From: Sclerotinia nivalis
Taxonomy: Eukaryota > Ascomycota > Leotiomycetes > Helotiales > Sclerotiniaceae
Assembly: GCA_029531795.1 (NCBI GenBank)
Contig: JAPEIS010000004.1
Span: 310,001-374,000 of the forward strand
Length of the DNA stretch: 64,000 nucleotides
Direction: 5' to 3'
The notes below the pieces were generated by a model that was not told where the DNA came from, did no database searches, and saw nothing but the letters and a program-made list of their open reading frames with translations. This document shows positions 1 to 64,000 of this stretch, one piece after another (positions within the stretch are counted from its first letter, which is position 1; every line of letters begins with the position of its first letter). The position numbers and the translations under genes were made by a program.

Positions 1-818
1 GAACTCCTTCCGGCTACCAACCTGCTCAGTGTTTCCAACGTTGACACACCCTGGGTCTCAAATACCGCGATTTCAGTCACAAATTCCTTAACTATCCAAT
101 TCTGCAGCTCAATGGCTAGTAGCGAATCAACACCATACATCTGCAATGGCTTGTTCCTATCAATGGATGTGTCATCTTGCATGATTGAAAGCGATTTGGC
201 TAGTTTCTTGACTGTGGCTTGCGTAACAATCCCGGCAGCTTCGTCAAGTGATGCTGAAGCTGCTATCATTTCGCGGTACTCGGCCTGATTTGTAACTCCG
301 GGTGGCACAGCTTGTCTCGTGTTCAGTAAGACAAGAGGGTACAGAATGGGGGATCGAGAATAGTCGATACTTTCCAACCCGCCTCCTCCTCCAGCTCCAA
401 GCCCTATGGCAGCCTGGCTTTGAGTCGGCGAAAGAAGTGGTAACGATGGGTTACAGTAGTACTCAAGCAGGGTAAAATATGTTTCGCGATTTATGGGCTC
501 TAAAGCGCCATATGTGAGGACACGATCCAGAAGCCAGGCGTTCTCGGCTAAAACACCATCGTCGACCATAGCACCAAGGTCGAGAGATATAGCTTTCTCG
601 CCTTTAGAGACGCGGTACCGTGCTAAAGCATCCTCATAAGTATTTCCTGCGTTGTAATTGGCTTGTCCTCGCAGTCCTGCCAGACCAGATGCGGAGGCGA
701 GCATAATAAAGAAGTCCATCCCAGAAGGTAGAACGGAATGTAAGTTCCAAGACCCAATGGCTTTACAGTCTACCGTATGTTTCCAGCTATCATATTCCAT
801 GTCTCTGAACAATCCATC

Positions 819-870
819 CTAAGAAGAAATCAGTAAGTGCCGTAATAGTCAAAGTCACGTTGAAACCAAC
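819..870 (-). other. PKS intron within the ketoreductase region (52 bp)
   Basis: On the minus strand the interval begins GTTGGT and ends TTCTTAG, with a branch-site-like TTACTGAT close to the acceptor. Removing it joins SLIAK to DGLFRD in frame, which restores continuous ketoreductase sequence; unspliced reading runs into a stop. Length is typical of filamentous ascomycetes. Confidence 0.88.
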
Positions 871-1191
871 CTTTGCGATAAGCGAAGCCTGGAGACATCC
901 TTTGATGGGCGGCATGATTGATGACAACGATTTAATAGTTCTACGCATCAATTCGGTTTTTGTGATGTCGCAAGCCGGCGTTTCTACTCGAACGCCTTGG
1001 CTTTGGATTTCTTCGAGTAACTTATAGGCGGCATTTGTTCTTGGACCTGATCTTGAAAGCAGAATCAAGTTTCTAGCACCACGGCCAACCATCCATCTAA
1101 CGGTTGCACGACCTATGCCTCCAAATCCTCCCGCAATTACATAGGTTGCATGGTGATCAAGCTGAAAACCTGCTCCAGAGTCGAGGGTAGC

Positions 1192-1244
1192 CTATAAATT
1201 AATGAGTCAACTTAGTCTTTTAAAGGTCCTCGCAGTTGTGTTAC
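1192..1244 (-). other. PKS intron between enoyl reductase and ketoreductase (53 bp)
   Basis: Minus-strand donor GTAACA and acceptor TTTATAG, with TTGACTCAT as a possible branch site. Splicing joins TPDTYVQ to ATLDSGAG and then the ketoreductase nucleotide-binding loop in frame; the unspliced frame stops at 1212. Confidence 0.88.
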
Positions 1245-2438
1245 CTGGACATAAGTATCTGGTGTCACTTCTAGAACAATCTTTTCAGCAAATGTACCAT
1301 CTTTTATGATCTTGAATACTTCTTCAACTTCAGATAGGTTGTGGATGACGAAAGGTCGGGGCAAATGTAAGGTGTTGTTTTTGAACATATCAATTAGTAG
1401 TTCAAGGTCGTTGCCTTGTTGCTCCCAAAGATTTCCGTCGAATCCAGTAAAGGATGCATTTTTTGAGAATACAGACATAGGCAGATTAGAGTTGGACATA
1501 ATGTCTTTCTTACCAATCTCTACAAAGCGACCAAAAGGGGCGATACATTCCCAAGATGCTATCAGGCTATCACTCACTAGCGAGTTAATCACCACGTCGA
1601 CGCCTCGGCCATCTGTAAGTCGTTTGATGCCCTTTGCGAAGCTTACATCTCGGCTATAGAAGATGTGCTCTTCTGGTATCTGATATTCTTCAATCAAAAT
1701 CCTCTTTTTGCTTCGAGATCCAACAGTTGCAAAGATTGTGGCGCCAATCAGCTTTGCTAATTGAATGGCGGCTTGTCCTGTACCCCCAGCGGCTGTGTGT
1801 ATCAAAATACTTTCGTGACTTTGTAGTCTAGCCACGGTGTGTATGACACCCCACGCCGTCCCAAACTGTGATGGAAGGGCCGCAGCGGTAGTAAAAGCCA
1901 TGTCATGTGGTATTTTGTAAGCGCTGTGGGCTTTTCCTCTTGAAAATGTCCGGTAACCCTCATACGCGATTAGAATTATGCGGTCACCTGGTAGAAATTG
2001 AGTATTGGATCCCGCACGAGTAACAATCCCGGCGCACTCTTGACCCAGCTTTCCATTTGGTATTTGACCAAGAGCAATTAAGCAGTCCTTAAAATTCATA
2101 CCAATAGCCTGCGTCTGTATTTCAACTTCATCATTTGCAAGTGGTCGAGAGACGTCTCTGTCTTCCACGAAGTGAAAACTGTCTAGAAGCCCTGGTGATT
2201 CCACAATCATCTTAAGCGGTGGTGAGTTCTGAAAAAGTCTCATACATGATTGTTGTGGTTTCATTTGTAATTGACGAGTAAAAAGATTGTCAGGAACTAA
2301 CCTCGGAATACTTAGTACTCCCCCAATCTCAACATACTCCATATCCGTATTTGAGGTGCTTTGCTCGGTTTGATTGAAGTGATTACGTGCCAGGACTAGA
2401 ACAAGCTTTTGAAGCTGCAAATCAGACAGGACATCTTG

Positions 2439-2450
2439 GCAATCAAAAGA
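2439..2450. repeat. Left TSD of the insertion that splits the PKS
   Basis: GCAATCAAAAGA here is identical to 31617-31628. Both copies belong to the same PKS codons (SFDC on the minus strand), so collapsing them restores the reading frame. Confidence 0.95.
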
Positions 2451-3224
2451 TTGATTGATTGATTGATTAAATTAACGTCTACACTGAGTCTAAGACTATC
2501 TAAGACGGCTGGAGGCTCTTTCAAACCCCTAATAGATAACATAATGAAGATAAGCTGGCTTATAGGCCTGGCTAAATATATAATTTGAACAATTGAGATT
2601 GATTCAATCTTTTGAATTGAATAGAAGAAATGAAAACTAATTCAGGGAATGATTCTGTTTTATAAATGTCGAAATATATAATAGAGATAACAAAAGAAAT
2701 AATATTTATTTAAAATTATAGAAAGATTTATATCTTTCTTTCAATTTCATTATTTATCTTTTCTTTTGTTTCTTTTACTTCTTTTGTTTTTCTTGTTTCT
2801 ACTTTTCCTTTTTCTCTTTGTATTCGTTTGAGATACTATAATCTAATAGCTATTCTTGTTGTATCGATGAACTCGAGGGTTTTGATTGTTTCTGTTTTAA
2901 TATGAAATAAGTATTTCATAATAAATCTAAATGATAAATTATTTTCTTTGAGTTTTCTTTTTGCTTTTTTATATAAAGAATAGTTGAATAATAAATGATC
3001 AGAAGTTTTTCTTTTTCTATATCTACATTTATCATTTGTCGAGATTCTAAAGCGTTGTAAATATGATTTGAAGTATCTATGATCAATCTTTAATTGGAAA
3101 AGGGTATTGATGATATTTCTTTTGATATTCCCTGGGATATTGATTTTTGAGCTGATTTTCCAAGGGTAAGTTTTTGTATATAATAATGATGATTGTCGGG
3201 GGTTGTTTGTATTGAGAAGGATAA
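2451..3224 (-). mobile_element. LINE3, 3' part with (AATC)n tail
   Basis: This is the 3' end of a non-LTR retrotransposon on the minus strand. The tail directly against the PKS TSD is four to five AATC units (2451-2468). Around 3010-3060 the minus frame reads TNDKCRYRKRKTSDHLL, resembling the Cys/His-rich C-terminal segment found after RNase H in fungal LINEs (KCRCGKKQTPEHLL type). Many C-to-T and G-to-A changes have broken the frame. The element is interrupted at 3225 by gypsy V and continues at 30482. Its last ~55 bases match the 3' end of element S (38780-39650). Confidence 0.85.
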
Positions 3225-3311
3225 TGTTACGATCACGGATCTTACAGTAATCGATCGTATGAATATATGTTATGATTTAATCGGATCAGTATAAGATTAA
3301 GGTAATAATAG
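3225..3311 (+). repeat. Gypsy V 5' LTR, first 87 bp
   Basis: The segment starts TGTTACGATCACGG and ends at the LINE target TAAGGTAATAATAG (3298-3311). It aligns base for base with 28108-28194, with only transition-type differences apart from a few positions. The rest of this LTR lies 18.7 kb away at 21970. Confidence 0.92.
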
Positions 3312-3639
3312 TGTGTGTGTGTGTGTATGTTATTATTTAACGGTCGGAGGCTGGGGACGAAGTCCCCTTTTTTGTTGTATACTCTATTAAATCAAAGGCC
3401 GCCAGGGAGTTATTTCTGGGCTATGAATAGTTATATATATATAACTATATCTAAGAATTGAATGATTCGTAGGTGTATTTCTATAGTTGCTGTGATTTTG
3501 TTTTTACTTTGTGATCTTTTAAAGGGATTACGTAATATTATTAAATCTGCTAAGCTGTAGTTGGTCTGTCTTCGGCCCTATGATTTTTCTAATACAATTG
3601 TTTATTCAAAAAAGGAAAAAAAAAAAAAATTTATTTTTA

Positions 3640-4087
3640 ATAAAAGAAAATACAGAGGAAAAATTTCATTATTATCAATTTATTCATCTTCGAGGATATT
3701 GTTATCCCTTGGGGGGGGTATGAGATTTGATATCGGGGTAGATTCCAAAGGGAGGTGTTGGGGGTATATATCGATGAAGAAATTAGTTCTATTTGTCCAT
3801 TCTGCCAATTTTCTGGCTCCTTCGTAGATGCCACAAAGATATAGGAGGAGGGTCTCAGGTTTGCCTTTCGGACGAAGGTGTTTTCTCTTAGCAATATTGC
3901 AGAAGAAGAAGTGTAAGGGGGTTTTGCATGTATTGCATCTGCAAAGGGTACATACATTCTGATGATGGAATTGTTCATGATAGATGGCGAAGTCTCTGTG
4001 CCCTGATCGGATAATTATCAAACGTTCTAAAAAACTTCTGGGTAAAGCAAATTCTTTAGGGAATTTCGATAACGAATAGATCTCCAA
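3640..4087 (-). pseudogene. LINE2 ORF2 C-terminal fragment
   Basis: Longest open piece of LINE2 ORF2. It encodes a segment like LINE1 residues after RNase H: HRDFAIYHEQFHHQNVCTLC, a PLHFFFC Cys/His patch and a C terminus with FFIDIYPQ against LINE1 FYQDIYPR. It confirms LINE2 as a relative of LINE1 rather than a RIP-mutated copy of it, because many changes are transversions and length differences. Confidence 0.75.
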
Positions 4088-4882
4088 AGTTTTATAGAAT
4101 AAGGGGATTATTATTGATTATAGTTTATCAATAGCTTTTTGTTATGAATCTTTGGTTTCTCTTCTGAATCCTGTATACGAGAAGTCTGATTCGGGTTATT
4201 CAAAGACGGCTTTTGTTTTTGCTGCTTTGTCGGCTGTCTTATTCCCTATTATGTCTTTGTGCTCTGGGATCTATCGGATGCGGATCGTACTATGCCTTCA
4301 ACTTGATACCAATCTTCAGAAGGATATAAAGGTTTCCTATAAGGAACCTGTAGAGTTCGAAAAAAGCTGCACCGCTATTTCGATGTTATCAAAACAGATC
4401 CAGATATTCGGGGCCATTTTGGTTTCTAGTAGAGCGATTGTGGTTTTAAGATCTTCAAGTGCTGTTTCAGTTTCTGCATTGTATATTTCCTTATATTTGC
4501 CTATTGCGAAGCTGACTTTGTAGAGTTTATATCTATCCAGATATCCGATAACACTACATCCTGTATTTCCATTCGTTTATTTCGATTCGTTAATGAAAAC
4601 CATAATGTCGTTTTATAGAAGTAGATTATAGAATTCGTTGAAATCGTTCGCAGTATTCTTTTTGCTTTGGTTGTTGGGATTATTTATACGATTCAGGGTT
4701 TGTTCCCTTGATTCAATTTCTAGTTATTTCGACGTTGTTAGAGGATTAATCTGTTTTAATAGTAAAAGGGATAGTATTTTTCTGGTATATCGGATTTTGA
4801 ATGTATTATGGTTTTCTTATATCCAATCTGCTTTTCATACTAAAGGATGATAAGGATCGAGTTTTTTTGTTCTAATTATTAT

Positions 4883-5045
4883 TGTTACGGGTTCATCTCC
4901 CTTCACCTGCACGTGATCATGTGTGCCTTAGGCACACATGCATACACTCACTTCTATATAGTCAGGTCACCTCCTTGACCTTCTTCTCCTCCTCGTAGTA
5001 CAACAATAGATCAAACCTACACATACCTTTTCCCTCACCGTGATA
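4883..5045 (+). repeat. Solo LTR, family Z, inside LINE2
   Basis: A 163-bp sequence starting TGTTACGGG and ending CCGTGATA, flanked by ATTAT on both sides (4878-4882, 5046-5050). It contains a perfect hairpin at 4918-4940 (10-bp arms around TTA, GTGTGCC...GGCACAC). A near-identical copy lies at 60807-60966. The low mutation level against its decayed surroundings suggests a late arrival or protection by its short length. No internal domain remains here. Confidence 0.88.
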
Positions 5046-8000
5046 ATTATTATTGCAGTGATACTATCGAGTTCGATTTTAGGGGGTTTAAGTTCTGATT
5101 CTTAATAGAAAATGATTATATTTATTGTTTTCTAAGTTGATAGAATTGTTTTGGTATATTCCAGAGTTACTTTAATTAGAACGTTGATATAAATGTTTAC
5201 TTTATTGTTTATCTTGTATTCTTTCCCAAAATATATTTTTCCTAACTATCAGATTTCTACTCTGTAATATACCTTTTTGAATACATATGTTTCGGTTATT
5301 TATCGAAGTAAATTGACTGGGACGTTTTTCATTGAATTGCTCAAAGATTTGAGAATCTTGGTAATTATTATTGTTTTCGTTATAAATTCTTTTATATATC
5401 ATTTGAAGAAAAGTTTTTTATCAAATAAGATTCCGAGTTATCTAAGATATAATTTTCCATTATTTAATTCTTTGATTATGAGATTCTCTATTGGAATCGT
5501 CGAAATTATATTTGGATTTTGATTCGTTCTTTGTTTCGAGAAATGGATCAGTTTGGATTTGCTTGGGTCGAAGATAATCCCTTCCGAGATACTCTAAGAG
5601 AGGATTTCGTTGATTATAAAGATAAGATATTTGGTATTATCGGACAAAAAGTTTGAAGTTATTACAATGGTAATGTCGTTTGTATATCCGAATTTGATTA
5701 TGTTCTTTTCTATTCTGAAAATCGGGGCAATGTATAATATGAAAAGAATTGACGAGATAGAGGATCCTTAAAGGAGTCTACAGTCAATTTCCGTTTTTGG
5801 ATTGATGATCCTGTCCAATCGGATCTGTATAGATCTCTTTGTAATAAAGAAGGTTAATCATTTGATCAGATTATATGGTTATCTTTGTTTGTATAGTTTG
5901 TATATAAATTGGTCTGGGAGGACTATATCGAAAGTTCCTTTGATGTTTAGTGTTAATAAAGAAGCTGATTCATTTATACTGAGGGATTGTTCAATGTTAT
6001 AAGTGAAGTATGTCGTTAGATCAATTGCTGATCTCAAAGGGAAGGCTTCAAATTGATATATGGTTATAATTTTGTAAATAATCGATATTCAGAATATTTG
6101 TTTAACAATTAATTGTTTTAGTCTTTTGTTTAGTACTAATAGAAAAACGATGGATCTATACGATCTTGGGGTCGATAGGTTTGCCTTGTTAGGTTTGAGT
6201 ATAATAGCTAGGATCGCACTCCGAAAGAGTTTTGGATGATAATCGATATCTAGATAACTGTAAAATAATATAATGATATATAATTCAATGAATGACCAAA
6301 CTTCCTTTAGTATCATTATTAAAAGCTCGTCTGCCTCTGGGGCTGTATTCCCTACTTTGAGGATAGCGTCCTGTATTGAAAAATTGTTAATAATCGGGGG
6401 AGATAGAGAAATAAATAAAATTGTAGAATAATCAATAGAAATGTTTTCTATTTCAATTGTTCTTTTTAGAAGATTGTTGATTAGAATTTTTTGTTTGGCT
6501 AAAGTAACTATTGTTAATAACGAATTGGGTGTTAAAAAATTCTTCAAAGAAAGTGAATAGAAGGATTCTGTAATTCTATACTACCTAGTTATTGCAAAAA
6601 CGTTTTTGATTTGTTATATTTAATCCATTTTTGTATGATAAAAGAATCTTTGTATTTTCCTGATCATTTTTTTGAATTCGCTTTTACTTGATAATTGATG
6701 ATAATATTGAATATGAATATTACTGTATTCAATATTCCATTACAATTGTTTTTTATTTTAGTCTATTGTTCTTTTGGTTGTTTTATTATAAACGCTATAG
6801 ATTACCGATATCAGGTTTTCAGTATACAAATCTAGATCCTATTCATTTCTTGGGGTCTTTTTGATTGTAATCAGGTTTGTTTTTAGAAGAAATTTGAAAA
6901 GGGTAGAATTTAAACTTTTGAGTTTTAATTGTTCTGTAGTGTATTATTGTTTTGTTTCCTAAAGGATTTCGGTTATGAATAGGAAATGATCCAATATAAT
7001 ATTTAGATAAATTGCTATTTTTGTATTGAATCCCATTTGAATTAGTATATTAGAATCGAAGGCTAGATTTAGGATATTGTTGGTTATATATATAGGTTTG
7101 TCAATCTCAGATAAAAAGATCAATTGTAAATTGTTCAGCTATTTAATAAAGGAAGAGGCTTTTGGAAAGTGAGTATCCTTATAGAAAGATTGCTAAAAAG
7201 AATATAACAAATTAAAATCTTTGTATAGGAATGTATTTCCTATAAAAAAAGTGTTTGAAATATTTATAAAAGTTTGAATAGTTAATTATACTTGGATTGA
7301 AGTTCTACAAAGGGAATTATATATATTAATAATATTGATTTTGTGATTGGATTTATTTTCTAGTTGAAGGAAAAGTATATCCGAAAGGGAATGTAGGTCT
7401 TCGATGGGGGGTTTGATTTGAGTAATGGGGATGCCTAATTTTTTGCGAATATATGAGATCATTTTAGGATATTCGTTTTCTTCCCAATTGTCCATAGAAG
7501 AATAGTACTAATATACTAAATATCATTTGGTTAACCGATAAAAAAGGTTTTGTGATATATATGGTTTTTATATAAAGATAATATCAATATTTTCATTATA
7601 TACTATTGAAAATGCTATTTTATATATAGTTATACTTCTATCTATATTAATTTGAAAAATGGAAAGATATTGTTTACTTATTATTATATAAATTAAAGAA
7701 TTCAATTGCTTTTGGAATAGCAAATCTAGTAGAGTGGATTGTGGATGAAGGTGCTCTTAGGGGGGGTTATAAAGGAGGAATGTAAAATTTAGAAAAAATA
7801 GATTCTTTTGTTATAATATCCATATCGTCGATTGGTTTAGAGATTAATATTGTTTTTAATACTGAAATATATTCAACTTTGTTTCAGGTATTGTTTATAA
7901 TAAAGCTTGTTGTTCTTTTGATTTCATTTTTTTGTTCTTTAATAAAGCTTTTTCTTTGATTGGTATAGAAAGGGTATTTTTTGTTATTTACTATATATAG

Positions 8001-9296
8001 GCCGTGGTAGTGCAAGCAATAGAATGGGCAGGCATGTTTATCTTGTGTATCACATCTATTCGAATATTTGTATTCTTTGTGGTTTGTGGTGCCGCAAAGA
8101 CAGTATTTGTTGATTTTAATATAGTTTCTTTTGTTATATCAGTTTTAGTATTTGTTGTATTGGATAATCTTATACTTTCGGATCATTGATCGGACAATAA
8201 TTGTATATCCGAAAATATGTAAGATTTTCGGGATTTGTTCCATTTTGGTGTTGTGTGGAAAATTGATGAATCAATTGTAAATCGAATTGAATTTGTTTAT
8301 TTTGCTATTTGGTGTTTCTGTAATTGAAAATGGGGTGATGTGTGTTAGTTTTTTAATGGTTATAGATAGTATTTCTGGTACCATATTGTCGACTGTGTAT
8401 TGGTTGTCTTCGAAGTACCTAATTTGTCTGGGGACGTTGAAAACCTGGTAAGAGAATTATTGTGTATTTCATTCTATTTGTATTTTCCCGACCGGAGAAT
8501 CAAAGTAGGTATGGATAGTCTGTATTTGTGATTCCAGTATATTGATAAAATCTGGCTTGTAGGGGCAGAGTGCAAGTCTTGATTTTATGTATTGTACTTC
8601 TTTAAGGGCTGCACTATGTGCTTTTAGTTGATTCTTAAGGCTGGTGTAAATAGCGTAAATATATATATCCCTTGTTGGATGGTTGGATAAAAGTTGGATA
8701 AAGAGTTTATTATCCTTATCGTTTCTTTGAATATTCTTATCTTTTGTAATTAAGGATTTGTTCTTAGGTTTTTCTGTTTCGTTTAATGCAAAGATTGTAA
8801 CCTTTGTATATATAGTTTTAGTATTGACCTAGAAAAATTGAAAAGTAGAGAAAGGGGTTCTAATAGTTATGAATCTTATGGGTATCGTACTAGAGATAAA
8901 TACTTGAAAGTGGTTTGTTGTTATAGATATAAGTTCATTGTTGAGTTTACCTAGGGTTTCTTTTAAATATCGAGGGAGGCTATAATTGTTGATGCAGTGT
9001 TGGTCCAGGAATTTGGCAACTAAATCGAAGAGGGATTGCCTTTCAGATGCTTTAATAGAAACTATTGCAATAGATTCCGTTAGAGCCTTCTAAAGAAATC
9101 CTTCAAGGATAATAAATGATACTATAAGTAATGATTTTTTTATTTTATTTTTTTTATTATGATGTTTAAGGGGCAGCGTTGTTTCGTAATATAAAATATG
9201 AAATAAACAATATAATTATAATCAATTTCTCTTCTGATAAAGAGATATATGCGTAATGTGTAAATCCTAATGTGTGTTATAGTTAGGTAATCATAG

Positions 9297-10196
9297 TGTA
9301 TATATGTGTGATATTTTTCGTCCGAGGCTCTATGCAAAGCACAGACCTCAAATTCCCAATTGGGATAAAGGACGCTAGAGGAGGAAGGTCTCTGGGTTTC
9401 TGAGCTAGCTATATAAAAACCCTTTTCAGGGAAAAATACTAATTTGGTAAGTGTGTTATGTACTTCAGCAGGGTTTATATAATTGTTATTGTGTGTTGAA
9501 TTAATTTTTTGGGCGGATATATTAGTTGCCCTCTTCAATACAGTAGATCATCCTCAATCTATGTGATCTTTCTCTCTTAATTTGTATCCTCTATAATATA
9601 ATCAAGTATTTCAATCGTTTTTTCTTTTATTCTTTATAACAATTTATCTTTATGCGAAACCTTATAACTAGTTGTAATCCGGGGATGTTCTTGGGCCTGC
9701 CTTTGCAAACTAAAGTTCATTCGAGTATCGTTGTTTTTCTATTCCTTTTGTTCTTTCGTAGTTTCCTATTATCTGCCTCTACTACAAATCGAGATTGTAA
9801 TAAACTTCAGGTTCAAATCATTCAGGACGTCGAAGAAGATTAGTTCCCAGGTTGGGGTTATTATTTTCTTTTGATGTGAAAATCCTGCAAAGTATTCCAA
9901 AGGAATCAATCGTTTATATCGATAATTGTACGGAGTATCAAATCGTACACTTAACTAAAACGAATAATGGCTTTGTTGTTAATTGTCATTATCGTAGTAT
10001 AATCCTCTGTTCTGATCGCTGTTAGTTAATGAAGTAAAATGAAAAAATTTCGCTCTTATGAAAAACCCCAATTCTCAACCCAATCCAGCCTTTCCAGTTT
10101 TGTTACGTATTCTCTCGTTAGCTCAGATGAATACCAAAAGCATCACCAGTTCGTAGCCAACACCGTATACAGGTGAGAGATCCGTCTTCGCCGGCC
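9297..10196 (-). mobile_element. Element D: short non-autonomous element with LINE1 3' end
   Basis: A 900-bp unit between two copies of the LTR target (9284-9296 TAGGTAATCATAG; 10197-10210 TAAAGTAATCATAG). Its last ~260 bases (9297 to about 9560) match the LINE1 3' end, including the hairpin (9324-9349) and the CCCAATTGGG palindrome. The remaining ~640 bases match neither LINE1 nor LINE2 coding sequence, and I recognise no protein in them. A 63-codon plus-strand ORF at 9652-9843 has no family I know. Its 5' head contains CACCTGTATACGGTGT and TACGAAC, also found at the start of element S. It is best read as a LINE-mobilised SINE-like or chimeric element; a LINE1 copy with replaced 5' sequence is the alternative. 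Confidence 0.72.
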
Positions 10197-10210
10197 TAAA
10201 GTAATCATAG

Positions 10211-13200
10211 TGTATATATATATATGATATTTTTCGTCCGAGACTCTATACGAAGCACAAACCTCAAATTCCCAATTGGGACAAAGGACACCAGGGGAGA
10301 AAGGCCCCTGGGTTTCTAACTAGCTAATCTAAATTTACTAGTATTATATATACTAAATGCTTTAGCAGGGTTTACATAATTACTATTGTATATTGAGTTA
10401 ATCCTTTGGATAGATATTTCAGTTGTCCTCTATAATACAATTAGATCCCTCGATTTCTAATCTCCTCTTCTTCGTTATTGCAATCGAGCTTTTTAATATG
10501 ATTTTGTTAATATAAAGATTTTTTTTTTTTTTTTTTTTAAATTTATACAAACTCAATCTTTCCGAATCAAAATTCAACACTTTATACAAAGAAAATCCAA
10601 AAATAATATAAAATAAAAATAAAAATAAAAATAAAAATCAAAGCAATTCTTCAATCAATAAATTGTATAGGGAATCGAGGATATATATCCTGATAGAATT
10701 TTATAGATTTGAACCAAACTGTTAGTTTTGTTGTTCCTTTTATGCTTCTCAAAAGATAGAGGATGGCTTTAGATAATGGTAATTTTGAAAAGGTTTTTTG
10801 AGTATTTCCAATTTTACAAAAGTAAAAATGAAAAGGGGATTTTCTTTTCCTATATAAGTATAGTATATAAGTATCTTTATAATTGAAGTGATTGTGATAT
10901 GCTACGAAATCGCTATATTGAGATCTGGTTGTTAGAATATATTCTAATATTGTTTGATCAAAAAAAAGCATAATCGATTTATTATTATAAGTTATAAAAA
11001 GATCATTGTAGTTTTGTAGTATTATAATTGTCCATAATTTAGCTTTTACTAATTTGGTATTCGTTTTAGCGATTCTTTTCAAGAAGGTAAGAATATAGAT
11101 AAAATCAAATAGGGATAAGAGTATTGCTCCCTCTTTAGTTGTTTTATTCGCTGTTTCGTTTCCGGGGATATCTAGATACCTAGGAATCCACCGAATTCGA
11201 ATTGAGCCAGGGCAAGTATATGGCAAATAGGGTCTAAAAGGTCAAACTGTAACTAGTTCGCAGAATTCTTCAAATATAGATTGAGAGGATTTAATAGAAT
11301 GAAAGTTTAATTGTATAGCAACCTTTAGGTTATCCAAGAAAACCCAGAGGTTTATAACGAACCTAGTTGAGGGTAGCTGTATTGCTATTTGAGTACCTTT
11401 CAAAGCTGCAGCTACTTCGGCATCGAAGACTTCAGTATTATAATTTAGTGAGAAAGCCTATCGATCCATTTGCAGATTGTATTGATAAATCACTGATCCA
11501 CCTTCTATAACACTATTTAAAGCTTCGCTTTTCGAACCATCGGAGAAGACTTGCAAATCACTTTTTGGAATTGTAGATATAAACCTTTCGAAATCCTTAG
11601 CTACTTGTTTCTTCGAACAATCGAGAAAACTACTGATCCAGGTTTCTGTAATAATATATGATTCTTTGTTCCTTCAAAGAGGAAAAGCAATTGGATTGAT
11701 ATATTCAGCTTTTGAAAAAACTAGGATAATTCTTAAGAATCTTGATTCAACAGTTCTAGCCCTAACTTTAACTAGAATATTTTTGATTCGAATTTGAAGG
11801 GGATGTTTAGGATTTAATCGAGTTGTTCGAACAGCGAAATTTTGGGATATCAAATTTAGCTCAATCTCAGAAGGTATCAGATTTGATTCCTTGTATAGAG
11901 CAACAGTATTAGTTATACGGAATACAAAGAGGATTGCTCGAGTACTAGTTAATACAATCTTATTCAAAAGCTTCAAATGTTTATCCACTTGATTCGAGAT
12001 TGTGAAGTTTAGATCTCGTTTCCTAGTTCGGTCAGACTATCAGGTTTCGGCTGCAAAGTAATATTTCTTCAGGATACAAATTGTAACCACTTTTTGAAGT
12101 AAAATTGATGGGATGCCTCGAGTTGTCCTTCCAAACAAATACAGCGCATTTACAATAGTAAAAGCCTTAACTGAAAGGATCTGGATATAAAATTTGAAAC
12201 TCAGTTCTTTATCGAAGTAAACCCTTAATTATCTCAATAGATCTGGTTTTTTTATTATTAAAAGATTTTCTGTATAAATAATAGGGTTTTCGATATCTTT
12301 TCTAGAGTTTTTGAAAAAATATATCAATTCAAACTTTATAGGATCGAAAATGATCCCTTCAGATTTGCCCCAATCCAAAGCCTCCAGTATTTCGGATTGT
12401 AATTGATCACAATTAAATTATAAGCTTGAAGAAAAAGCTATTAATGTAATATCGTTTGTATATCCAAATCTTCGAGTAGGATTGTTTAATCAAAATAAAG
12501 AAGCTATATAAAGCATAAAAAGAATAAATGAAATTAAGGAGCTTTATAATAAATTATATTCAATACTAATATTGGGCTCTGTTTTATCATTAAGTCGAAT
12601 ACGAATTATTCGATTTGTAAAAAACGATTGTATTTATCGAATTAGGTTATCAAACTATTTTTGTTCCCTGAATCAGCGAACCAAACGTTCTAGGAAAACA
12701 ATATCAAAAATACCTTTGATATCCATAATTAATAAAATAGTTTTAGAATCTAAATTCAAAGTTATTTCCAAATTATATATAAAGCAAATTGTGAGATCGA
12801 TTGATGAATATAGGGGAAACACTCCGAACTATTGTTTGGCTAGTATTTTGAGGATTATAGCAATCCAGGATATCTTCTTTGCAATTAAATATTCGAGATC
12901 TTTTTCTAATACTAAGAGCAGGGCTATTGGTCTATAGGATTTAGGGTTTGTGTAATCTGATTTATTCGGTTTCGGAACGATGACTATAATCGCTGATCGG
13001 AAGCATTTAGGGTGGTGACCTATTTCGAGGCATTTTTGAAAGAGTTGTAAGATATATAGTTCGATCAGTAACCATGCTAATTGTAGAATCTTGATAGGGA
13101 TCTCGTCTATTCCTGAAGCTGTATTACCTATACGAAGGATAGCAGTTTGAATATCCTGAATTGTGATAGTAGGAAAGGCAATTGAACGAATAGAAGTTGA

Positions 13201-16072
13201 AAGTGAATCAAATAGGATATCGTTAACTTCAGCTGTATTGATCAGCAGATTATTGATGAGTAGATCTCTTTTAGTTTGAATTATTATAGCAAAAGAATAA
13301 TCTAAAGGATCTATTAAAGGAGGAGTTCGATATGTTCTAATTGATTGATGCTATTTTGTTATTTTAAAAATATCTTTTATTTCCTTGATTGAATCAAGCT
13401 TAGAAAACTAAAATTCCTTTTTCGCTTTTTTGATAACCTTTCGAAGATTTTGTTTTGATTCTAAAAAGTTGTTTGTTCGGTTTTCTTGAACAATTGTCCA
13501 GCAGATCTTGTTCCATTATAGTTGATCTGTATTTCGATTGAATGATCTTTGAACTGATCCTGTGTATACTGATTGTAGAGCTTGAATGATATCTAAAGCT
13601 AATTTATCAAGATCTGTGATTATATTCAGAACTAGTAAATCTAGATTTAATAGATTCTCTATTAATAAAATAGAAAAGAGTTTTTTGTCTAATATATTAA
13701 TTCGGAGTCTTTGGATTGGATTTTGAAACTTTGTATTCCAATTCAAAGTTGTCAATAAGGATCGATAATCGGAAATTGTATCCAAATACGATGTAGAAGT
13801 TGTATTAGCTGTATATAATCCTGAAAGAAAAACTAAATCGAGAATATTGCCCAAATTGTAGGTAGGTTTATCGATTGTAGAAAGAAAATTGAAAGAATTT
13901 GTATCTAATCAGATTGTAAAAGATTCTGTAGAATTTGAATATAAAAAACAAAAGGGATTCTATTTCGAATGATGAAGGTTTAAATCCTTTACAAGAAATG
14001 TAGAATTTAAAATATTCAAAGGTAAATCAAAGAGAGTTTGTATTATTTGGTTTTCATTTGTACAATCTTTAGGAGCATTATAAATATTAATGATTGTAAG
14101 AATAGAATCAATTAAAGATTGAATTTGTAAAAATAATAAATCCTGGGAGGATACAAACCGGAGCTGATTAATTCGAATACCTGTATTTTTTCGGGTATAA
14201 AATATCATACGAGGTTGGGTTTCTTAGTTGTCGAGTGGTGTGAAAGTTTCATAAGCAGAATAGGATTTAGTGATTCGATGTGAGATATTTGAGAATGTAT
14301 AAAGTTCTTGAATCAGAATTATATCAATATAAGAATCATTGGTTAAGGAAAGTACTAATTTGTATAAAGTAGTGTTTTTGGTTATATTAGTTTATAAAAT
14401 GGTTAATGATTTAGAAGATAATTTAGGATTATATATTAAAAGGAATCAAAAGAGAAGGAGCTTTTAATGTAATGAAACGATTAAAAAGATTAAAAGAGGG
14501 TGGTATCAATGAAGATAATATCGAAAGAGTTCGGATTGGAGTTGAAGGAGTAATAGATTCTTTTATAGGAGAATCGGCTTTTGGGATTCGAAAGTATTTT
14601 GTATTAGCACAAATTCTAGCCCTAATTTCTTTTGAGGTTTTCTGGATAGCTTGTTTTTCCGATTTGCTTTTGGGGCTTTTGTTAGTAAGACAAAGGGGGC
14701 AATGTAGATCGTCTGCAGGATAGAGGTCTTCACAATGTAGGCACCTTGTTGGGCAAGTATGGGTTGTATTGTATCGGATTGAATGATTCTTTTCTGTATG
14801 TTCGATTGTATTATAGATTCGGTATCTTTCTGGACAAGAGCAAGCTCGAGTATTGTGTTATTGAAAGTATCGAGTATATTGGATTATCTTGAGTTTGAAG
14901 ACGATTTGGGAAGCGTTAATTGTAGTTTCTAGAATCCGAAGGTTCTTGGGAAGGGCTGTATATTGTAAAGCTGGAAAACTCAAGAACCAAATAGAATTAT
15001 ATAATCCAGATTCTTTACTTTGTGTAGATTCAATTGTTTGGATTGTTTGTTGTTCTGTATTATCATTGATAGTGTCAAGTATAGTTTCCGATTCGATTGG
15101 AACGATGATCAATTGTTGTGAATCTTCTAAAATTGTGATGGTTCGTGGAATGTAATTCAATCGATATATAATCCATGATTGTTATCGTTCGATTTTGCAG
15201 GTTTCGAATACTTTTTCGATTATATTTGAAAGGTTTTCTAAAGTTGTTAAGTTTGCTAAAAAGTTTGTATATAATGCAAACCCAGTATTTATTGTTTAGA
15301 TTTCTTTTAGAAGTTTAATATTGTTTCCTAATTGTTTTTTCAATATACTAAATACAACGAAGGAACCGGCTTTTCGAGCTGAATGATCGAATCCAATTCG
15401 AACAAAAAAACGAATATCAGTTTTGTATAAGATTTGAGATTGAGTTTTGGATTGAGATCCAGTTCGGTTCCCAGTTTTTGGGTTTGTAGATTATATAATT
15501 GATGATAAAGGAATCGTAGTTTTTTAAACATAAATAGAATCCTTAAGATATTAGATTGTAGAAGGGCCTTTTATAGATTTAGCGATTTCAGACGCGAGTG
15601 CTGATTGAAAGGTTTGTGTATCAGGGCCAGGAAGATTGGTAGAAGTTTTAATAGAAGGTTTGATAAATCAAAAAAAATGAGATTTATTAATAAATACATC
15701 GAAATGTTTGTTTACTGTAAAAGAGATATCGGTATATAATGCAATCAAAGGTTTTCGAAGTCAGGTAGAGAAAGCCCGAACTGCTTCGGTATTGAGATAG
15801 TCGTCCTATAGTGAAGCGATGGGGCTAAAAATCTATTGACCTTCATTTGCTCTATTAGTAGCAGTATTAATTGTATTAATAAGGGCTTGGGAGAGGAAAG
15901 GAATCGAGAGAACGGGAGGTATAGTGGTGGAAACGCGTCCGTACAGCACCTACTAGGGCTGAAAAGTTTCGTTTTTAAATCCTATAGATGATAAGAACGA
16001 TCGATTGATCAATAAAACGCGATAATAAACGCGTTTTTCGAAAAATTCAATTCTTCGAAAATGTTCGAGGTA
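10211..16072 (-). mobile_element. LINE1 copy B, full length but heavily RIP-mutated
   Basis: Co-linear with LINE1-A over its whole length but carrying a dense load of C-to-T and G-to-A changes that create many stops. Recognisable pieces on the minus strand are ORF1 (about 15915-14470) and the endonuclease (14208-13516, where the GDLNLHHSRW box reads VKDLNLHHSK). The RT follows (about 13180-12240), then 11988-11674, then RNase H to the C terminus (11570-10651). TSDs are 10197-10210 and 16073-16086. The few bases at the extreme 5' end (16055-16072) differ from copy A. Confidence 0.92.
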
Positions 16073-16521
16073 TAAAGTAATCATAGTGTGTGAATGTGTG
16101 TATGATATTTTTCGTCCGAGGCTCTGTACGAAGCACAGACCTCAAATTCCCAATTGGGATAAAGGACACCAGAGAAGGAAGGCCCCTAAATTTCTAACTA
16201 GCTAATCTAAATTTACTAATATTATATATACTAAATGCTTCAACAGAGTTTACATGATTACCGTTGCGTATTGAGTTAATCCCTTGGATAGATATTTCAA
16301 CTATCCTCCGCAATACAGTTAGATCCCTCGATTCCTGATCTTCTCTCCTTCGTTATCGCAATCGAGCTTTTTAATGTGATTTTGTTAATATAAAGATTTT
16401 TTTTTTTTTTTTTAAGTTTATACAAACTCAATCTTTCCGAACCAAAACCCAACGCCTTATACAAAGAAAATCAAAAAAAATAACATAAAATAAAAATAAA
16501 AATAAAAATCAAAACAATCCT

Positions 16522-17427
16522 TCAATCAATAAATTGTATAGGGAATCGAGGATATATATCCTGATAGAACCTTGTAGATTTGAGCCAAACTGCTAGTTTC
16601 GCTGTTCCTTCCATACTTCCCAAAAGATAGGGGATGGCTTCAGATGGTGGTAACTTTGAAAGGGTTTTTTGAGCATTTCCAATTTTACAAAAGTAAAAAT
16701 GAAGAGGGGATTTTCTTTTCCCACATGAGCATAGCATATAAGCATCTTCGTGATTGAAGCGGTCGTGATACGCTGCGAAATCGCTGTGTTGAGATCTGGC
16801 TGCTAGGATATATCCTAGTATCGTTCGATCAAAAGAAAGCATAATCGATTTGTTATTGTAAATTATAAAAAGATCATTATAGCTTAATGGTGCTGTGATT
16901 ATCCATAGCTTTGATCTTGCTAATTTAGCATTCGATTTAGCGATCCTTTTCAAAGAGGCAAGAGTGCAAATAGGATCAGGTGGGGATGGGAGTGCTGCTC
17001 CCTCTTTAGCTGCTTTGTCCGCTGCTTCATTTCCGGGGATATTTAGATGCCCAGGAACCCATCGGATTCGAATTGAACCAGGGCGGGTATGTGGCAAGCG
17101 GGGCCTGAGAGGCCAAGCTGTAGCTAGTTCGCAGAATTCTTCAAATACAGATTGAGAGGATCCAGTGGAATGAGAGCCTAATCGCATAGCAACCTCTAGG
17201 TTATCCAAGAAAACCCAGAGGTCTGTAGCGAATCTAGCTGAGGGTAGCTGTATTGCTGCTTGAGCACCTTTCAAAGCTGCAGCTGCTTCGGCATCGAAGA
17301 CTTCAGCATTACAGCCTAGTGAGAAAGCCTGTCGATCCACTTGCAGATTGTATTGATAAATCACTGATCCACCTCCTGTAGCACCATCCAGAGCTTCGCT
17401 TTTCGAACCATCGGAGAAGACTTGCAA
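16522..17427 (-). CDS. LINE1-A ORF2, RNase H and C-terminal domain (downstream of frameshift)
   Basis: This 301-codon frame is the continuation of ORF2. RNase H motifs are in order: VFSDGSKSE (Asp), FDAEAAAALKGA (Glu), FLDNLEVA (Asp) and GHLNIPGNEAADKAAKE (His/Asp). The C-terminal ~110 residues hold HSDFAAYHDRF and the Cys/His patch CSCGKRKSPLHFYFC. The first Met shown is not the natural start; 17428-17670 encodes the linking residues in this frame. Because of the base loss this domain is no longer fused to RT in this copy. Confidence 0.9.
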   Translation of the reverse strand: MQVFSDGSKSEALDGATGGGSVIYQYNLQVDRQAFSLGCNAEVFDAEAAAALKGAQAAIQLPSARFATDLWVFLDNLEVAMRLGSHSTGSSQSVFEEFCELATAWPLRPRLPHTRPGSIRIRWVPGHLNIPGNEAADKAAKEGAALPSPPDPICTLASLKRIAKSNAKLARSKLWIITAPLSYNDLFIIYNNKSIMLSFDRTILGYILAARSQHSDFAAYHDRFNHEDAYMLCSCGKRKSPLHFYFCKIGNAQKTLSKLPPSEAIPYLLGSMEGTAKLAVWLKSTRFYQDIYPRFPIQFID

Positions 17428-17642
17428 ATCACTTTTTGGAATCGTAGATATAAACCTTTCGAAATCCTTAGCTGCTCGTTCCTTCGAACGACCGAGAGGG
17501 CCACCGATCCGGGTTTCTGTGATAATACGCGGTTCTTTGTTCCTCCAAGGGGGAAGAGCAATTGGATTGATATATTCAGCTTTTGGAAGAGCTAGGATAA
17601 TTCTTGAAAACCTTGATTCGGCAGTTCTGATACCAGCTTTAG

Positions 17643-20306
17643 CTAGGATGTTTTTGGTTCGGATTCGGAGGGGTGTTTAGGGTCAAGCCGAGCTGTTCGG
17701 GCCGCGAAACTTTGGGATATCAGATTGAGCTCTATTTCAGGGGGCATCAGATTTGATTCCTTGTATAAGGCAGCAGTGTTAGTTGTACGGAATACGGGGA
17801 GGATTGCTCGAGCGCTAATTAGCACAATCTTATTCAAAAGCTTCAAATGTCCATCCACTTGATTCGAGATTGTGAGGTTTAGGCCTCGTTTCCTAGTTCG
17901 GCCAGGCCACCAGGTTTCGGCTGCAAAGTAGCATTTCTTCAGAACACAGGCTGTAATCGCTCTTTGAAGCAAAATTGATGGGATGCCTCGGGTTGTCCTT
18001 CCAAGCGAACGCACTGCATTCGCAATTGTGAGAGCCTTAGTTGAAAGGACCTGGACATGAGGTTTGAAACTCAGTTCCCTATCGAAGTAAACCCCCAACC
18101 ATCTCAATGGGCCTGGTTTCTCCATTATTGAAAGATTTTCTGTATGAATAATAGGGCTTTCGATACCTTTCCTGGAGCCTCTGAAGAAGTGAATCAGTTC
18201 AGACTTCTTAGGGTCGAAAGTGATTCCTTCAGATTTGCCCCAATTCAGAGCCTCCAGCATTTCAGATCGTAATTGATCACAATTAGATTGTAAACTTGAA
18301 GAAAAAGCTACTAATGCAATATCATCTGCATATCCAAATCTTCGAATAGGATTGCCTAACCAAAACAAAGGAGCTATATAAAGCATGAAAAGGATAGGCG
18401 AAATTGAAGAGCCTTGTGGCAAACCACATCCAATACTAGTACTGGGCCCTGTTTCGCCATCAAGCCGAATACGAATTGATCGATTTGTAGAGAACGATTG
18501 AATCCATCGAACTAGATTATCAGGCCATCCTTGTTCTCTGAGTCGACGAACTAAGCGTCCTGGGAGAACAGCATCAAAAGCACCTTTGATATCCATAGTT
18601 AATAAAGTAGCTTTAGAACCTGAATTCAAAGCCATTTCCACATCATGTGTAAGGCAAGTTGTGAGATCGACTGATGAACGCAGGGGAAGTGCTCCGAATT
18701 GTTGCTTGGCTAGTACTTTGAGGGTTATAGCAATCCAGGACATCTTCTTTGCAATCAAACGTTCGAGACCTTTTCCTAATACTGAGAGCAGGGCTATTGA
18801 TCTATAAGATCTAGGACTTGTGCGATCTGATTTGTTCGGTTTCGGAACGATGGCTACAATCGCTGATCGGAAGCATTTAGGATGGTGACCTATTTCGAGG
18901 CATTTTTGAAAGAGTTGTAAGATATATGGTTCGATCAGTGGCCATGCTAACTGTAGGATCTTGGTAGGGATCTCGTCTATTCCTGGAGCTGTATTACCCG
19001 TACGAAGGATAGCAGTTTGAATATCCTGAATTGTGATAGCAGGAAAGGCAATTGAACGAATGGAAGTTGAAGGCGAATCAAATGGGATATCGTTAACTTC
19101 AGCTGTATTGGTTAGCAGATTATTGATGAGTAGATCTCTTTTAGTTTGAATTGTTGTAGCAAGAGAATGATCTAAAGGATCTACTAAAGGAGGAGTTCGA
19201 TATGTTCCAGCTGATTGATGCCATTTTGTCATTTTAAAGACATCTTTTATTTCCTTGACTGAATCAAGCTTAGAGAGCCAGAATTCCTTTTTCGCTTTTT
19301 TGACAACCTTTCGAAGATTTTGTTTTGATTCTGAAGAGTTGTTCGTTCGGTTTTCTTGAACAGCTGTCCGGCAGGTCTCGTTCCACCATGGTTGACCTGT
19401 ATTTCGGCCGAGTGATCTTTGAGCTGATCCTGTGTATGCTGATTGTAGAGCTTGAGTGATATCTAAAGCTAATTTATCAAGATCTGTGGTCGTGTTCAGA
19501 GCTAGTAGATTTAGATTCAATAGATTCTCTGTTAATAAAATAGAGAAGAGTTTTTCGTCTAATGTATTGATTCGGAGTCTTTGAATCGGGTCCTGAAACC
19601 TTGTATTCCAATTCAAAGTTGTCAATAAGGATCGATGATCGGAAGTTGTATCCAAATGCGGTGCAGAAGTTGTATTGGCTGTATATGATCCTGAAAGAAA
19701 AACTAAATCGAGAACGTTGCCCAAATTGTGGGTAGGTTCACCGATTGTAGAAAGAAAATTGAAAGAATTTGTATCTAGCCAGATTGTAAAAGATTCTGCA
19801 GAATTTGAATGTGAAGAACAAAAGGGATTCCATCTCGAATGATGAAGGTTTAGATCCCCTGCAAGAAGTGTAGAATTTAAAATATTCGAAGGTAAATCAA
19901 AGAGAGTTTGTATTGCTTGGTTTTCATTTGTACAACCTCTAGGAGCATTATAAATATTAATGATTGTAAGAATAGAACCAGTTAAAGATTGAATTTGTAA
20001 AAATAATAAATCCCGGGAGGATACAGGCCGGAGCTGACTAGCTCGAATGCCTGCATTTTTCCGGGTATAAGACATCACACGAGGCCGGGTTTCCCAGTTG
20101 TCGAGTGGTGTGAAAGTTTCATAAGCAGGATGGGATTTAGTGATTCGGCGTGAGATATCTGAGAATGTATAAGGTTCTTGAATCAGAATTATATCAATAC
20201 AAGAATCATTGGCTAAGGAAAGTGCTAATTCGTGTGAAGTAGCGTTTTTAGCTACATTAGCTTGTAAAATGGTCAATGGTTTAGAAGATAATCTAGGATT
20301 ATACAT
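17643..20306 (-). CDS. LINE1-A ORF2, endonuclease and reverse transcriptase (frameshifted)
   Basis: Residues 1 to ~235 form an APE-type endonuclease: LQANVAKN, ILIQEPYTF (catalytic Glu), LLAGDLNLHHSRW and TSDHRSLL. The RT follows from ~440, with KPNKSDRTSPRSYRSIALL, the primer/template region, GLPQGSSISP and the active site FGYADDIALVA. The frame ends at 17643 after LDPKHPSESEP. Copy C has one extra base at the matching place (29762-29790) and reads straight on, so copy A lost a single base near 17672. Before that loss ORF2 would have continued into the RNase H segment (16522-17427). Apart from this the ORF has no stop, unlike copies B and C. Confidence 0.92.
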   Translation of the reverse strand: MYNPRLSSKPLTILQANVAKNATSHELALSLANDSCIDIILIQEPYTFSDISRRITKSHPAYETFTPLDNWETRPRVMSYTRKNAGIRASQLRPVSSRDLLFLQIQSLTGSILTIINIYNAPRGCTNENQAIQTLFDLPSNILNSTLLAGDLNLHHSRWNPFCSSHSNSAESFTIWLDTNSFNFLSTIGEPTHNLGNVLDLVFLSGSYTANTTSAPHLDTTSDHRSLLTTLNWNTRFQDPIQRLRINTLDEKLFSILLTENLLNLNLLALNTTTDLDKLALDITQALQSAYTGSAQRSLGRNTGQPWWNETCRTAVQENRTNNSSESKQNLRKVVKKAKKEFWLSKLDSVKEIKDVFKMTKWHQSAGTYRTPPLVDPLDHSLATTIQTKRDLLINNLLTNTAEVNDIPFDSPSTSIRSIAFPAITIQDIQTAILRTGNTAPGIDEIPTKILQLAWPLIEPYILQLFQKCLEIGHHPKCFRSAIVAIVPKPNKSDRTSPRSYRSIALLSVLGKGLERLIAKKMSWIAITLKVLAKQQFGALPLRSSVDLTTCLTHDVEMALNSGSKATLLTMDIKGAFDAVLPGRLVRRLREQGWPDNLVRWIQSFSTNRSIRIRLDGETGPSTSIGCGLPQGSSISPILFMLYIAPLFWLGNPIRRFGYADDIALVAFSSSLQSNCDQLRSEMLEALNWGKSEGITFDPKKSELIHFFRGSRKGIESPIIHTENLSIMEKPGPLRWLGVYFDRELSFKPHVQVLSTKALTIANAVRSLGRTTRGIPSILLQRAITACVLKKCYFAAETWWPGRTRKRGLNLTISNQVDGHLKLLNKIVLISARAILPVFRTTNTAALYKESNLMPPEIELNLISQSFAARTARLDPKHPSESEPKTS

Positions 20307-21882
20307 TAAAAGGAATTGAAAGAGGAGGAGCTTCTAATGTTATGAAACGATTAGAAAGATTAGAAGGGGGTGGTATCAATGAAGATAATATCGAAGGAGT
20401 TCGGATTGGAGTTGAAGGAGCAATAGGTTCTTCCATAGGGGAATCGGCTTTTGGGGTTCGAGAGCATTTTGCATTAGCACAAGCTCTAACCCTAGCTTCT
20501 TTTGAGGTTTTCTGAATAGCTTGTTTTTCCGATTTGCTTTTGGGGCCTTTGTGAGTAAGACGAAGGGGGCAATGTAGATCGTCTGCAGGATGGGGGCCTC
20601 CACAATGTAGGCACCTCGCTGGGCAAGCATGGGTTGTATTGCATCGGGTTGAATGATTCTTTTCTGTATGTTCGGTTGTGCTACAGATTCGGCATCTTTC
20701 TGGACGAGAGCAAGCTCGAGTATTGTGCCATTGAAAGCATCGAGTACATTGGATTATCTTGGGTTTGAAGACGATTTGGGAAATGTTAATTGTAGTTCCT
20801 AGAATCCGAAGGTTCTTGGGAAGGGCTGTATGTTGCAAAGCTGGAAAACTCAAGAACCAAGTAGAATTATACAATCCGGATTCTTTGCTTTGTGTAGATT
20901 CAATTGCTTGGATCGCTTGTTGTCCTGTATTATCGATGATAGCGTCGAGTATGGTTTCCGATTCGACTGGGATGATGATCAATTGTTGTGAGTCTCCCAG
21001 AGTTGTGACGGTTCGTGGAATGTAATTCAATCGATAGGTAATCCATGATTGTTGTCGTTCGATTTTGCAGGTTTCGAATACTTTTTCGATTATATTTGAA
21101 AGGTTTTCTAAAGCTGTTAAGTTCGCTAGAGAGTTTGTACATAGTGCGAACCCAGTATTTATTGCTTGGACTTCTTTCAAAAGTTTAGCATCGTTTCCTA
21201 ATTGTCCTTTCAATGCACTAAGTACAGCGAAGGAACCGGCTTTTCGAGCTGGATGGTCGAGTCCAATTCGAACAAAAAGGCGAGTATCAGTTTTGTGTGA
21301 GATTTGAGATTGAGTTTTGGGTTGAGATCCGGTTCGGTTCCCAGTTTTTGGGTTTGTAGATTGTATAATTGGTGGTAAAGGAGTCGCAGCCTTTTGAGCA
21401 TAGGTGGAATCCTTGAGATATTGGACTGTAGCAGGGGCTTTTATAGGTTTAGCGGTTTTAGGCGCGAGTACTGGTTGAGAGGTTTGTACATCAGGGCCAA
21501 GGGGATTGACAGAAATTTTGGTAGAAGGTTTGGTAGATCGAGGAGGATGAGATCCATTGATAAACGCATCGAAGTGCTTGTTTGCTGTAAGAGAGATATC
21601 GGTACATAGCGCAATCAAGGGTTTTCGAAGTCGAGCAGGGAGAGCCCGAACTGCTTCGGTATTGAGATAGTCGTCCCATAGCGAAGCGATGGGGCTAAAA
21701 ATCTGTTGACCTTCATTTGCTCTATTAGTAGCAGTATTAACTGTATTAATGAGGGCTTGGGAGAGGGAGGGGGTCGAGGGGGCGGGAGGCATGGTGGCGG
21801 AAACGCGTCCGTACAGCGCCTGCCGGGGCTGAAAAGTTTCGTTTTTAAATCCTATAGATGATAAGAACGATCGATTGATCAA
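20299..21882 (-). CDS. LINE1-A ORF1, zinc-knuckle RNA-binding protein
   Basis: A 527-codon ORF; a later ATG (MPPAPSTPS, about residue 30) is an alternative start. The N-terminal half is Pro/Ser/Thr-rich and low in structure. A central region (about 195-290) may correspond to the RNA-binding fold of LINE ORF1 proteins. From about 375 to 450 there are three Cys/His clusters: CTRCFQWHNTRAC, CRICSTTEHTEKNH and CPARCLHCGGPHPADDLHC. Such proteins coat LINE RNA. The ORF is free of stops. Its stop overlaps the ORF2 start in ATGTATAA (20299-20306), which suggests reinitiation as the way ORF2 is translated. Confidence 0.9.
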   Translation of the reverse strand: MINRSFLSSIGFKNETFQPRQALYGRVSATMPPAPSTPSLSQALINTVNTATNRANEGQQIFSPIASLWDDYLNTEAVRALPARLRKPLIALCTDISLTANKHFDAFINGSHPPRSTKPSTKISVNPLGPDVQTSQPVLAPKTAKPIKAPATVQYLKDSTYAQKAATPLPPIIQSTNPKTGNRTGSQPKTQSQISHKTDTRLFVRIGLDHPARKAGSFAVLSALKGQLGNDAKLLKEVQAINTGFALCTNSLANLTALENLSNIIEKVFETCKIERQQSWITYRLNYIPRTVTTLGDSQQLIIIPVESETILDAIIDNTGQQAIQAIESTQSKESGLYNSTWFLSFPALQHTALPKNLRILGTTINISQIVFKPKIIQCTRCFQWHNTRACSRPERCRICSTTEHTEKNHSTRCNTTHACPARCLHCGGPHPADDLHCPLRLTHKGPKSKSEKQAIQKTSKEARVRACANAKCSRTPKADSPMEEPIAPSTPIRTPSILSSLIPPPSNLSNRFITLEAPPLSIPFNV

Positions 21883-21969
21883 TAAAACGCGATAATAAAC
21901 GCGTTTTTCGAAAAATTCAATTCCAGAGGTCTGAGGCGGTAAAAGAGTGTAAAGTTAAAGTAATCATAG

Positions 21970-22368
21970 GAACAAACGAGTACAGACTATATTAGTATCA
22001 GATCATGTGATAGAGTATTGGAATTTCGAAAACTCCCAATGTTTTTGGAGTATTGGAGTTTCGAAGACTCTCAACGTTTCTGGAGCATTGGAGTTTCGAA
22101 GGCTTCCAATGTTTTTGAAGTATTAGAGTTTCGAAAATTTTTAGGGCTCCCAAATACGAAGGTTTATATAAATAGAATGGATTCTTTTATTTGTAGAGTT
22201 TCGTATTTAAGAATAATTATTAGTTTAATATTATAATTATTATATAATATAATTGTTATATCTTTTATTCTTATTAAATCTTTGTTTGATCTTTAATAGA
22301 AATTATTATAGTTTTTCTATAAATCTTTTGATCATTTTTTAGTAATAAAGGATTGTAGCGGTGTAATA
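21970..22368 (+). repeat. Gypsy V 5' LTR, remaining 399 bp
   Basis: The segment begins GAACAAACGAG, directly continuing the target site, and ends GCGGTGTAATA (a RIP form of GCGGCGTAACA). It contains four tandem ~35-bp units (about 22015-22150) built on ATTGGAGTTTCGAA. The 3' LTR has only three such units, which accounts for the 399 versus 364 bp difference. Confidence 0.92.
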
Positions 22369-25300
22369 CTTTGAATATCTTTATTAGCTTAAATATCGAT
22401 TTGGTATGTTTTATTTCGTTATATCTTTGCAAGATTTTGTTATTAGTATTTTTTCGAATAATAACAATAACGACGATAACGATAGCGATATTGAGTTATC
22501 AGATACTGATTCTGTTTTAGTATAGATTACGGAAATCTTACGAATAGCAATGCTCGATAAGTATTATGATAATCGAAGAGAACTCGAAATCTTTCTATTT
22601 CAAATCGAAATGTATTTCAAATTTAATATTGCCAAATTTGTGATTTCTGATAGTTATAATCTGTATACTTTTTTTTTACCTTTGTAAAAAAATAGTCAAA
22701 TGGATTCAATTTTATTTTAAAGATTATTTTATTAAGTCTAGAGATTATTGTATAATAGTTATATAAATCATTTTCGAAAGTTTTGTAGGATTCAAAAAAG
22801 AAATCGGATGAGTATTTGGGAATATCGATGAAGTTAAGATAACCAAACGAAAACTATTTGTTTTAAAATAAATCGGAGTAATGATTAATTATGCTATAGA
22901 ATTCAGATGATATGTTAATCAAATTGGATAGGATCAATAGGCTTTGCTAAATCATTTCTATTGCGATTTTAAAGATTATGTAAAGTTAGAATTTGCAAAA
23001 GGTATCGAGTTTACAAATATTAATGAAATGATAGAACTTGCAATTAAGATCGATAATCGATTTTATGAATATCAGTAAGATAAGAAGTTCCAAAACTATT
23101 CAAATCAGAATTACAAGCGAAACGAAGGAAGACGATATCAAGTTAGGAATGAAAGCTATAAAGATTTGATAAAATTGGATATTATTATTTGAGGAAAGTT
23201 ATTCAAAGAAGAAATGAATAAATATAGAAATGAGAAGTTATATTTCGAATATAGATAATTAGGATATAGAGTTGCAATTCATCATTAAAAGAAATAAAGA
23301 AATTTCAATCGGAATAAGAAATCTTGAAAGGGTAAGAAGCAATTCAATATGATATTTGTATTCCAGTTATATATTTTAAATTGTATGGATTTAGATTTTA
23401 AAGAATAACTGGAGGATAATTAATTTGAAGAATTAGAAGATTCAAAAGAAGAGTCAATTTTGTAGATCGATCGAAAGCCAAGTTCAGAGGAACTTTGGAT
23501 TATATAGTATATTGATGAATGGAATTGTCGAATTTGGAAATTTGGAGAAATAAATGAAGGAACTTATAGTGATGATTTAAGTGTAAAAAGTGTTATAAAG
23601 GAAGAAATTTATAAGGTAAGAATTATCGATAAGTATAGAATCTTATGGTACAGAGTTATGATCAATTCTTTTTTTGTCGAAAAAACCTTATATTATTATA
23701 TGAAAATATTTGAACCAAGAGAAATATGGGAAGTTATTTATTTTTATTATGATATTAATCATTTTATATATAAGATATATCTAGTATAATAAGTAAAGGA
23801 TGAGTATTTGATGCAAATTCAAATCATACAATTTTTATAGACAATAGGATATTTTCTCTAAGTTATATAAGGATTACTTTTAGTTATCAAGTGGAAAAAC
23901 ATGTTTAATAATAAGATTTCAGTTGATCAAATAATTATAAATGATAAGGAAGAAGATTGTTGGAATGTTTCTCTATCGGGTTAGTTAAATCGCTTAATTG
24001 ATCAAATTGATCAAATTGATCAAAACAACCGAACGGGTTAAAATAGGCAATTAAATGTTACAGGATATAGTGGATAGATCAATCTGATAATTATAATCAA
24101 TGGGTATTGGCTTAGAGTTATGATAGACTTTGGAGCAACCGGAAATTTTATTATATAAAAAGTTGTATAAGAAGTTGGTATAAGGTTTTAAACGAAGAAA
24201 TATTTATATATATTACAATTAATAGATGGATAATTAATTGATATTGAAAATGGGATGGTATAAATGGAGATCAAACCAATAGAAATGTAGATAGGTGAAT
24301 ATTATGAGTTTATATAGTTTAATGTAGTTTCATTAGGGAATCATTAGGTTATATTGGGTATATTATAGTTGATACAGTATAATCCCAATATTAATTGGAA
24401 TCGAGGAATTTTGATATTCGATCAATGCGATTGCGATCATCGAGATATGTATGAATCTGCGAAACTGAATATATGTTTTAGGGGGTTGAAAGTGAACAAT
24501 TCTATTGATATAAGATATTGAACTTAGGATTCCTTATTGATGAATATATTAATAGAGTATAAGAAATATGTAAAGCTTTTTGAGAAAAGAAAAGGTTACA
24601 AGGTTTTATCAGAATATAAATCGTGAGATTACGAAATAGTATTAATAGAAGGAAAGATATCTTTATTTAAATCTATTTATTAAATATTGAAAAGAGATTT
24701 AAGGATGTTCAAGGAATATATTAATGATAGTTTAAAGAAAGGATGGATTAGAGAATTTATTTTACAAGTAATTAGTCTTATATTATATGTATTTAAAAAG
24801 GATGGAATTAAGAGGTTATATATAGATTATTGTAAGTTCAATGATATAATAATCAAGGATTAATATCTATTTTTATTAATTACAGAATTGAGAAATCGAT
24901 TGGGGAAAGCTAAGATCTTCTTTAAATTTGATTTACAAAACGGTTTCCATTTAATTAGAATAAAGAAAGGTGAAGAATGGAAAACAGTATTCAGAATTCG
25001 ATATAGATTATATAAGTATTAGGTTATGCTATTTGGGTTAACCAATGTATTAGCAATATGTATATGTTTGGTAAACAATATATTGAGAAAGTATTTCGAT
25101 ATTTGTTGTATTTGTTATTTGGACGATATATTGGTTTATTTGGAGATTCTGGAATAATATATTCAAGATGTTAATAATATTTTAGTATGTTTGGAAAAAG
25201 CAGATCTTTAGTGCAAATTCAGTAAATGTGTATTTTATATTATGAAAACGGAATTTTTAGGTTATACAATCTTTTTAGAAGGATTCAAGATGAGTTTAGA

Positions 25301-27480
25301 CAAATTACAGATTATTCAAGAATAGAATCAGTTTACAAGTGTTAAAAAAGTATAATCCTTTTTAGAATTTGCTAATTTTTATTGTAGGTTTATTAAAGAT
25401 TATTCGAAAATAGCAATTCCGATGTTCGAAATAACTAAGAAGAATCAGGGAGAGTTTTAATGGACGGAAAAGGTATAAGAAGCTTTTGAATTATTCAAGT
25501 AAGTTTTTATAAAAGAATCAATATTTCTATTATTCGACCCTGAATTATCAATTGAGATCGAAATCGATTCTTCGGATTACACTTTAGGGGTAGTATTAAA
25601 TTAGTTAGGAGCGAATAAGAAATAACAATCAATAGCCTATTATTCCTATAAGCTATTGTTAGCAGAACTAAATTATAAGATTTACGATAAGGAGCTGTTA
25701 GCTATAGTCGAAGCATTTAGGGAATGGAGAATCTATTTGGAAGAATCGAAATATACGGTGTAGATATATACTGATTATAAGAATCTAGTTTACTTTATTA
25801 CAATGAAGGAATTAAATAGATAATAGATCAGATGGTCCGAAATTATAACTGTTTACAATTTTTGCATTTTATATATCAAAGGAATAGAAAATGCTAGAAT
25901 TGATGCTTTTAGTAGAAAACCAGAATATTTATAAAATAAAGTATACAAAATATATATAATCTTAAAGGAAGAAGATAATGTATTAGTATACAACAAATCA
26001 CAATTTGTTACTTTCTTCAAAATTGATTATAGTATAATCAAGGAGTAGTTGAAAGCAGAATATAAACAAGATACTATTATGAAACGAATTTTTAAGAATA
26101 TGGATAATCTAGAAAAGGGATTCAATATCAATGAAGAGTTTATATATTTCTATAATAAATTATATATATCTTTCAGATTAATTGAAGGATATATTCGAAA
26201 ACAATATGAACTTCTAATTTATAGGTATCAAAAAGTAATTAGAATCTTTGTTAGAATTAGAAAAAAAGTTTACTTTCCAAAAATGAGGATTACAATTGAA
26301 AAAGTAATTGGGAATTGCAATATTTATATATAGAACAAAACTGCTAGGTATGCTTTATATAATCAGCTCAAGACCTTTAAATTACTTATTCAATTATAAA
26401 AATCTATTGTATAGGATTTCATAATGAAATTATTTATATTCAAAGAATTAGTTATATTAAAGAAGTATAATTCTATTCTAATAATAATAAATAGATTAAC
26501 GAAATTCACTTATATAATACTATTCTGTAAGAAATAAATAGTAGATAATCTAGTTTATATATTCTTACAAAACATAATCAACATTTATAATATACCAAAG
26601 GAAATAATTTCAAATAGAGATAAACTTTTTATATTAAAATTCTGGACCACTTTTATAATATTACTTAAAGTCAAATGCAAATTATCTATTATATTTCATT
26701 TTCAAATAGATAACCAAACAGAATATCTAAATCAGACAATAGAAGTTTATCTATATTACTATATCAATTATAAACAAAACAACTAGATTGAACTACTATT
26801 TTTAGCTCAATTTGTATACAATATATCGAAGACAAAAACAACAAAAGTAATATTAATATACGCTAATTATAGATATACTCTATTAATCTATCATTCACCA
26901 TTTCTATAAATAGCGAATATCAACAAAACTATAAAAAATATATCGGAAATCAAGGAATTATACAAACAGTTCTTATTAGATCTATAATTTATAGTTTTGA
27001 AAACAACTGTATATTATAATAAATCACAAAGTATAGGATCTACTTTTAAAAAAAGAAATAAAGTTTATTTGATTCGAAAAAACATTCAAATATAACGGCC
27101 AAACAATAAACTAGATTACAAAAAACTAGGACTATTCGAAATCGAAGAAATAATAGAACCTATCAATTTCAGATTGAAACTACCAAATACTATGAATATC
27201 CATCCAATATTCCATATATCCTTACTCAAACTAGCACCACTAAAAGCATCGAACACACCAGAGACCATAATCGAACCCATCAATCCGAACACTAAATACA
27301 ATATCGAAACAATATTAGATTGCAAATATATCAGAAATACAATAAAGTATTTAATCAAATAATTCGATTACTTATACTCAGAAAACATTTGGGAATTCAG
27401 GAAGAATCTTAATTGCCCTGAAAAATTGCAAACATTTTATTAGCGATATCCGGATCTATTCAAAAAGGATCAAAGGGATT
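22369..27480 (+). pseudogene. Gypsy V gag-pol remnant
   Basis: The plus strand reads, with many RIP stops, as a Ty3/gypsy polyprotein. Gag remnants lie at about 22.5-23.5 kb. Protease is near 24115 (RVMIDFGATGNFI), and RT at about 24.8-25.3 kb with CYLDDILVY (near 25110-25143). RNase H is near 25.5-25.86 kb (IEIDSSDYTLGVVL), and integrase runs about 26.05-27.1 kb with its zinc-binding and core parts decayed. A C-terminal chromodomain region lies at about 27.17-27.47 kb (NIHPIFHISLLKL, then TILDCKYIRN). The chromodomain places it with the chromoviruses. No intact frame longer than ~95 codons remains. Confidence 0.88.
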
Positions 27481-27924
27481 CAAGAAAGATAAAGGATCGA
27501 AACTTTCCAAAAGATCGAATAAAGTATTGTTAAGGCTGGAAGTATTTCTGTTTATTCTTTCTTTTTCTGTTTGCTTTTTTGTCAATTGTTCTTTCTTTTT
27601 CAAAGTATCCAATTCATCCAAATATTTAAGGCTACAATTAGCCATCCGTTTTCTACAATCATATAGGAATTTCTTTTGTTTACACAAACACAAAATTTTA
27701 GTAAATGTTTCTTTTTCTTTACGATCTAATTTCTCTTTTTGTTTATCCAGAGAAATTCAATCTGAAATATGAGGCATTTTCCGATCCCAATCTTCTTCCA
27801 AAGGAAATTCGACATTACAGAGAATTCGAGTCAGAATATATTCGGAATAACAAGAATATTAAAGATTATTAACGTCTTTTATACAGCGAAGTTTTTCATT
27901 GTGACAATAAGAACAGAAAGACAT
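27460..27924 (-). pseudogene. Antisense Cys-rich/coiled-coil ORF at the 3' end of gypsy V
   Basis: An antisense frame of ~154 codons from ATG 27924. It begins MSFCSYCHNEKLRCIKD, then a second decayed cluster (YSCYSEYILTRILCNV), then a charged coiled-coil-like stretch (LDELDTLKKKEQLTKKQTEK). I recall hypothetical proteins of this layout (two CxxC-type clusters, a W-rich spacer, then a long coiled coil) as common in filamentous fungal annotations; that is memory, not a search. Two stops (after DVNNL and HISD) look like RIP products. The 77-codon piece at 27460-27693 is only its last part. The role is unknown. A chance antisense frame is possible, but the Cys spacing argues against it. Confidence 0.55.
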
Positions 27925-28107
27925 TTCAATTTCATAATTATTGATAAATTAAACCAGAAGAATCTATTCGGAACATTTTCGAATAGAAGATAGGGATTTT
28001 TTAATTTTGGAAGAAGATATAATGGGAAAAGAGAGTTTTGTATTTTTCTTCAAAATGTAGCTCCGCTTTATAAACTTGAAACAAACTTTAGTTTAAATGA
28101 GGGATAG

Positions 28108-28194
28108 TATTATAATCACAGATCTTATAATAACCGATCGTATAAATATCTATTATGATTTGATTGGATCAGTATAAGATTAAAATAGTCGTAA
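28108..28194 (+). repeat. Gypsy V 3' LTR, first 87 bp
   Basis: TATTATAATCACAG is the RIP form of TGTTACGATCACGG. The segment ends at the LINE target TAAAATAGTCGTAA (28181-28194). A purine-rich run (GAGGGATAG) lies directly upstream and fits a polypurine tract. Confidence 0.9.
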
Positions 28195-30103
28195 TTGTAT
28201 ATGTGTATGATATTTTTCGTCCGAGGCTCTGTGCGAAGCACAGGCCTCAAATTCCCAATTGGGACAAAGGACGCCAGGGGAGGAAGGCCCCTGGGTTTCT
28301 AACTAGCTAATCTAAATTTATTAGTATTATATATACTAAATACTTTAATAAGATTTATATGATTGTTATTGCATATTGAGTTAATCCCTTGAATAGATAT
28401 TTCAGCTGTCCTCTACAATACAATTAGATCCCTCAATTCCTGATCTCCTCTCCTTCGTCATCGCAATCGAGCTTTTTAATATGATTTTATCAATATAAAA
28501 TTTTTTTTTTTTTTTTTTTTAAAGTTTATACAAATTCAATCTTTCCGAACCAAAACCCAACACTTTATACAAAGAAAATCCAAAAATAATATAAAATAAA
28601 AATAAAAAATAAAAATCAAAGCAATCCTTCAATCAATAAATTGTATAGAGAATCAAAAATATATATTCTGATAGAACTTTGTAGATTTAAATCAAATTAC
28701 TAGTTTCGCTACTTCTTCTATGCTTCCCAAAAAATAGAAAATGGTTTCAGATGGTGATAACTTTGAAAGGGTTTTTTGAATATTTCCAATTTTACAAAAG
28801 TAAAAATAAAGAAAGGATTTTTTTTTCCTATATGAATATAATATATAAGTATCTTCATGATTGAAGCAATTGTAATACACTGCGAAATTATTGTATTGAG
28901 ATCTGGCTGCTAGAATATATCCTAATATCGTTCGATCAAAAAAAAGTATAATCGATTTGTTATTGTAAATTATAAAAAGATCATTATAGCTTTGTAATAC
29001 TATAATTATCCATAATTTAGTTCTTATTGATTTGGTATTCGTTTTAGCGATTCTTTTTAAAAAGACAAAAATGCAAATAGAATTAGATGGGAATAAAAGA
29101 GTTGTTCCCTTTTTAGTTGCTTTATCCGCTGCTTCGTTTTCGGGGATATCCAAATGCCCAGAAACCTATCGAATTCGAATTGAGTTAGGGCAAGTATATA
29201 GCAAGCAGGGCCTGAGAGGTCAAGTTATAGCTAGTTTGCAGAATTCTTCGAATATAAATTGAAAGGATCCAGTAGAATGAAAATCTAATCGTATAGCAAC
29301 CTTTAGATTATCCAAGAAAACCCAGAAATCTATAACGAATCTAGCTAAGGGTAACTGTATTATTGCTTAAACATCTTTCAAAGCTACAACTACTTCAACA
29401 TCGAAGACTTCAGCATTACAATCTAATGAAAAAGCCTATCGATCTACTTGTAGATTGTATTGATAAATCACTGATTTACCTTCTGTAGCACCATCCAGAG
29501 CTTTGCTTTTCGAATCATCGAAGAAGACTTGCAAATCACTTCTTGGAATCGTAAATATAAACCTTTCGAAATCCTTAACTGTTTGTTCCTTCGAACGACC
29601 GAAAGGATTACCGATCCGGGTTTCTGTAATAATACACAGTTCTTTGTTCTTCCAAAGGGGAAAAGCAATTGGATTGATATATTCAGCTTTTGAAAAAGCT
29701 AGGATAATTCTTGAGAACCTTGATTCAGCAGTTCTAGCCCCAGCTTTAGCTAGGATATTTTTGGTTCGAATTCGAAGGGGATGTTTAGGATCTAATCGAG
29801 CCGTTCGGGCAGCGAAACTCTGAGATATCAAATTTAGCTCAATCTCAGAAGGCATCAAATTTGATTCCTTGTATAAAACAGCAGTATTAATTATACGGAA
29901 TACAGGGAGGATTGCTCGAGCGCTAACTAATACAATCTTATTCAAAAGCTTCAAATGTCCATCCACTTGATTCGAGATTGTGAAGTTTAGGCCTCGTTTC
30001 CTAGTTCGGCCAGGCCACCAGGTTTCGGCTGCAAAGTAGCATTTCTTCAGAACACAGACTGTAATCGCTCTTTGAAGCAAAATTGATGGGATGCCTCGGG
30101 TTG
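28195..30103 (-). mobile_element. LINE1 copy C, 5'-truncated, in the gypsy V 3' LTR
   Basis: A 1.9-kb LINE1 copy holding the end of RT, RNase H, C terminus and 3' UTR, bounded by identical 14-bp TSDs TAAAATAGTCGTAA (28181-28194, 30104-30117). The 3' hairpin at 28223-28248 is perfectly paired. The frame is open through the place where copy A has lost a base, so this copy shows the unshifted reading frame. Other stops are RIP-like. Truncation at 30103 falls after GIPSILLQRA. Confidence 0.93.
29436..30103 (-). pseudogene. LINE1-C ORF2 fragment spanning the copy A frameshift site
   Basis: LINE1 ORF2 residues from GIPSILLQRA to NLQVDR. The frame runs LDPKHPLRIRTKNILAKAG where copy A jumps frame. 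It then reaches RNase H (VFFDDSKSKALDG, with Gly of the SDGS motif changed to Asp) and stops at a RIP-type TAG. The open frame extends backwards into LTR sequence as far as 30272, but that part is a junction artefact. Confidence 0.85.
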
Positions 30104-30117
30104 TAAAATAGTCGTAA

Positions 30118-30481
30118 AAACAAACGAGTACAGACCATATTAGTATCAGATCATGTGATAAAGTATTGGAGTTTCGAAAGCTCCCAACGCTCCTGAAGCA
30201 TTGGAGTTTCGAAGGCTCCCAACGCTCCTGGAGCATTGGAGCTTCGAGAGCTCCTAGGGCTCCCAAATACAAAGATCTATATAAACAGGATTGATTCCTT
30301 TATTTGTAAAGCTTCGTACTCAAGAACAATCATTAGTTTAACACTATAATTATTATACAATACAATCGTTATATCTTTCATTCTCATTAAGCCCTTATTT
30401 GATTTTTAGTAGAAACCACCACAATCTTTCTATAAGTCCTTTGATCACTTCTTAATGATAAAGGATTGTAGCGGCGTAACA
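30118..30481 (+). repeat. Gypsy V 3' LTR, remaining 364 bp
   Basis: The segment starts AAACAAACGAG, matching 21970, and ends GCGGCGTAACA. Three ~35-bp internal units (about 30163-30265) carry TTGGAGTTTCGAA and CTCCCAACGCTCC. It is less mutated than the 5' copy. The TSD GATAA follows at 30482. Confidence 0.92.
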
Positions 30482-31616
30482 GATAATCCAATCTTTAGAT
30501 TTCGTTTTTTTGATATCTATTCCTAATGAGGCAAAGCTAGTTTCGTTCGATGATGATTTTAGTTTTGTAATTTCTTTTGCAAAGGTATTGACTAATTCGT
30601 TTCCTTTTATCGAAGTATACTTAGAGATCTAATTGAAAGAAATTTCGGCTTTTTTCCTTATAAGAGTTTTTATAGCTTTGATTACTTTGATTTGGTATAT
30701 TTGATCAAAAGTATTCGAAGGTGTTTTCAATCAGTAAAGTCCGGTTTGATTATCGGAGTAGATCTTGAATTTCTGGTTTAGTTGAGTTATAGAACTTGTA
30801 TATTCGATTGTTCTTGTGATTCCAAAAAGTTTATTATTATACATTAATTGATTTATATCAATATTGAGTATTTCTTTGTGAAGAATTTGATTGTTGATCG
30901 AAATAGCGATAATCCTGATTCCTATTTTTATCTCTTTCAAGGTTAACGAAGCATCTATATATATAACGATAGTGTTTTTGCTTTTATATTTGAAAGTTAG
31001 ATTGTGTATGATTACAATATCTTCTTTGAGTAGTTTGCTGATATTGATTTTGTATGGAATATCCCTTTTTTAAGGGGGGAAATGGAAATGATCAATTTTT
31101 TCTAAAACGAAGGAATCGTATTTTTCTTTGATTGAATTATTGATTCTTTTGAGTTGAATAGATTTTGGATATTTTCTTTGTGGAATAGAAATCGTATCCT
31201 GATTCTCCTTTTCAGCAATCAATTTCGATATAATTTGATTGATTGGATGTGATCGGGAGATTTTTAATAATCTGAAAGTATATTGCTTTATTTCAGTATT
31301 TAATTTGATTTCTGGAGGGTAAAGAATTGTTTCTATTTCTATTGGTTTGATAGGTGAGGTTTTGAAGACCCTTAGAATTTTGCGAAGAGTTAGGTTCTGA
31401 ATTGATTGAAGAGTTTTCTTGAATTGAATTTGATCTTTTCATCAAATGATAGAACTGTAATCGGCTATACTGGTTACGCAAGCCATATATAATTGTCTCA
31501 TGGCTTTGGGACTAAGTCCTTTCTCAGTATTGGTTAGCCTAGTCATTTGATAGAACGAGGCTTTGGCTTGAGTAGCTCTGATTGTAACGTGTTGCTTGAA
31601 GCTAAGGCCAGGATCG
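30482..31616 (-). mobile_element. LINE3, 5'-truncated RT/RNase H part
   Basis: This is the other half of LINE3. At 31442-31616 the minus frame DPGLSFKQHVTIRATQAKAS matches the segment just after the reverse transcriptase palm in fungal LINEs. At 30731-30990 KIYSDNQTGLY is an RNase H core motif. The 5' truncation falls at the PKS TSD (31616/31617), as is common for LINE copies. The total LINE3 remnant is about 1.9 kb. The GATAA at 30482-30486 repeats 3220-3224 and marks the gypsy V insertion. Confidence 0.85.
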
Positions 31617-31628
31617 GCAATCAAAAGA
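31617..31628. repeat. Right TSD of the insertion that splits the PKS
   Basis: GCAATCAAAAGA, identical to 2439-2450. A 12-bp duplication fits target-primed reverse transcription by a LINE. Confidence 0.95.
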
Positions 31629-33356
31629 TACTATAGTCAATCGATGGTGGTTATACTCGTTACGGAGAACACGTGCCAGACCTTGTATGGGGGCGTACTC
31701 CGGGTTGCCAGTAGGCGACCCGCCATAAGAATTGACCCACAAGACGCTTGGTGCAGAAATGAGAAAATTTTTCATTATGTAGTAGTTTTCCTGGGATAGA
31801 GAGTATATGAACGGGTTGTTCAGCTCGAGCAGTGTAACGAAGACAATGTTTTCCAGCCGGTCCATGTCTTGCGCTTCGAACAAGGTTGCTTGTGTGATAT
31901 TATCCACGCCCTGATACCGTAGTAGGTTCTCTATTTTCTTCGCAGACTCGATTTGTAGACTTGATTCAGGATCTGATACGATACAGATGGTTCTCGTGTT
32001 TGACGTCGGTGAGGGCATTGTGACTGAACTATTCACCTGTACTTCAACAACTCCTTTCGATGCAGAAAGTTTCAATCCTACAGCTACGTAGCTAGCCTTT
32101 GACGATGAGTTAAACTTCACATCGCTTGTGCGATGCTTCTCATCAGTATCAACTTTGCATGGCTCATGAAACATCAGTTGACCAACTGGCTTAAGCATCT
32201 TCCTTGTCTGATCAACAAAAGTTTTATTTGCAAGGAACTTCATTGGAGCTAGAATGATATCATAAGCTTCTAATTCAGATCCCTGTCTGAGCGGGTCTGC
32301 TTCGACATCTAAATGCTCAAAAGCCAAACGAGAATAGTTTTGTAAATCCTTCTTGGCTTCGTTCAGGACAGACTGAAGGTCAGATACGAAGCAATAGGAG
32401 CCATATCTGGTGTAACAGGGCTTTTCTTTCTCGTTGTATATTGAGAGAGTTTCCAAAATGTCAGAAGTAGGTCTTTCTCCTTCGGCGCCTATCTCTAAAA
32501 TATTCAGATTTGAGTTCTTATGCCTAAGCATATCAATATAGCGGTCGAAAGGGGTCTGACTCGCATGAAGGCCTTCTTTGCAGTATTCCCAAATCTCCCT
32601 TCCACTCAAAAGCCACGGATCTGGTCGGTACTCAAAGTTATAGGATCGGTGGTGGGATTGAGATATCATGGAGCTTTTCGCATCTTCCAATAGTTCACCA
32701 ATCCTTATCAATTTGAGATTTTCAAACCGTACTACAATTTTATCCCTCGAGGGATTAAGGACAAATCCATCAAAATGAACAGCAAGACTGTCCTCTTCGA
32801 TAGTCCATGCACATTCTTGCACATCGCTTTCGTCTGAGAATTGGAGTCCATGTTTGGAGACAAATAACTTTTGCAAAAATGTTGGGACCATGGTAGGTAT
32901 CCCTTTTGCTCCGCCTTCGCAGTGACCAGCTATAGCGAGGTGAAAGATCGCATCAAGAGAAGTAGGATGAATGATATGAGCCTGGGGGTGCTCTTTTTCT
33001 GGCCATTCAAACAATTTAATGGTTCCCTTGACTTGACCTTGACTCCCATAAGATCCACTCGTTACGCGATGAAACGAGGGGCCAAAGCCAAGACCGTTCT
33101 GTCCTAGCATCCCATAAAAAGCTTTGGGGTCCAATGGCGCTAGGCAGGAGCGGGTCATTGATTCGTACATTTCTTGGTGATCCTTGAGTTCATGAGCATC
33201 TTCTCGTCCCAGACTGACTTCATTGACGTCTGACTCATACTCAACCCGGATAAACCCGTGGCAACATTCTTGCCACAAATCTTGTTCATAAGTGAATAAT
33301 CTGAACTCGGTCCATCTAGATATACGATCGGTTTTCTGTTCAGTTCGAATAGTATC
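31617..33356 (-). pseudogene. HR-PKS, dehydratase-methyltransferase part (gene split by transposons)
   Basis: This is the middle of the same HR-PKS. Reading from about 33354 it shows the second half of a dehydratase domain (hot-dog fold; HPTSLDAIFHLA carries the catalytic Asp) and then a C-methyltransferase-like region. It ends in the linker that precedes the enoyl reductase (GLARVLRNEYNHHRLTIVSFDC), and that frame resumes exactly at 2438 once the insertion and one TSD copy are removed. The methyltransferase glycine motif reads LEIGAEGERPT, not the usual E-I-G-A-G-T-G-G, so methylation may have been lost before the gene was broken. At the upper end the sequence stops being PKS-like near 33356, inside the dehydratase. 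The ketosynthase, acyltransferase and the first dehydratase catalytic His are not in this window. Confidence 0.92.
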
Positions 33357-33689
33357 ATTTTTTATATGAATTTGATTGAAGATCGAAAAGAGAAAAGATA
33401 TCGAAAAAGGAAAAGGGAAGAATAATCGGTAATAAATTAATAATTAATTTTTATTCTATTGAAGATTTTTGATTAGGATGATATTATAATAATAATCAGG
33501 AATTAGTTGATGTTATATATATATATACAAGTAAAATTCATCAATTTTGTATAATATTATAATGATATTACATCCGCAAAATATTTTGAGCCCCGGAAAA
33601 TCTCGGAATTAATAAACTCCGCGATCGACGTCGAAAGAGTATTAATGACATCCTATATAAATTCTTTTGGTATCGATTGCTTATCGATC

Positions 33690-33815
33690 GATACTAATAG
33701 AACTAATATAAAGTACCAAAACGATATCAAAATATATTAATAGAATTAATATAAAATATCAAAACGATATCAAAATACATCAATAGAATTAATATAAAAT
33801 ATCAAAGCAATACAA
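33690..33815. repeat. Tandem ~43-bp repeat, about three units
   Basis: Units contain CAAAACGATATCAAAATA followed by an AATAGAATTAATATAAA stretch, repeated with a period near 43 bp. Differences are mostly transitions. Confidence 0.7.
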
Positions 33816-34004
33816 TTGATATTATAAATATTAATAATATCATTTATTATTCTATATACTGAAAGCTATATACTTTCAGTATATTTATATAATATTTATA
33901 AAAAAATATTAGCTTTCGATATCGATAATAACAATAAGACAATAGATAAATAATTACGATTATAATATAATTATATAATGATAGAGTTTCAATCGATATT
34001 AAAT

Positions 34005-34150
34005 AATAAGAATAATAAGAATAATAAAATTGATAAGGATAATAAGATTAATAAAGATGATAAGGATAATTAGAATAGTTAAGATGATTAAGATAATTAG
34101 AATAATTAGAATAGTTAGGATAATTAGAATGGTCAGGATGATCAAGATGA
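34005..34150. repeat. Purine-rich AATAAG/GATAAT array
   Basis: Irregular repeats of AATAAGAATAATAAG and GATAAGGATAATAAG type. Arrays of the same composition occur in the opposite orientation at 52470-52620 and 56360-56515. Confidence 0.7.
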
Positions 34151-35808
34151 GAAGAAAATAGTAAAAAAATAATAAAAGAAGAGAGAAAGAAAAAACATTA
34201 GAATATATAAATAAGATTTAGTAATCTAAAGAGAACTGGAATATTAATTTATTTGATAATTATATTACTTTTTTTTAACTTTATAATATTTAATATTATT
34301 TCTAATATTATTAACTTTCTTCGATTAATATTATATTTCTTTAATTTCTTATTTTTATTGAATTTTAAAAAGCTTTTGTTCTTTTATTATTTCTTTCTTC
34401 ATTTTCTTTTCAAATTTTACAATTTCTTTAATTCTCGAAAATAGAAAATTAGAATAATAATACTTTTGATATTAATTTTAATCAATAAAATTATTTACAA
34501 AAAACTTTCTATTTTAAATAGATTCATTTTCAAAGTTTGTAAAGATTATATAAACGCTTTGTAAGATTATTATTAAAAAATAGATTCAATGATTTCCAAA
34601 TTTTCGAGAATTGATAATTGTTGAGTTATTATATATTATAAATTCTTTTATACTATAAATTAAATTTGATATTCCATTTCTTACTAATTCCAATATATTA
34701 ATTAATATAGTAATATAAATTATATACTTTTTTTCTAAACTTTTTTTTAAATATTTTTTAGAAATATTAAATATTTTGATAATAATCAAAAGTTTAATTA
34801 TTCGTTAATTTTATAAAGGATTATTTAATTTTTTATTATATTCAAAAATGCTTTTATAATTTAATAAATACTTTTACAATAAATATTTATATTCTTATAT
34901 TTAATAAAATTTTTAATAAGAATCAGTATTCCTTTAAGAAAGTATATAATAAAATATCTTTTTAATTTTAATATTTATATTCAAATAATCCTTTCTATTT
35001 CGTTTGCAGTATATTAATACTTTATGAAATTGAATTAGGAAATTTTTAATCAAACTATTTATAATTATTCTATATAGTATTTGCAATTCGAAAATTATCA
35101 AAACTATTTTTATTTTTTATCTAATATATAAAAATTATTATTATAATAATAAAATCAAAGAGTTTCAGATTTGCTTCAACTATAATTATAATAATTATAT
35201 TCTTTGTATATGAATAAATAATATAATTCTATATAATAAATATTGATAATAATAATAAAGGAATCCGAAATTATTTTAAAAAAAAATAGGATTATTACTA
35301 TTTGAATTATTTGATATTTCTTTGAATCTGAATTAAGATTGATAATAATATCTTATATATATAAGATAATATCTTTTATTGTTTGAAAGTTTATTAAACG
35401 AATATTGTATTTTGCAATTTAATATAAATATATAATATCTTTGTTTATTCAATCAAAAAAAATCTTTATCAAATATTTATAAACAGTTTCCATTATTTCG
35501 ATATTGAATTTTTTTAAAGTATCAAATCGTTAAATACAATTTATATAATATACCAAAATATAAAACTTCAAATAATTCCAATATAATAAATGATCTTTAT
35601 CCTTCGATCAATATTTTTGGAAAATATATTTTGTTTTATCGATTCAATCTAAAGTATAAACTAGATATTAAAGAATATTATCATCAAATAATTATATAAA
35701 GATTTATATTACAAAATCTATTATAATTTTAATATATATTAATATAATTAAAATAATCTTTTCTAAAAAAGATATTATTACAAAAAAAAGTATTTATATA
35801 ATATCTTT

Positions 35809-36021
35809 TATCACGGAGGCAGCAGACAGGATAACAGAAATCACTTTTATTGATAAGACGTAGCTCGAAGAGCTACGTTTCTATAGAAGGAACGGTTCCT
35901 TAAATACATTTATGTGTAGCGCTAGCCCCGACCGGGGCTAGCCTACACTTATCCGAGGTCCGACTCCTACGGGTCGGAACCCGAGCGGTCTCCGTATACC
36001 ATATACGGGGACCCCGTGACA
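35809..36021 (-). repeat. Solo LTR, family X, with TSD TCTTT
   Basis: A 213-bp LTR on the minus strand (TGTCACGGGG ... CCTCCGTGATA) flanked by TCTTT at 35804-35808 and 36022-36026. It is hardly RIP-mutated and contains five consecutive perfect or near-perfect hairpins. The same LTR forms the 3' end of gypsy X at 50228-50439, in opposite orientation. The neighbouring AT-rich DNA holds no internal domain for it. Confidence 0.92.
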
Positions 36022-36139
36022 TCTTTTTTCTTTTCTTCAATCTATTATACAATCTAACTAAAATATAAGAAATATTTAAAACTAATAAAATAAAGAACTT
36101 ATCGAAATCTAATATTGAACTTTTCAATCCTAATATTAT
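36022..36139. other. Short AT-rich spacer between solo LTRs
   Basis: TSD TCTTT then about 110 bp of AT-rich DNA ending in the ATTAT duplication of the next solo LTR. Nothing coding is seen. Confidence 0.6.
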
Positions 36140-36285
36140 TATCACGGTGGTGGTAGGGTGCTTTAAGATATGATGATATTCTACGAAGAAGGAAGAAGGT
36201 GCTAGGAAGAGCGCCAACTATATGGGGGATGGGTGCCTTAGGCAGCCATGCAGACTAGCTAGGAACGGGTTACGAACCCGTGACA
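36140..36285 (-). repeat. Solo LTR, family Y, copy 1, with TSD ATTAT
   Basis: A 146-bp sequence; on the minus strand it starts TGTCACGGGTTCG and ends CACCACCGTGATA, flanked by ATTAT on both sides. It shares terminal bases and a GTGCCTTAGGCA core with family Z, but the rest differs. Confidence 0.85.
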
Positions 36286-36581
36286 ATTATTTTCAAAAAA
36301 TAAAATACTTAAATCTTTGATTTTTTGTTATTTTTCTTTTAATCGAACTTTGATTTGATATATTTTTAAATATAGATCAACGAAGAGAATTTACAATTAA
36401 ATAAACAAATCCGAATTTAATCTTTTTTGAATTTAATAAAGTATATCGATTGTTATATATTTGTGAATATTGATAAATAGATATTATTATACAAAATTGA
36501 AAGTTTTATAAATCCAATTCTTGTTTTGATTTTCAATATTATTTTATTATTATTTATTAATTTGATTTTATATTTGATTAT

Positions 36582-36727
36582 TATTACGGTGGTGGTAGGG
36601 TGTTTTAAGATATAATGATATTCTACGAAGGAGGAAGAAGGTACTAGGAAGAGTGCCGACTATATAAAGGATGGATGCTTTAAGCAATTATATAGATTAG
36701 CTAGGAATAGATTACAAACCCATAACA
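36582..36727 (-). repeat. LTR, family Y, copy 2, RIP-mutated
   Basis: A second copy of the 146-bp repeat, same orientation, with many transition changes (for example CCATAACA for CCGTGACA). The flanks ATTAT and GTATT do not match, so no TSD is shown. The ~296 bp between copies 1 and 2 are AT-rich without a recognisable gene. Confidence 0.8.
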
Positions 36728-36944
36728 GTATTCTCTTTCTCAATGCCTAATTTGTCCTTAAACTATTGATAAAAAATTTTGTAAAACAATTGTTCAAACA
36801 AAATCTTATCCAGGCATTTCAAATTCTTGAGTTGTGAGATCATTTTTCAAATTTTAAGATTGTTTTAAAATTTAAGATACTATTTTTCTATTCAAGTAAA
36901 CTGTAAAAACTGTATTTATATAATAAAAAGAGGAGAATGATAGA

Positions 36945-37823
36945 TTGATTGTTTATCTAATTCAATTTCATTTTGTTCCTGTTGTTTTATTTGTTTCAAT
37001 TTCCATCAATCTAATTGATCTTTTGCCTTTGATGTTTGTTACAATTCCGATTATCGTTTCTGTTTTGTTGAAGTTTCAATTGAGTGAAAAGGTATTTGAT
37101 CCTATATTGTTTGATAAAACGAAAATCGATTTTGATCGATTTGTCGATCAAATATAGAATAAGATATATACTAATTCCGATTGTTTTATTTCTTTGTATT
37201 TCTGTTTGATTTATATAATTGAAAGATTAACTGGATCTGTTGTTGTACAAATTCGATTGTATAATATCAAGGGACAATTTGTTAAACTTATCGATTATAA
37301 GGGTCTATTATAAATACTAAAAAAAGCTTATAGAAATCAAAATAAACAAATCGAAATCCGAAAACTTTTGATCAATTTGAAATAGAAGAATCAATTGTTC
37401 TATATTTTCTATATTAAGTTTCAGAGATTAATATTAAAAGTCGGAATAATAGATGATAATAACATTTTGATTATTCTATTAAAACAAGCTTTATTGAACA
37501 AATTGAAGAATCAGATTGTTATTGTTAAGCTATCTACAAATAATATTGATGTATTCGTTGTTTTTGTATAGATATTAAAGAATCGTTATTTGTATCTGAT
37601 AAAATCGATCAATTTCGATTGTAATCTAATCATTTTGCTATTTTGTATTACTATTCAAAACCTGAATCCTGTTAATTGTATTTCTGTTTTGTTTTCGAAT
37701 ATTACTATCCGATTTGCTATTCTTGTTATAATTATATCTACTGGAGATTCAATGGATCTTAATTCCCAAAGATATATTAATAAATATAAACAAAAGAAAT
37801 ACTTCTATTGTAGATTTGCTAAT
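36945..37823 (+). pseudogene. Gypsy X gag, 5' part
   Basis: The plus frame starts MIVYLIQFHFVPVVLF. Further on, ERLTGSVVVQIRLYNIKGQF and later ILKNRYLYL resemble retrotransposon Gag capsid sequence. The Cys of the zinc knuckle begins at KKYFYCRFAN (about 37796-37823) and is cut there by gypsy W. After removing gypsy W and one CTAAT the frame runs into HYIKDYSFPD, giving a C-x2-C-x4-H-x4-C knuckle with two positions changed to Tyr/Phe, as RIP of TGT would do. Confidence 0.75.
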
Positions 37824-38087
37824 TGTGACGATGGTCTTAATTCAAGGCATGATAGAATGAATCAATTAATCTATACTAGAGAATAACAAATTACCGTACC
37901 AAATACAATAGAGTTGAATCTTTTATGGTCCTTTCGGAGGGGATCAAAACCTTAAGCGAATATAGGGTGAAATAAATGAAATAAATGAAATAATAATCTG
38001 AGGTATTTTGGTTCTTTCGGAGGGGATCAAAAGTTGAAAGAATGGTTTAAGGTATTTATAGTATAATAGAATAACAGGATCGTTATA
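37824..38087 (-). repeat. Gypsy W 3' LTR
   Basis: 264 bp; on the plus strand TGTGACGATGG to GGATCGTTATA (RIP form of CGTCACA). It pairs with 45876-46130. On the minus strand it is preceded by AAGGGGGGGG (38091-38100), a clear polypurine tract. Confidence 0.92.
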
Positions 38088-38119
38088 TTACCCCCCCCTT
38101 AAAGAAAACAGGTTTGTTT

Positions 38120-40130
38120 TCAAGTCTTCCTTCTAACTTTTCGTATTGGCGAAACAGGTTTTTGTTTTACTAATATAGCTTTTCTTTTCTTTTGTGATGT
38201 GTTGGGGATATAATTGTTGTTGTCGCTTTCGATTTCGATAGGCTTTGCGAAGGCCTTTTTTATTGGAATTGAAGAAGTTTTCGTAGATTGCCTAATTTCA
38301 CGTGTATAATCCGGTATATCGAATATTATATTCAATGTAGTAGTATCGCGATAACGAAAAGGTTCATTATCGAATCGATCTAATATAGTATCAATTTCTC
38401 CTTCTTCGTATTTTCCGAAAAGGCCACAAGACAATATGATAAGTCCTTTATTTTTTATAAAAGAAAGGGTACAAAAGGGATAAAGGATATCATTTTTAAA
38501 ATTGATGAATGTCTGCGTATGCTTTATATCAATCGTAACGAATTCCGGAATTCGATTTCCACCACTCCTACCTTTGTGATCGTACCGCTGAAAATACTCG
38601 ATAATAGTAGTATTCAGAATTCGGTATACATTAATACCGCTAATCGCTATGACTACAACACAGACGAATTTGAATGCGAGAATAGTATTCGTTTGCTATT
38701 TTGGATAAACCTCAATAAACAACTTTAAAGCTAACACTCTGCCTTGAGTACAAATGGTTAGCCTTTTCTGCGAGAGTCCTGGAGGACAAGACTCAACACC
38801 TGTATGCGGTGTCCTTTACGAACCTCCAGCTCTTTTATTTAATTATTAGAGTCTGTAAAACTAAATTTGAGTTATTTAATGGAGTTGTGGTGATTGGAAG
38901 AGGAAGAGGTATCCGATCGCGATGTTTTTTTTGCCTTCGAATTGGTTGATGGCAAAGGTTAGATTTTGGTTTTTTTGATAATTGTATTATCGGATTGTGC
39001 TTTCTACAATATTACTTTTATTATGAAACAAAGAACAATATTATCATTTACGATAATATATTACAAAATCATCTCCAAGATCCCTTTGGAGTATCGAATG
39101 CAATTTATCAAATTCGGTTTTAAGGTTCAGGCCTTACCTTTTTCGATTCGAATCAAAACAATAACAATTCATATACTTAAAGGAACTATATAGAACGATT
39201 CGAGTTAATAATATATCTGCTATAAAATTCGGTGGAGGATATATTATATATAGGATTGGAGTATCTTGTAGGGTCAATATCCCTATAGTTTGAAAGGTTC
39301 TATGAAATCGATATTAAACAAAGCATAATTGCTGGAAAGTTATAAACAGGGCAAAAAGTTAATGTAAAGAAAGGTTGTTTGGATTTGATTGATAAAGGGA
39401 TCGGATTTGGAAAATTATGAGTATAATACTTTGATTGGTATTTTTATCTTTATATATGATATTATATAGAGATCGGGCTTTGCTCCTCAATATTAGTTTT
39501 CATTTCCCCTATCAAAAATATATATAAACCTGTATGCTATTTAGATAGCACTACCCATAGCCATCTGTTAAGAGCTCGATTGAGCTCTTAACCGTCCTAG
39601 ATAGTCTTTGACTCAGTGTGGACGTTAATTAAATCAATCAATCAATCAATCTGCGAGAGTCCGATATCGAGCTTCGCGTATTTGCCTCTACCAGCTATTT
39701 CGACAAATTTCGTATACTTTTCGTCTATATCCTCCTTCGTTATACCCAATTGTTTATAAAATTGTTTCGTTCTTTCGAATATATCAAGGCGATAAGCAAA
39801 ATCTTCGAAACCGATACTAACTTGCGCAGTTTGTGTTTTGGCCATATCGATTATTTGTGCCACATCGACGACAAACATATCTGGATGATTTTCAATAAAG
39901 TCGATAACGTTGAAGAAATATATTTCTTCGCCATTCGGAGATACGATTATTTGAAAGCTCTTTTCTTGTTCAAAAGAACGACAACCAGTATTTTCCACCA
40001 CAAAAGAAGATGTAACAAGCCTCAAAGGGGGAGAAACAGAAGGAAAGGAATGATCGTTGGCGGGATTGTTTAAAGACGAAATTGTAGTAGCTTTTCGAGA
40101 CAAACTGAATAGATTTCCTAAAAAATTCAT
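38120..40130 (-). pseudogene. Gypsy W accessory ORF (~375 codons, split by element S)
   Basis: Between the chromodomain and the 3' LTR, in the sense of gag-pol, is a further ORF. The likely start is the ATG at 40130 (MNFLGNLFSLSRK). The first part runs to 39663. Element S (38780-39650) and one TSD interrupt it, and from 38779 the same frame continues to a stop at 38120, 32 nt before the LTR. Only one in-frame stop (TAG after FIEVYPK) is seen in ~375 codons, while gag-pol has many. Residues ~85-150 (FIENHPDMFVVDVAQIIDMA, FYKQLGITKEDIDEKY, VEIAGRGKYAKLDI) look like a compact folded domain. The C terminus is basic (KKRKAILVKQKPVSPIRKVR), possibly a nuclear signal. I do not recognise the family; no function is assigned. 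Confidence 0.6.
38780..39650 (+). mobile_element. Element S: SINE-like element with LINE3 3' end
   Basis: A 871-bp insertion with the 12-bp TSD CTGCGAGAGTCC (38768-38779, 39651-39662) in the accessory ORF of gypsy W. It ends in four to five AATC units, and the ~55 bases before them match the LINE3 3' end (TAGATAGTCTT, GACTCAGTGT, GACGTTAATT). The 5' head has CACCTGTATGCGGTGT and TACGAAC as in element D. A perfect 11-bp-stem hairpin lies at 39567-39592. The middle is AT-rich; the 75-codon ORF at 38966-39193 has no recognisable family. It is most likely a non-autonomous partner of LINE3. Confidence 0.78.
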
Positions 40131-40469
40131 AATGAAAAAGATATTTTTCAATAAATTGAATTGGTTTTATAGAAATATAGTTATTGTATATTGAATAGAA
40201 TAATAGTAAGGAAAAAAAAAAAACAAAAAAAAAATCAAAGTAAGTAAATAAACAATAGAAAAAGCAAAAACAATAATAAATGATTTTTTGAAGTGAATTA
40301 TAATTTAAGTGCAACCTCCTTTTTGAAGGGAGGGAGAGCAGACAAATAATTCTGTTTTGTGGTTCTATTTATAGGTTTACCATCTGCGAATTCGTTGTAG
40401 TCGTCGTTACTATTCTCTCAGGTTCTTATTCATTCAGGAAGGTGATTAGGAGGTTCTACAGCTTCAGGA

Positions 40470-43320
40470 TATTGAGCATAGAACTCCTGTATCTTATACA
40501 GAGTGTACATAATATCGAAACAATAATATCATACAGGGTCGTCGTTGTATCCTACCCATTTTATTTTGTATCGGACCTATCCGCGGAGGAATTTCGATAC
40601 TAGGATCTGTTGTACTTCGAATTCCGCATCTACCATTACTACAATAGGTAAAAGAAGTTCGATATATTATCCAGGAATTGGATTTTCTGTAGTTTTTTGT
40701 AGTTTATCAAAGGAAAAGATTTTATGGATTTGTATACTTTCAGGAAGATCCAATCGATACAAATAGCCGACTTTTTCGAGTATACGGTATAATCCGGCCA
40801 TCTACAGATCGAACTTGCAATTAGACCTTTCCGTAGTGAAGTTTCTAATAATTATATATACTTCATCTTTTACTTGGAAATCGATAAATTATCGATAGCA
40901 ATCAATATTCTTTATCTTCTTTTGTTGAATCTTAGAAAGGATATCTTTAGCCATTTTCTAAACTTTATATATATATTTGAAAAAAGCTTATATATCAATG
41001 TAGTTCAACTTTTCCGTAGCTATATAAGGGATGTTGGAAAGGGGTCTGTCCCAATCGAAGGAAATGGTTAAAGAATATCTGTTTTGAAACTCAAAAGGAG
41101 ATATTCCCAAACTTTCATGGGGTATAATGAGTTGTATATAATCCATTATACACAAAAGTTCCGATTAATTGTTTTGATAATAATTGATATAAGATCGGAA
41201 TCGTTGATTCAGATATTGATTCATGATTTCGATTTATCCATCTATTTGAGGATAATAAACTATAAACAGTTTTAATTTGATGCTTAGGATTCGTATGAAT
41301 TTGTTTCAGAAGCTGAAAATGAATTGCAGATTTTTATCGGATATAATAATAGTTGGGGCATCTTTCCAATGATAGATATGGTTCAGGTATAATAAAGCCA
41401 TTTCTTGGGTGATCGTAGTATAATAACAAGGGATACATATTGATTGTTTCGATAACCTATCGACAATTACAAAAATGTTATCGTATCTGTATTTATCCTT
41501 CGGAAATGATTTGAAGTTTATTAACACATTTGTTTATAGTCGGATAGGAATAAACAAAGGATACAAAAAACCAGGCGTTCGATCTCTCGGGATATGATAA
41601 TTGTGGCAAGTAGTACAATTGTTGATGTATTAATCGATATAGTCGGCTATTCTTTTCCAAAAATATTGTTTTTTTACGATCAGTTTTGTTTTGGTTTTAC
41701 TAGGATGAATTGAAGAGATTTGGGTATAGGCTTCCTTTATAAGACTAATACAGAGGCCATCTATATCGGGTACAATTAATCGGTCTTTATGGAATAATAA
41801 GTTATTATATATAGAATATCCTTTTTTCAGTTTAACAACTAAATCGTGTTCTGATTGTATAGAAGGATGTGTGCAGTTGGTTTATAGGATACAATCTACA
41901 AAATCAAGTTCTTCTATCTTAATAACTAGGATTGTAGTTATCTCTTTCCTTTTTATACTGAATTCGTTTAATATTCTTTTGTCAAGAACTTCTGGTGGGA
42001 GTAGGGTTTGAATGCGATGTTTAGAGTATTATTTCCTACACTTTTACTTTTTGATCATAGCAGTTAAGGGTATCTATTGTGGTATTATTGATTCTCGATC
42101 GATATAATATTTCGAACCAGAAGTTTGCCAAGGTTTCAGACCACTCTATTTATCATTGATTCAAGGTTTTCTTGGTTATAAAGTATTCCAAAACTTTATA
42201 ATCGATAACAACTTTAATACAATAAGAAGAACCTGTAAGTTTTGCTCTTCAAATTTTGAAGACCTTGATAACAATAAGCATTTTCTTATCGAATATAACA
42301 TAATTCATTTCGATCGGAAGTATAGTTTTGGTAAAGAAAGCAACAGAATACCATTGATTATTGTCGTGTAGCTGAGAGAGCACTCCTCCGACAACACCGT
42401 CTGAAGCATTTGTCTCAATCATAATCTGAAGATGTAATTGGTAATGCTTCAATACAGGGATCTGGAGTATAGCCTGTTTAAGGCAATTGAAAGCAACGGC
42501 GTAAACATTGTCCCATATAAAAAGAGTTTCCTTTTTGATTAGATTAATCAAAAAACGAACGATTCGTTCGAAATCTTGTATAAAACGTTTATAAAAGTTA
42601 CAAAACCCTAAAAAGGATTATACTCCTTTAATGTTTGTAAAGGCTTTTCATTCTTTTATAACTTCGATTTTCTATAAATCGATTTTCATTTCTTTTATAA
42701 AGATAATAAAACCAAGGTATTTAATCCTTTTAATATTGAATTCACACTTGTTGATATCGGCCTATAAACCAGCTTTTCGGAAACAATCAAGGACCTATAA
42801 CATATACAATTCGTACTCTGATTCGTTTTCAAAGTAAATCAGAATATCGTTTAGATAAACCATATATATTACATCCAAAAGATCGAAAAGAACATTGTTT
42901 ATATAATACTGATAAATAATAAAACCATTAGTTAATCCGAAAAATAAGATTTTACACTTATAAGTTTTGTATTGGGTTCGGAATATAATCAAATCTTCGG
43001 AATCAGGGTACATACGAATTCGATAGAATACTTGCCGGATATCCAGCTTCGTAAAGATTTTCGATTTCGATATGTGTGTTAATGTTTTATCGATTAAGAA
43101 TAGAAGATATTCGTCTCTTTTAATAAATATATTAAAACATTGGAAATCGATACAGAAATGTAAACCACCATTTGGCTTGGAAACGAAGAGTATAGGTGCA
43201 GCGAAGGAAGAGGAGCTAGTTTCGATAAAACCCTTTTTCAGATTGTTCACTAGATATTCTTTCACAATTAGTAATTCCTCCGAAGACATATTATATATCG
43301 GGCTAGTCTTGAGTTATATG
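40470..43320 (-). pseudogene. Gypsy W pol: RT, RNase H, integrase, chromodomain
   Basis: RT lies at 43289-42795 (KPNGGLHFCIDFQCFN, KIFTKLDIRQVFYRIR, MVYLNDILIYFEN, with YLDD changed to YLND). RNase H is at 42551-42249 (IMIETNASDGVVGGVLSQL, DKKMLIVI). The integrase core is at 41527-41306 (IFVIVDRLSKQS, TIIISDKNLQF). A chromodomain lies near 40640-40470 (AEFEVQQILVSKFLRG, YKIKWVGYNDDP). Stops are interspersed. The order and the final chromodomain are those of a chromovirus-type gypsy. Confidence 0.85.
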
Positions 43321-43656
43321 TCAAAAGGAATTTCGATTTTATAATCGTATATAATGTGTTGTAGCAATTTATTTGATTCCTTTTTGGAGAAGATTTCAAG
43401 GTATTCATAGTAAGCCTGGAGGACTCTTTAGATCAGTTCCTGAAGCTCTTCGTCGCTCGAATTCTGTATTCGATCTTCTAGCACTGTATTGATTTCATAA
43501 ATGTTAATAGAAAAGATAATATTATTGCAACGACGATTATACATTTTGAAAACTTCAACGAAGATTGCAGTGATATCAATAACAATCTATAAAAGATAGA
43601 TTGATTGATAATATTCGGAAAACAGCTCATTTAAGAATACAAAGCGATTAGTTGGT

Positions 43657-43720
43657 TTGGTTCCTACAAAGAAGAGCAAATTCTCGGTTTTGGTTCCTAC
43701 AAAGGGGAGCAAATTTTGTT
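43657..43720. repeat. Two-unit tandem repeat in gypsy W
   Basis: TTGGTTCCTACAAAG followed by A/G-rich AGAGCAAATT occurs twice, about 31 bp apart, between the gag and RT regions. It is short and probably of no consequence. Confidence 0.6.
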
Positions 43721-44401
43721 CAACAAATAAGCTTTCCTGAAATTCCTTTTCCATTTATCGGAGATTAATATATAAATCCTATTCATACTTAATAGTAAAT
43801 CTAACTAAAAAAAGAGAAGATTCTAAATAATCGATTTCGAAAAAGGTATTATATCATCGTATATCTTTTTCAAATTCGGGATTGGATAATAACTTGAGGA
43901 TTAAAAAAGATTTTTTGGAGATAATTATGTTCTTTGAAAAGTATAGAATTGATAATAAATCTTTTGATTATATTAATTAATAGTTGAAGGATCTAGATAT
44001 TACATTATAGGCTTTGAACTATAGATCTCCAATAATGATATCCCTTTTTATATCAATTAATAAAAAAAAAACTTGAAGAAAGATTCTACCATCCAATCAG
44101 AATATCAAATGAATAGAATGGATGATAACGACGTTTTACCAACCATCGTATCCTTGAACAAAGATAGAATTGTTTAAAGAAATAATAGGGACACTAGTAT
44201 ATCAAGAAAATTGATATACAAAACGAATATTAATAAACAAATAAACAAACACGCCGGTATCCGTTAATACGGAAGACTGGATTTGGAAACTATAAGCTAA
44301 AAAATGACAAAGAAATAAAAAGTTATCGCCACCCATAAAGCTCCAAAGATTAATATATTTAAGATCATATTGATAACCTTAGGAAGAAACTTTCCTAAGG
44401 A

Positions 44402-45230
44402 TTAATCCTTTCCCGATTTATATAAATCGGAATCAGAAAGTTCCGAAAGGGTTTCCTCGTCTTCAGAGGCTATATCAACCTCATAGATACTAGGGGGATA
44501 AATATAATCCTTAATCCAATTAGGGACCTTGCATTTGAAGCAAACGAAGGATAAAACAAAAAAGTGAGATTTGAAATTCGATATAAAACCAAAGGCAACC
44601 GATTTTTCTTTTCCTATACGTTCTAACTTGGTATTGTTATGTAAAGGAATGGAACTTCTAATATGATTATCAGGCAAAGAAGCTTTTCGATCAAGATTCC
44701 TGGCCATTGTGGTGTATTTCTGATTCATAATATACATCCTTACATCCATATTTGTTAGATGATTCATATAACCCTAGAAATCGGGGTAAAGGTTCATAAT
44801 GGTTACTATTGCAGCTTTTAGCGAGAAGGAAAGCTTCGAAGTGAGTTCTTTTCGAAAGGAGTTTTCTGGTTAATCAGCTTCTACCGCGAGTTCCAAGAAT
44901 TGTATATAGAATTGATAGAAAGTTATAGTTCTTATTCGTAGAAATCGGAATTCGTCTATAGCTAGTTCTTGTCGATTAGATGCAAGGTAAATAAAGCCAA
45001 GGTAATCCAAAACACTTTGGTATGTGGCAAACTCTTTTCAGATCATTTTCGGTTTCAAATACCGTTGTGTGTTACTAATAGTCCATCGGAAGATAGTACG
45101 AATTTTCGTATCCTCGTTTAGATAATGATCTGTATTATCCAAGAGTTTTCTTTCTACAAGAAATCTCCATAATTTAAAGAAAGAATTGATTTTATCATTA
45201 AAGAATTCAAAATCTTTCATTCTTGTATTG
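44402..45230 (-). pseudogene. Gypsy W gag
   Basis: The minus frame starts MKDFEFFNDKINSFFKLWRF, contains a capsid-like segment (TIRTIFRWTISNTQRYLKP), and reaches a zinc-knuckle-like CFKCKVPNWIKDYIYPP. An acidic tail follows (EDEETLSELSDSDLYKSGKD). At least two RIP-type stops break it near 45038 and 44780. This is the capsid/nucleocapsid precursor. Confidence 0.75.
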
Positions 45231-45875
45231 AATCTTCTATAAAAAAATATTATAAATACTAATCTTTTTTTTATTATAAAACCTTCTTTGCTAAATATAA
45301 CAATATCGGGATTTTCAATCTATCGAGAATACCATTATCGTATTCGAAAACGAAAGGGAAGTTTATTGTCGTTTGTATCAAAGAATCTTTCTTATAAAAA
45401 GCTAACTAGAATAAAATGAATCTGATTCAATTGTTCTAATATAACCTGATTTTGAACTCGGATTTCGTGGTTTTCTTTTTGTAGACTTTGAAGATTTATC
45501 GTTCCGACTACAAAAGGAACTGATTCTCCTCAAGTTAATGAACACAAGGACAGGCTTATAGTTACTATTTCGTCAATTTCTGTATCAAATCCAAGATCTT
45601 CCTTTTATCTAGTTTGTTCGATTTGAACTTGTAATTCCGTTGCAACGGATTCAGCAATAATGAACAAAAACATGCAGGGTTTTTTCGAATAAATAGACAT
45701 AACAATAATACCGATGAAAATTCGAAAAGGTTAATCGAATATATATAAAAAGTTTCGTTAGTTCAATAACCTCGATAAATATAATTAGCTAAATATTCTG
45801 GTCTTTTCAGAAGATATTATAGCCTTCCCAAAAGATATTCTATCCTTCTCAAAGATGCTAATAAGTTTGTTATAA

Positions 45876-46130
45876 TATAACAATGGTTTTAATTCAAAGC
45901 ATAATAGAATAAATCAATTAATCTATACTAAAGAATAACAAACTACTATACCAAATACAATAGAATTGAGTCTTTTATAATCCCCTCAAAAGGGATCAAA
46001 GCCCTAAACGAATACAGAATGAAATAAATGAAATAATAACCTAAAGCATTTTGATCCCTTCGGAGGGGACCAAAAGCCGAAAGAATGGCCTAAGGCATTT
46101 ATGGCATAATAGAATAACAGGATCGTCACA
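45876..46130 (-). repeat. Gypsy W 5' LTR
   Basis: 255 bp; on the plus strand TATAACAATGG to GGATCGTCACA, aligning along its whole length with 37824-38087. Terminal bases TGTGACG/CGTCACA are visible when the two copies are combined. Confidence 0.92.
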
Positions 46131-46135
46131 CTAAT

Positions 46136-49100
46136 CATTATATAAAAGATTATTCGTTTCCAGATAATCGTTCTGTATAAATTAAAACTAACCTTACTAA
46201 TTTTGTCTTATTATTCTTTATTCTATCTTCTATTTAAATCCAATTGTATACTATATTATTGTACAGTCTATTCCCTTTCGATTCCCCGAATTCGAAAAAC
46301 AAAGCTCGTTTAATATAAATCGTTATCAAACGAAAGCGTCATATATATTACATCTATCCGCTATTACAATTCGAGATTTATCTTTCATTGAAAAAACAAA
46401 CAATCGAATAAATTTGATAATATTATCTATTATTGTTCTATTGATATCTGATCGATTCTGTTCTATTTATATTATAATGAATAATAAATACAAAAAATAT
46501 ACTTTTGCAAACCGAAATTGAATTAAAGCTATCAAACTTTTAATATACAAATTATTTGTCCTATTCGAAATTATTGAATTCAATAAGAAAATATTATCTG
46601 AAAATCGAATAGATCGTTATATCTTAATCGATTTATAAATCAATAATCATTATAAAAAGAAATCGAAAATCTATATCATTGAATTAGCTTATTATTCGAT
46701 TATCCTAAAGCTAACTTAACTAAAGAAATACAATCTCTATATCGGATTTGTATCTAATACTTTTCGTTTCGATAACAAATTCTGCCAGAAGTTCTATAAT
46801 ACATCTATATAATCGTTAAATATCCGAACCCTATTCGATATCTTTATCAAAGTCTATTCTATTTATCTATTATTTTGTTTCGAAATATTAAAGAAAAAAG
46901 ATATAGTAAACGTTTCAATCTGAATCTATTCGATATATATCTATCGAAACTATAAGATATTCTAAACTAATATCAATTTAATAAACTAATATCAATTTAA
47001 TAAACCAAATCCTGAAAGAAAAAGAAGACTCTATTCCCGAAAATCTGTTTATTGAATTCCGTTCGTAGATCGATATATTTTCTCTATATAATATTAACAA
47101 ACTATTTCTGTATCACTTATACAATTATAATATTCGATTACAAGACAAAACTAAACTATTATTTAAAGCCCTATATTCGATATCTCAAAATAAATTGAAA
47201 ACTTTACAAAAATAATTAAAAGAAAACCTAATAAAAGAATTCATTCGATCAAACTTTTTCATTTCTATTTCGTCTATTCTGTTTGTTAAGAAACCTAATA
47301 ATGGTTTTCGATTCTATATAAACTATTATATATTGAATAATTTATCTATGAAAAACCAATATCTATTATCTTTGATCAAAAAATCCTTGAATAATCTGAA
47401 AAAAATAAAGTATTTTACAAAAATAGATATCATCTCAATCTTTAATAATATCCGAATCAAAAAAGAACAAAAATATCTAACTATATTCTATACTCGATTC
47501 GATTTGTTCGAAACCTTAATTATACTATTCGAATTGATCAAAACCCCAACAATATTCCAACGATTTATCAATAATACTTTGAAAAAATACCTGAATATAT
47601 TCTGTATTATTTATCTAAATGATATTCTGATCTATAACAAAATCCATTCCAAATATATAAAATATATACAAAAAGTATTAAATACTTTACAAAAAGCCAG
47701 ATTGTATATCAATTTATCGAAATACGAATTCTTAAAACCTAAAACGAAATTCCTAAATCTAATCGTAAACCGAAAAAGAATCCGAATAAATCCAATCAAA
47801 ATTAAAACAATAATCGATTGGAAAACATTGAAAAACCTAATAAATATATAAATATTTATAAAATTCAACAATTCCTATCGATACTTTATTCGCAATTTCT
47901 TTTTGATCATTTGCTCGATAATAAACCTAATCAAAAAGAATATAATCTTCCAATAGAATCCTATTTATAAAAAATCGTTTTCGAATCTGAAAACTATATT
48001 TACAATAATATCTATATTAACCTTTTTCGATTGAAAAAATAATATAATTCTAAAAATGAATATATCGAATTATATATCTACTAAAATCCTTTTCCAATAC
48101 AATAACGATAGGATTCTGAAATCTATTATATATTTCTTCAAAAAATATTTTGTTATTAAATATAATTATAAGATTTATAATAAAGAATTATTAACAATTA
48201 TCCATTATTTCGAAGAATAGTAATCCGAATTAGAAAACATTTCTTCCTTAATCAAAATCATTACAGATTATAAGAATCTAAAATATTTCACAACAACGAA
48301 ATTATTGAACCATTATCAAATCCGTTAATCTAAATTTCTATCCCGTTTCAATTTCAAGATTATATACTATCTCGGAAAGTAAAAAACGAAATTCGATACT
48401 TTAATCAAAAGATTAAAGGATTTATTTAAAAAAGAAGATAAACATCTCCTATATCAAAATCAAATCATTCTGAAAACCGAAAATCTAGATACAGATTTAT
48501 TCTCTATTGTTAAACCAAAGAAGAAAGTCTATTTCGCGATTACAATTTATAACCAAATCTATATTAATACCTTGTCGCTTATCCACAATCCCGAACCATC
48601 TATTCGTGAATCTGAATTACCTATTTATAAACCTGAATCATTTACAATACCCGATAACCCGATTCCTACTCAATTATCTAAATCTATATAATTGAAACCC
48701 TTTGAAGAATTGAAACCCTTGTTTACTGAAACTTACCTATCCAATTTATTTATTTCTGTTATCGATCTTAAAGACTTTAAAAAAGAATATCATTAAACAT
48801 TCATATATTATATTATTTAAATATATTATAAATAATGATCTATTATATTATTATAAAAAACTTTATATTCCTAACTATAATCCTTTGAAAACAAAATTTC
48901 TCTAAATGATCTACGATTTCTTTACTATCAAATATCTATATCATATTTATATCTTCGAATTATTTTTTCGAAATTATTATTAATCTAAATATTACAATTA
49001 TATCTTCTATTGAATATATAATTATTATAATTACTATCGAACTACTCCGAATCGTAAAAAACAAAAAGAAATCTTATATCCTTTCCCGATTCTACAACAA

Positions 49101-50170
49101 ACTTGAAAAGATATCTCAATCGATTTTATCATTCATCTTTCGAAAAGTTCTAAATACAATATAATATTTATTATAATCAATCAATTAATCAAGATGAAGC
49201 ATTTTCTACTTTGCTAAGGAATCTATAATTTCGAAAAAATCTCCTATCTATTCCTAAAACATATATAAAAGCTTTATAATCTACTACAAATCATTATATT
49301 CGATTATGAAACTTAATTTATTTCTGATTTTTAGAAATATATTTATAAACGACTAAATACCATTTCGAAATTATCGATAATTTATCATCCTGAAACCAAT
49401 AAACAAATGAAAAAAGCAAATACAATACTCAAACAATACTTTCGTTTATATATATTTTATTTGCAAAACAATTAATCCGAATAACTATCGATCGTTAAAT
49501 TCTCGATTAATTCTATTTGATTCGAAAACTCCTATTTATCGCTGTTTTTTACTAATTACAATTTCCATTTCCAAATAGATTTCGAATCTATTACGTTTTC
49601 CAACTATTCTAGAATCCTGAACACTGAAGAATTCATTAAGAAAATGAAATCGATTATCGATCATCTGAAAACCAAATTAATCATTAATCAAATCTATTAT
49701 TCAAAGAATATCGATTTCTATCATTCGTTTATTTATCAATATTAATCTAGAAATTTAATCTAACTTAATACTAAAAATATCCAAACTTTTTATCCCTAAA
49801 AAAAACTAAACTAGAAGAATTTAAATCTCTTTCGAATCCTGAAAATTATAAATTTATATACTTATAAATTGAAACTTTTAATTTTTATAAAAAATATTTA
49901 ATCTTTTATATTAATCTATTATACCCTATCAATAATAATCCTATCCTCAATCAATAATATAATCTGCCCTTTTCTTTTATTGAAATCGAAAATATTGAAC
50001 AATTCGATATAAAAAAATTCCTGAATTCCCAATGGAAATATCAAGATCGTAATGATCTCTGTTTAAAGTATACCATTTGATAAATAGACTATAATATACC
50101 TACCAAAGAGTTTATAAAGTATTTGAAAAATATTTAAAAACTGATCCGTAATTATCACTATCATTATCCA
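46136..50170 (+). pseudogene. Gypsy X end of gag and pol
   Basis: After the end of the knuckle (46136), protease sequence is decayed. RT is clear at about 47230-47850, with the open stretch 47333-47851: KYFTKIDIISIFNNIRI and IIYLNDILIY, where RIP has changed the second Asp region from YLDDILIY. RNase H (IYNKELLTIIHYFEE near 48170-48220) and integrase (48.9-49.8 kb) follow. A chromodomain region ends near 50170 (FLNSQWKYQDRNDLCLKYTI). Stops are frequent outside RT. Same domain order as gypsy V. Confidence 0.8.
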
Positions 50171-50227
50171 AATAAATCTAATCCCTTTAATCATCTCAAC
50201 AAAGTTCGATTCTAAAAAGAAAAATAT

Positions 50228-50439
50228 TGTTACAGGACCCCTATATAAAATATACAGAGATCATTCGGATCCCGATCCTTAAAAGTCACTCTTAGATAAG
50301 TATAAACTAATCCCGATCGGGGCTAGTATTATATACAAATGTATTTAAGGAATTGTTCCTTCTGTAGAATTGTAACTTTTCGAACTACATCTTATTAATA
50401 AGAGTAATACCTGTTATTCTGCTTGCTGCCTCCGTAATA
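50228..50439 (+). repeat. Gypsy X 3' LTR (family X)
   Basis: A 212-bp LTR from TGTTACAGG to CTCCGTAATA, aligning in full with the inverted solo LTR at 35809-36021 but with many RIP-type changes. It follows the chromodomain region and a purine-rich run (AAAAAGAAAAA), so it is the 3' LTR of gypsy X. Confidence 0.88.
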
Positions 50440-53400
50440 ATACCAAACGAAATTCATAATATCTAATATCATTATATATATTTTAATATCAATTTTAAAA
50501 TTAATCTGGAGTTTATAATTAATAAACATTTGATTAATTGATTTCTGCTTTTTATCAAGTATTTCAATAAAAATTAAATACTTTAAATAAAGATAAAACA
50601 AATATATATTTTTTATTAATTGAATGGTTTTTTGATTAATAAAAGAAAAATTAATTGAAATAATAAAAATAAATTAACTCTTTATTTTTTAGAATTAATA
50701 ATATATTTTCTTCAAAAGAATATTTTTATTTGATATATATATTCTAATCTAAATAAAATTACCTTTAATATTTAAAGTAATATAATATAATAAATTATAT
50801 AATATAAATATAAATATAGATTCCAAAAAACCGAAGAAAAAATTGATAATAAAGAAAGCATATTAATATAATATATATATATATATATTCTTACAAAAAA
50901 AAGATATTTATAATCTTTTAAAGAATACTATCAAAAAACAAAAAGAATAAATCTGTTGAATAAATTTATTTGTTTGAAATAATTATATATATAATTTTTG
51001 TTTTCTTTTGTAAATTCGAATATTTATATTCGAATATATATCTCTAAATTTGTAATAATCTTATTCTATAATTTATTCTTCAATTTCAATTTTAATAAAC
51101 AAAACTTGAAATAAACAATACAATTTTAGCTTTTCAATTTAAATACATTTTTTCTGATAATATAAATTTTATCAATCAAAACTCCCAAAAAAATAATTGT
51201 AAATATATTTATAAACAAGAAATTCTATTTTTATAAAAATTATTAATATATAAAAGTATAAATCAAATTCAATAAAATATAATTTGTAAAAAAAAGATAA
51301 TTAACAAAAATATATAAAATTTATGAATTGTTTATATTTTAATTTTTTCAAAACTGATTTGAATTTGAAGATATATTTGATAATGAATTTCAAATTGTTC
51401 GATAACATTATTAATATAATAATGAGAATAATATAGAAGATCAAGATTATAATAGGAATTTCAATAATAATTCTGATTTCGAAAATGAAAAAAATAAAAA
51501 GGATACTCTTTCTTTTAATAATTCTAATATATTTGTAAAAAGTAAGGATACATAATTAATATGAAAAACAATTCGAATTATTTATATTATTTTAATGATT
51601 TGTATTTCTTTTTATTATTATATATTAAATTATTTAATAAAAATTAATATATTTTTTTTTTAAAAATTAAAAAAACTTGAAAACTTATTAAATAATTGAA
51701 ATAAACTAATAACAAAAAATATATAATATTTATTAATCAATTCTTACAAAAAACCTTATTTTGTATATTCTCAAAAAGAATTTCGATCTAATAAACCAAA
51801 AATTGTTTATAATCGAATACAAATATTATATTAGAAAACATTTTTATTATAATATTTGAATTATCAAGTATTACTTTATTTCCAAACAATAATAATAATA
51901 ATTATTCCGAGTAATTCTACTAAAATAAAACAAATCGTTATTCAGAAAAAAAAAATTTAAAATCTATTAAAAGATATTTTATTACAAATTATTATAAAAG
52001 CTTTTAATTATTGAAAATGTATTTTTATAATAGAAGATTATAATATCAAATATACTCTTTAATTTGAAACAAACAAACCAAATCTATCAAAAACAATAAT
52101 AATATATTGGATATTATATTAAGTATTTCATTAAGGATTTAATCTTCAATATATTCAATATCCTTTTGTAGATATTATTATAAGAAAAATAAATAATTAT
52201 TAATAATTGATATATATTTTTATTGAATACTAATTTGAATAATTTCGGGATTATATAAATGAAAATCGAATAAATCTTATAAAAGAAATTTAGGATATTA
52301 TAAATAATTTTATATTTTTAAAAAAAGAATACAATAAGAAATTCTAAAAAAGATTAACAATTAATTTAACAATATTAAAGGTTAATTATAATATAATAAA
52401 ATTATCTTCAAATTTATTTTTATGACTCAATCCTTATATTATATTTATTATTAAAATTCCAAATATCCTTCATTGATTTCATTATTCTTATTATCTTATC
52501 TATTCTTACTATCCTATTCATCTTTATTATCTTTATTATCTTTATTATCCTTATTATTTTTATTATTCTTCTTATTCTTATCATTTATATTAATCTATAT
52601 TATATTTACTATTCTAATATTTTTATAGAATATTCTTTTTGGGATAAATAAAAGAAAAGATTTTTTAAATCTATTATTAATCAAATATCTTATATAACTT
52701 TTCTATAAATTAAAATAATATATTAAAAGAAATATATTATATTAATAAAAGTTCCAAAAAATTTTTTGAAACAATAATAGCTATATCTATTATAATTATA
52801 TATATAATTCAAAATTAAATAGATTATATTCTTGATAATAATAGAATCAATAAAAAAATATTGAAAATATATGAAAATATAAAAGTAATAAATATTTTAA
52901 TTTTATATCTATTTTGATTCTATATATTTTGTTAATATTCTTGATAGATCTATATAATAAGATTTATCGAACTTGAAAATCCCAATCTAAAATATAATCT
53001 TTTAGAACAATTTATTTATTATAAAAAAAGTTTAAATCAAAGATTGATATAATTTAAAATAATAAAGAAAAGATTATAATTATATTGAATACAAATAATA
53101 ATACAATCGATAACTTTATTAATGATTCAAATATCAATTCAGATTTTCGAGATCAATTATAAATATATAAAAAAACTAAAAGTTTATTATCAATTATTAA
53201 TAATAATCAAAACCCAATTTATAATTACAATTAAGATATCGATTTTGAAAAAATACCAAATATAAAAAATGATAATCTTCAAAATAAACAAACTTAGACT
53301 TTTTATTACAATATAAACTTATTTTCTTTTTATTCTTTTCACTTCAATTTCTTTCATTATTTTCATTATTTATCCCTTCTTTATCCTTTTCATTTTTTAT

Positions 53401-54269
53401 ATTTCAATTCCCTTCTTTATTTTTTTTTTTTTTTCATTATTCTATTTTATTTTCTTTCTTTATTATTTATATTTTATTTTATTTCTTTTTCATTTTATTA
53501 TTATTCTATTCTTTTTATTTTATTTTATATTCTTTAACTTTAATACATTACAAAAGACTTTTATTAATAATTTTATATATTAATAGATAATCAAGGATCT
53601 CATTAATATTTCGAACTCTAAAACTTAAACTCAAAATCAAAAAATATACAAAATAAATTGATTTTGAAATTAATATTTATAATCTTGTGAATGATTTATT
53701 AATTTCTAATAATACAGATGAATATATATTATTTTGTTTTTTACAAAATTGTTTATTAAACCAATTAATCAAATATTTAGAACTTTTAAATTCAATTCCA
53801 AAAGATATATAAAATAAATTAATTCTGAAATTAATATTTATAATTCTATTAATCATTTATTAGTTTTTGATAAAATAAAAAAACAAATATTATCTAATTT
53901 TCTATAAAATTCTTTATCAAGCTAATCAATCAATCAAATATCACAATAGAATAATATATAAATCGATATATTTTCTGAATTTATAAATAAAATATTTAAT
54001 AATACTAATAAAGAAGGATTAAAATCAATCAAAGCCTTTTTTTATAAAAATATATTTATTGTCTTTTTAATAAAGACAAAATTGAAAATTATATTAAACT
54101 ATATTGAAAAAAATAAAATAATAATATAAATTCGATGAAGAATATTAATAATAGAAAAGGAAAGATTATAGATCTATCAATTGAAAAAGATAAAAATCAA
54201 GAATTCTAATTTGAATAAAGCTTAGTATATATAATAAAACTATTATTGAAAAGAATTATAAAACAAATA
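50440..54269. other. 3.8 kb of AT-rich decayed DNA
   Basis: No reading frame beyond ~65 codons and no LTR or TIR recognised. It contains a T/C-rich array at 52470-52620 and a long pyrimidine tract at 53318-53540. An imperfect direct repeat of ~75 bp (about 53636-53715 and 53797-53870, both with AATTAATATTTATAAT) also lies here. It is probably old repeat DNA mutated past recognition. Confidence 0.6.
53318..53540. repeat. Pyrimidine tract
   Basis: About 220 bp of almost only T and C with scattered A (TTTC, TTATT and CTTTTT motifs, with a run of 14 T). Low complexity; no gene. Confidence 0.7.
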
Positions 54270-56130
54270 ACGTGGTTTATCAGCAGTCCGCCCATATCAC
54301 TAGTCCGCCCACTTTTTGACCATTTAACCACTTCAAATTCTAATTAATCAATCATAACTTATTCAATTGATTCAAACTATTAAGAATTTAATAATCTAGG
54401 ATCTATTATATCATTTTGACAAGTTCTTGAATTATAACCAGTCTTTCCGCACTTACTACAGTATCGACTAGTAGATGATTCCCTATTAGAATTTCCCTCA
54501 TTTTGACGCTCGTCGCATTGAATCTGATTATCAACCTCTTGTTATGATAATATATCTTCAGCTTCTTGTTCAGTAAGTACTCCTTCATTACATAATTGAA
54601 TTTTTTTAGCGCGTCGACATTTACTTAATACCTTATTTGCTCTTCGAAGCATACGATTCTCAGCACTCAAAAGTGTAACTTCATGTGCCAATCTCTTTAT
54701 ACCTTTAGCTAAAGCTTGCACAGTCTCAAATATAGGTATAGGAAAGCTTGATTGATGATAAGCCATTCGAGCTTTTACTAGAGTTGATTGTAAAAGAGCC
54801 TCAGTTGGATTGTGAGGAGTTTGAGAGATCCAGGAATTGGTAAGTTCCAAGGAGGTAGATGAAGGGGTAGAAGTACGAATCTTAATATCTAGCTTTGAGA
54901 GTATAGATTGAGGATCGAATGGTATTAGACCTGCTCCTCGAAAACCAGCTTTCATATTCTGAATAGTAAATGATTGTAAATATACAGCTTTGAAGGCTAT
55001 AAAGAATTCAATCTTGGTGATATGATTGATATGAGCTTTGATAAATCCTTCAATTTGACAACCATATGAACGTTTAAGTACGCCAAAACACCCAACATCG
55101 AGTGGTTGAGTTAAATGACTTGAATGTAATGGTAATCTGAGGCATATAATATCATTTGATTTGCAATATGATTGAAAAGATATTGATTCGTGGCTTTCGT
55201 GCCCATCCAATACTAGCATTCGATATTTGCCCTTCCTTTGACGAATAGTATGTTTATCGAAATGCTTTAATCATTCTAGGCCTATCTCATTATTCGTCCA
55301 TCCATTGGAAGTAGGTTTAAAAGCCCAATCTGTAGGAAAACCGTTTTCGATATACCAATTAGAAAGGTGATATTGTTTTTGCATTACCAAGAATAAAAGT
55401 ATAGTCCAACCCTCTCCATTACCATATATAATCGCTATAGCCCATTCTCGATTGCCTAATTGTATTGCCTTGCTTCTGCCACATCGTTCAATACTAGTTA
55501 CAACCATTCCAGAGCATATTATACCCATCATAAAACCGGTTTCATCGAAGTTGTAGAAATCGGAATCGACAATACCATATTTCGCCCGCATATTCGATAC
55601 CAATCCAAACCACTCTTCAATAAACTTGGGATCTTTGCAAAGAGCTTTTTGAAAGTTATAAACGCAATTAAAACGCATCTTTAATTCTGGGCATCGTTTA
55701 ACAAAGCAATGAGCCCAGAGCTTTCCAACCTTCTTCGCACCCCGCGATTCGAGGATATAATTCGCCATATCTTCTACATCATTTAATTTAGATGTAAACC
55801 CTCTCTCATCTATATCGATTATATACTGGATAAGCACCTCCTCTTCTAATTTGGTCAAATTATGACCTTTTGGTCGATAATCAGCCATATTAGTACAACC
55901 TTTAATTCTATCCCTCAAAGTAGATCGAGGTATATTATAAAGGTTTACCACTTTCCGAATTGAGAATTGTGGATTAAGTTTAATAGCTTCAATAGCTAAG
56001 ATAATTCGTACTTCTTTAGAATGAGTTTCCATAAGTAATTATTGATAAAACGCGTATTGAAGTGGAAGAGTTGGAAATGGCCAAAAAGTGGGCGGACTAG
56101 TGATATGGGCAGACTGCTGATAAACCACGT
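54270..56130 (-). mobile_element. Pogo-like DNA transposon 1
   Basis: A 1,861-bp element flanked by TA (54268-54269, 56131-56132). Terminal inverted repeats of about 50 bp begin ACGTGGTTTATCAGCAGTC and contain AGTCCGCCCA twice with a 17-bp period. It encodes one transposase on the minus strand. TA duplication, TIR type and transposase place it in the pogo branch of Tc1/mariner. Confidence 0.94.
54380..56032 (-). pseudogene. Pogo-like transposase (two in-frame stops)
   Basis: A 550-codon frame starting METHSKEVRI. Residues ~7-46 form a Psq-type helix-turn-helix (SIRKVVNLYNIPRSTLRDRIKG). Residues ~60-125 form a CENP-B-type DNA-binding domain (LTKLEEEVLIQYI, GKLWAHCFVKRCPELK). The DDE nuclease has YNFDETGF, LVLDGHESH and LTQPLDVGCFG for its three acidic residues. 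A C-terminal coiled region and a zinc knuckle CSKCGKTGYNSRTC (His to Tyr) follow. Two stops break it: TGA at 55271-55273 where Trp is expected (GLE-stop-LKHFDK) and TAA just after DILS (54542). Both are one RIP transition from a sense codon. The reading frame is otherwise complete, so loss of function may be fairly recent. Confidence 0.92.
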
Positions 56131-56132
56131 TA

Positions 56133-57207
56133 AAGGAAATAAGAAATTGTAAGTTCAGATTTAACAAAAGTCAAATATACAAAAGGAATCTTTTTAAAAT
56201 CGTAAAACTAATAAAGATATTAATAAGAATATTATTAAGAATATTATTAAAAAAGAAAATTGAAAAAGGCAATAATTTAATCGAAATCTATATTATTAAT
56301 ATTTTTAATTATATTATTTCATTTGAATATACTAATATATATATATCTATATTGTTATTAACAATTTGTATTATTTTTATTATTTTTATTATTTTTATTA
56401 TCTTTATCATTTATATTATCTTTATTATCTTTATTATTTTTGCTATTCTTATTATCTTTATTATCTTTAATATCTTTAATATCCTTATTATCTTTATTAT
56501 TATTATTCTATCTAAAAACTTTACCAAAATCACTACTTTTGTTTTTACTATAATTATATAATATTTAATATCAATTTTACTAAAATCATTACTATATATT
56601 ATTAAACATTAATAATTATCATTTAGTATCAATATTATCAAAAACTACCAAAACTATTAAAACTACTAAAACTATTAAAGCTATCAAAACCGCCAAATCG
56701 ATACCAATAAAAGTTTTGCCGATATATCGATTGGCGCTATAATTAAACAAATATCACAAAACCGTTAAAGCGTTTTCAGCGCCAATGACGCCGAAAAATA
56801 AAGAAAATATTTTATAGATGTAAATTCAAAAATATATAATATAATAGATAATCTATGATTATTTTTATTCAATCTTTATAATCCTATTATTTATATCCTA
56901 TAGATTTAGAAATGAACAGAAATATTCGAATTTTTATTATATAAGGTTCTTGATAAGTTTATCGGCGATTATATTGATAATTAGAAAATAGATTATATAA
57001 AAGTATCTATTTGAATATTTTTGTTACAATTATATATTTTATATATCGATATATTTTAATTTAATTATGATTCATTTGTTTTTATCGATTATTAATCTGA
57101 TTATTTACTAATTATTATATAATATAATTATTGATTCTTTTATTACAAAATCAATCTTTTTCAGGAAATATAGAGTTGCTATAGTTTCTTTTGATATATA
57201 TTCAATA
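56133..57207. other. AT-rich spacer with simple arrays
   Basis: It contains a TTATTATCTT-type array at 56360-56515 and a short AAACTATTA-type tandem at 56640-56700. A patch of mixed composition follows at 56690-56800 (GGCGCTATAA, CAGCGCCAATGACGCC). No gene recognised. Confidence 0.6.
56360..56515. repeat. TTATTATCTT-type array
   Basis: Irregular repeats of ATTATTTTT and ATTATCTTT. The plus-strand ORF here (56352-56561) encodes only Ile/Phe/Thr repeats and is not a gene. Confidence 0.75.
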
Positions 57208-57866
57208 AGTCTAGTACTCTACTTTCGGGCCACCCCCTCTTTTGGGCCACCCATTTACACCAAAAATCACGATTTTGACCTATTAATAACTCTACCAATA
57301 ATTAATATAATTAATTGAAATTTTAATTATAGATTCTTTATATAATTATATATAGAATCGGGAATTTAGAAATATATTATACAATTTGAATCGTTGAAAA
57401 TAAAATGTTGAAATTTCGATTTTCGATTTGTATATAAATCCTATACAAATTTCTTTTTTTTTAAATTTTGAATAACTTTTCAATAAAAATAATTAAAAAT
57501 AAATCATAAAATTTACATGATTCTTTGATCTTTAAAGCTTTCAAAAATATATTATTTAATAGTATTATAATTTGTAATTATTGATTTATTTAGATTTCTA
57601 AAATTCGTTAACAAATTGATTAAAAAGTTGTCACAAAATCACATACAAATTAAAACTTCAAAATTTTAAATATTAATAACTTTTTATAAAAAATCGCGAA
57701 AATTCTAATATTTTCAATATTAATCAATAACTATATAAAGAATTTATAATTTAAATTTCAATTGATTATATTGATTTTTCGTGGAGTTATAAATTCGAAA
57801 AATTGTTAATTTTGGTGGTAACGATGGCCCAAAAGAGAGGATGGCCCGAAAATAGGGTACTAGACT
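57208..57866. mobile_element. Foldback MITE with TA target duplication
   Basis: A 659-bp non-coding element flanked by TA (57206-57207, 57867-57868). Its TIR starts AGTCTAGTAC and holds two copies of CTTTYGGGCCA with a 17-bp period; RIP has changed some bases on the right side. The inverted similarity continues inward for roughly 200-250 bp, so single strands could fold into a long hairpin. No transposase inside. TIR style resembles the two pogo-like elements beside it. Confidence 0.88.
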
Positions 57867-58031
57867 TATCAAATAATTTAGCTTCAATAGTTGAAGTAAT
57901 TATAATATCTTGTTTAGATGCTTTTTATACAATTAAACTATCGAAAAGGGATATAATGTACTTTTAGAATAATCGACGAATATCTGGATTATCTACAAAA
58001 GAAGTATCTAAGAAAATAAGAAATTATAATA

Positions 58032-59883
58032 ACGTGGTTTATCAGTGTGCGGGTCATATCAGTGTATGGGTCACTTTCACCTCAATTCACTCTTTCAAAC
58101 CCATATTATTCAACAACAATTAAATCAATTGATTAAAACTATAAAGATTCTAATAATCTAGGATCTATTACATTATTTTGACAAGTCCTTATATTATACC
58201 CAGTCTTTCCACACTTACTACAATATCGACTAAAAGATACTTCCCCATTAGAATTCCCCCTTTTTTGATGCTCATTGTGTTGAATCTGAATATCAATCTC
58301 TTGCTGAGATAATATATCGGTAGCCTCTTATCCAATAAACACTCCTCCTTGATATAATTGAGTTTTTTTTACGCATCGACACTTGCTTAATACCTCATTT
58401 GCTACTCGAAGTATACGAATCTCTACATTTAAAAGTGTATTTTCATATACTAATCTCTCTATACCCTTAGCTAAAACTAATACAATCTCGAATATAAATG
58501 TAGAAAAACTTGATTGATAACGAACCATTCAAGATCTTACTAAAATCGATTATGAAAAAACTTCAATTGGATTATAAAAAATTTGAGAAGTCCATAAATC
58601 TTGATCGAAAGAGGGGGGAGTAGGTATGCGAATTCGAATATCTAATTTCGAAAGTACAGCTTCAGAATCAAATGGTATTAAACCTGTTCCTCGAAACCCT
58701 GATTTCATATTCTGAATTGTAATTGATTCTTAGTATACAACTTTGAAAGCTATAAAGAATTCAATTTTCGAAATATAATTGATATATGCCTTGATAAACC
58801 CATCAATTTGAATACCATATGAACGTTTCAGACTATTAAAACAGCCAACATTAAATGATTAAGTTAAATAACTTAAATATGGTAGTAATTTTAAACAGAT
58901 AATATCATTCTCTTTGCAATACAACTGAAAAGATACTGATTCATGACTTTCATACCCATCTAGTACCAATATTCGATATTTGTCCTTTCTTCGATTCTTA
59001 ATATACTTATCAAAGTATTTCAACCATTCTAAACCTATCTCATTATTTGTCCATCCATTAGATATAGATTTAATAGCCTATTCCACAAGAAAATCGATTT
59101 CGATATACCAATTGGAAAGATGAACCTATCCTTGAACCACTAGAAATAAGAATATGATTTCACCCTCTCCATTTCCACATATTATTACTATAGCCCATTC
59201 TCGATTATCTGATTATACTGATTTACTTCTACCGCATCTCTCAGCATTAATGATAACCATTGCAACACATATAATCCCCATCATAAAGCCTATTTCGTCG
59301 AAATTGTAGAAATCGCTATCGAGAATACCATATTTCGCTCGTATATTCGAAACCAATCAAAACCATTCTTCAATAAACTTAGAATCTTCGCAGAGAGTTC
59401 TTTGAAAATCATAAACACAACTAAAACACATCTTTAATTCGATTCGATACTTTACAAATCGATACACCCAAAACTTCCCAACACACTTTGCACCCCTCGA
59501 TTCAAAAATATGATTCATTATATCTTCCACATTTCTGAATTTAAATGGAAATCCTCTCATATCCATATCGAGTATATACTTAGAAATGATATTCTCTTCT
59601 AATTCTGAAAGATTATAAGATTTAGATCGATATTCGGAACGAAAAGTAAAACCATTAATTCTACACTATAATATTGTATTCGAGATATTATACATTTTCA
59701 CAACTTTTCGAATACTTATTTTTTTGTCTTTTTGAATAACTTCGATAACAAGGAATATACAGACTTCTTAGTTATTCGAATTTATTGTAGATTGTTGATA
59801 AAACGCGTATTGAAAGAGAAGAGATTGAATTGAGATGAAAGTGACCCACACACTGATATGACCCGCACACTGATAAACCACGT
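58032..59883 (-). mobile_element. Pogo-like DNA transposon 2, RIP-mutated
   Basis: A 1,852-bp element flanked by TA (58030-58031, 59884-59885). TIRs start ACGTGGTTTATCAG as in transposon 1 but continue with a different doubled motif (AGTGTGCGGGTCA / AGTGTATGGGTCA, 17-bp period). It is a separate family that keeps the same outer 14 bases. Confidence 0.93.
58130..59800 (-). pseudogene. Pogo-like transposase 2 remnant
   Basis: Co-linear with transposase 1 on the minus strand but broken by many stops. Visible pieces are the CENP-B-type segment (59566-59357, FVKYRIELKMCFSCVYDFQR) and the DDE boxes YNFDE and LVLDGYESH (near 58960). The C-terminal coiled region also remains (58528-58328). The third Asp box has decayed (SFNVGCF for QPLDVGCF). 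It cannot be active. Confidence 0.85.
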
Positions 59884-59885
59884 TA

Positions 59886-60806
59886 TTTGATTATTACTAT
59901 ATTATACTATAAAGAATTTTACATTCCAAAGATATTTGAAGCAATGAACAACAATTTTTATATAATCATTCGATGAATTGATCAAATAATGATTTAATTG
60001 TAAAATAATGAATAATATATTTGCTTTTATTATAATCACAATATATAGAATTGATTCTATTTTCTTCTAATATAATTTGATTATATATATTAAAGTTTAA
60101 TTTGAATTTTTCCGAAATATTATTACAAATAGCGATATATTTGTAGTTCTATTTATTATTTTGCATTTCTTAACAATATTTTCAATATATATATTATAAA
60201 TTAATTATAGCTTTTTTTTGAATCGATTACGAAGAATATATATTTCTAAAAACTATTTTGTATCTTTAAGATTGTGTAGCTTATATATAATTTTAATTCC
60301 TTCAATAATTTTGATAACAATTAATTCGATTTTTTGTAATAGATAATCTGAATATTATTCATAAAGAATAAGATTATAATAATATACTTTGGATTAATAT
60401 AAAAATACAGCTTCTTTTTACATTATATTAGTTCTAGTTTTTCGAATATTTAGATGAAATCCCTGAATTATATAATTAAAGAATTATATACATTACATAA
60501 AGCTGAATTGATAATAACATTTTTATTAGAAATTTTATATTTATTAAAGAAATAATATACAATTAAAATATTTAAAGAATTGTATAAAATATTAATAAAG
60601 GTATTGATTATATTGTATTGTTTAGTTTCGAAATCGTATTTGATAACAATTATTATAATGATTTGAAATAATCGATTTGTGAATATAATAATATAAATAG
60701 TTTTAATAATATTTTTAATCTGAAGATCTTTTTGTATTATTAATCGAAAACAATAATGATTTCAATATAAGATCTAGTATTGAAATTGTTTCTTTAATAG
60801 ATATAT
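59886..60806. other. AT-rich stretch, nothing recognised
   Basis: About 920 bp of AT-rich DNA without open frames or repeats that I could match to other parts of the window. Confidence 0.6.
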
Positions 60807-60966
60807 TGTTACGGGTTCATCTCCCTTCACCTGCACGTGATCATGTGTGCCTTAGGCACACATGCATACACTCACTTCTATATAGTCAGGTCATCTCCTT
60901 GATCTTCTTCCTCTCTTTGTAATACAATTATAGATCAACCCTACATATACCTTTTTCTTTGTTATA
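60807..60966 (+). repeat. LTR, family Z, probable 5' LTR of gypsy Z
   Basis: 160 bp starting TGTTACGGG and ending TTGTTATA, almost identical in its first 100 bases to the solo LTR at 4883-5045, including the perfect hairpin with TTA loop. The second half is more RIP-mutated. It is oriented so that the gag-like sequence downstream on the same strand would belong to it. Confidence 0.82.
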
Positions 60967-63900
60967 ATAATTTGTATTACCTTTTCAAAGGCTCTGTTAC
61001 TTTACGAAATAATTTGGTTTTGCTAAATCATTTGCAAGCTTCTGTATCTATTTTCGATTGCTTTTGTATTATTGTAACTAGTCTGCTTTTGTACAATTGT
61101 ATTTCTTATTTGCTTTTGTACAGCTTTTTTATTCACTTTTGTACAGTTTTTAATCTTTGATTGTTTCTATACAATTATATTTATTCGTAAATTTTTGTAT
61201 CTGTTTTTGATTGTTTTTATACGATTGTATTTTATATATACAATTGTAATTCTTTTTACAATAGCTTTTAATTCTATATTTGCTAATAATACAATTTCTA
61301 CTTTTATCGAAGGAGTTTGTATCGGAATTCAATGAATCTTCGATCAATGGTTTACTATTATATAAATCCTAATAGAATTGGATATTTTAATAATACCAAA
61401 TTTTGCTATCAGTTTTGATAAACAAATTGTTTATCTAAATTATATTTTCTTTATTATCGAAGATTGTTTTATTATTCAAACTATTTATATCGTTATTTAA
61501 ACAAATAAGATCAAAGAATTCAAAATAGAAAACATCAGATTTCTTTATACTTTAATTAATAAGCAAACTCAATTGGATATTGATGGTGCTATTATTGATC
61601 AGAAATTAATTACTTTTTGCTAAACTCAAAAGGATCTATTTGTTTTTAAAAACGAAAAATCTAATATTCTCGTTTACCAAAAGAACTATCAATCTTAGAA
61701 ATTGAATTTATAATTCTACTGAATGATCGATTCACAACTTTTTGCTTTCGAATAAAAGAAGATTAATCATATTATTAATCTTTTCGATAATCAAATACAA
61801 CAAAAGTGTATCACGGATATCATCAGATTTATTGACGATCCTACTTGTTTCGATTCTATTATTTCGTTTTTAGCCAAATTAAACAAATTATATATCTCTA
61901 TAAACATTAAAAGGAAAATTTCGCTCAAATTCGACAAACTTTTTATAGATTCAAAGAAATCCTTTTTGACTTTCTTCTCTATTTTGTTTCATCTAATTAA
62001 TTCTTATTACAAGTTTAATTGCGAGATTATTAATACAATAAAGCAAAAAATTACTACTCCTTTTCGAGCTTTAATTATTAGTAATTCGAATCCCTATACT
62101 ATTAATAATATTGATAATTGACAAAAGAAATTCTCTATTTGAAATTAGAATCTTTGTAATATTAAGTATTATAACAAAAATTCTAGTAATGTATCTGTTG
62201 TTGATGATGATGATTCTATAAACTTTGATATAATGAAATAGAAGGGATAATAGTAAAAAGATTAACAAAATAAAAAAAAGAAGTTTAATCCTATAGTTTC
62301 TTGTAATTATTATAATAGAATCGATCATCTTCAAATTGATTGTTATATCATTTATGATATCAATGATAATCTTCTTTTTGGTAAACAAACTTCTGTTAAT
62401 GCCTTTTCCAATTATAATATCGTTATCCTAATTAATCTAGTCCCTATTCAATATACTATTACTCCGGCTTTCCGAAATATCAATAGATTTAATAATAATT
62501 GTAATGGATTTCGAAAAGGATATATTAATAATTAAATATAAGATCAACAATATCTGAATCAGATACAATAGTAAAGTTATATCGAACCAAAAAAGTTTAT
62601 TTCTATATCTAATTCAATTAAGGAAAATCCCGAACAAAGAAAAAATTAATTTTTATAAAAAATTGTTCATAAAGGAATACTAAAAGCAAAAAAGTAAATC
62701 GAAAAATGAATAAATATAAACCATTATAATTCAACTTTATAAATAACAAATCTTTATTTATTAAAATTATTATATTTCTTGTATATGAAAATTCTTTTAC
62801 TATTATAAATTTCATTGATAATGAATACTCTAAAGAAACTTTTATTAATTGTTTTTTTATCTTCAAATATAATATTGAAATATAATTTTTATCTTTCTTT
62901 TGTGAACTTCGATTTGCTAATGAAAAAATCGCCAACAGAATTATAGAATATTTTATAATAGAAATCATTATAAAGAATCATTATAAAAATTAATCTTTTT
63001 ATATTATCTAGCTTTCATCAAAGACATCATTAATCTTTGGTTTATTATAATTACAATACTATAATCCTATTATCAATTAAATAGAAATAAATTTAATATT
63101 CTCTTCAAACTATTATATTTCCAATTATTCGATATATTATAATACAAAACTAATTATTATATCAATAATCCCATCTTCGATTAAAAAACAAAAGGATCTA
63201 ACAAAAGTTATTCTATAATAGATTATCGATATTATCGAATCTTTAAATAAATTCATTATTGATTCTGATATAAAAGCTAAATATATAGATTATAAATATC
63301 ATTCTCTTTATATTAAGGATTGTCTAAAGGATAATATTGATTCTTTATTTATTCAAATATCTTTTACTTCTAAAAAAACTCTTTATAAAAAACCTTCTAT
63401 CGAAAAAATATTAAACAAAAGTTATATATTATAATCTGATAATTCTTTTATTGATCTCGAATTTCAATAAGATCTGATATTTGATATAAATCATTATCGA
63501 ATAAAGCATTACAAAGAATCAAATAATCAAATACAAATGATTTCCAATTATTTATATTCAAAATCGATTTTAAAGATTACAAATCGATATTGCTTTATTT
63601 ACAATCCAAAAAACCATTTGTCTTTGTTTTCTATTAAGGAACTTTTTATATTTATTTACAAAAATACAAATCCAAATATAAATGATATTTATTAATTACA
63701 AACTTCTAATTTTATTTCGTTTTGTTAACAAAATAATATTCGGATTATTCAATTGATATAAAATGAATTAGATATTATACAGAAAATTATTGAATAAGAT
63801 TATTTGTAACAAATTATATTATTCCTAATATTTATAGAAAAGGATTTTCGATCGATTTTATAAAGATAAAATAATATAGCAAAAATGCTTTCTAAAACTT

Positions 63901-64000
63901 CATTATAATTTTATAATTTTATATACAATTATTATAAATCATTCTATTTGCAAAAGATCTTTGAAACTAATATCAACAAATTTTTAATCGATAAACTTTC
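60967..64000 (+). pseudogene. Gypsy Z leader and gag-like region, runs off the window
   Basis: In plus frame 1, about 61534-62100 reads like a Gag capsid with RIP stops (RFLYTLINKQTQLDIDG, CITDIIRFIDDPTCFDS, KSFLTFFSILFHLINSYYK). The zinc knuckle is at 62302-62344 (CNYYNRIDHLQIDC, second Cys changed to Tyr). From 62.5 kb onward protease-like and linker sequence is too decayed to assign. No RT is seen before 64000. The element continues to the right. Confidence 0.65.

Follow-up and report, generated by a model that had tools for sequence, protein, structure and literature searches.

Probable preference of a Tad1-like LINE lineage for one base of a gypsy LTR in Sclerotinia nivalis

Site-specific LINEs and the present locus

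The site-specific LINEs of the R1 clade include R1, TRAS and SART, and the duplication made by R1 is near 14 bp. Tx1L of Xenopus inserts into the Tx1D transposon, and LINE stacks are known from the HeT-A/TART telomere arrays and from the R1 tandems in rDNA. In Tad1-clade LINEs of ascomycetes, ORF1 carries a CCHC motif, and ORF2 has the endonuclease, the RT and RNase H. One source (PMC4640811) identifies R1 and Tx1 as those APE clades that have target-specific members, and places target-specific LINEs mostly in the early-branching (RLE), Tx1 and R1 lineages; the targets it gives are rRNA, tRNA and spliced-leader genes, telomere repeats, microsatellites and some transposons. Among the matches listed, the open-licence literature contained no fixed-target LINE of the Tad1 clade, no relevant report of LINE insertion in LTRs and no paper on Tx1L together with Tx1D. 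Two Colletotrichum papers linked with "target site preference" were set aside, and in the parts of them that were available the phrase occurred only in a Drosophila reference.

We analysed a stretch of 64,000 nucleotides (the window), in which LINEs interrupt both LTRs of a gypsy element, here called V. These LINEs resemble those of the R1 clade in having an APE-type endonuclease, in entering a repeated target at a single base, in their fixed orientation and in a duplication near 14 bp. They differ in that about half of the copies are off target, that the target is a gypsy LTR and not 28S rDNA or telomeric repeats, and that the best-scoring named ORF2 relatives, among the matches listed, are fungal. 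Like Tx1L, they prefer another mobile element as target, but there it is a DNA transposon and here a gypsy LTR, which gives two target sites per copy; the host also differs, and the clade probably too. Head-to-tail stacks at one target are shared with HeT-A/TART and the R1 tandems, but here each stack is built within a dispersed LTR, and several families contribute to the stacks (LINE2, D and LINE1).

Element V and the LINEs in its LTRs

V has the features of a gypsy LTR retrotransposon, that is, two LTRs, a 5-bp target duplication and RT before integrase. When the interior pieces were searched separately against Pfam, the domain order was RT, Integrase_H2C2, SH3_Tf2-1, with the RT and Integrase_H2C2 matches under Pfam's curated cut-off.

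3220–3224, no strand: left target duplication of V, GATAA, repeated at 30482–30486
3225–30481: V gypsy element, both ends read directly from the window
3225–3311, + strand: left 87 bp of the 5' LTR, aligning to 28108–28194 (repeat family D20) and ending in TTAAGGTAATAATAG
21970–22368, + strand: right part of the 5' LTR, from GAACAAACGAG (76% alignment to 30119–30479)
22369–28107, + strand: V interior, decayed gypsy, with RT, integrase zinc-binding and Tf2-1-like SH3 pieces in order
28108–28194, + strand: left 87 bp of the 3' LTR (D20 alignment, sequence)
30118–30481, + strand: right part of the 3' LTR, from AAACAAACGAG (alignment)
30482–30486, no strand: right target duplication of V, GATAA (sequence)

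An earlier note on this DNA had claimed that both LTRs of V are broken after 87 bp, and the two pieces at 3225–3311 and 28108–28194 confirmed that LINE inserts follow at this point in each. The gap in the 5' LTR holds, from left to right, LINE2, D, LINE1-A and LINE1-B; the earlier note had named the same set (LINE2, D and two LINE1) but in a different order, and the LINE1 at 10211–16072 precedes the LINE1 at 16087–21955. In the 3' LTR gap lies LINE1-C alone, ~1.9 kb long, truncated independently of the 5' LTR inserts and with a 14-bp duplication, which agrees with the note's description of a differently truncated copy with its own TSD.

3312–9285, − strand: LINE2, 3' end leftmost, (TG)n tail on the + strand, decayed, GC 0.305
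9286–9296, no strand: target copy GGTAATCATAG between LINE2 and D (sequence)
9297–10196, − strand: D, a ~0.9 kb element with a LINE1-type 3' tail (sequence comparison)
10197–10210, no strand: target copy TAAAGTAATCATAG between D and LINE1-A (sequence)
10211–16072, − strand: LINE1-A, full length, decayed, GC 0.308, 87% to LINE1-B over 5850 bp
16073–16086, no strand: target copy TAAAGTAATCATAG between LINE1-A and LINE1-B (sequence)
16087–21955, − strand: LINE1-B, full length, GC 0.414, the least decayed LINE of the window
16522–17427, − strand: RNase H part of LINE1-B, in a different open frame (RNase_H 3.1e-06)
17643–20306, − strand: LINE1-B ORF2, 887 aa, APE-type endonuclease and reverse transcriptase (Exo_endo_phos_2 2e-14, RVT_1 6e-27)
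20299–21882, − strand: LINE1-B ORF1, 527 aa, CCHC knuckle at residue 379
21956–21969, no strand: right-hand target copy TAAAGTAATCATAG after LINE1-B (sequence)
28195–30103, − strand: LINE1-C, 5'-truncated, ~1.9 kb, 87% to LINE1-B positions 10–1915
30104–30117, no strand: right-hand target copy TAAAATAGTCGTAA after LINE1-C, same sequence as 28181–28194

The same target was copied at every junction in the window (11–14 bp), and the 14-bp duplications of LINE1-C (TAAAATAGTCGTAA) and LINE1-B (TAAAGTAATCATAG) were identical at both ends. The inserts of the two LTRs differ and each has its own duplication, which speaks against copying of one interrupted LTR, as had been argued. All window LINEs are antisense to the gypsy genes of V. 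The suggestion that the LTR supplies a promoter was unsupported; with the LINEs oriented against the LTR, such a benefit is doubtful.

LINE1-B encodes the APE-type endonuclease and reverse transcriptase found in the target-specific APE-type class. Its ORF1 with a CCHC knuckle, which had no Pfam match, and its endonuclease, reverse transcriptase and RNase H domains, in that order, are those of Tad1-clade LINEs, although RNase H occupies a separate frame here and belongs to a single protein in many relatives. Among the matches listed, the best-scoring named relatives of ORF2 came from Sclerotinia, Blumeria, Podosphaera, Talaromyces and Monilinia, and fungal relatives of this kind are likewise common to Tad1-clade LINEs; a named Tad1 reference was absent among the 96 ORF2 matches listed. 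Judged by domain order and fungal relatives, the lineage likely belongs to the Tad1 clade. By tblastn, LINE2 was ~37% identical to LINE1 in ORF2, 26% in ORF1 and 35% in RNase H.

The first 116 bp of D have 85% identity to the LINE1 3' end, and the ORF list of the window gave it no ORF of at least 200 aa. Further D copies are present in the genome, and the 3' tail of D is of the LINE1 type in the window and of the LINE2 type at locus L004. An origin of D from a tRNA or an Rfam family was tested and nothing was found, and window positions 3200–30500 gave no Rfam match at E ≤ 1.

Stacked repeats are difficult for assembly, and the nested structure could in principle be an artefact of it. But the units of the array differ from each other (LINE1-A and LINE1-B by the identity given above), the same junction recurs on many contigs, and the window lies on a contig of 2.97 Mb, which makes an artefact extremely unlikely.

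Genome-wide distribution of the insertions

The census covered 47 LINE1/D 3' ends in one genome, namely every exact match listed on contigs C1–C3, which are 47 of 100 listed places and of 186 counted in all. Of 20 loci found by their similarity to a query containing a junction, only those on C1–C3 were counted, because the query had biased the choice. Twelve of the 47 ends lay directly at base 87 of the V LTR, 10 were stacked behind another LINE with a duplication of the LTR site (these were allotted to the V site by eye, from the short duplication), and 1 lay in a shortened LTR variant, so the V site took 23/47 with stacks and the one variant included. Five ends were at a single base of a second, LTR-like repeat, and 19 were at neither. 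Thus 24 of 47 copies were not at V (5 of them at the second repeat), and the same held for 20 of 33 first insertions (4 at the second repeat).

The earlier note's claim of LTR targeting therefore stood as a very strong preference, with 23/47 copies at V and neither the reversed V site nor its reversed right half in any of the 47 flanks, but not as strict site specificity, in which nearly all copies would lie in the target. The contrary outcome that it had named, most copies in unrelated flanks, was nearly reached with the off-V counts above. What was found is a multicopy target that LINE copies entered independently, sharing both the base and the orientation.

Uninterrupted V LTRs, a count of which had been proposed, were plentiful: of 64 left halves on C1–C8, 46 were empty and 14 occupied, with LINE1/D after 10–18 bp in 12 and LINE2 in 2 of the remaining six. 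LINE2 inserts at the same V LTR base as LINE1. The spans from V-left to V-right of single inserts were 887, 1569, 1895 and 5846 bp, and such different spans mean separate insertion events. Arrays were also found, on C5 with the order V-left, L2, L1, L2, L1, V-right and on C2 with three D and two LINE1.

For uniform insertion, the chance of 12/33 first insertions falling at 142 bases of 50.3 Mb was log10 P ~ −58, and that of at least 5/33 was log10 P ~ −22; the 142 V sites are those that fit the pattern with up to 3 mismatches, so there are at least that many target bases. These values exclude chance clustering by uniform insertion. Repeats are favoured regardless, with 28/47 copies in V, in the second repeat or in stacks on either, and LINEs might merely accumulate in repeats that are AT-rich, RIP-mutated and poor in genes, without preferring any site. 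But one V LTR base took 12/47 copies, and in the 47 flanks no insertion into the V interior was detected by a search with a decayed reference and flanks of 110–170 bases, which a diverged interior could escape (the interior match at L097 is the interior preceding the 3' LTR). With 12 of 13 insertions at one base of a 6.3-kb element, uniform insertion had log10 P ~ −44, and simple accumulation is scarcely credible.

The LTRs of a retrotransposon are homogenised during its replication. V is repeated and some stacks could expand through unequal exchange, so V replication, gene conversion or a segmental duplication might have copied one or a few LINE insertions in a V LTR many times, and the targeting would be illusory. 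This is very unlikely, as varied families, lengths and truncations share the one base, and the two LTRs of one V element carry different inserts. Moreover, L014 and L024 are 3' LTRs adjoining V interior, L015, with CTAAA on its flanks, is apparently a solo LTR, and outside the LTR the sequence differs among L010, L014, L015 and L024.

Proposed target recognition and array growth

The V insertion site reads ...GATT^AAGGTGGTCGTAG/GAACAAACGAG.... Target duplications were examined in 16 copies and their length was constant: 14, 14, 13, 14 and 12 bp at measurable V sites, plus 16 at L010, and 14 bp at 4 of 6 non-LTR sites, with 10 at L011 and 17 at L020. In four stacked copies the duplication ran on into (TG)n and was unmeasurable. 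At L010, three extra bases match via a shared end.

A second LINE site, TATATAGAAG/TGAGTG, was also used, and the genome has 532 such sites. The six non-LTR sites with both flanks had no obvious right-hand motif in common with AACAAACGAG, so a simple endonuclease motif is insufficient for all insertions; by eye, non-LTR sites had only a loose motif, several ending in TAG, AAG or GAG. This loose motif, together with a second, unrelated repeat that is also a hot site, would suit tethering. In that case the LINE RNP would be drawn to the V LTR by some protein bound there or by its chromatin state, and the cut, made by an endonuclease of loose specificity, would fall on the most suitable base nearby, after TAG; recruitment would thus decide the LTR, and a weak preference of the enzyme the base. 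However, stacked insertions occur at non-LTR sites too (L011 and L096), and at L014 and L015, where the LTR is without ~46–51 bp on the left, the LINE sits at the unchanged base before AACAAAYGAG, which favours recognition of the sequence itself. We consider tethering possible but rather unlikely.

Insertion at one base and in one orientation, duplications of ~12–14 bp, independent truncations, arrays and empty sites were all observed, and the probable explanation is that the APE-type LINE1, LINE2 and the non-autonomous D have a strong but not absolute preference for one V LTR base. We infer that the LINE endonuclease or RNP recognises the site, and much of the recognition would lie in its right half (AACAAACGAG). 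The endonuclease would nick the + strand after ...CGTAG, and reverse transcription of the (CA)n-tailed LINE RNA would be primed from the 3' end so released, giving the (TG)n at the junction; a second cut ~14 nt away would produce the target duplication. The copy of the left half 5' of the new LINE would then join the intact right half and restore the full site, so that re-insertion would be possible and head-to-tail arrays would grow. D may be mobilised by bearing a LINE1 or LINE2 3' tail.

Such growth probably leaves the newest element on the right. In all 4 arrays for which the comparison spanned at least ~1.2 kb, GC was higher in the right-hand LINE1 (in one by 0.002), while in six further arrays, with 200 bases per tail, GC was up in 2, equal in 2 and slightly down in 2. 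The GC evidence thus only partly bears out this order, and our confidence in the explanation as a whole was lowered slightly because the six-array age test gave no clear support.

A wider reading, for which we see about even chances, is that a whole fungal Tad1-like LINE lineage has specialised on the LTR end as a renewable docking site, where two ~37%-identical families and the tail-swapping D hold the same base, each insertion rebuilds the site and the growing array spares host genes. If true, a fungal Tad-like lineage on a gypsy LTR would be a new origin of specificity, and a competing mobile element would supply the LINE target. With its partial specificity (about half of the copies on target), its natural deletion variants of the target and two diverged families that share this target, the system is well suited to studying how specificity evolves in an APE endonuclease. 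LINE stacking at the V LTR is also a route by which large repeat blocks can arise at fixed places of a fungal genome.

LTR deletion variants did not prove to be common as empty sites: one variant pattern gave 2 matches genome-wide, another 0, and a third 2, for which the control gave 1. The 2 matches of the first pattern were at C9:2060187 and C12:2174947, and the position of the former fits the sister LTR of the L014 element. The rare LTR deletion variants often carry LINEs.

Interrupted LTRs of the V element

The claim of the earlier note that LINEs entered both LTRs of one gypsy element at the same base was borne out in the window sequence, where both LTRs of this decayed element (V) are interrupted after 87 bp. 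The same 5 bp, GATAA, flank V at 3220-3224 and 30482-30486, and its interior pieces match, in order, the Pfam models for reverse transcriptase, integrase zinc-binding and Tf2-1-like SH3, the first two below the Pfam curated cut-off.

3225-30481, interior pieces on the plus strand: V, a single gypsy-type element

The insert content of the 5' LTR was confirmed, and its left-to-right order is LINE2, D (a short non-autonomous element with a LINE-type 3' tail), LINE1-A and LINE1-B; the 3' LTR insert was likewise found to be LINE1-C, truncated at ~1.9 kb. All five inserts have the 3' end leftward and a (TG)n-like run at the expected RNA-tail position, and a target copy precedes every 3' end and follows every 5' end. 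The 14-bp target duplication that encloses LINE1-C reads TAAAATAGTCGTAA, and the one around LINE1-B reads TAAAGTAATCATAG. Because the LINEs run antisense to V, only a bidirectional LTR promoter would drive them, and the suggested benefit of an LTR promoter is unsupported.

Genome-wide census of insertion sites

The genome scanned was 50.3 Mb in 31 contigs, and the tail pattern matched at 186 LINE1/D 3' ends against 0 in the control; 100 exact matches were listed. The classified sample was all 47 of these on contigs 1-3, and their flanks were assigned by a mixture of BLAST and visual inspection.

Insertion sites of the 47 LINE1/D copies listed on contigs 1-3 (stacked, inserted behind another LINE or D)
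Directly at V-LTR base 87 (the V site): 12 (L028, L060, L066, L068, L070, L081, L084, L087, L088, L092, L097, L100)
In a V-LTR variant without part of the left half: 1 (L076)
Stacked on the 5' end of a preceding LINE or D, separated from it by a V-site duplication: 10
At a single base in a second repeat, between CTGACTATATAGAAG and TG: 5, one of them stacked
Stacked at other sites: 3
In other flanks: 16

Site-specific targeting therefore held in part: V accounts for 23 of the 47 copies, the second repeat for 5 and other places for 19, and the 33 first insertions (not stacked) are divided 13, 4 and 16 in that order. R1 and R2 have strict site specificity, whereas 24 of the 47 copies here lie away from V, and specificity of that type is too strong a description. 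The 47 flanks (110-170 bases) held no V-interior insertion, as judged against a decayed reference interior, and no reversed V right half. Stacking also occurred outside LTRs, at L011 and L095/L096, which hold D and LINE1, or two D, with a local duplication between.

The spans between V halves with a single insert were 887, 1569, 1895 and 5846 bp, and such differing spans indicate separate insertion events. L014 and L024 both represent 3' LTRs that adjoin V interior, L015 resembles a solo LTR with CTAAA on both flanks, and the sequences outside the LTR were unlike one another at L010, L014, L015 and L024. Under uniform insertion (p = 142/50.3 Mb), at least 12 of 33 first insertions would fall at V sites with a probability of ~1e-58, and at least 5 with one of ~4e-23.

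The left-half pattern gave 142 V sites genome-wide (control 0). Among the 64 exact left halves listed on contigs 1-8, 46 continue into the right half and are thus empty, uninterrupted V-LTRs, 12 meet a LINE1/D tail after 10-18 bp, and the remaining 6 lead to neither, two of these leading to LINE2 (C1:3158601 and C5:2199881). Genome-wide there were 17 LINE2 tails (control 0); 4 stand directly at the V left half (the two just named, the window copy and C12:2407614), and 2 more are stacked inside V LTRs on C5.

The second repeat is LTR-like, ~175 bp long and present at 532 sites genome-wide, and pairs ~6.6 kb apart suggest that it is an LTR.

4880-5054 and 60804-60978: copies of the second repeat in the window

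The second repeat has its own LINE hot base, used at L073, L074, L077 and L082, and among its listed left sides (100, confined to C1) 2 lead into a LINE1/D tail. Occupancy was 14/64 for V (C1-C8) versus 2/100 for the second repeat (C1), with Fisher p = 4e-5 on contig sets that differ. At L063 and L098, two LINE copies lie a few bases apart in a third repeat (GATTGATTATTC..AGAAGGG), which is perhaps another preferred site.

Proposed mechanism and array order

The V-site junctions fit target-primed reverse transcription as the probable mechanism, in which the plus strand would be nicked after ...CGTAG, priming would use a (CA)n RNA tail, and the second cut would fall ~14 nt from the first. Since the duplication spans the left half, with the right half still adjoining it, each insertion would restore the complete V site 5' of the new element; the newest array element is therefore predicted on the right. 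In arrays compared over at least ~1.2 kb, GC of the left/right LINE1 was 0.308/0.414, 0.349/0.406, 0.361/0.400 and 0.407/0.409, higher on the right in 4/4 with the last gap nil in practice, but in six other arrays (200 bases per tail) it was up in two, equal in two and slightly down in two, which makes the right-newest order plausible, short of demonstrated. Arrays hold up to five elements with families mixed.

C5 array: V-left, LINE2, LINE1, LINE2, LINE1, V-right
C2 array: three D and two LINE1

At L014 and L015, the left half of the LTR is short by ~46-51 bp, yet the LINE still occupies the usual base next to AACAAAYGAG, an arrangement suggesting that much of the target signal lies in the right half. 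The right flanks at six other sites examined had no obvious common sequence, so tethering of the LINEs to the V LTR, instead of pure motif recognition, stays a live rival.

V-LTR variants that lack ~50 bp immediately to the left of the LINE insertion base were seen at L014, L015, L026, L076 and C9:2060187; such variants are very rare empty, yet several times LINE-occupied.

The LINEs, D and neighbouring features

LINE1-B retains long open frames: ORF1 has 527 aa and one CCHC knuckle, and ORF2 has an APE-type endonuclease and a reverse transcriptase, with an RNase H stretch in a different frame. This is the layout of the Tad1 clade, which makes LINE1 a likely member by domain order. A protein search with LINE1 ORF2 (5.8 billion proteins, 7991 candidates scored) gave 96 hits, among which the best-scoring named relatives were fungal (Sclerotinia, Blumeria, Podosphaera, Talaromyces, Monilinia), and one aphid protein and one plant protein were confined to the weak end. 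LINE2 had 37% identity to LINE1 ORF2 over 884 aligned positions (tblastn) and is, by sequence, a distinct family. The 3'-end hairpin z-scores were -3.0 for LINE1-B, -4.0 for LINE1-C and -3.5 for D, and the LINE2 hairpin was weaker (-1.5).

D is ~0.9 kb long and matched nothing in a tRNA search or an Rfam search. Its tail is LINE1-type in the window, and in L004 this body is joined to a LINE2 tail, so by its sequence D is a modular non-autonomous element with two 3' tail types on one body.

L004:589-1576 (C1:3459418): D with LINE2-type tail, read in sequence
C2:1601883: D with alternative tail, implied by its spacing together with the D-type flank at L078

According to PMC4640811, target-specific transposable elements are mostly LINEs of early-branching lineages, the Tx1 clade or the R1 clade, and transposons are among the known targets. 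Searches of the open-licence literature gave, among the matches listed, neither a Tad1-clade element with a fixed target nor a target-specific element aimed at an LTR.

The gypsy/LINE block appears to interrupt one reducing polyketide synthase gene, whose two parts lie on either side.

1-2420, minus strand: enoylreductase-like part, left of the block
31602-33278, minus strand: dehydratase-containing part, right of the block

Two diverged DNA transposon copies (72-77%) occupy 54266-59885, and one of them has Tc5-type DNA-binding and DDE_1 domains. Minisatellites with a 9-bp unit were found at two places.

52442-52618 and 56295-56561: 9-bp minisatellites
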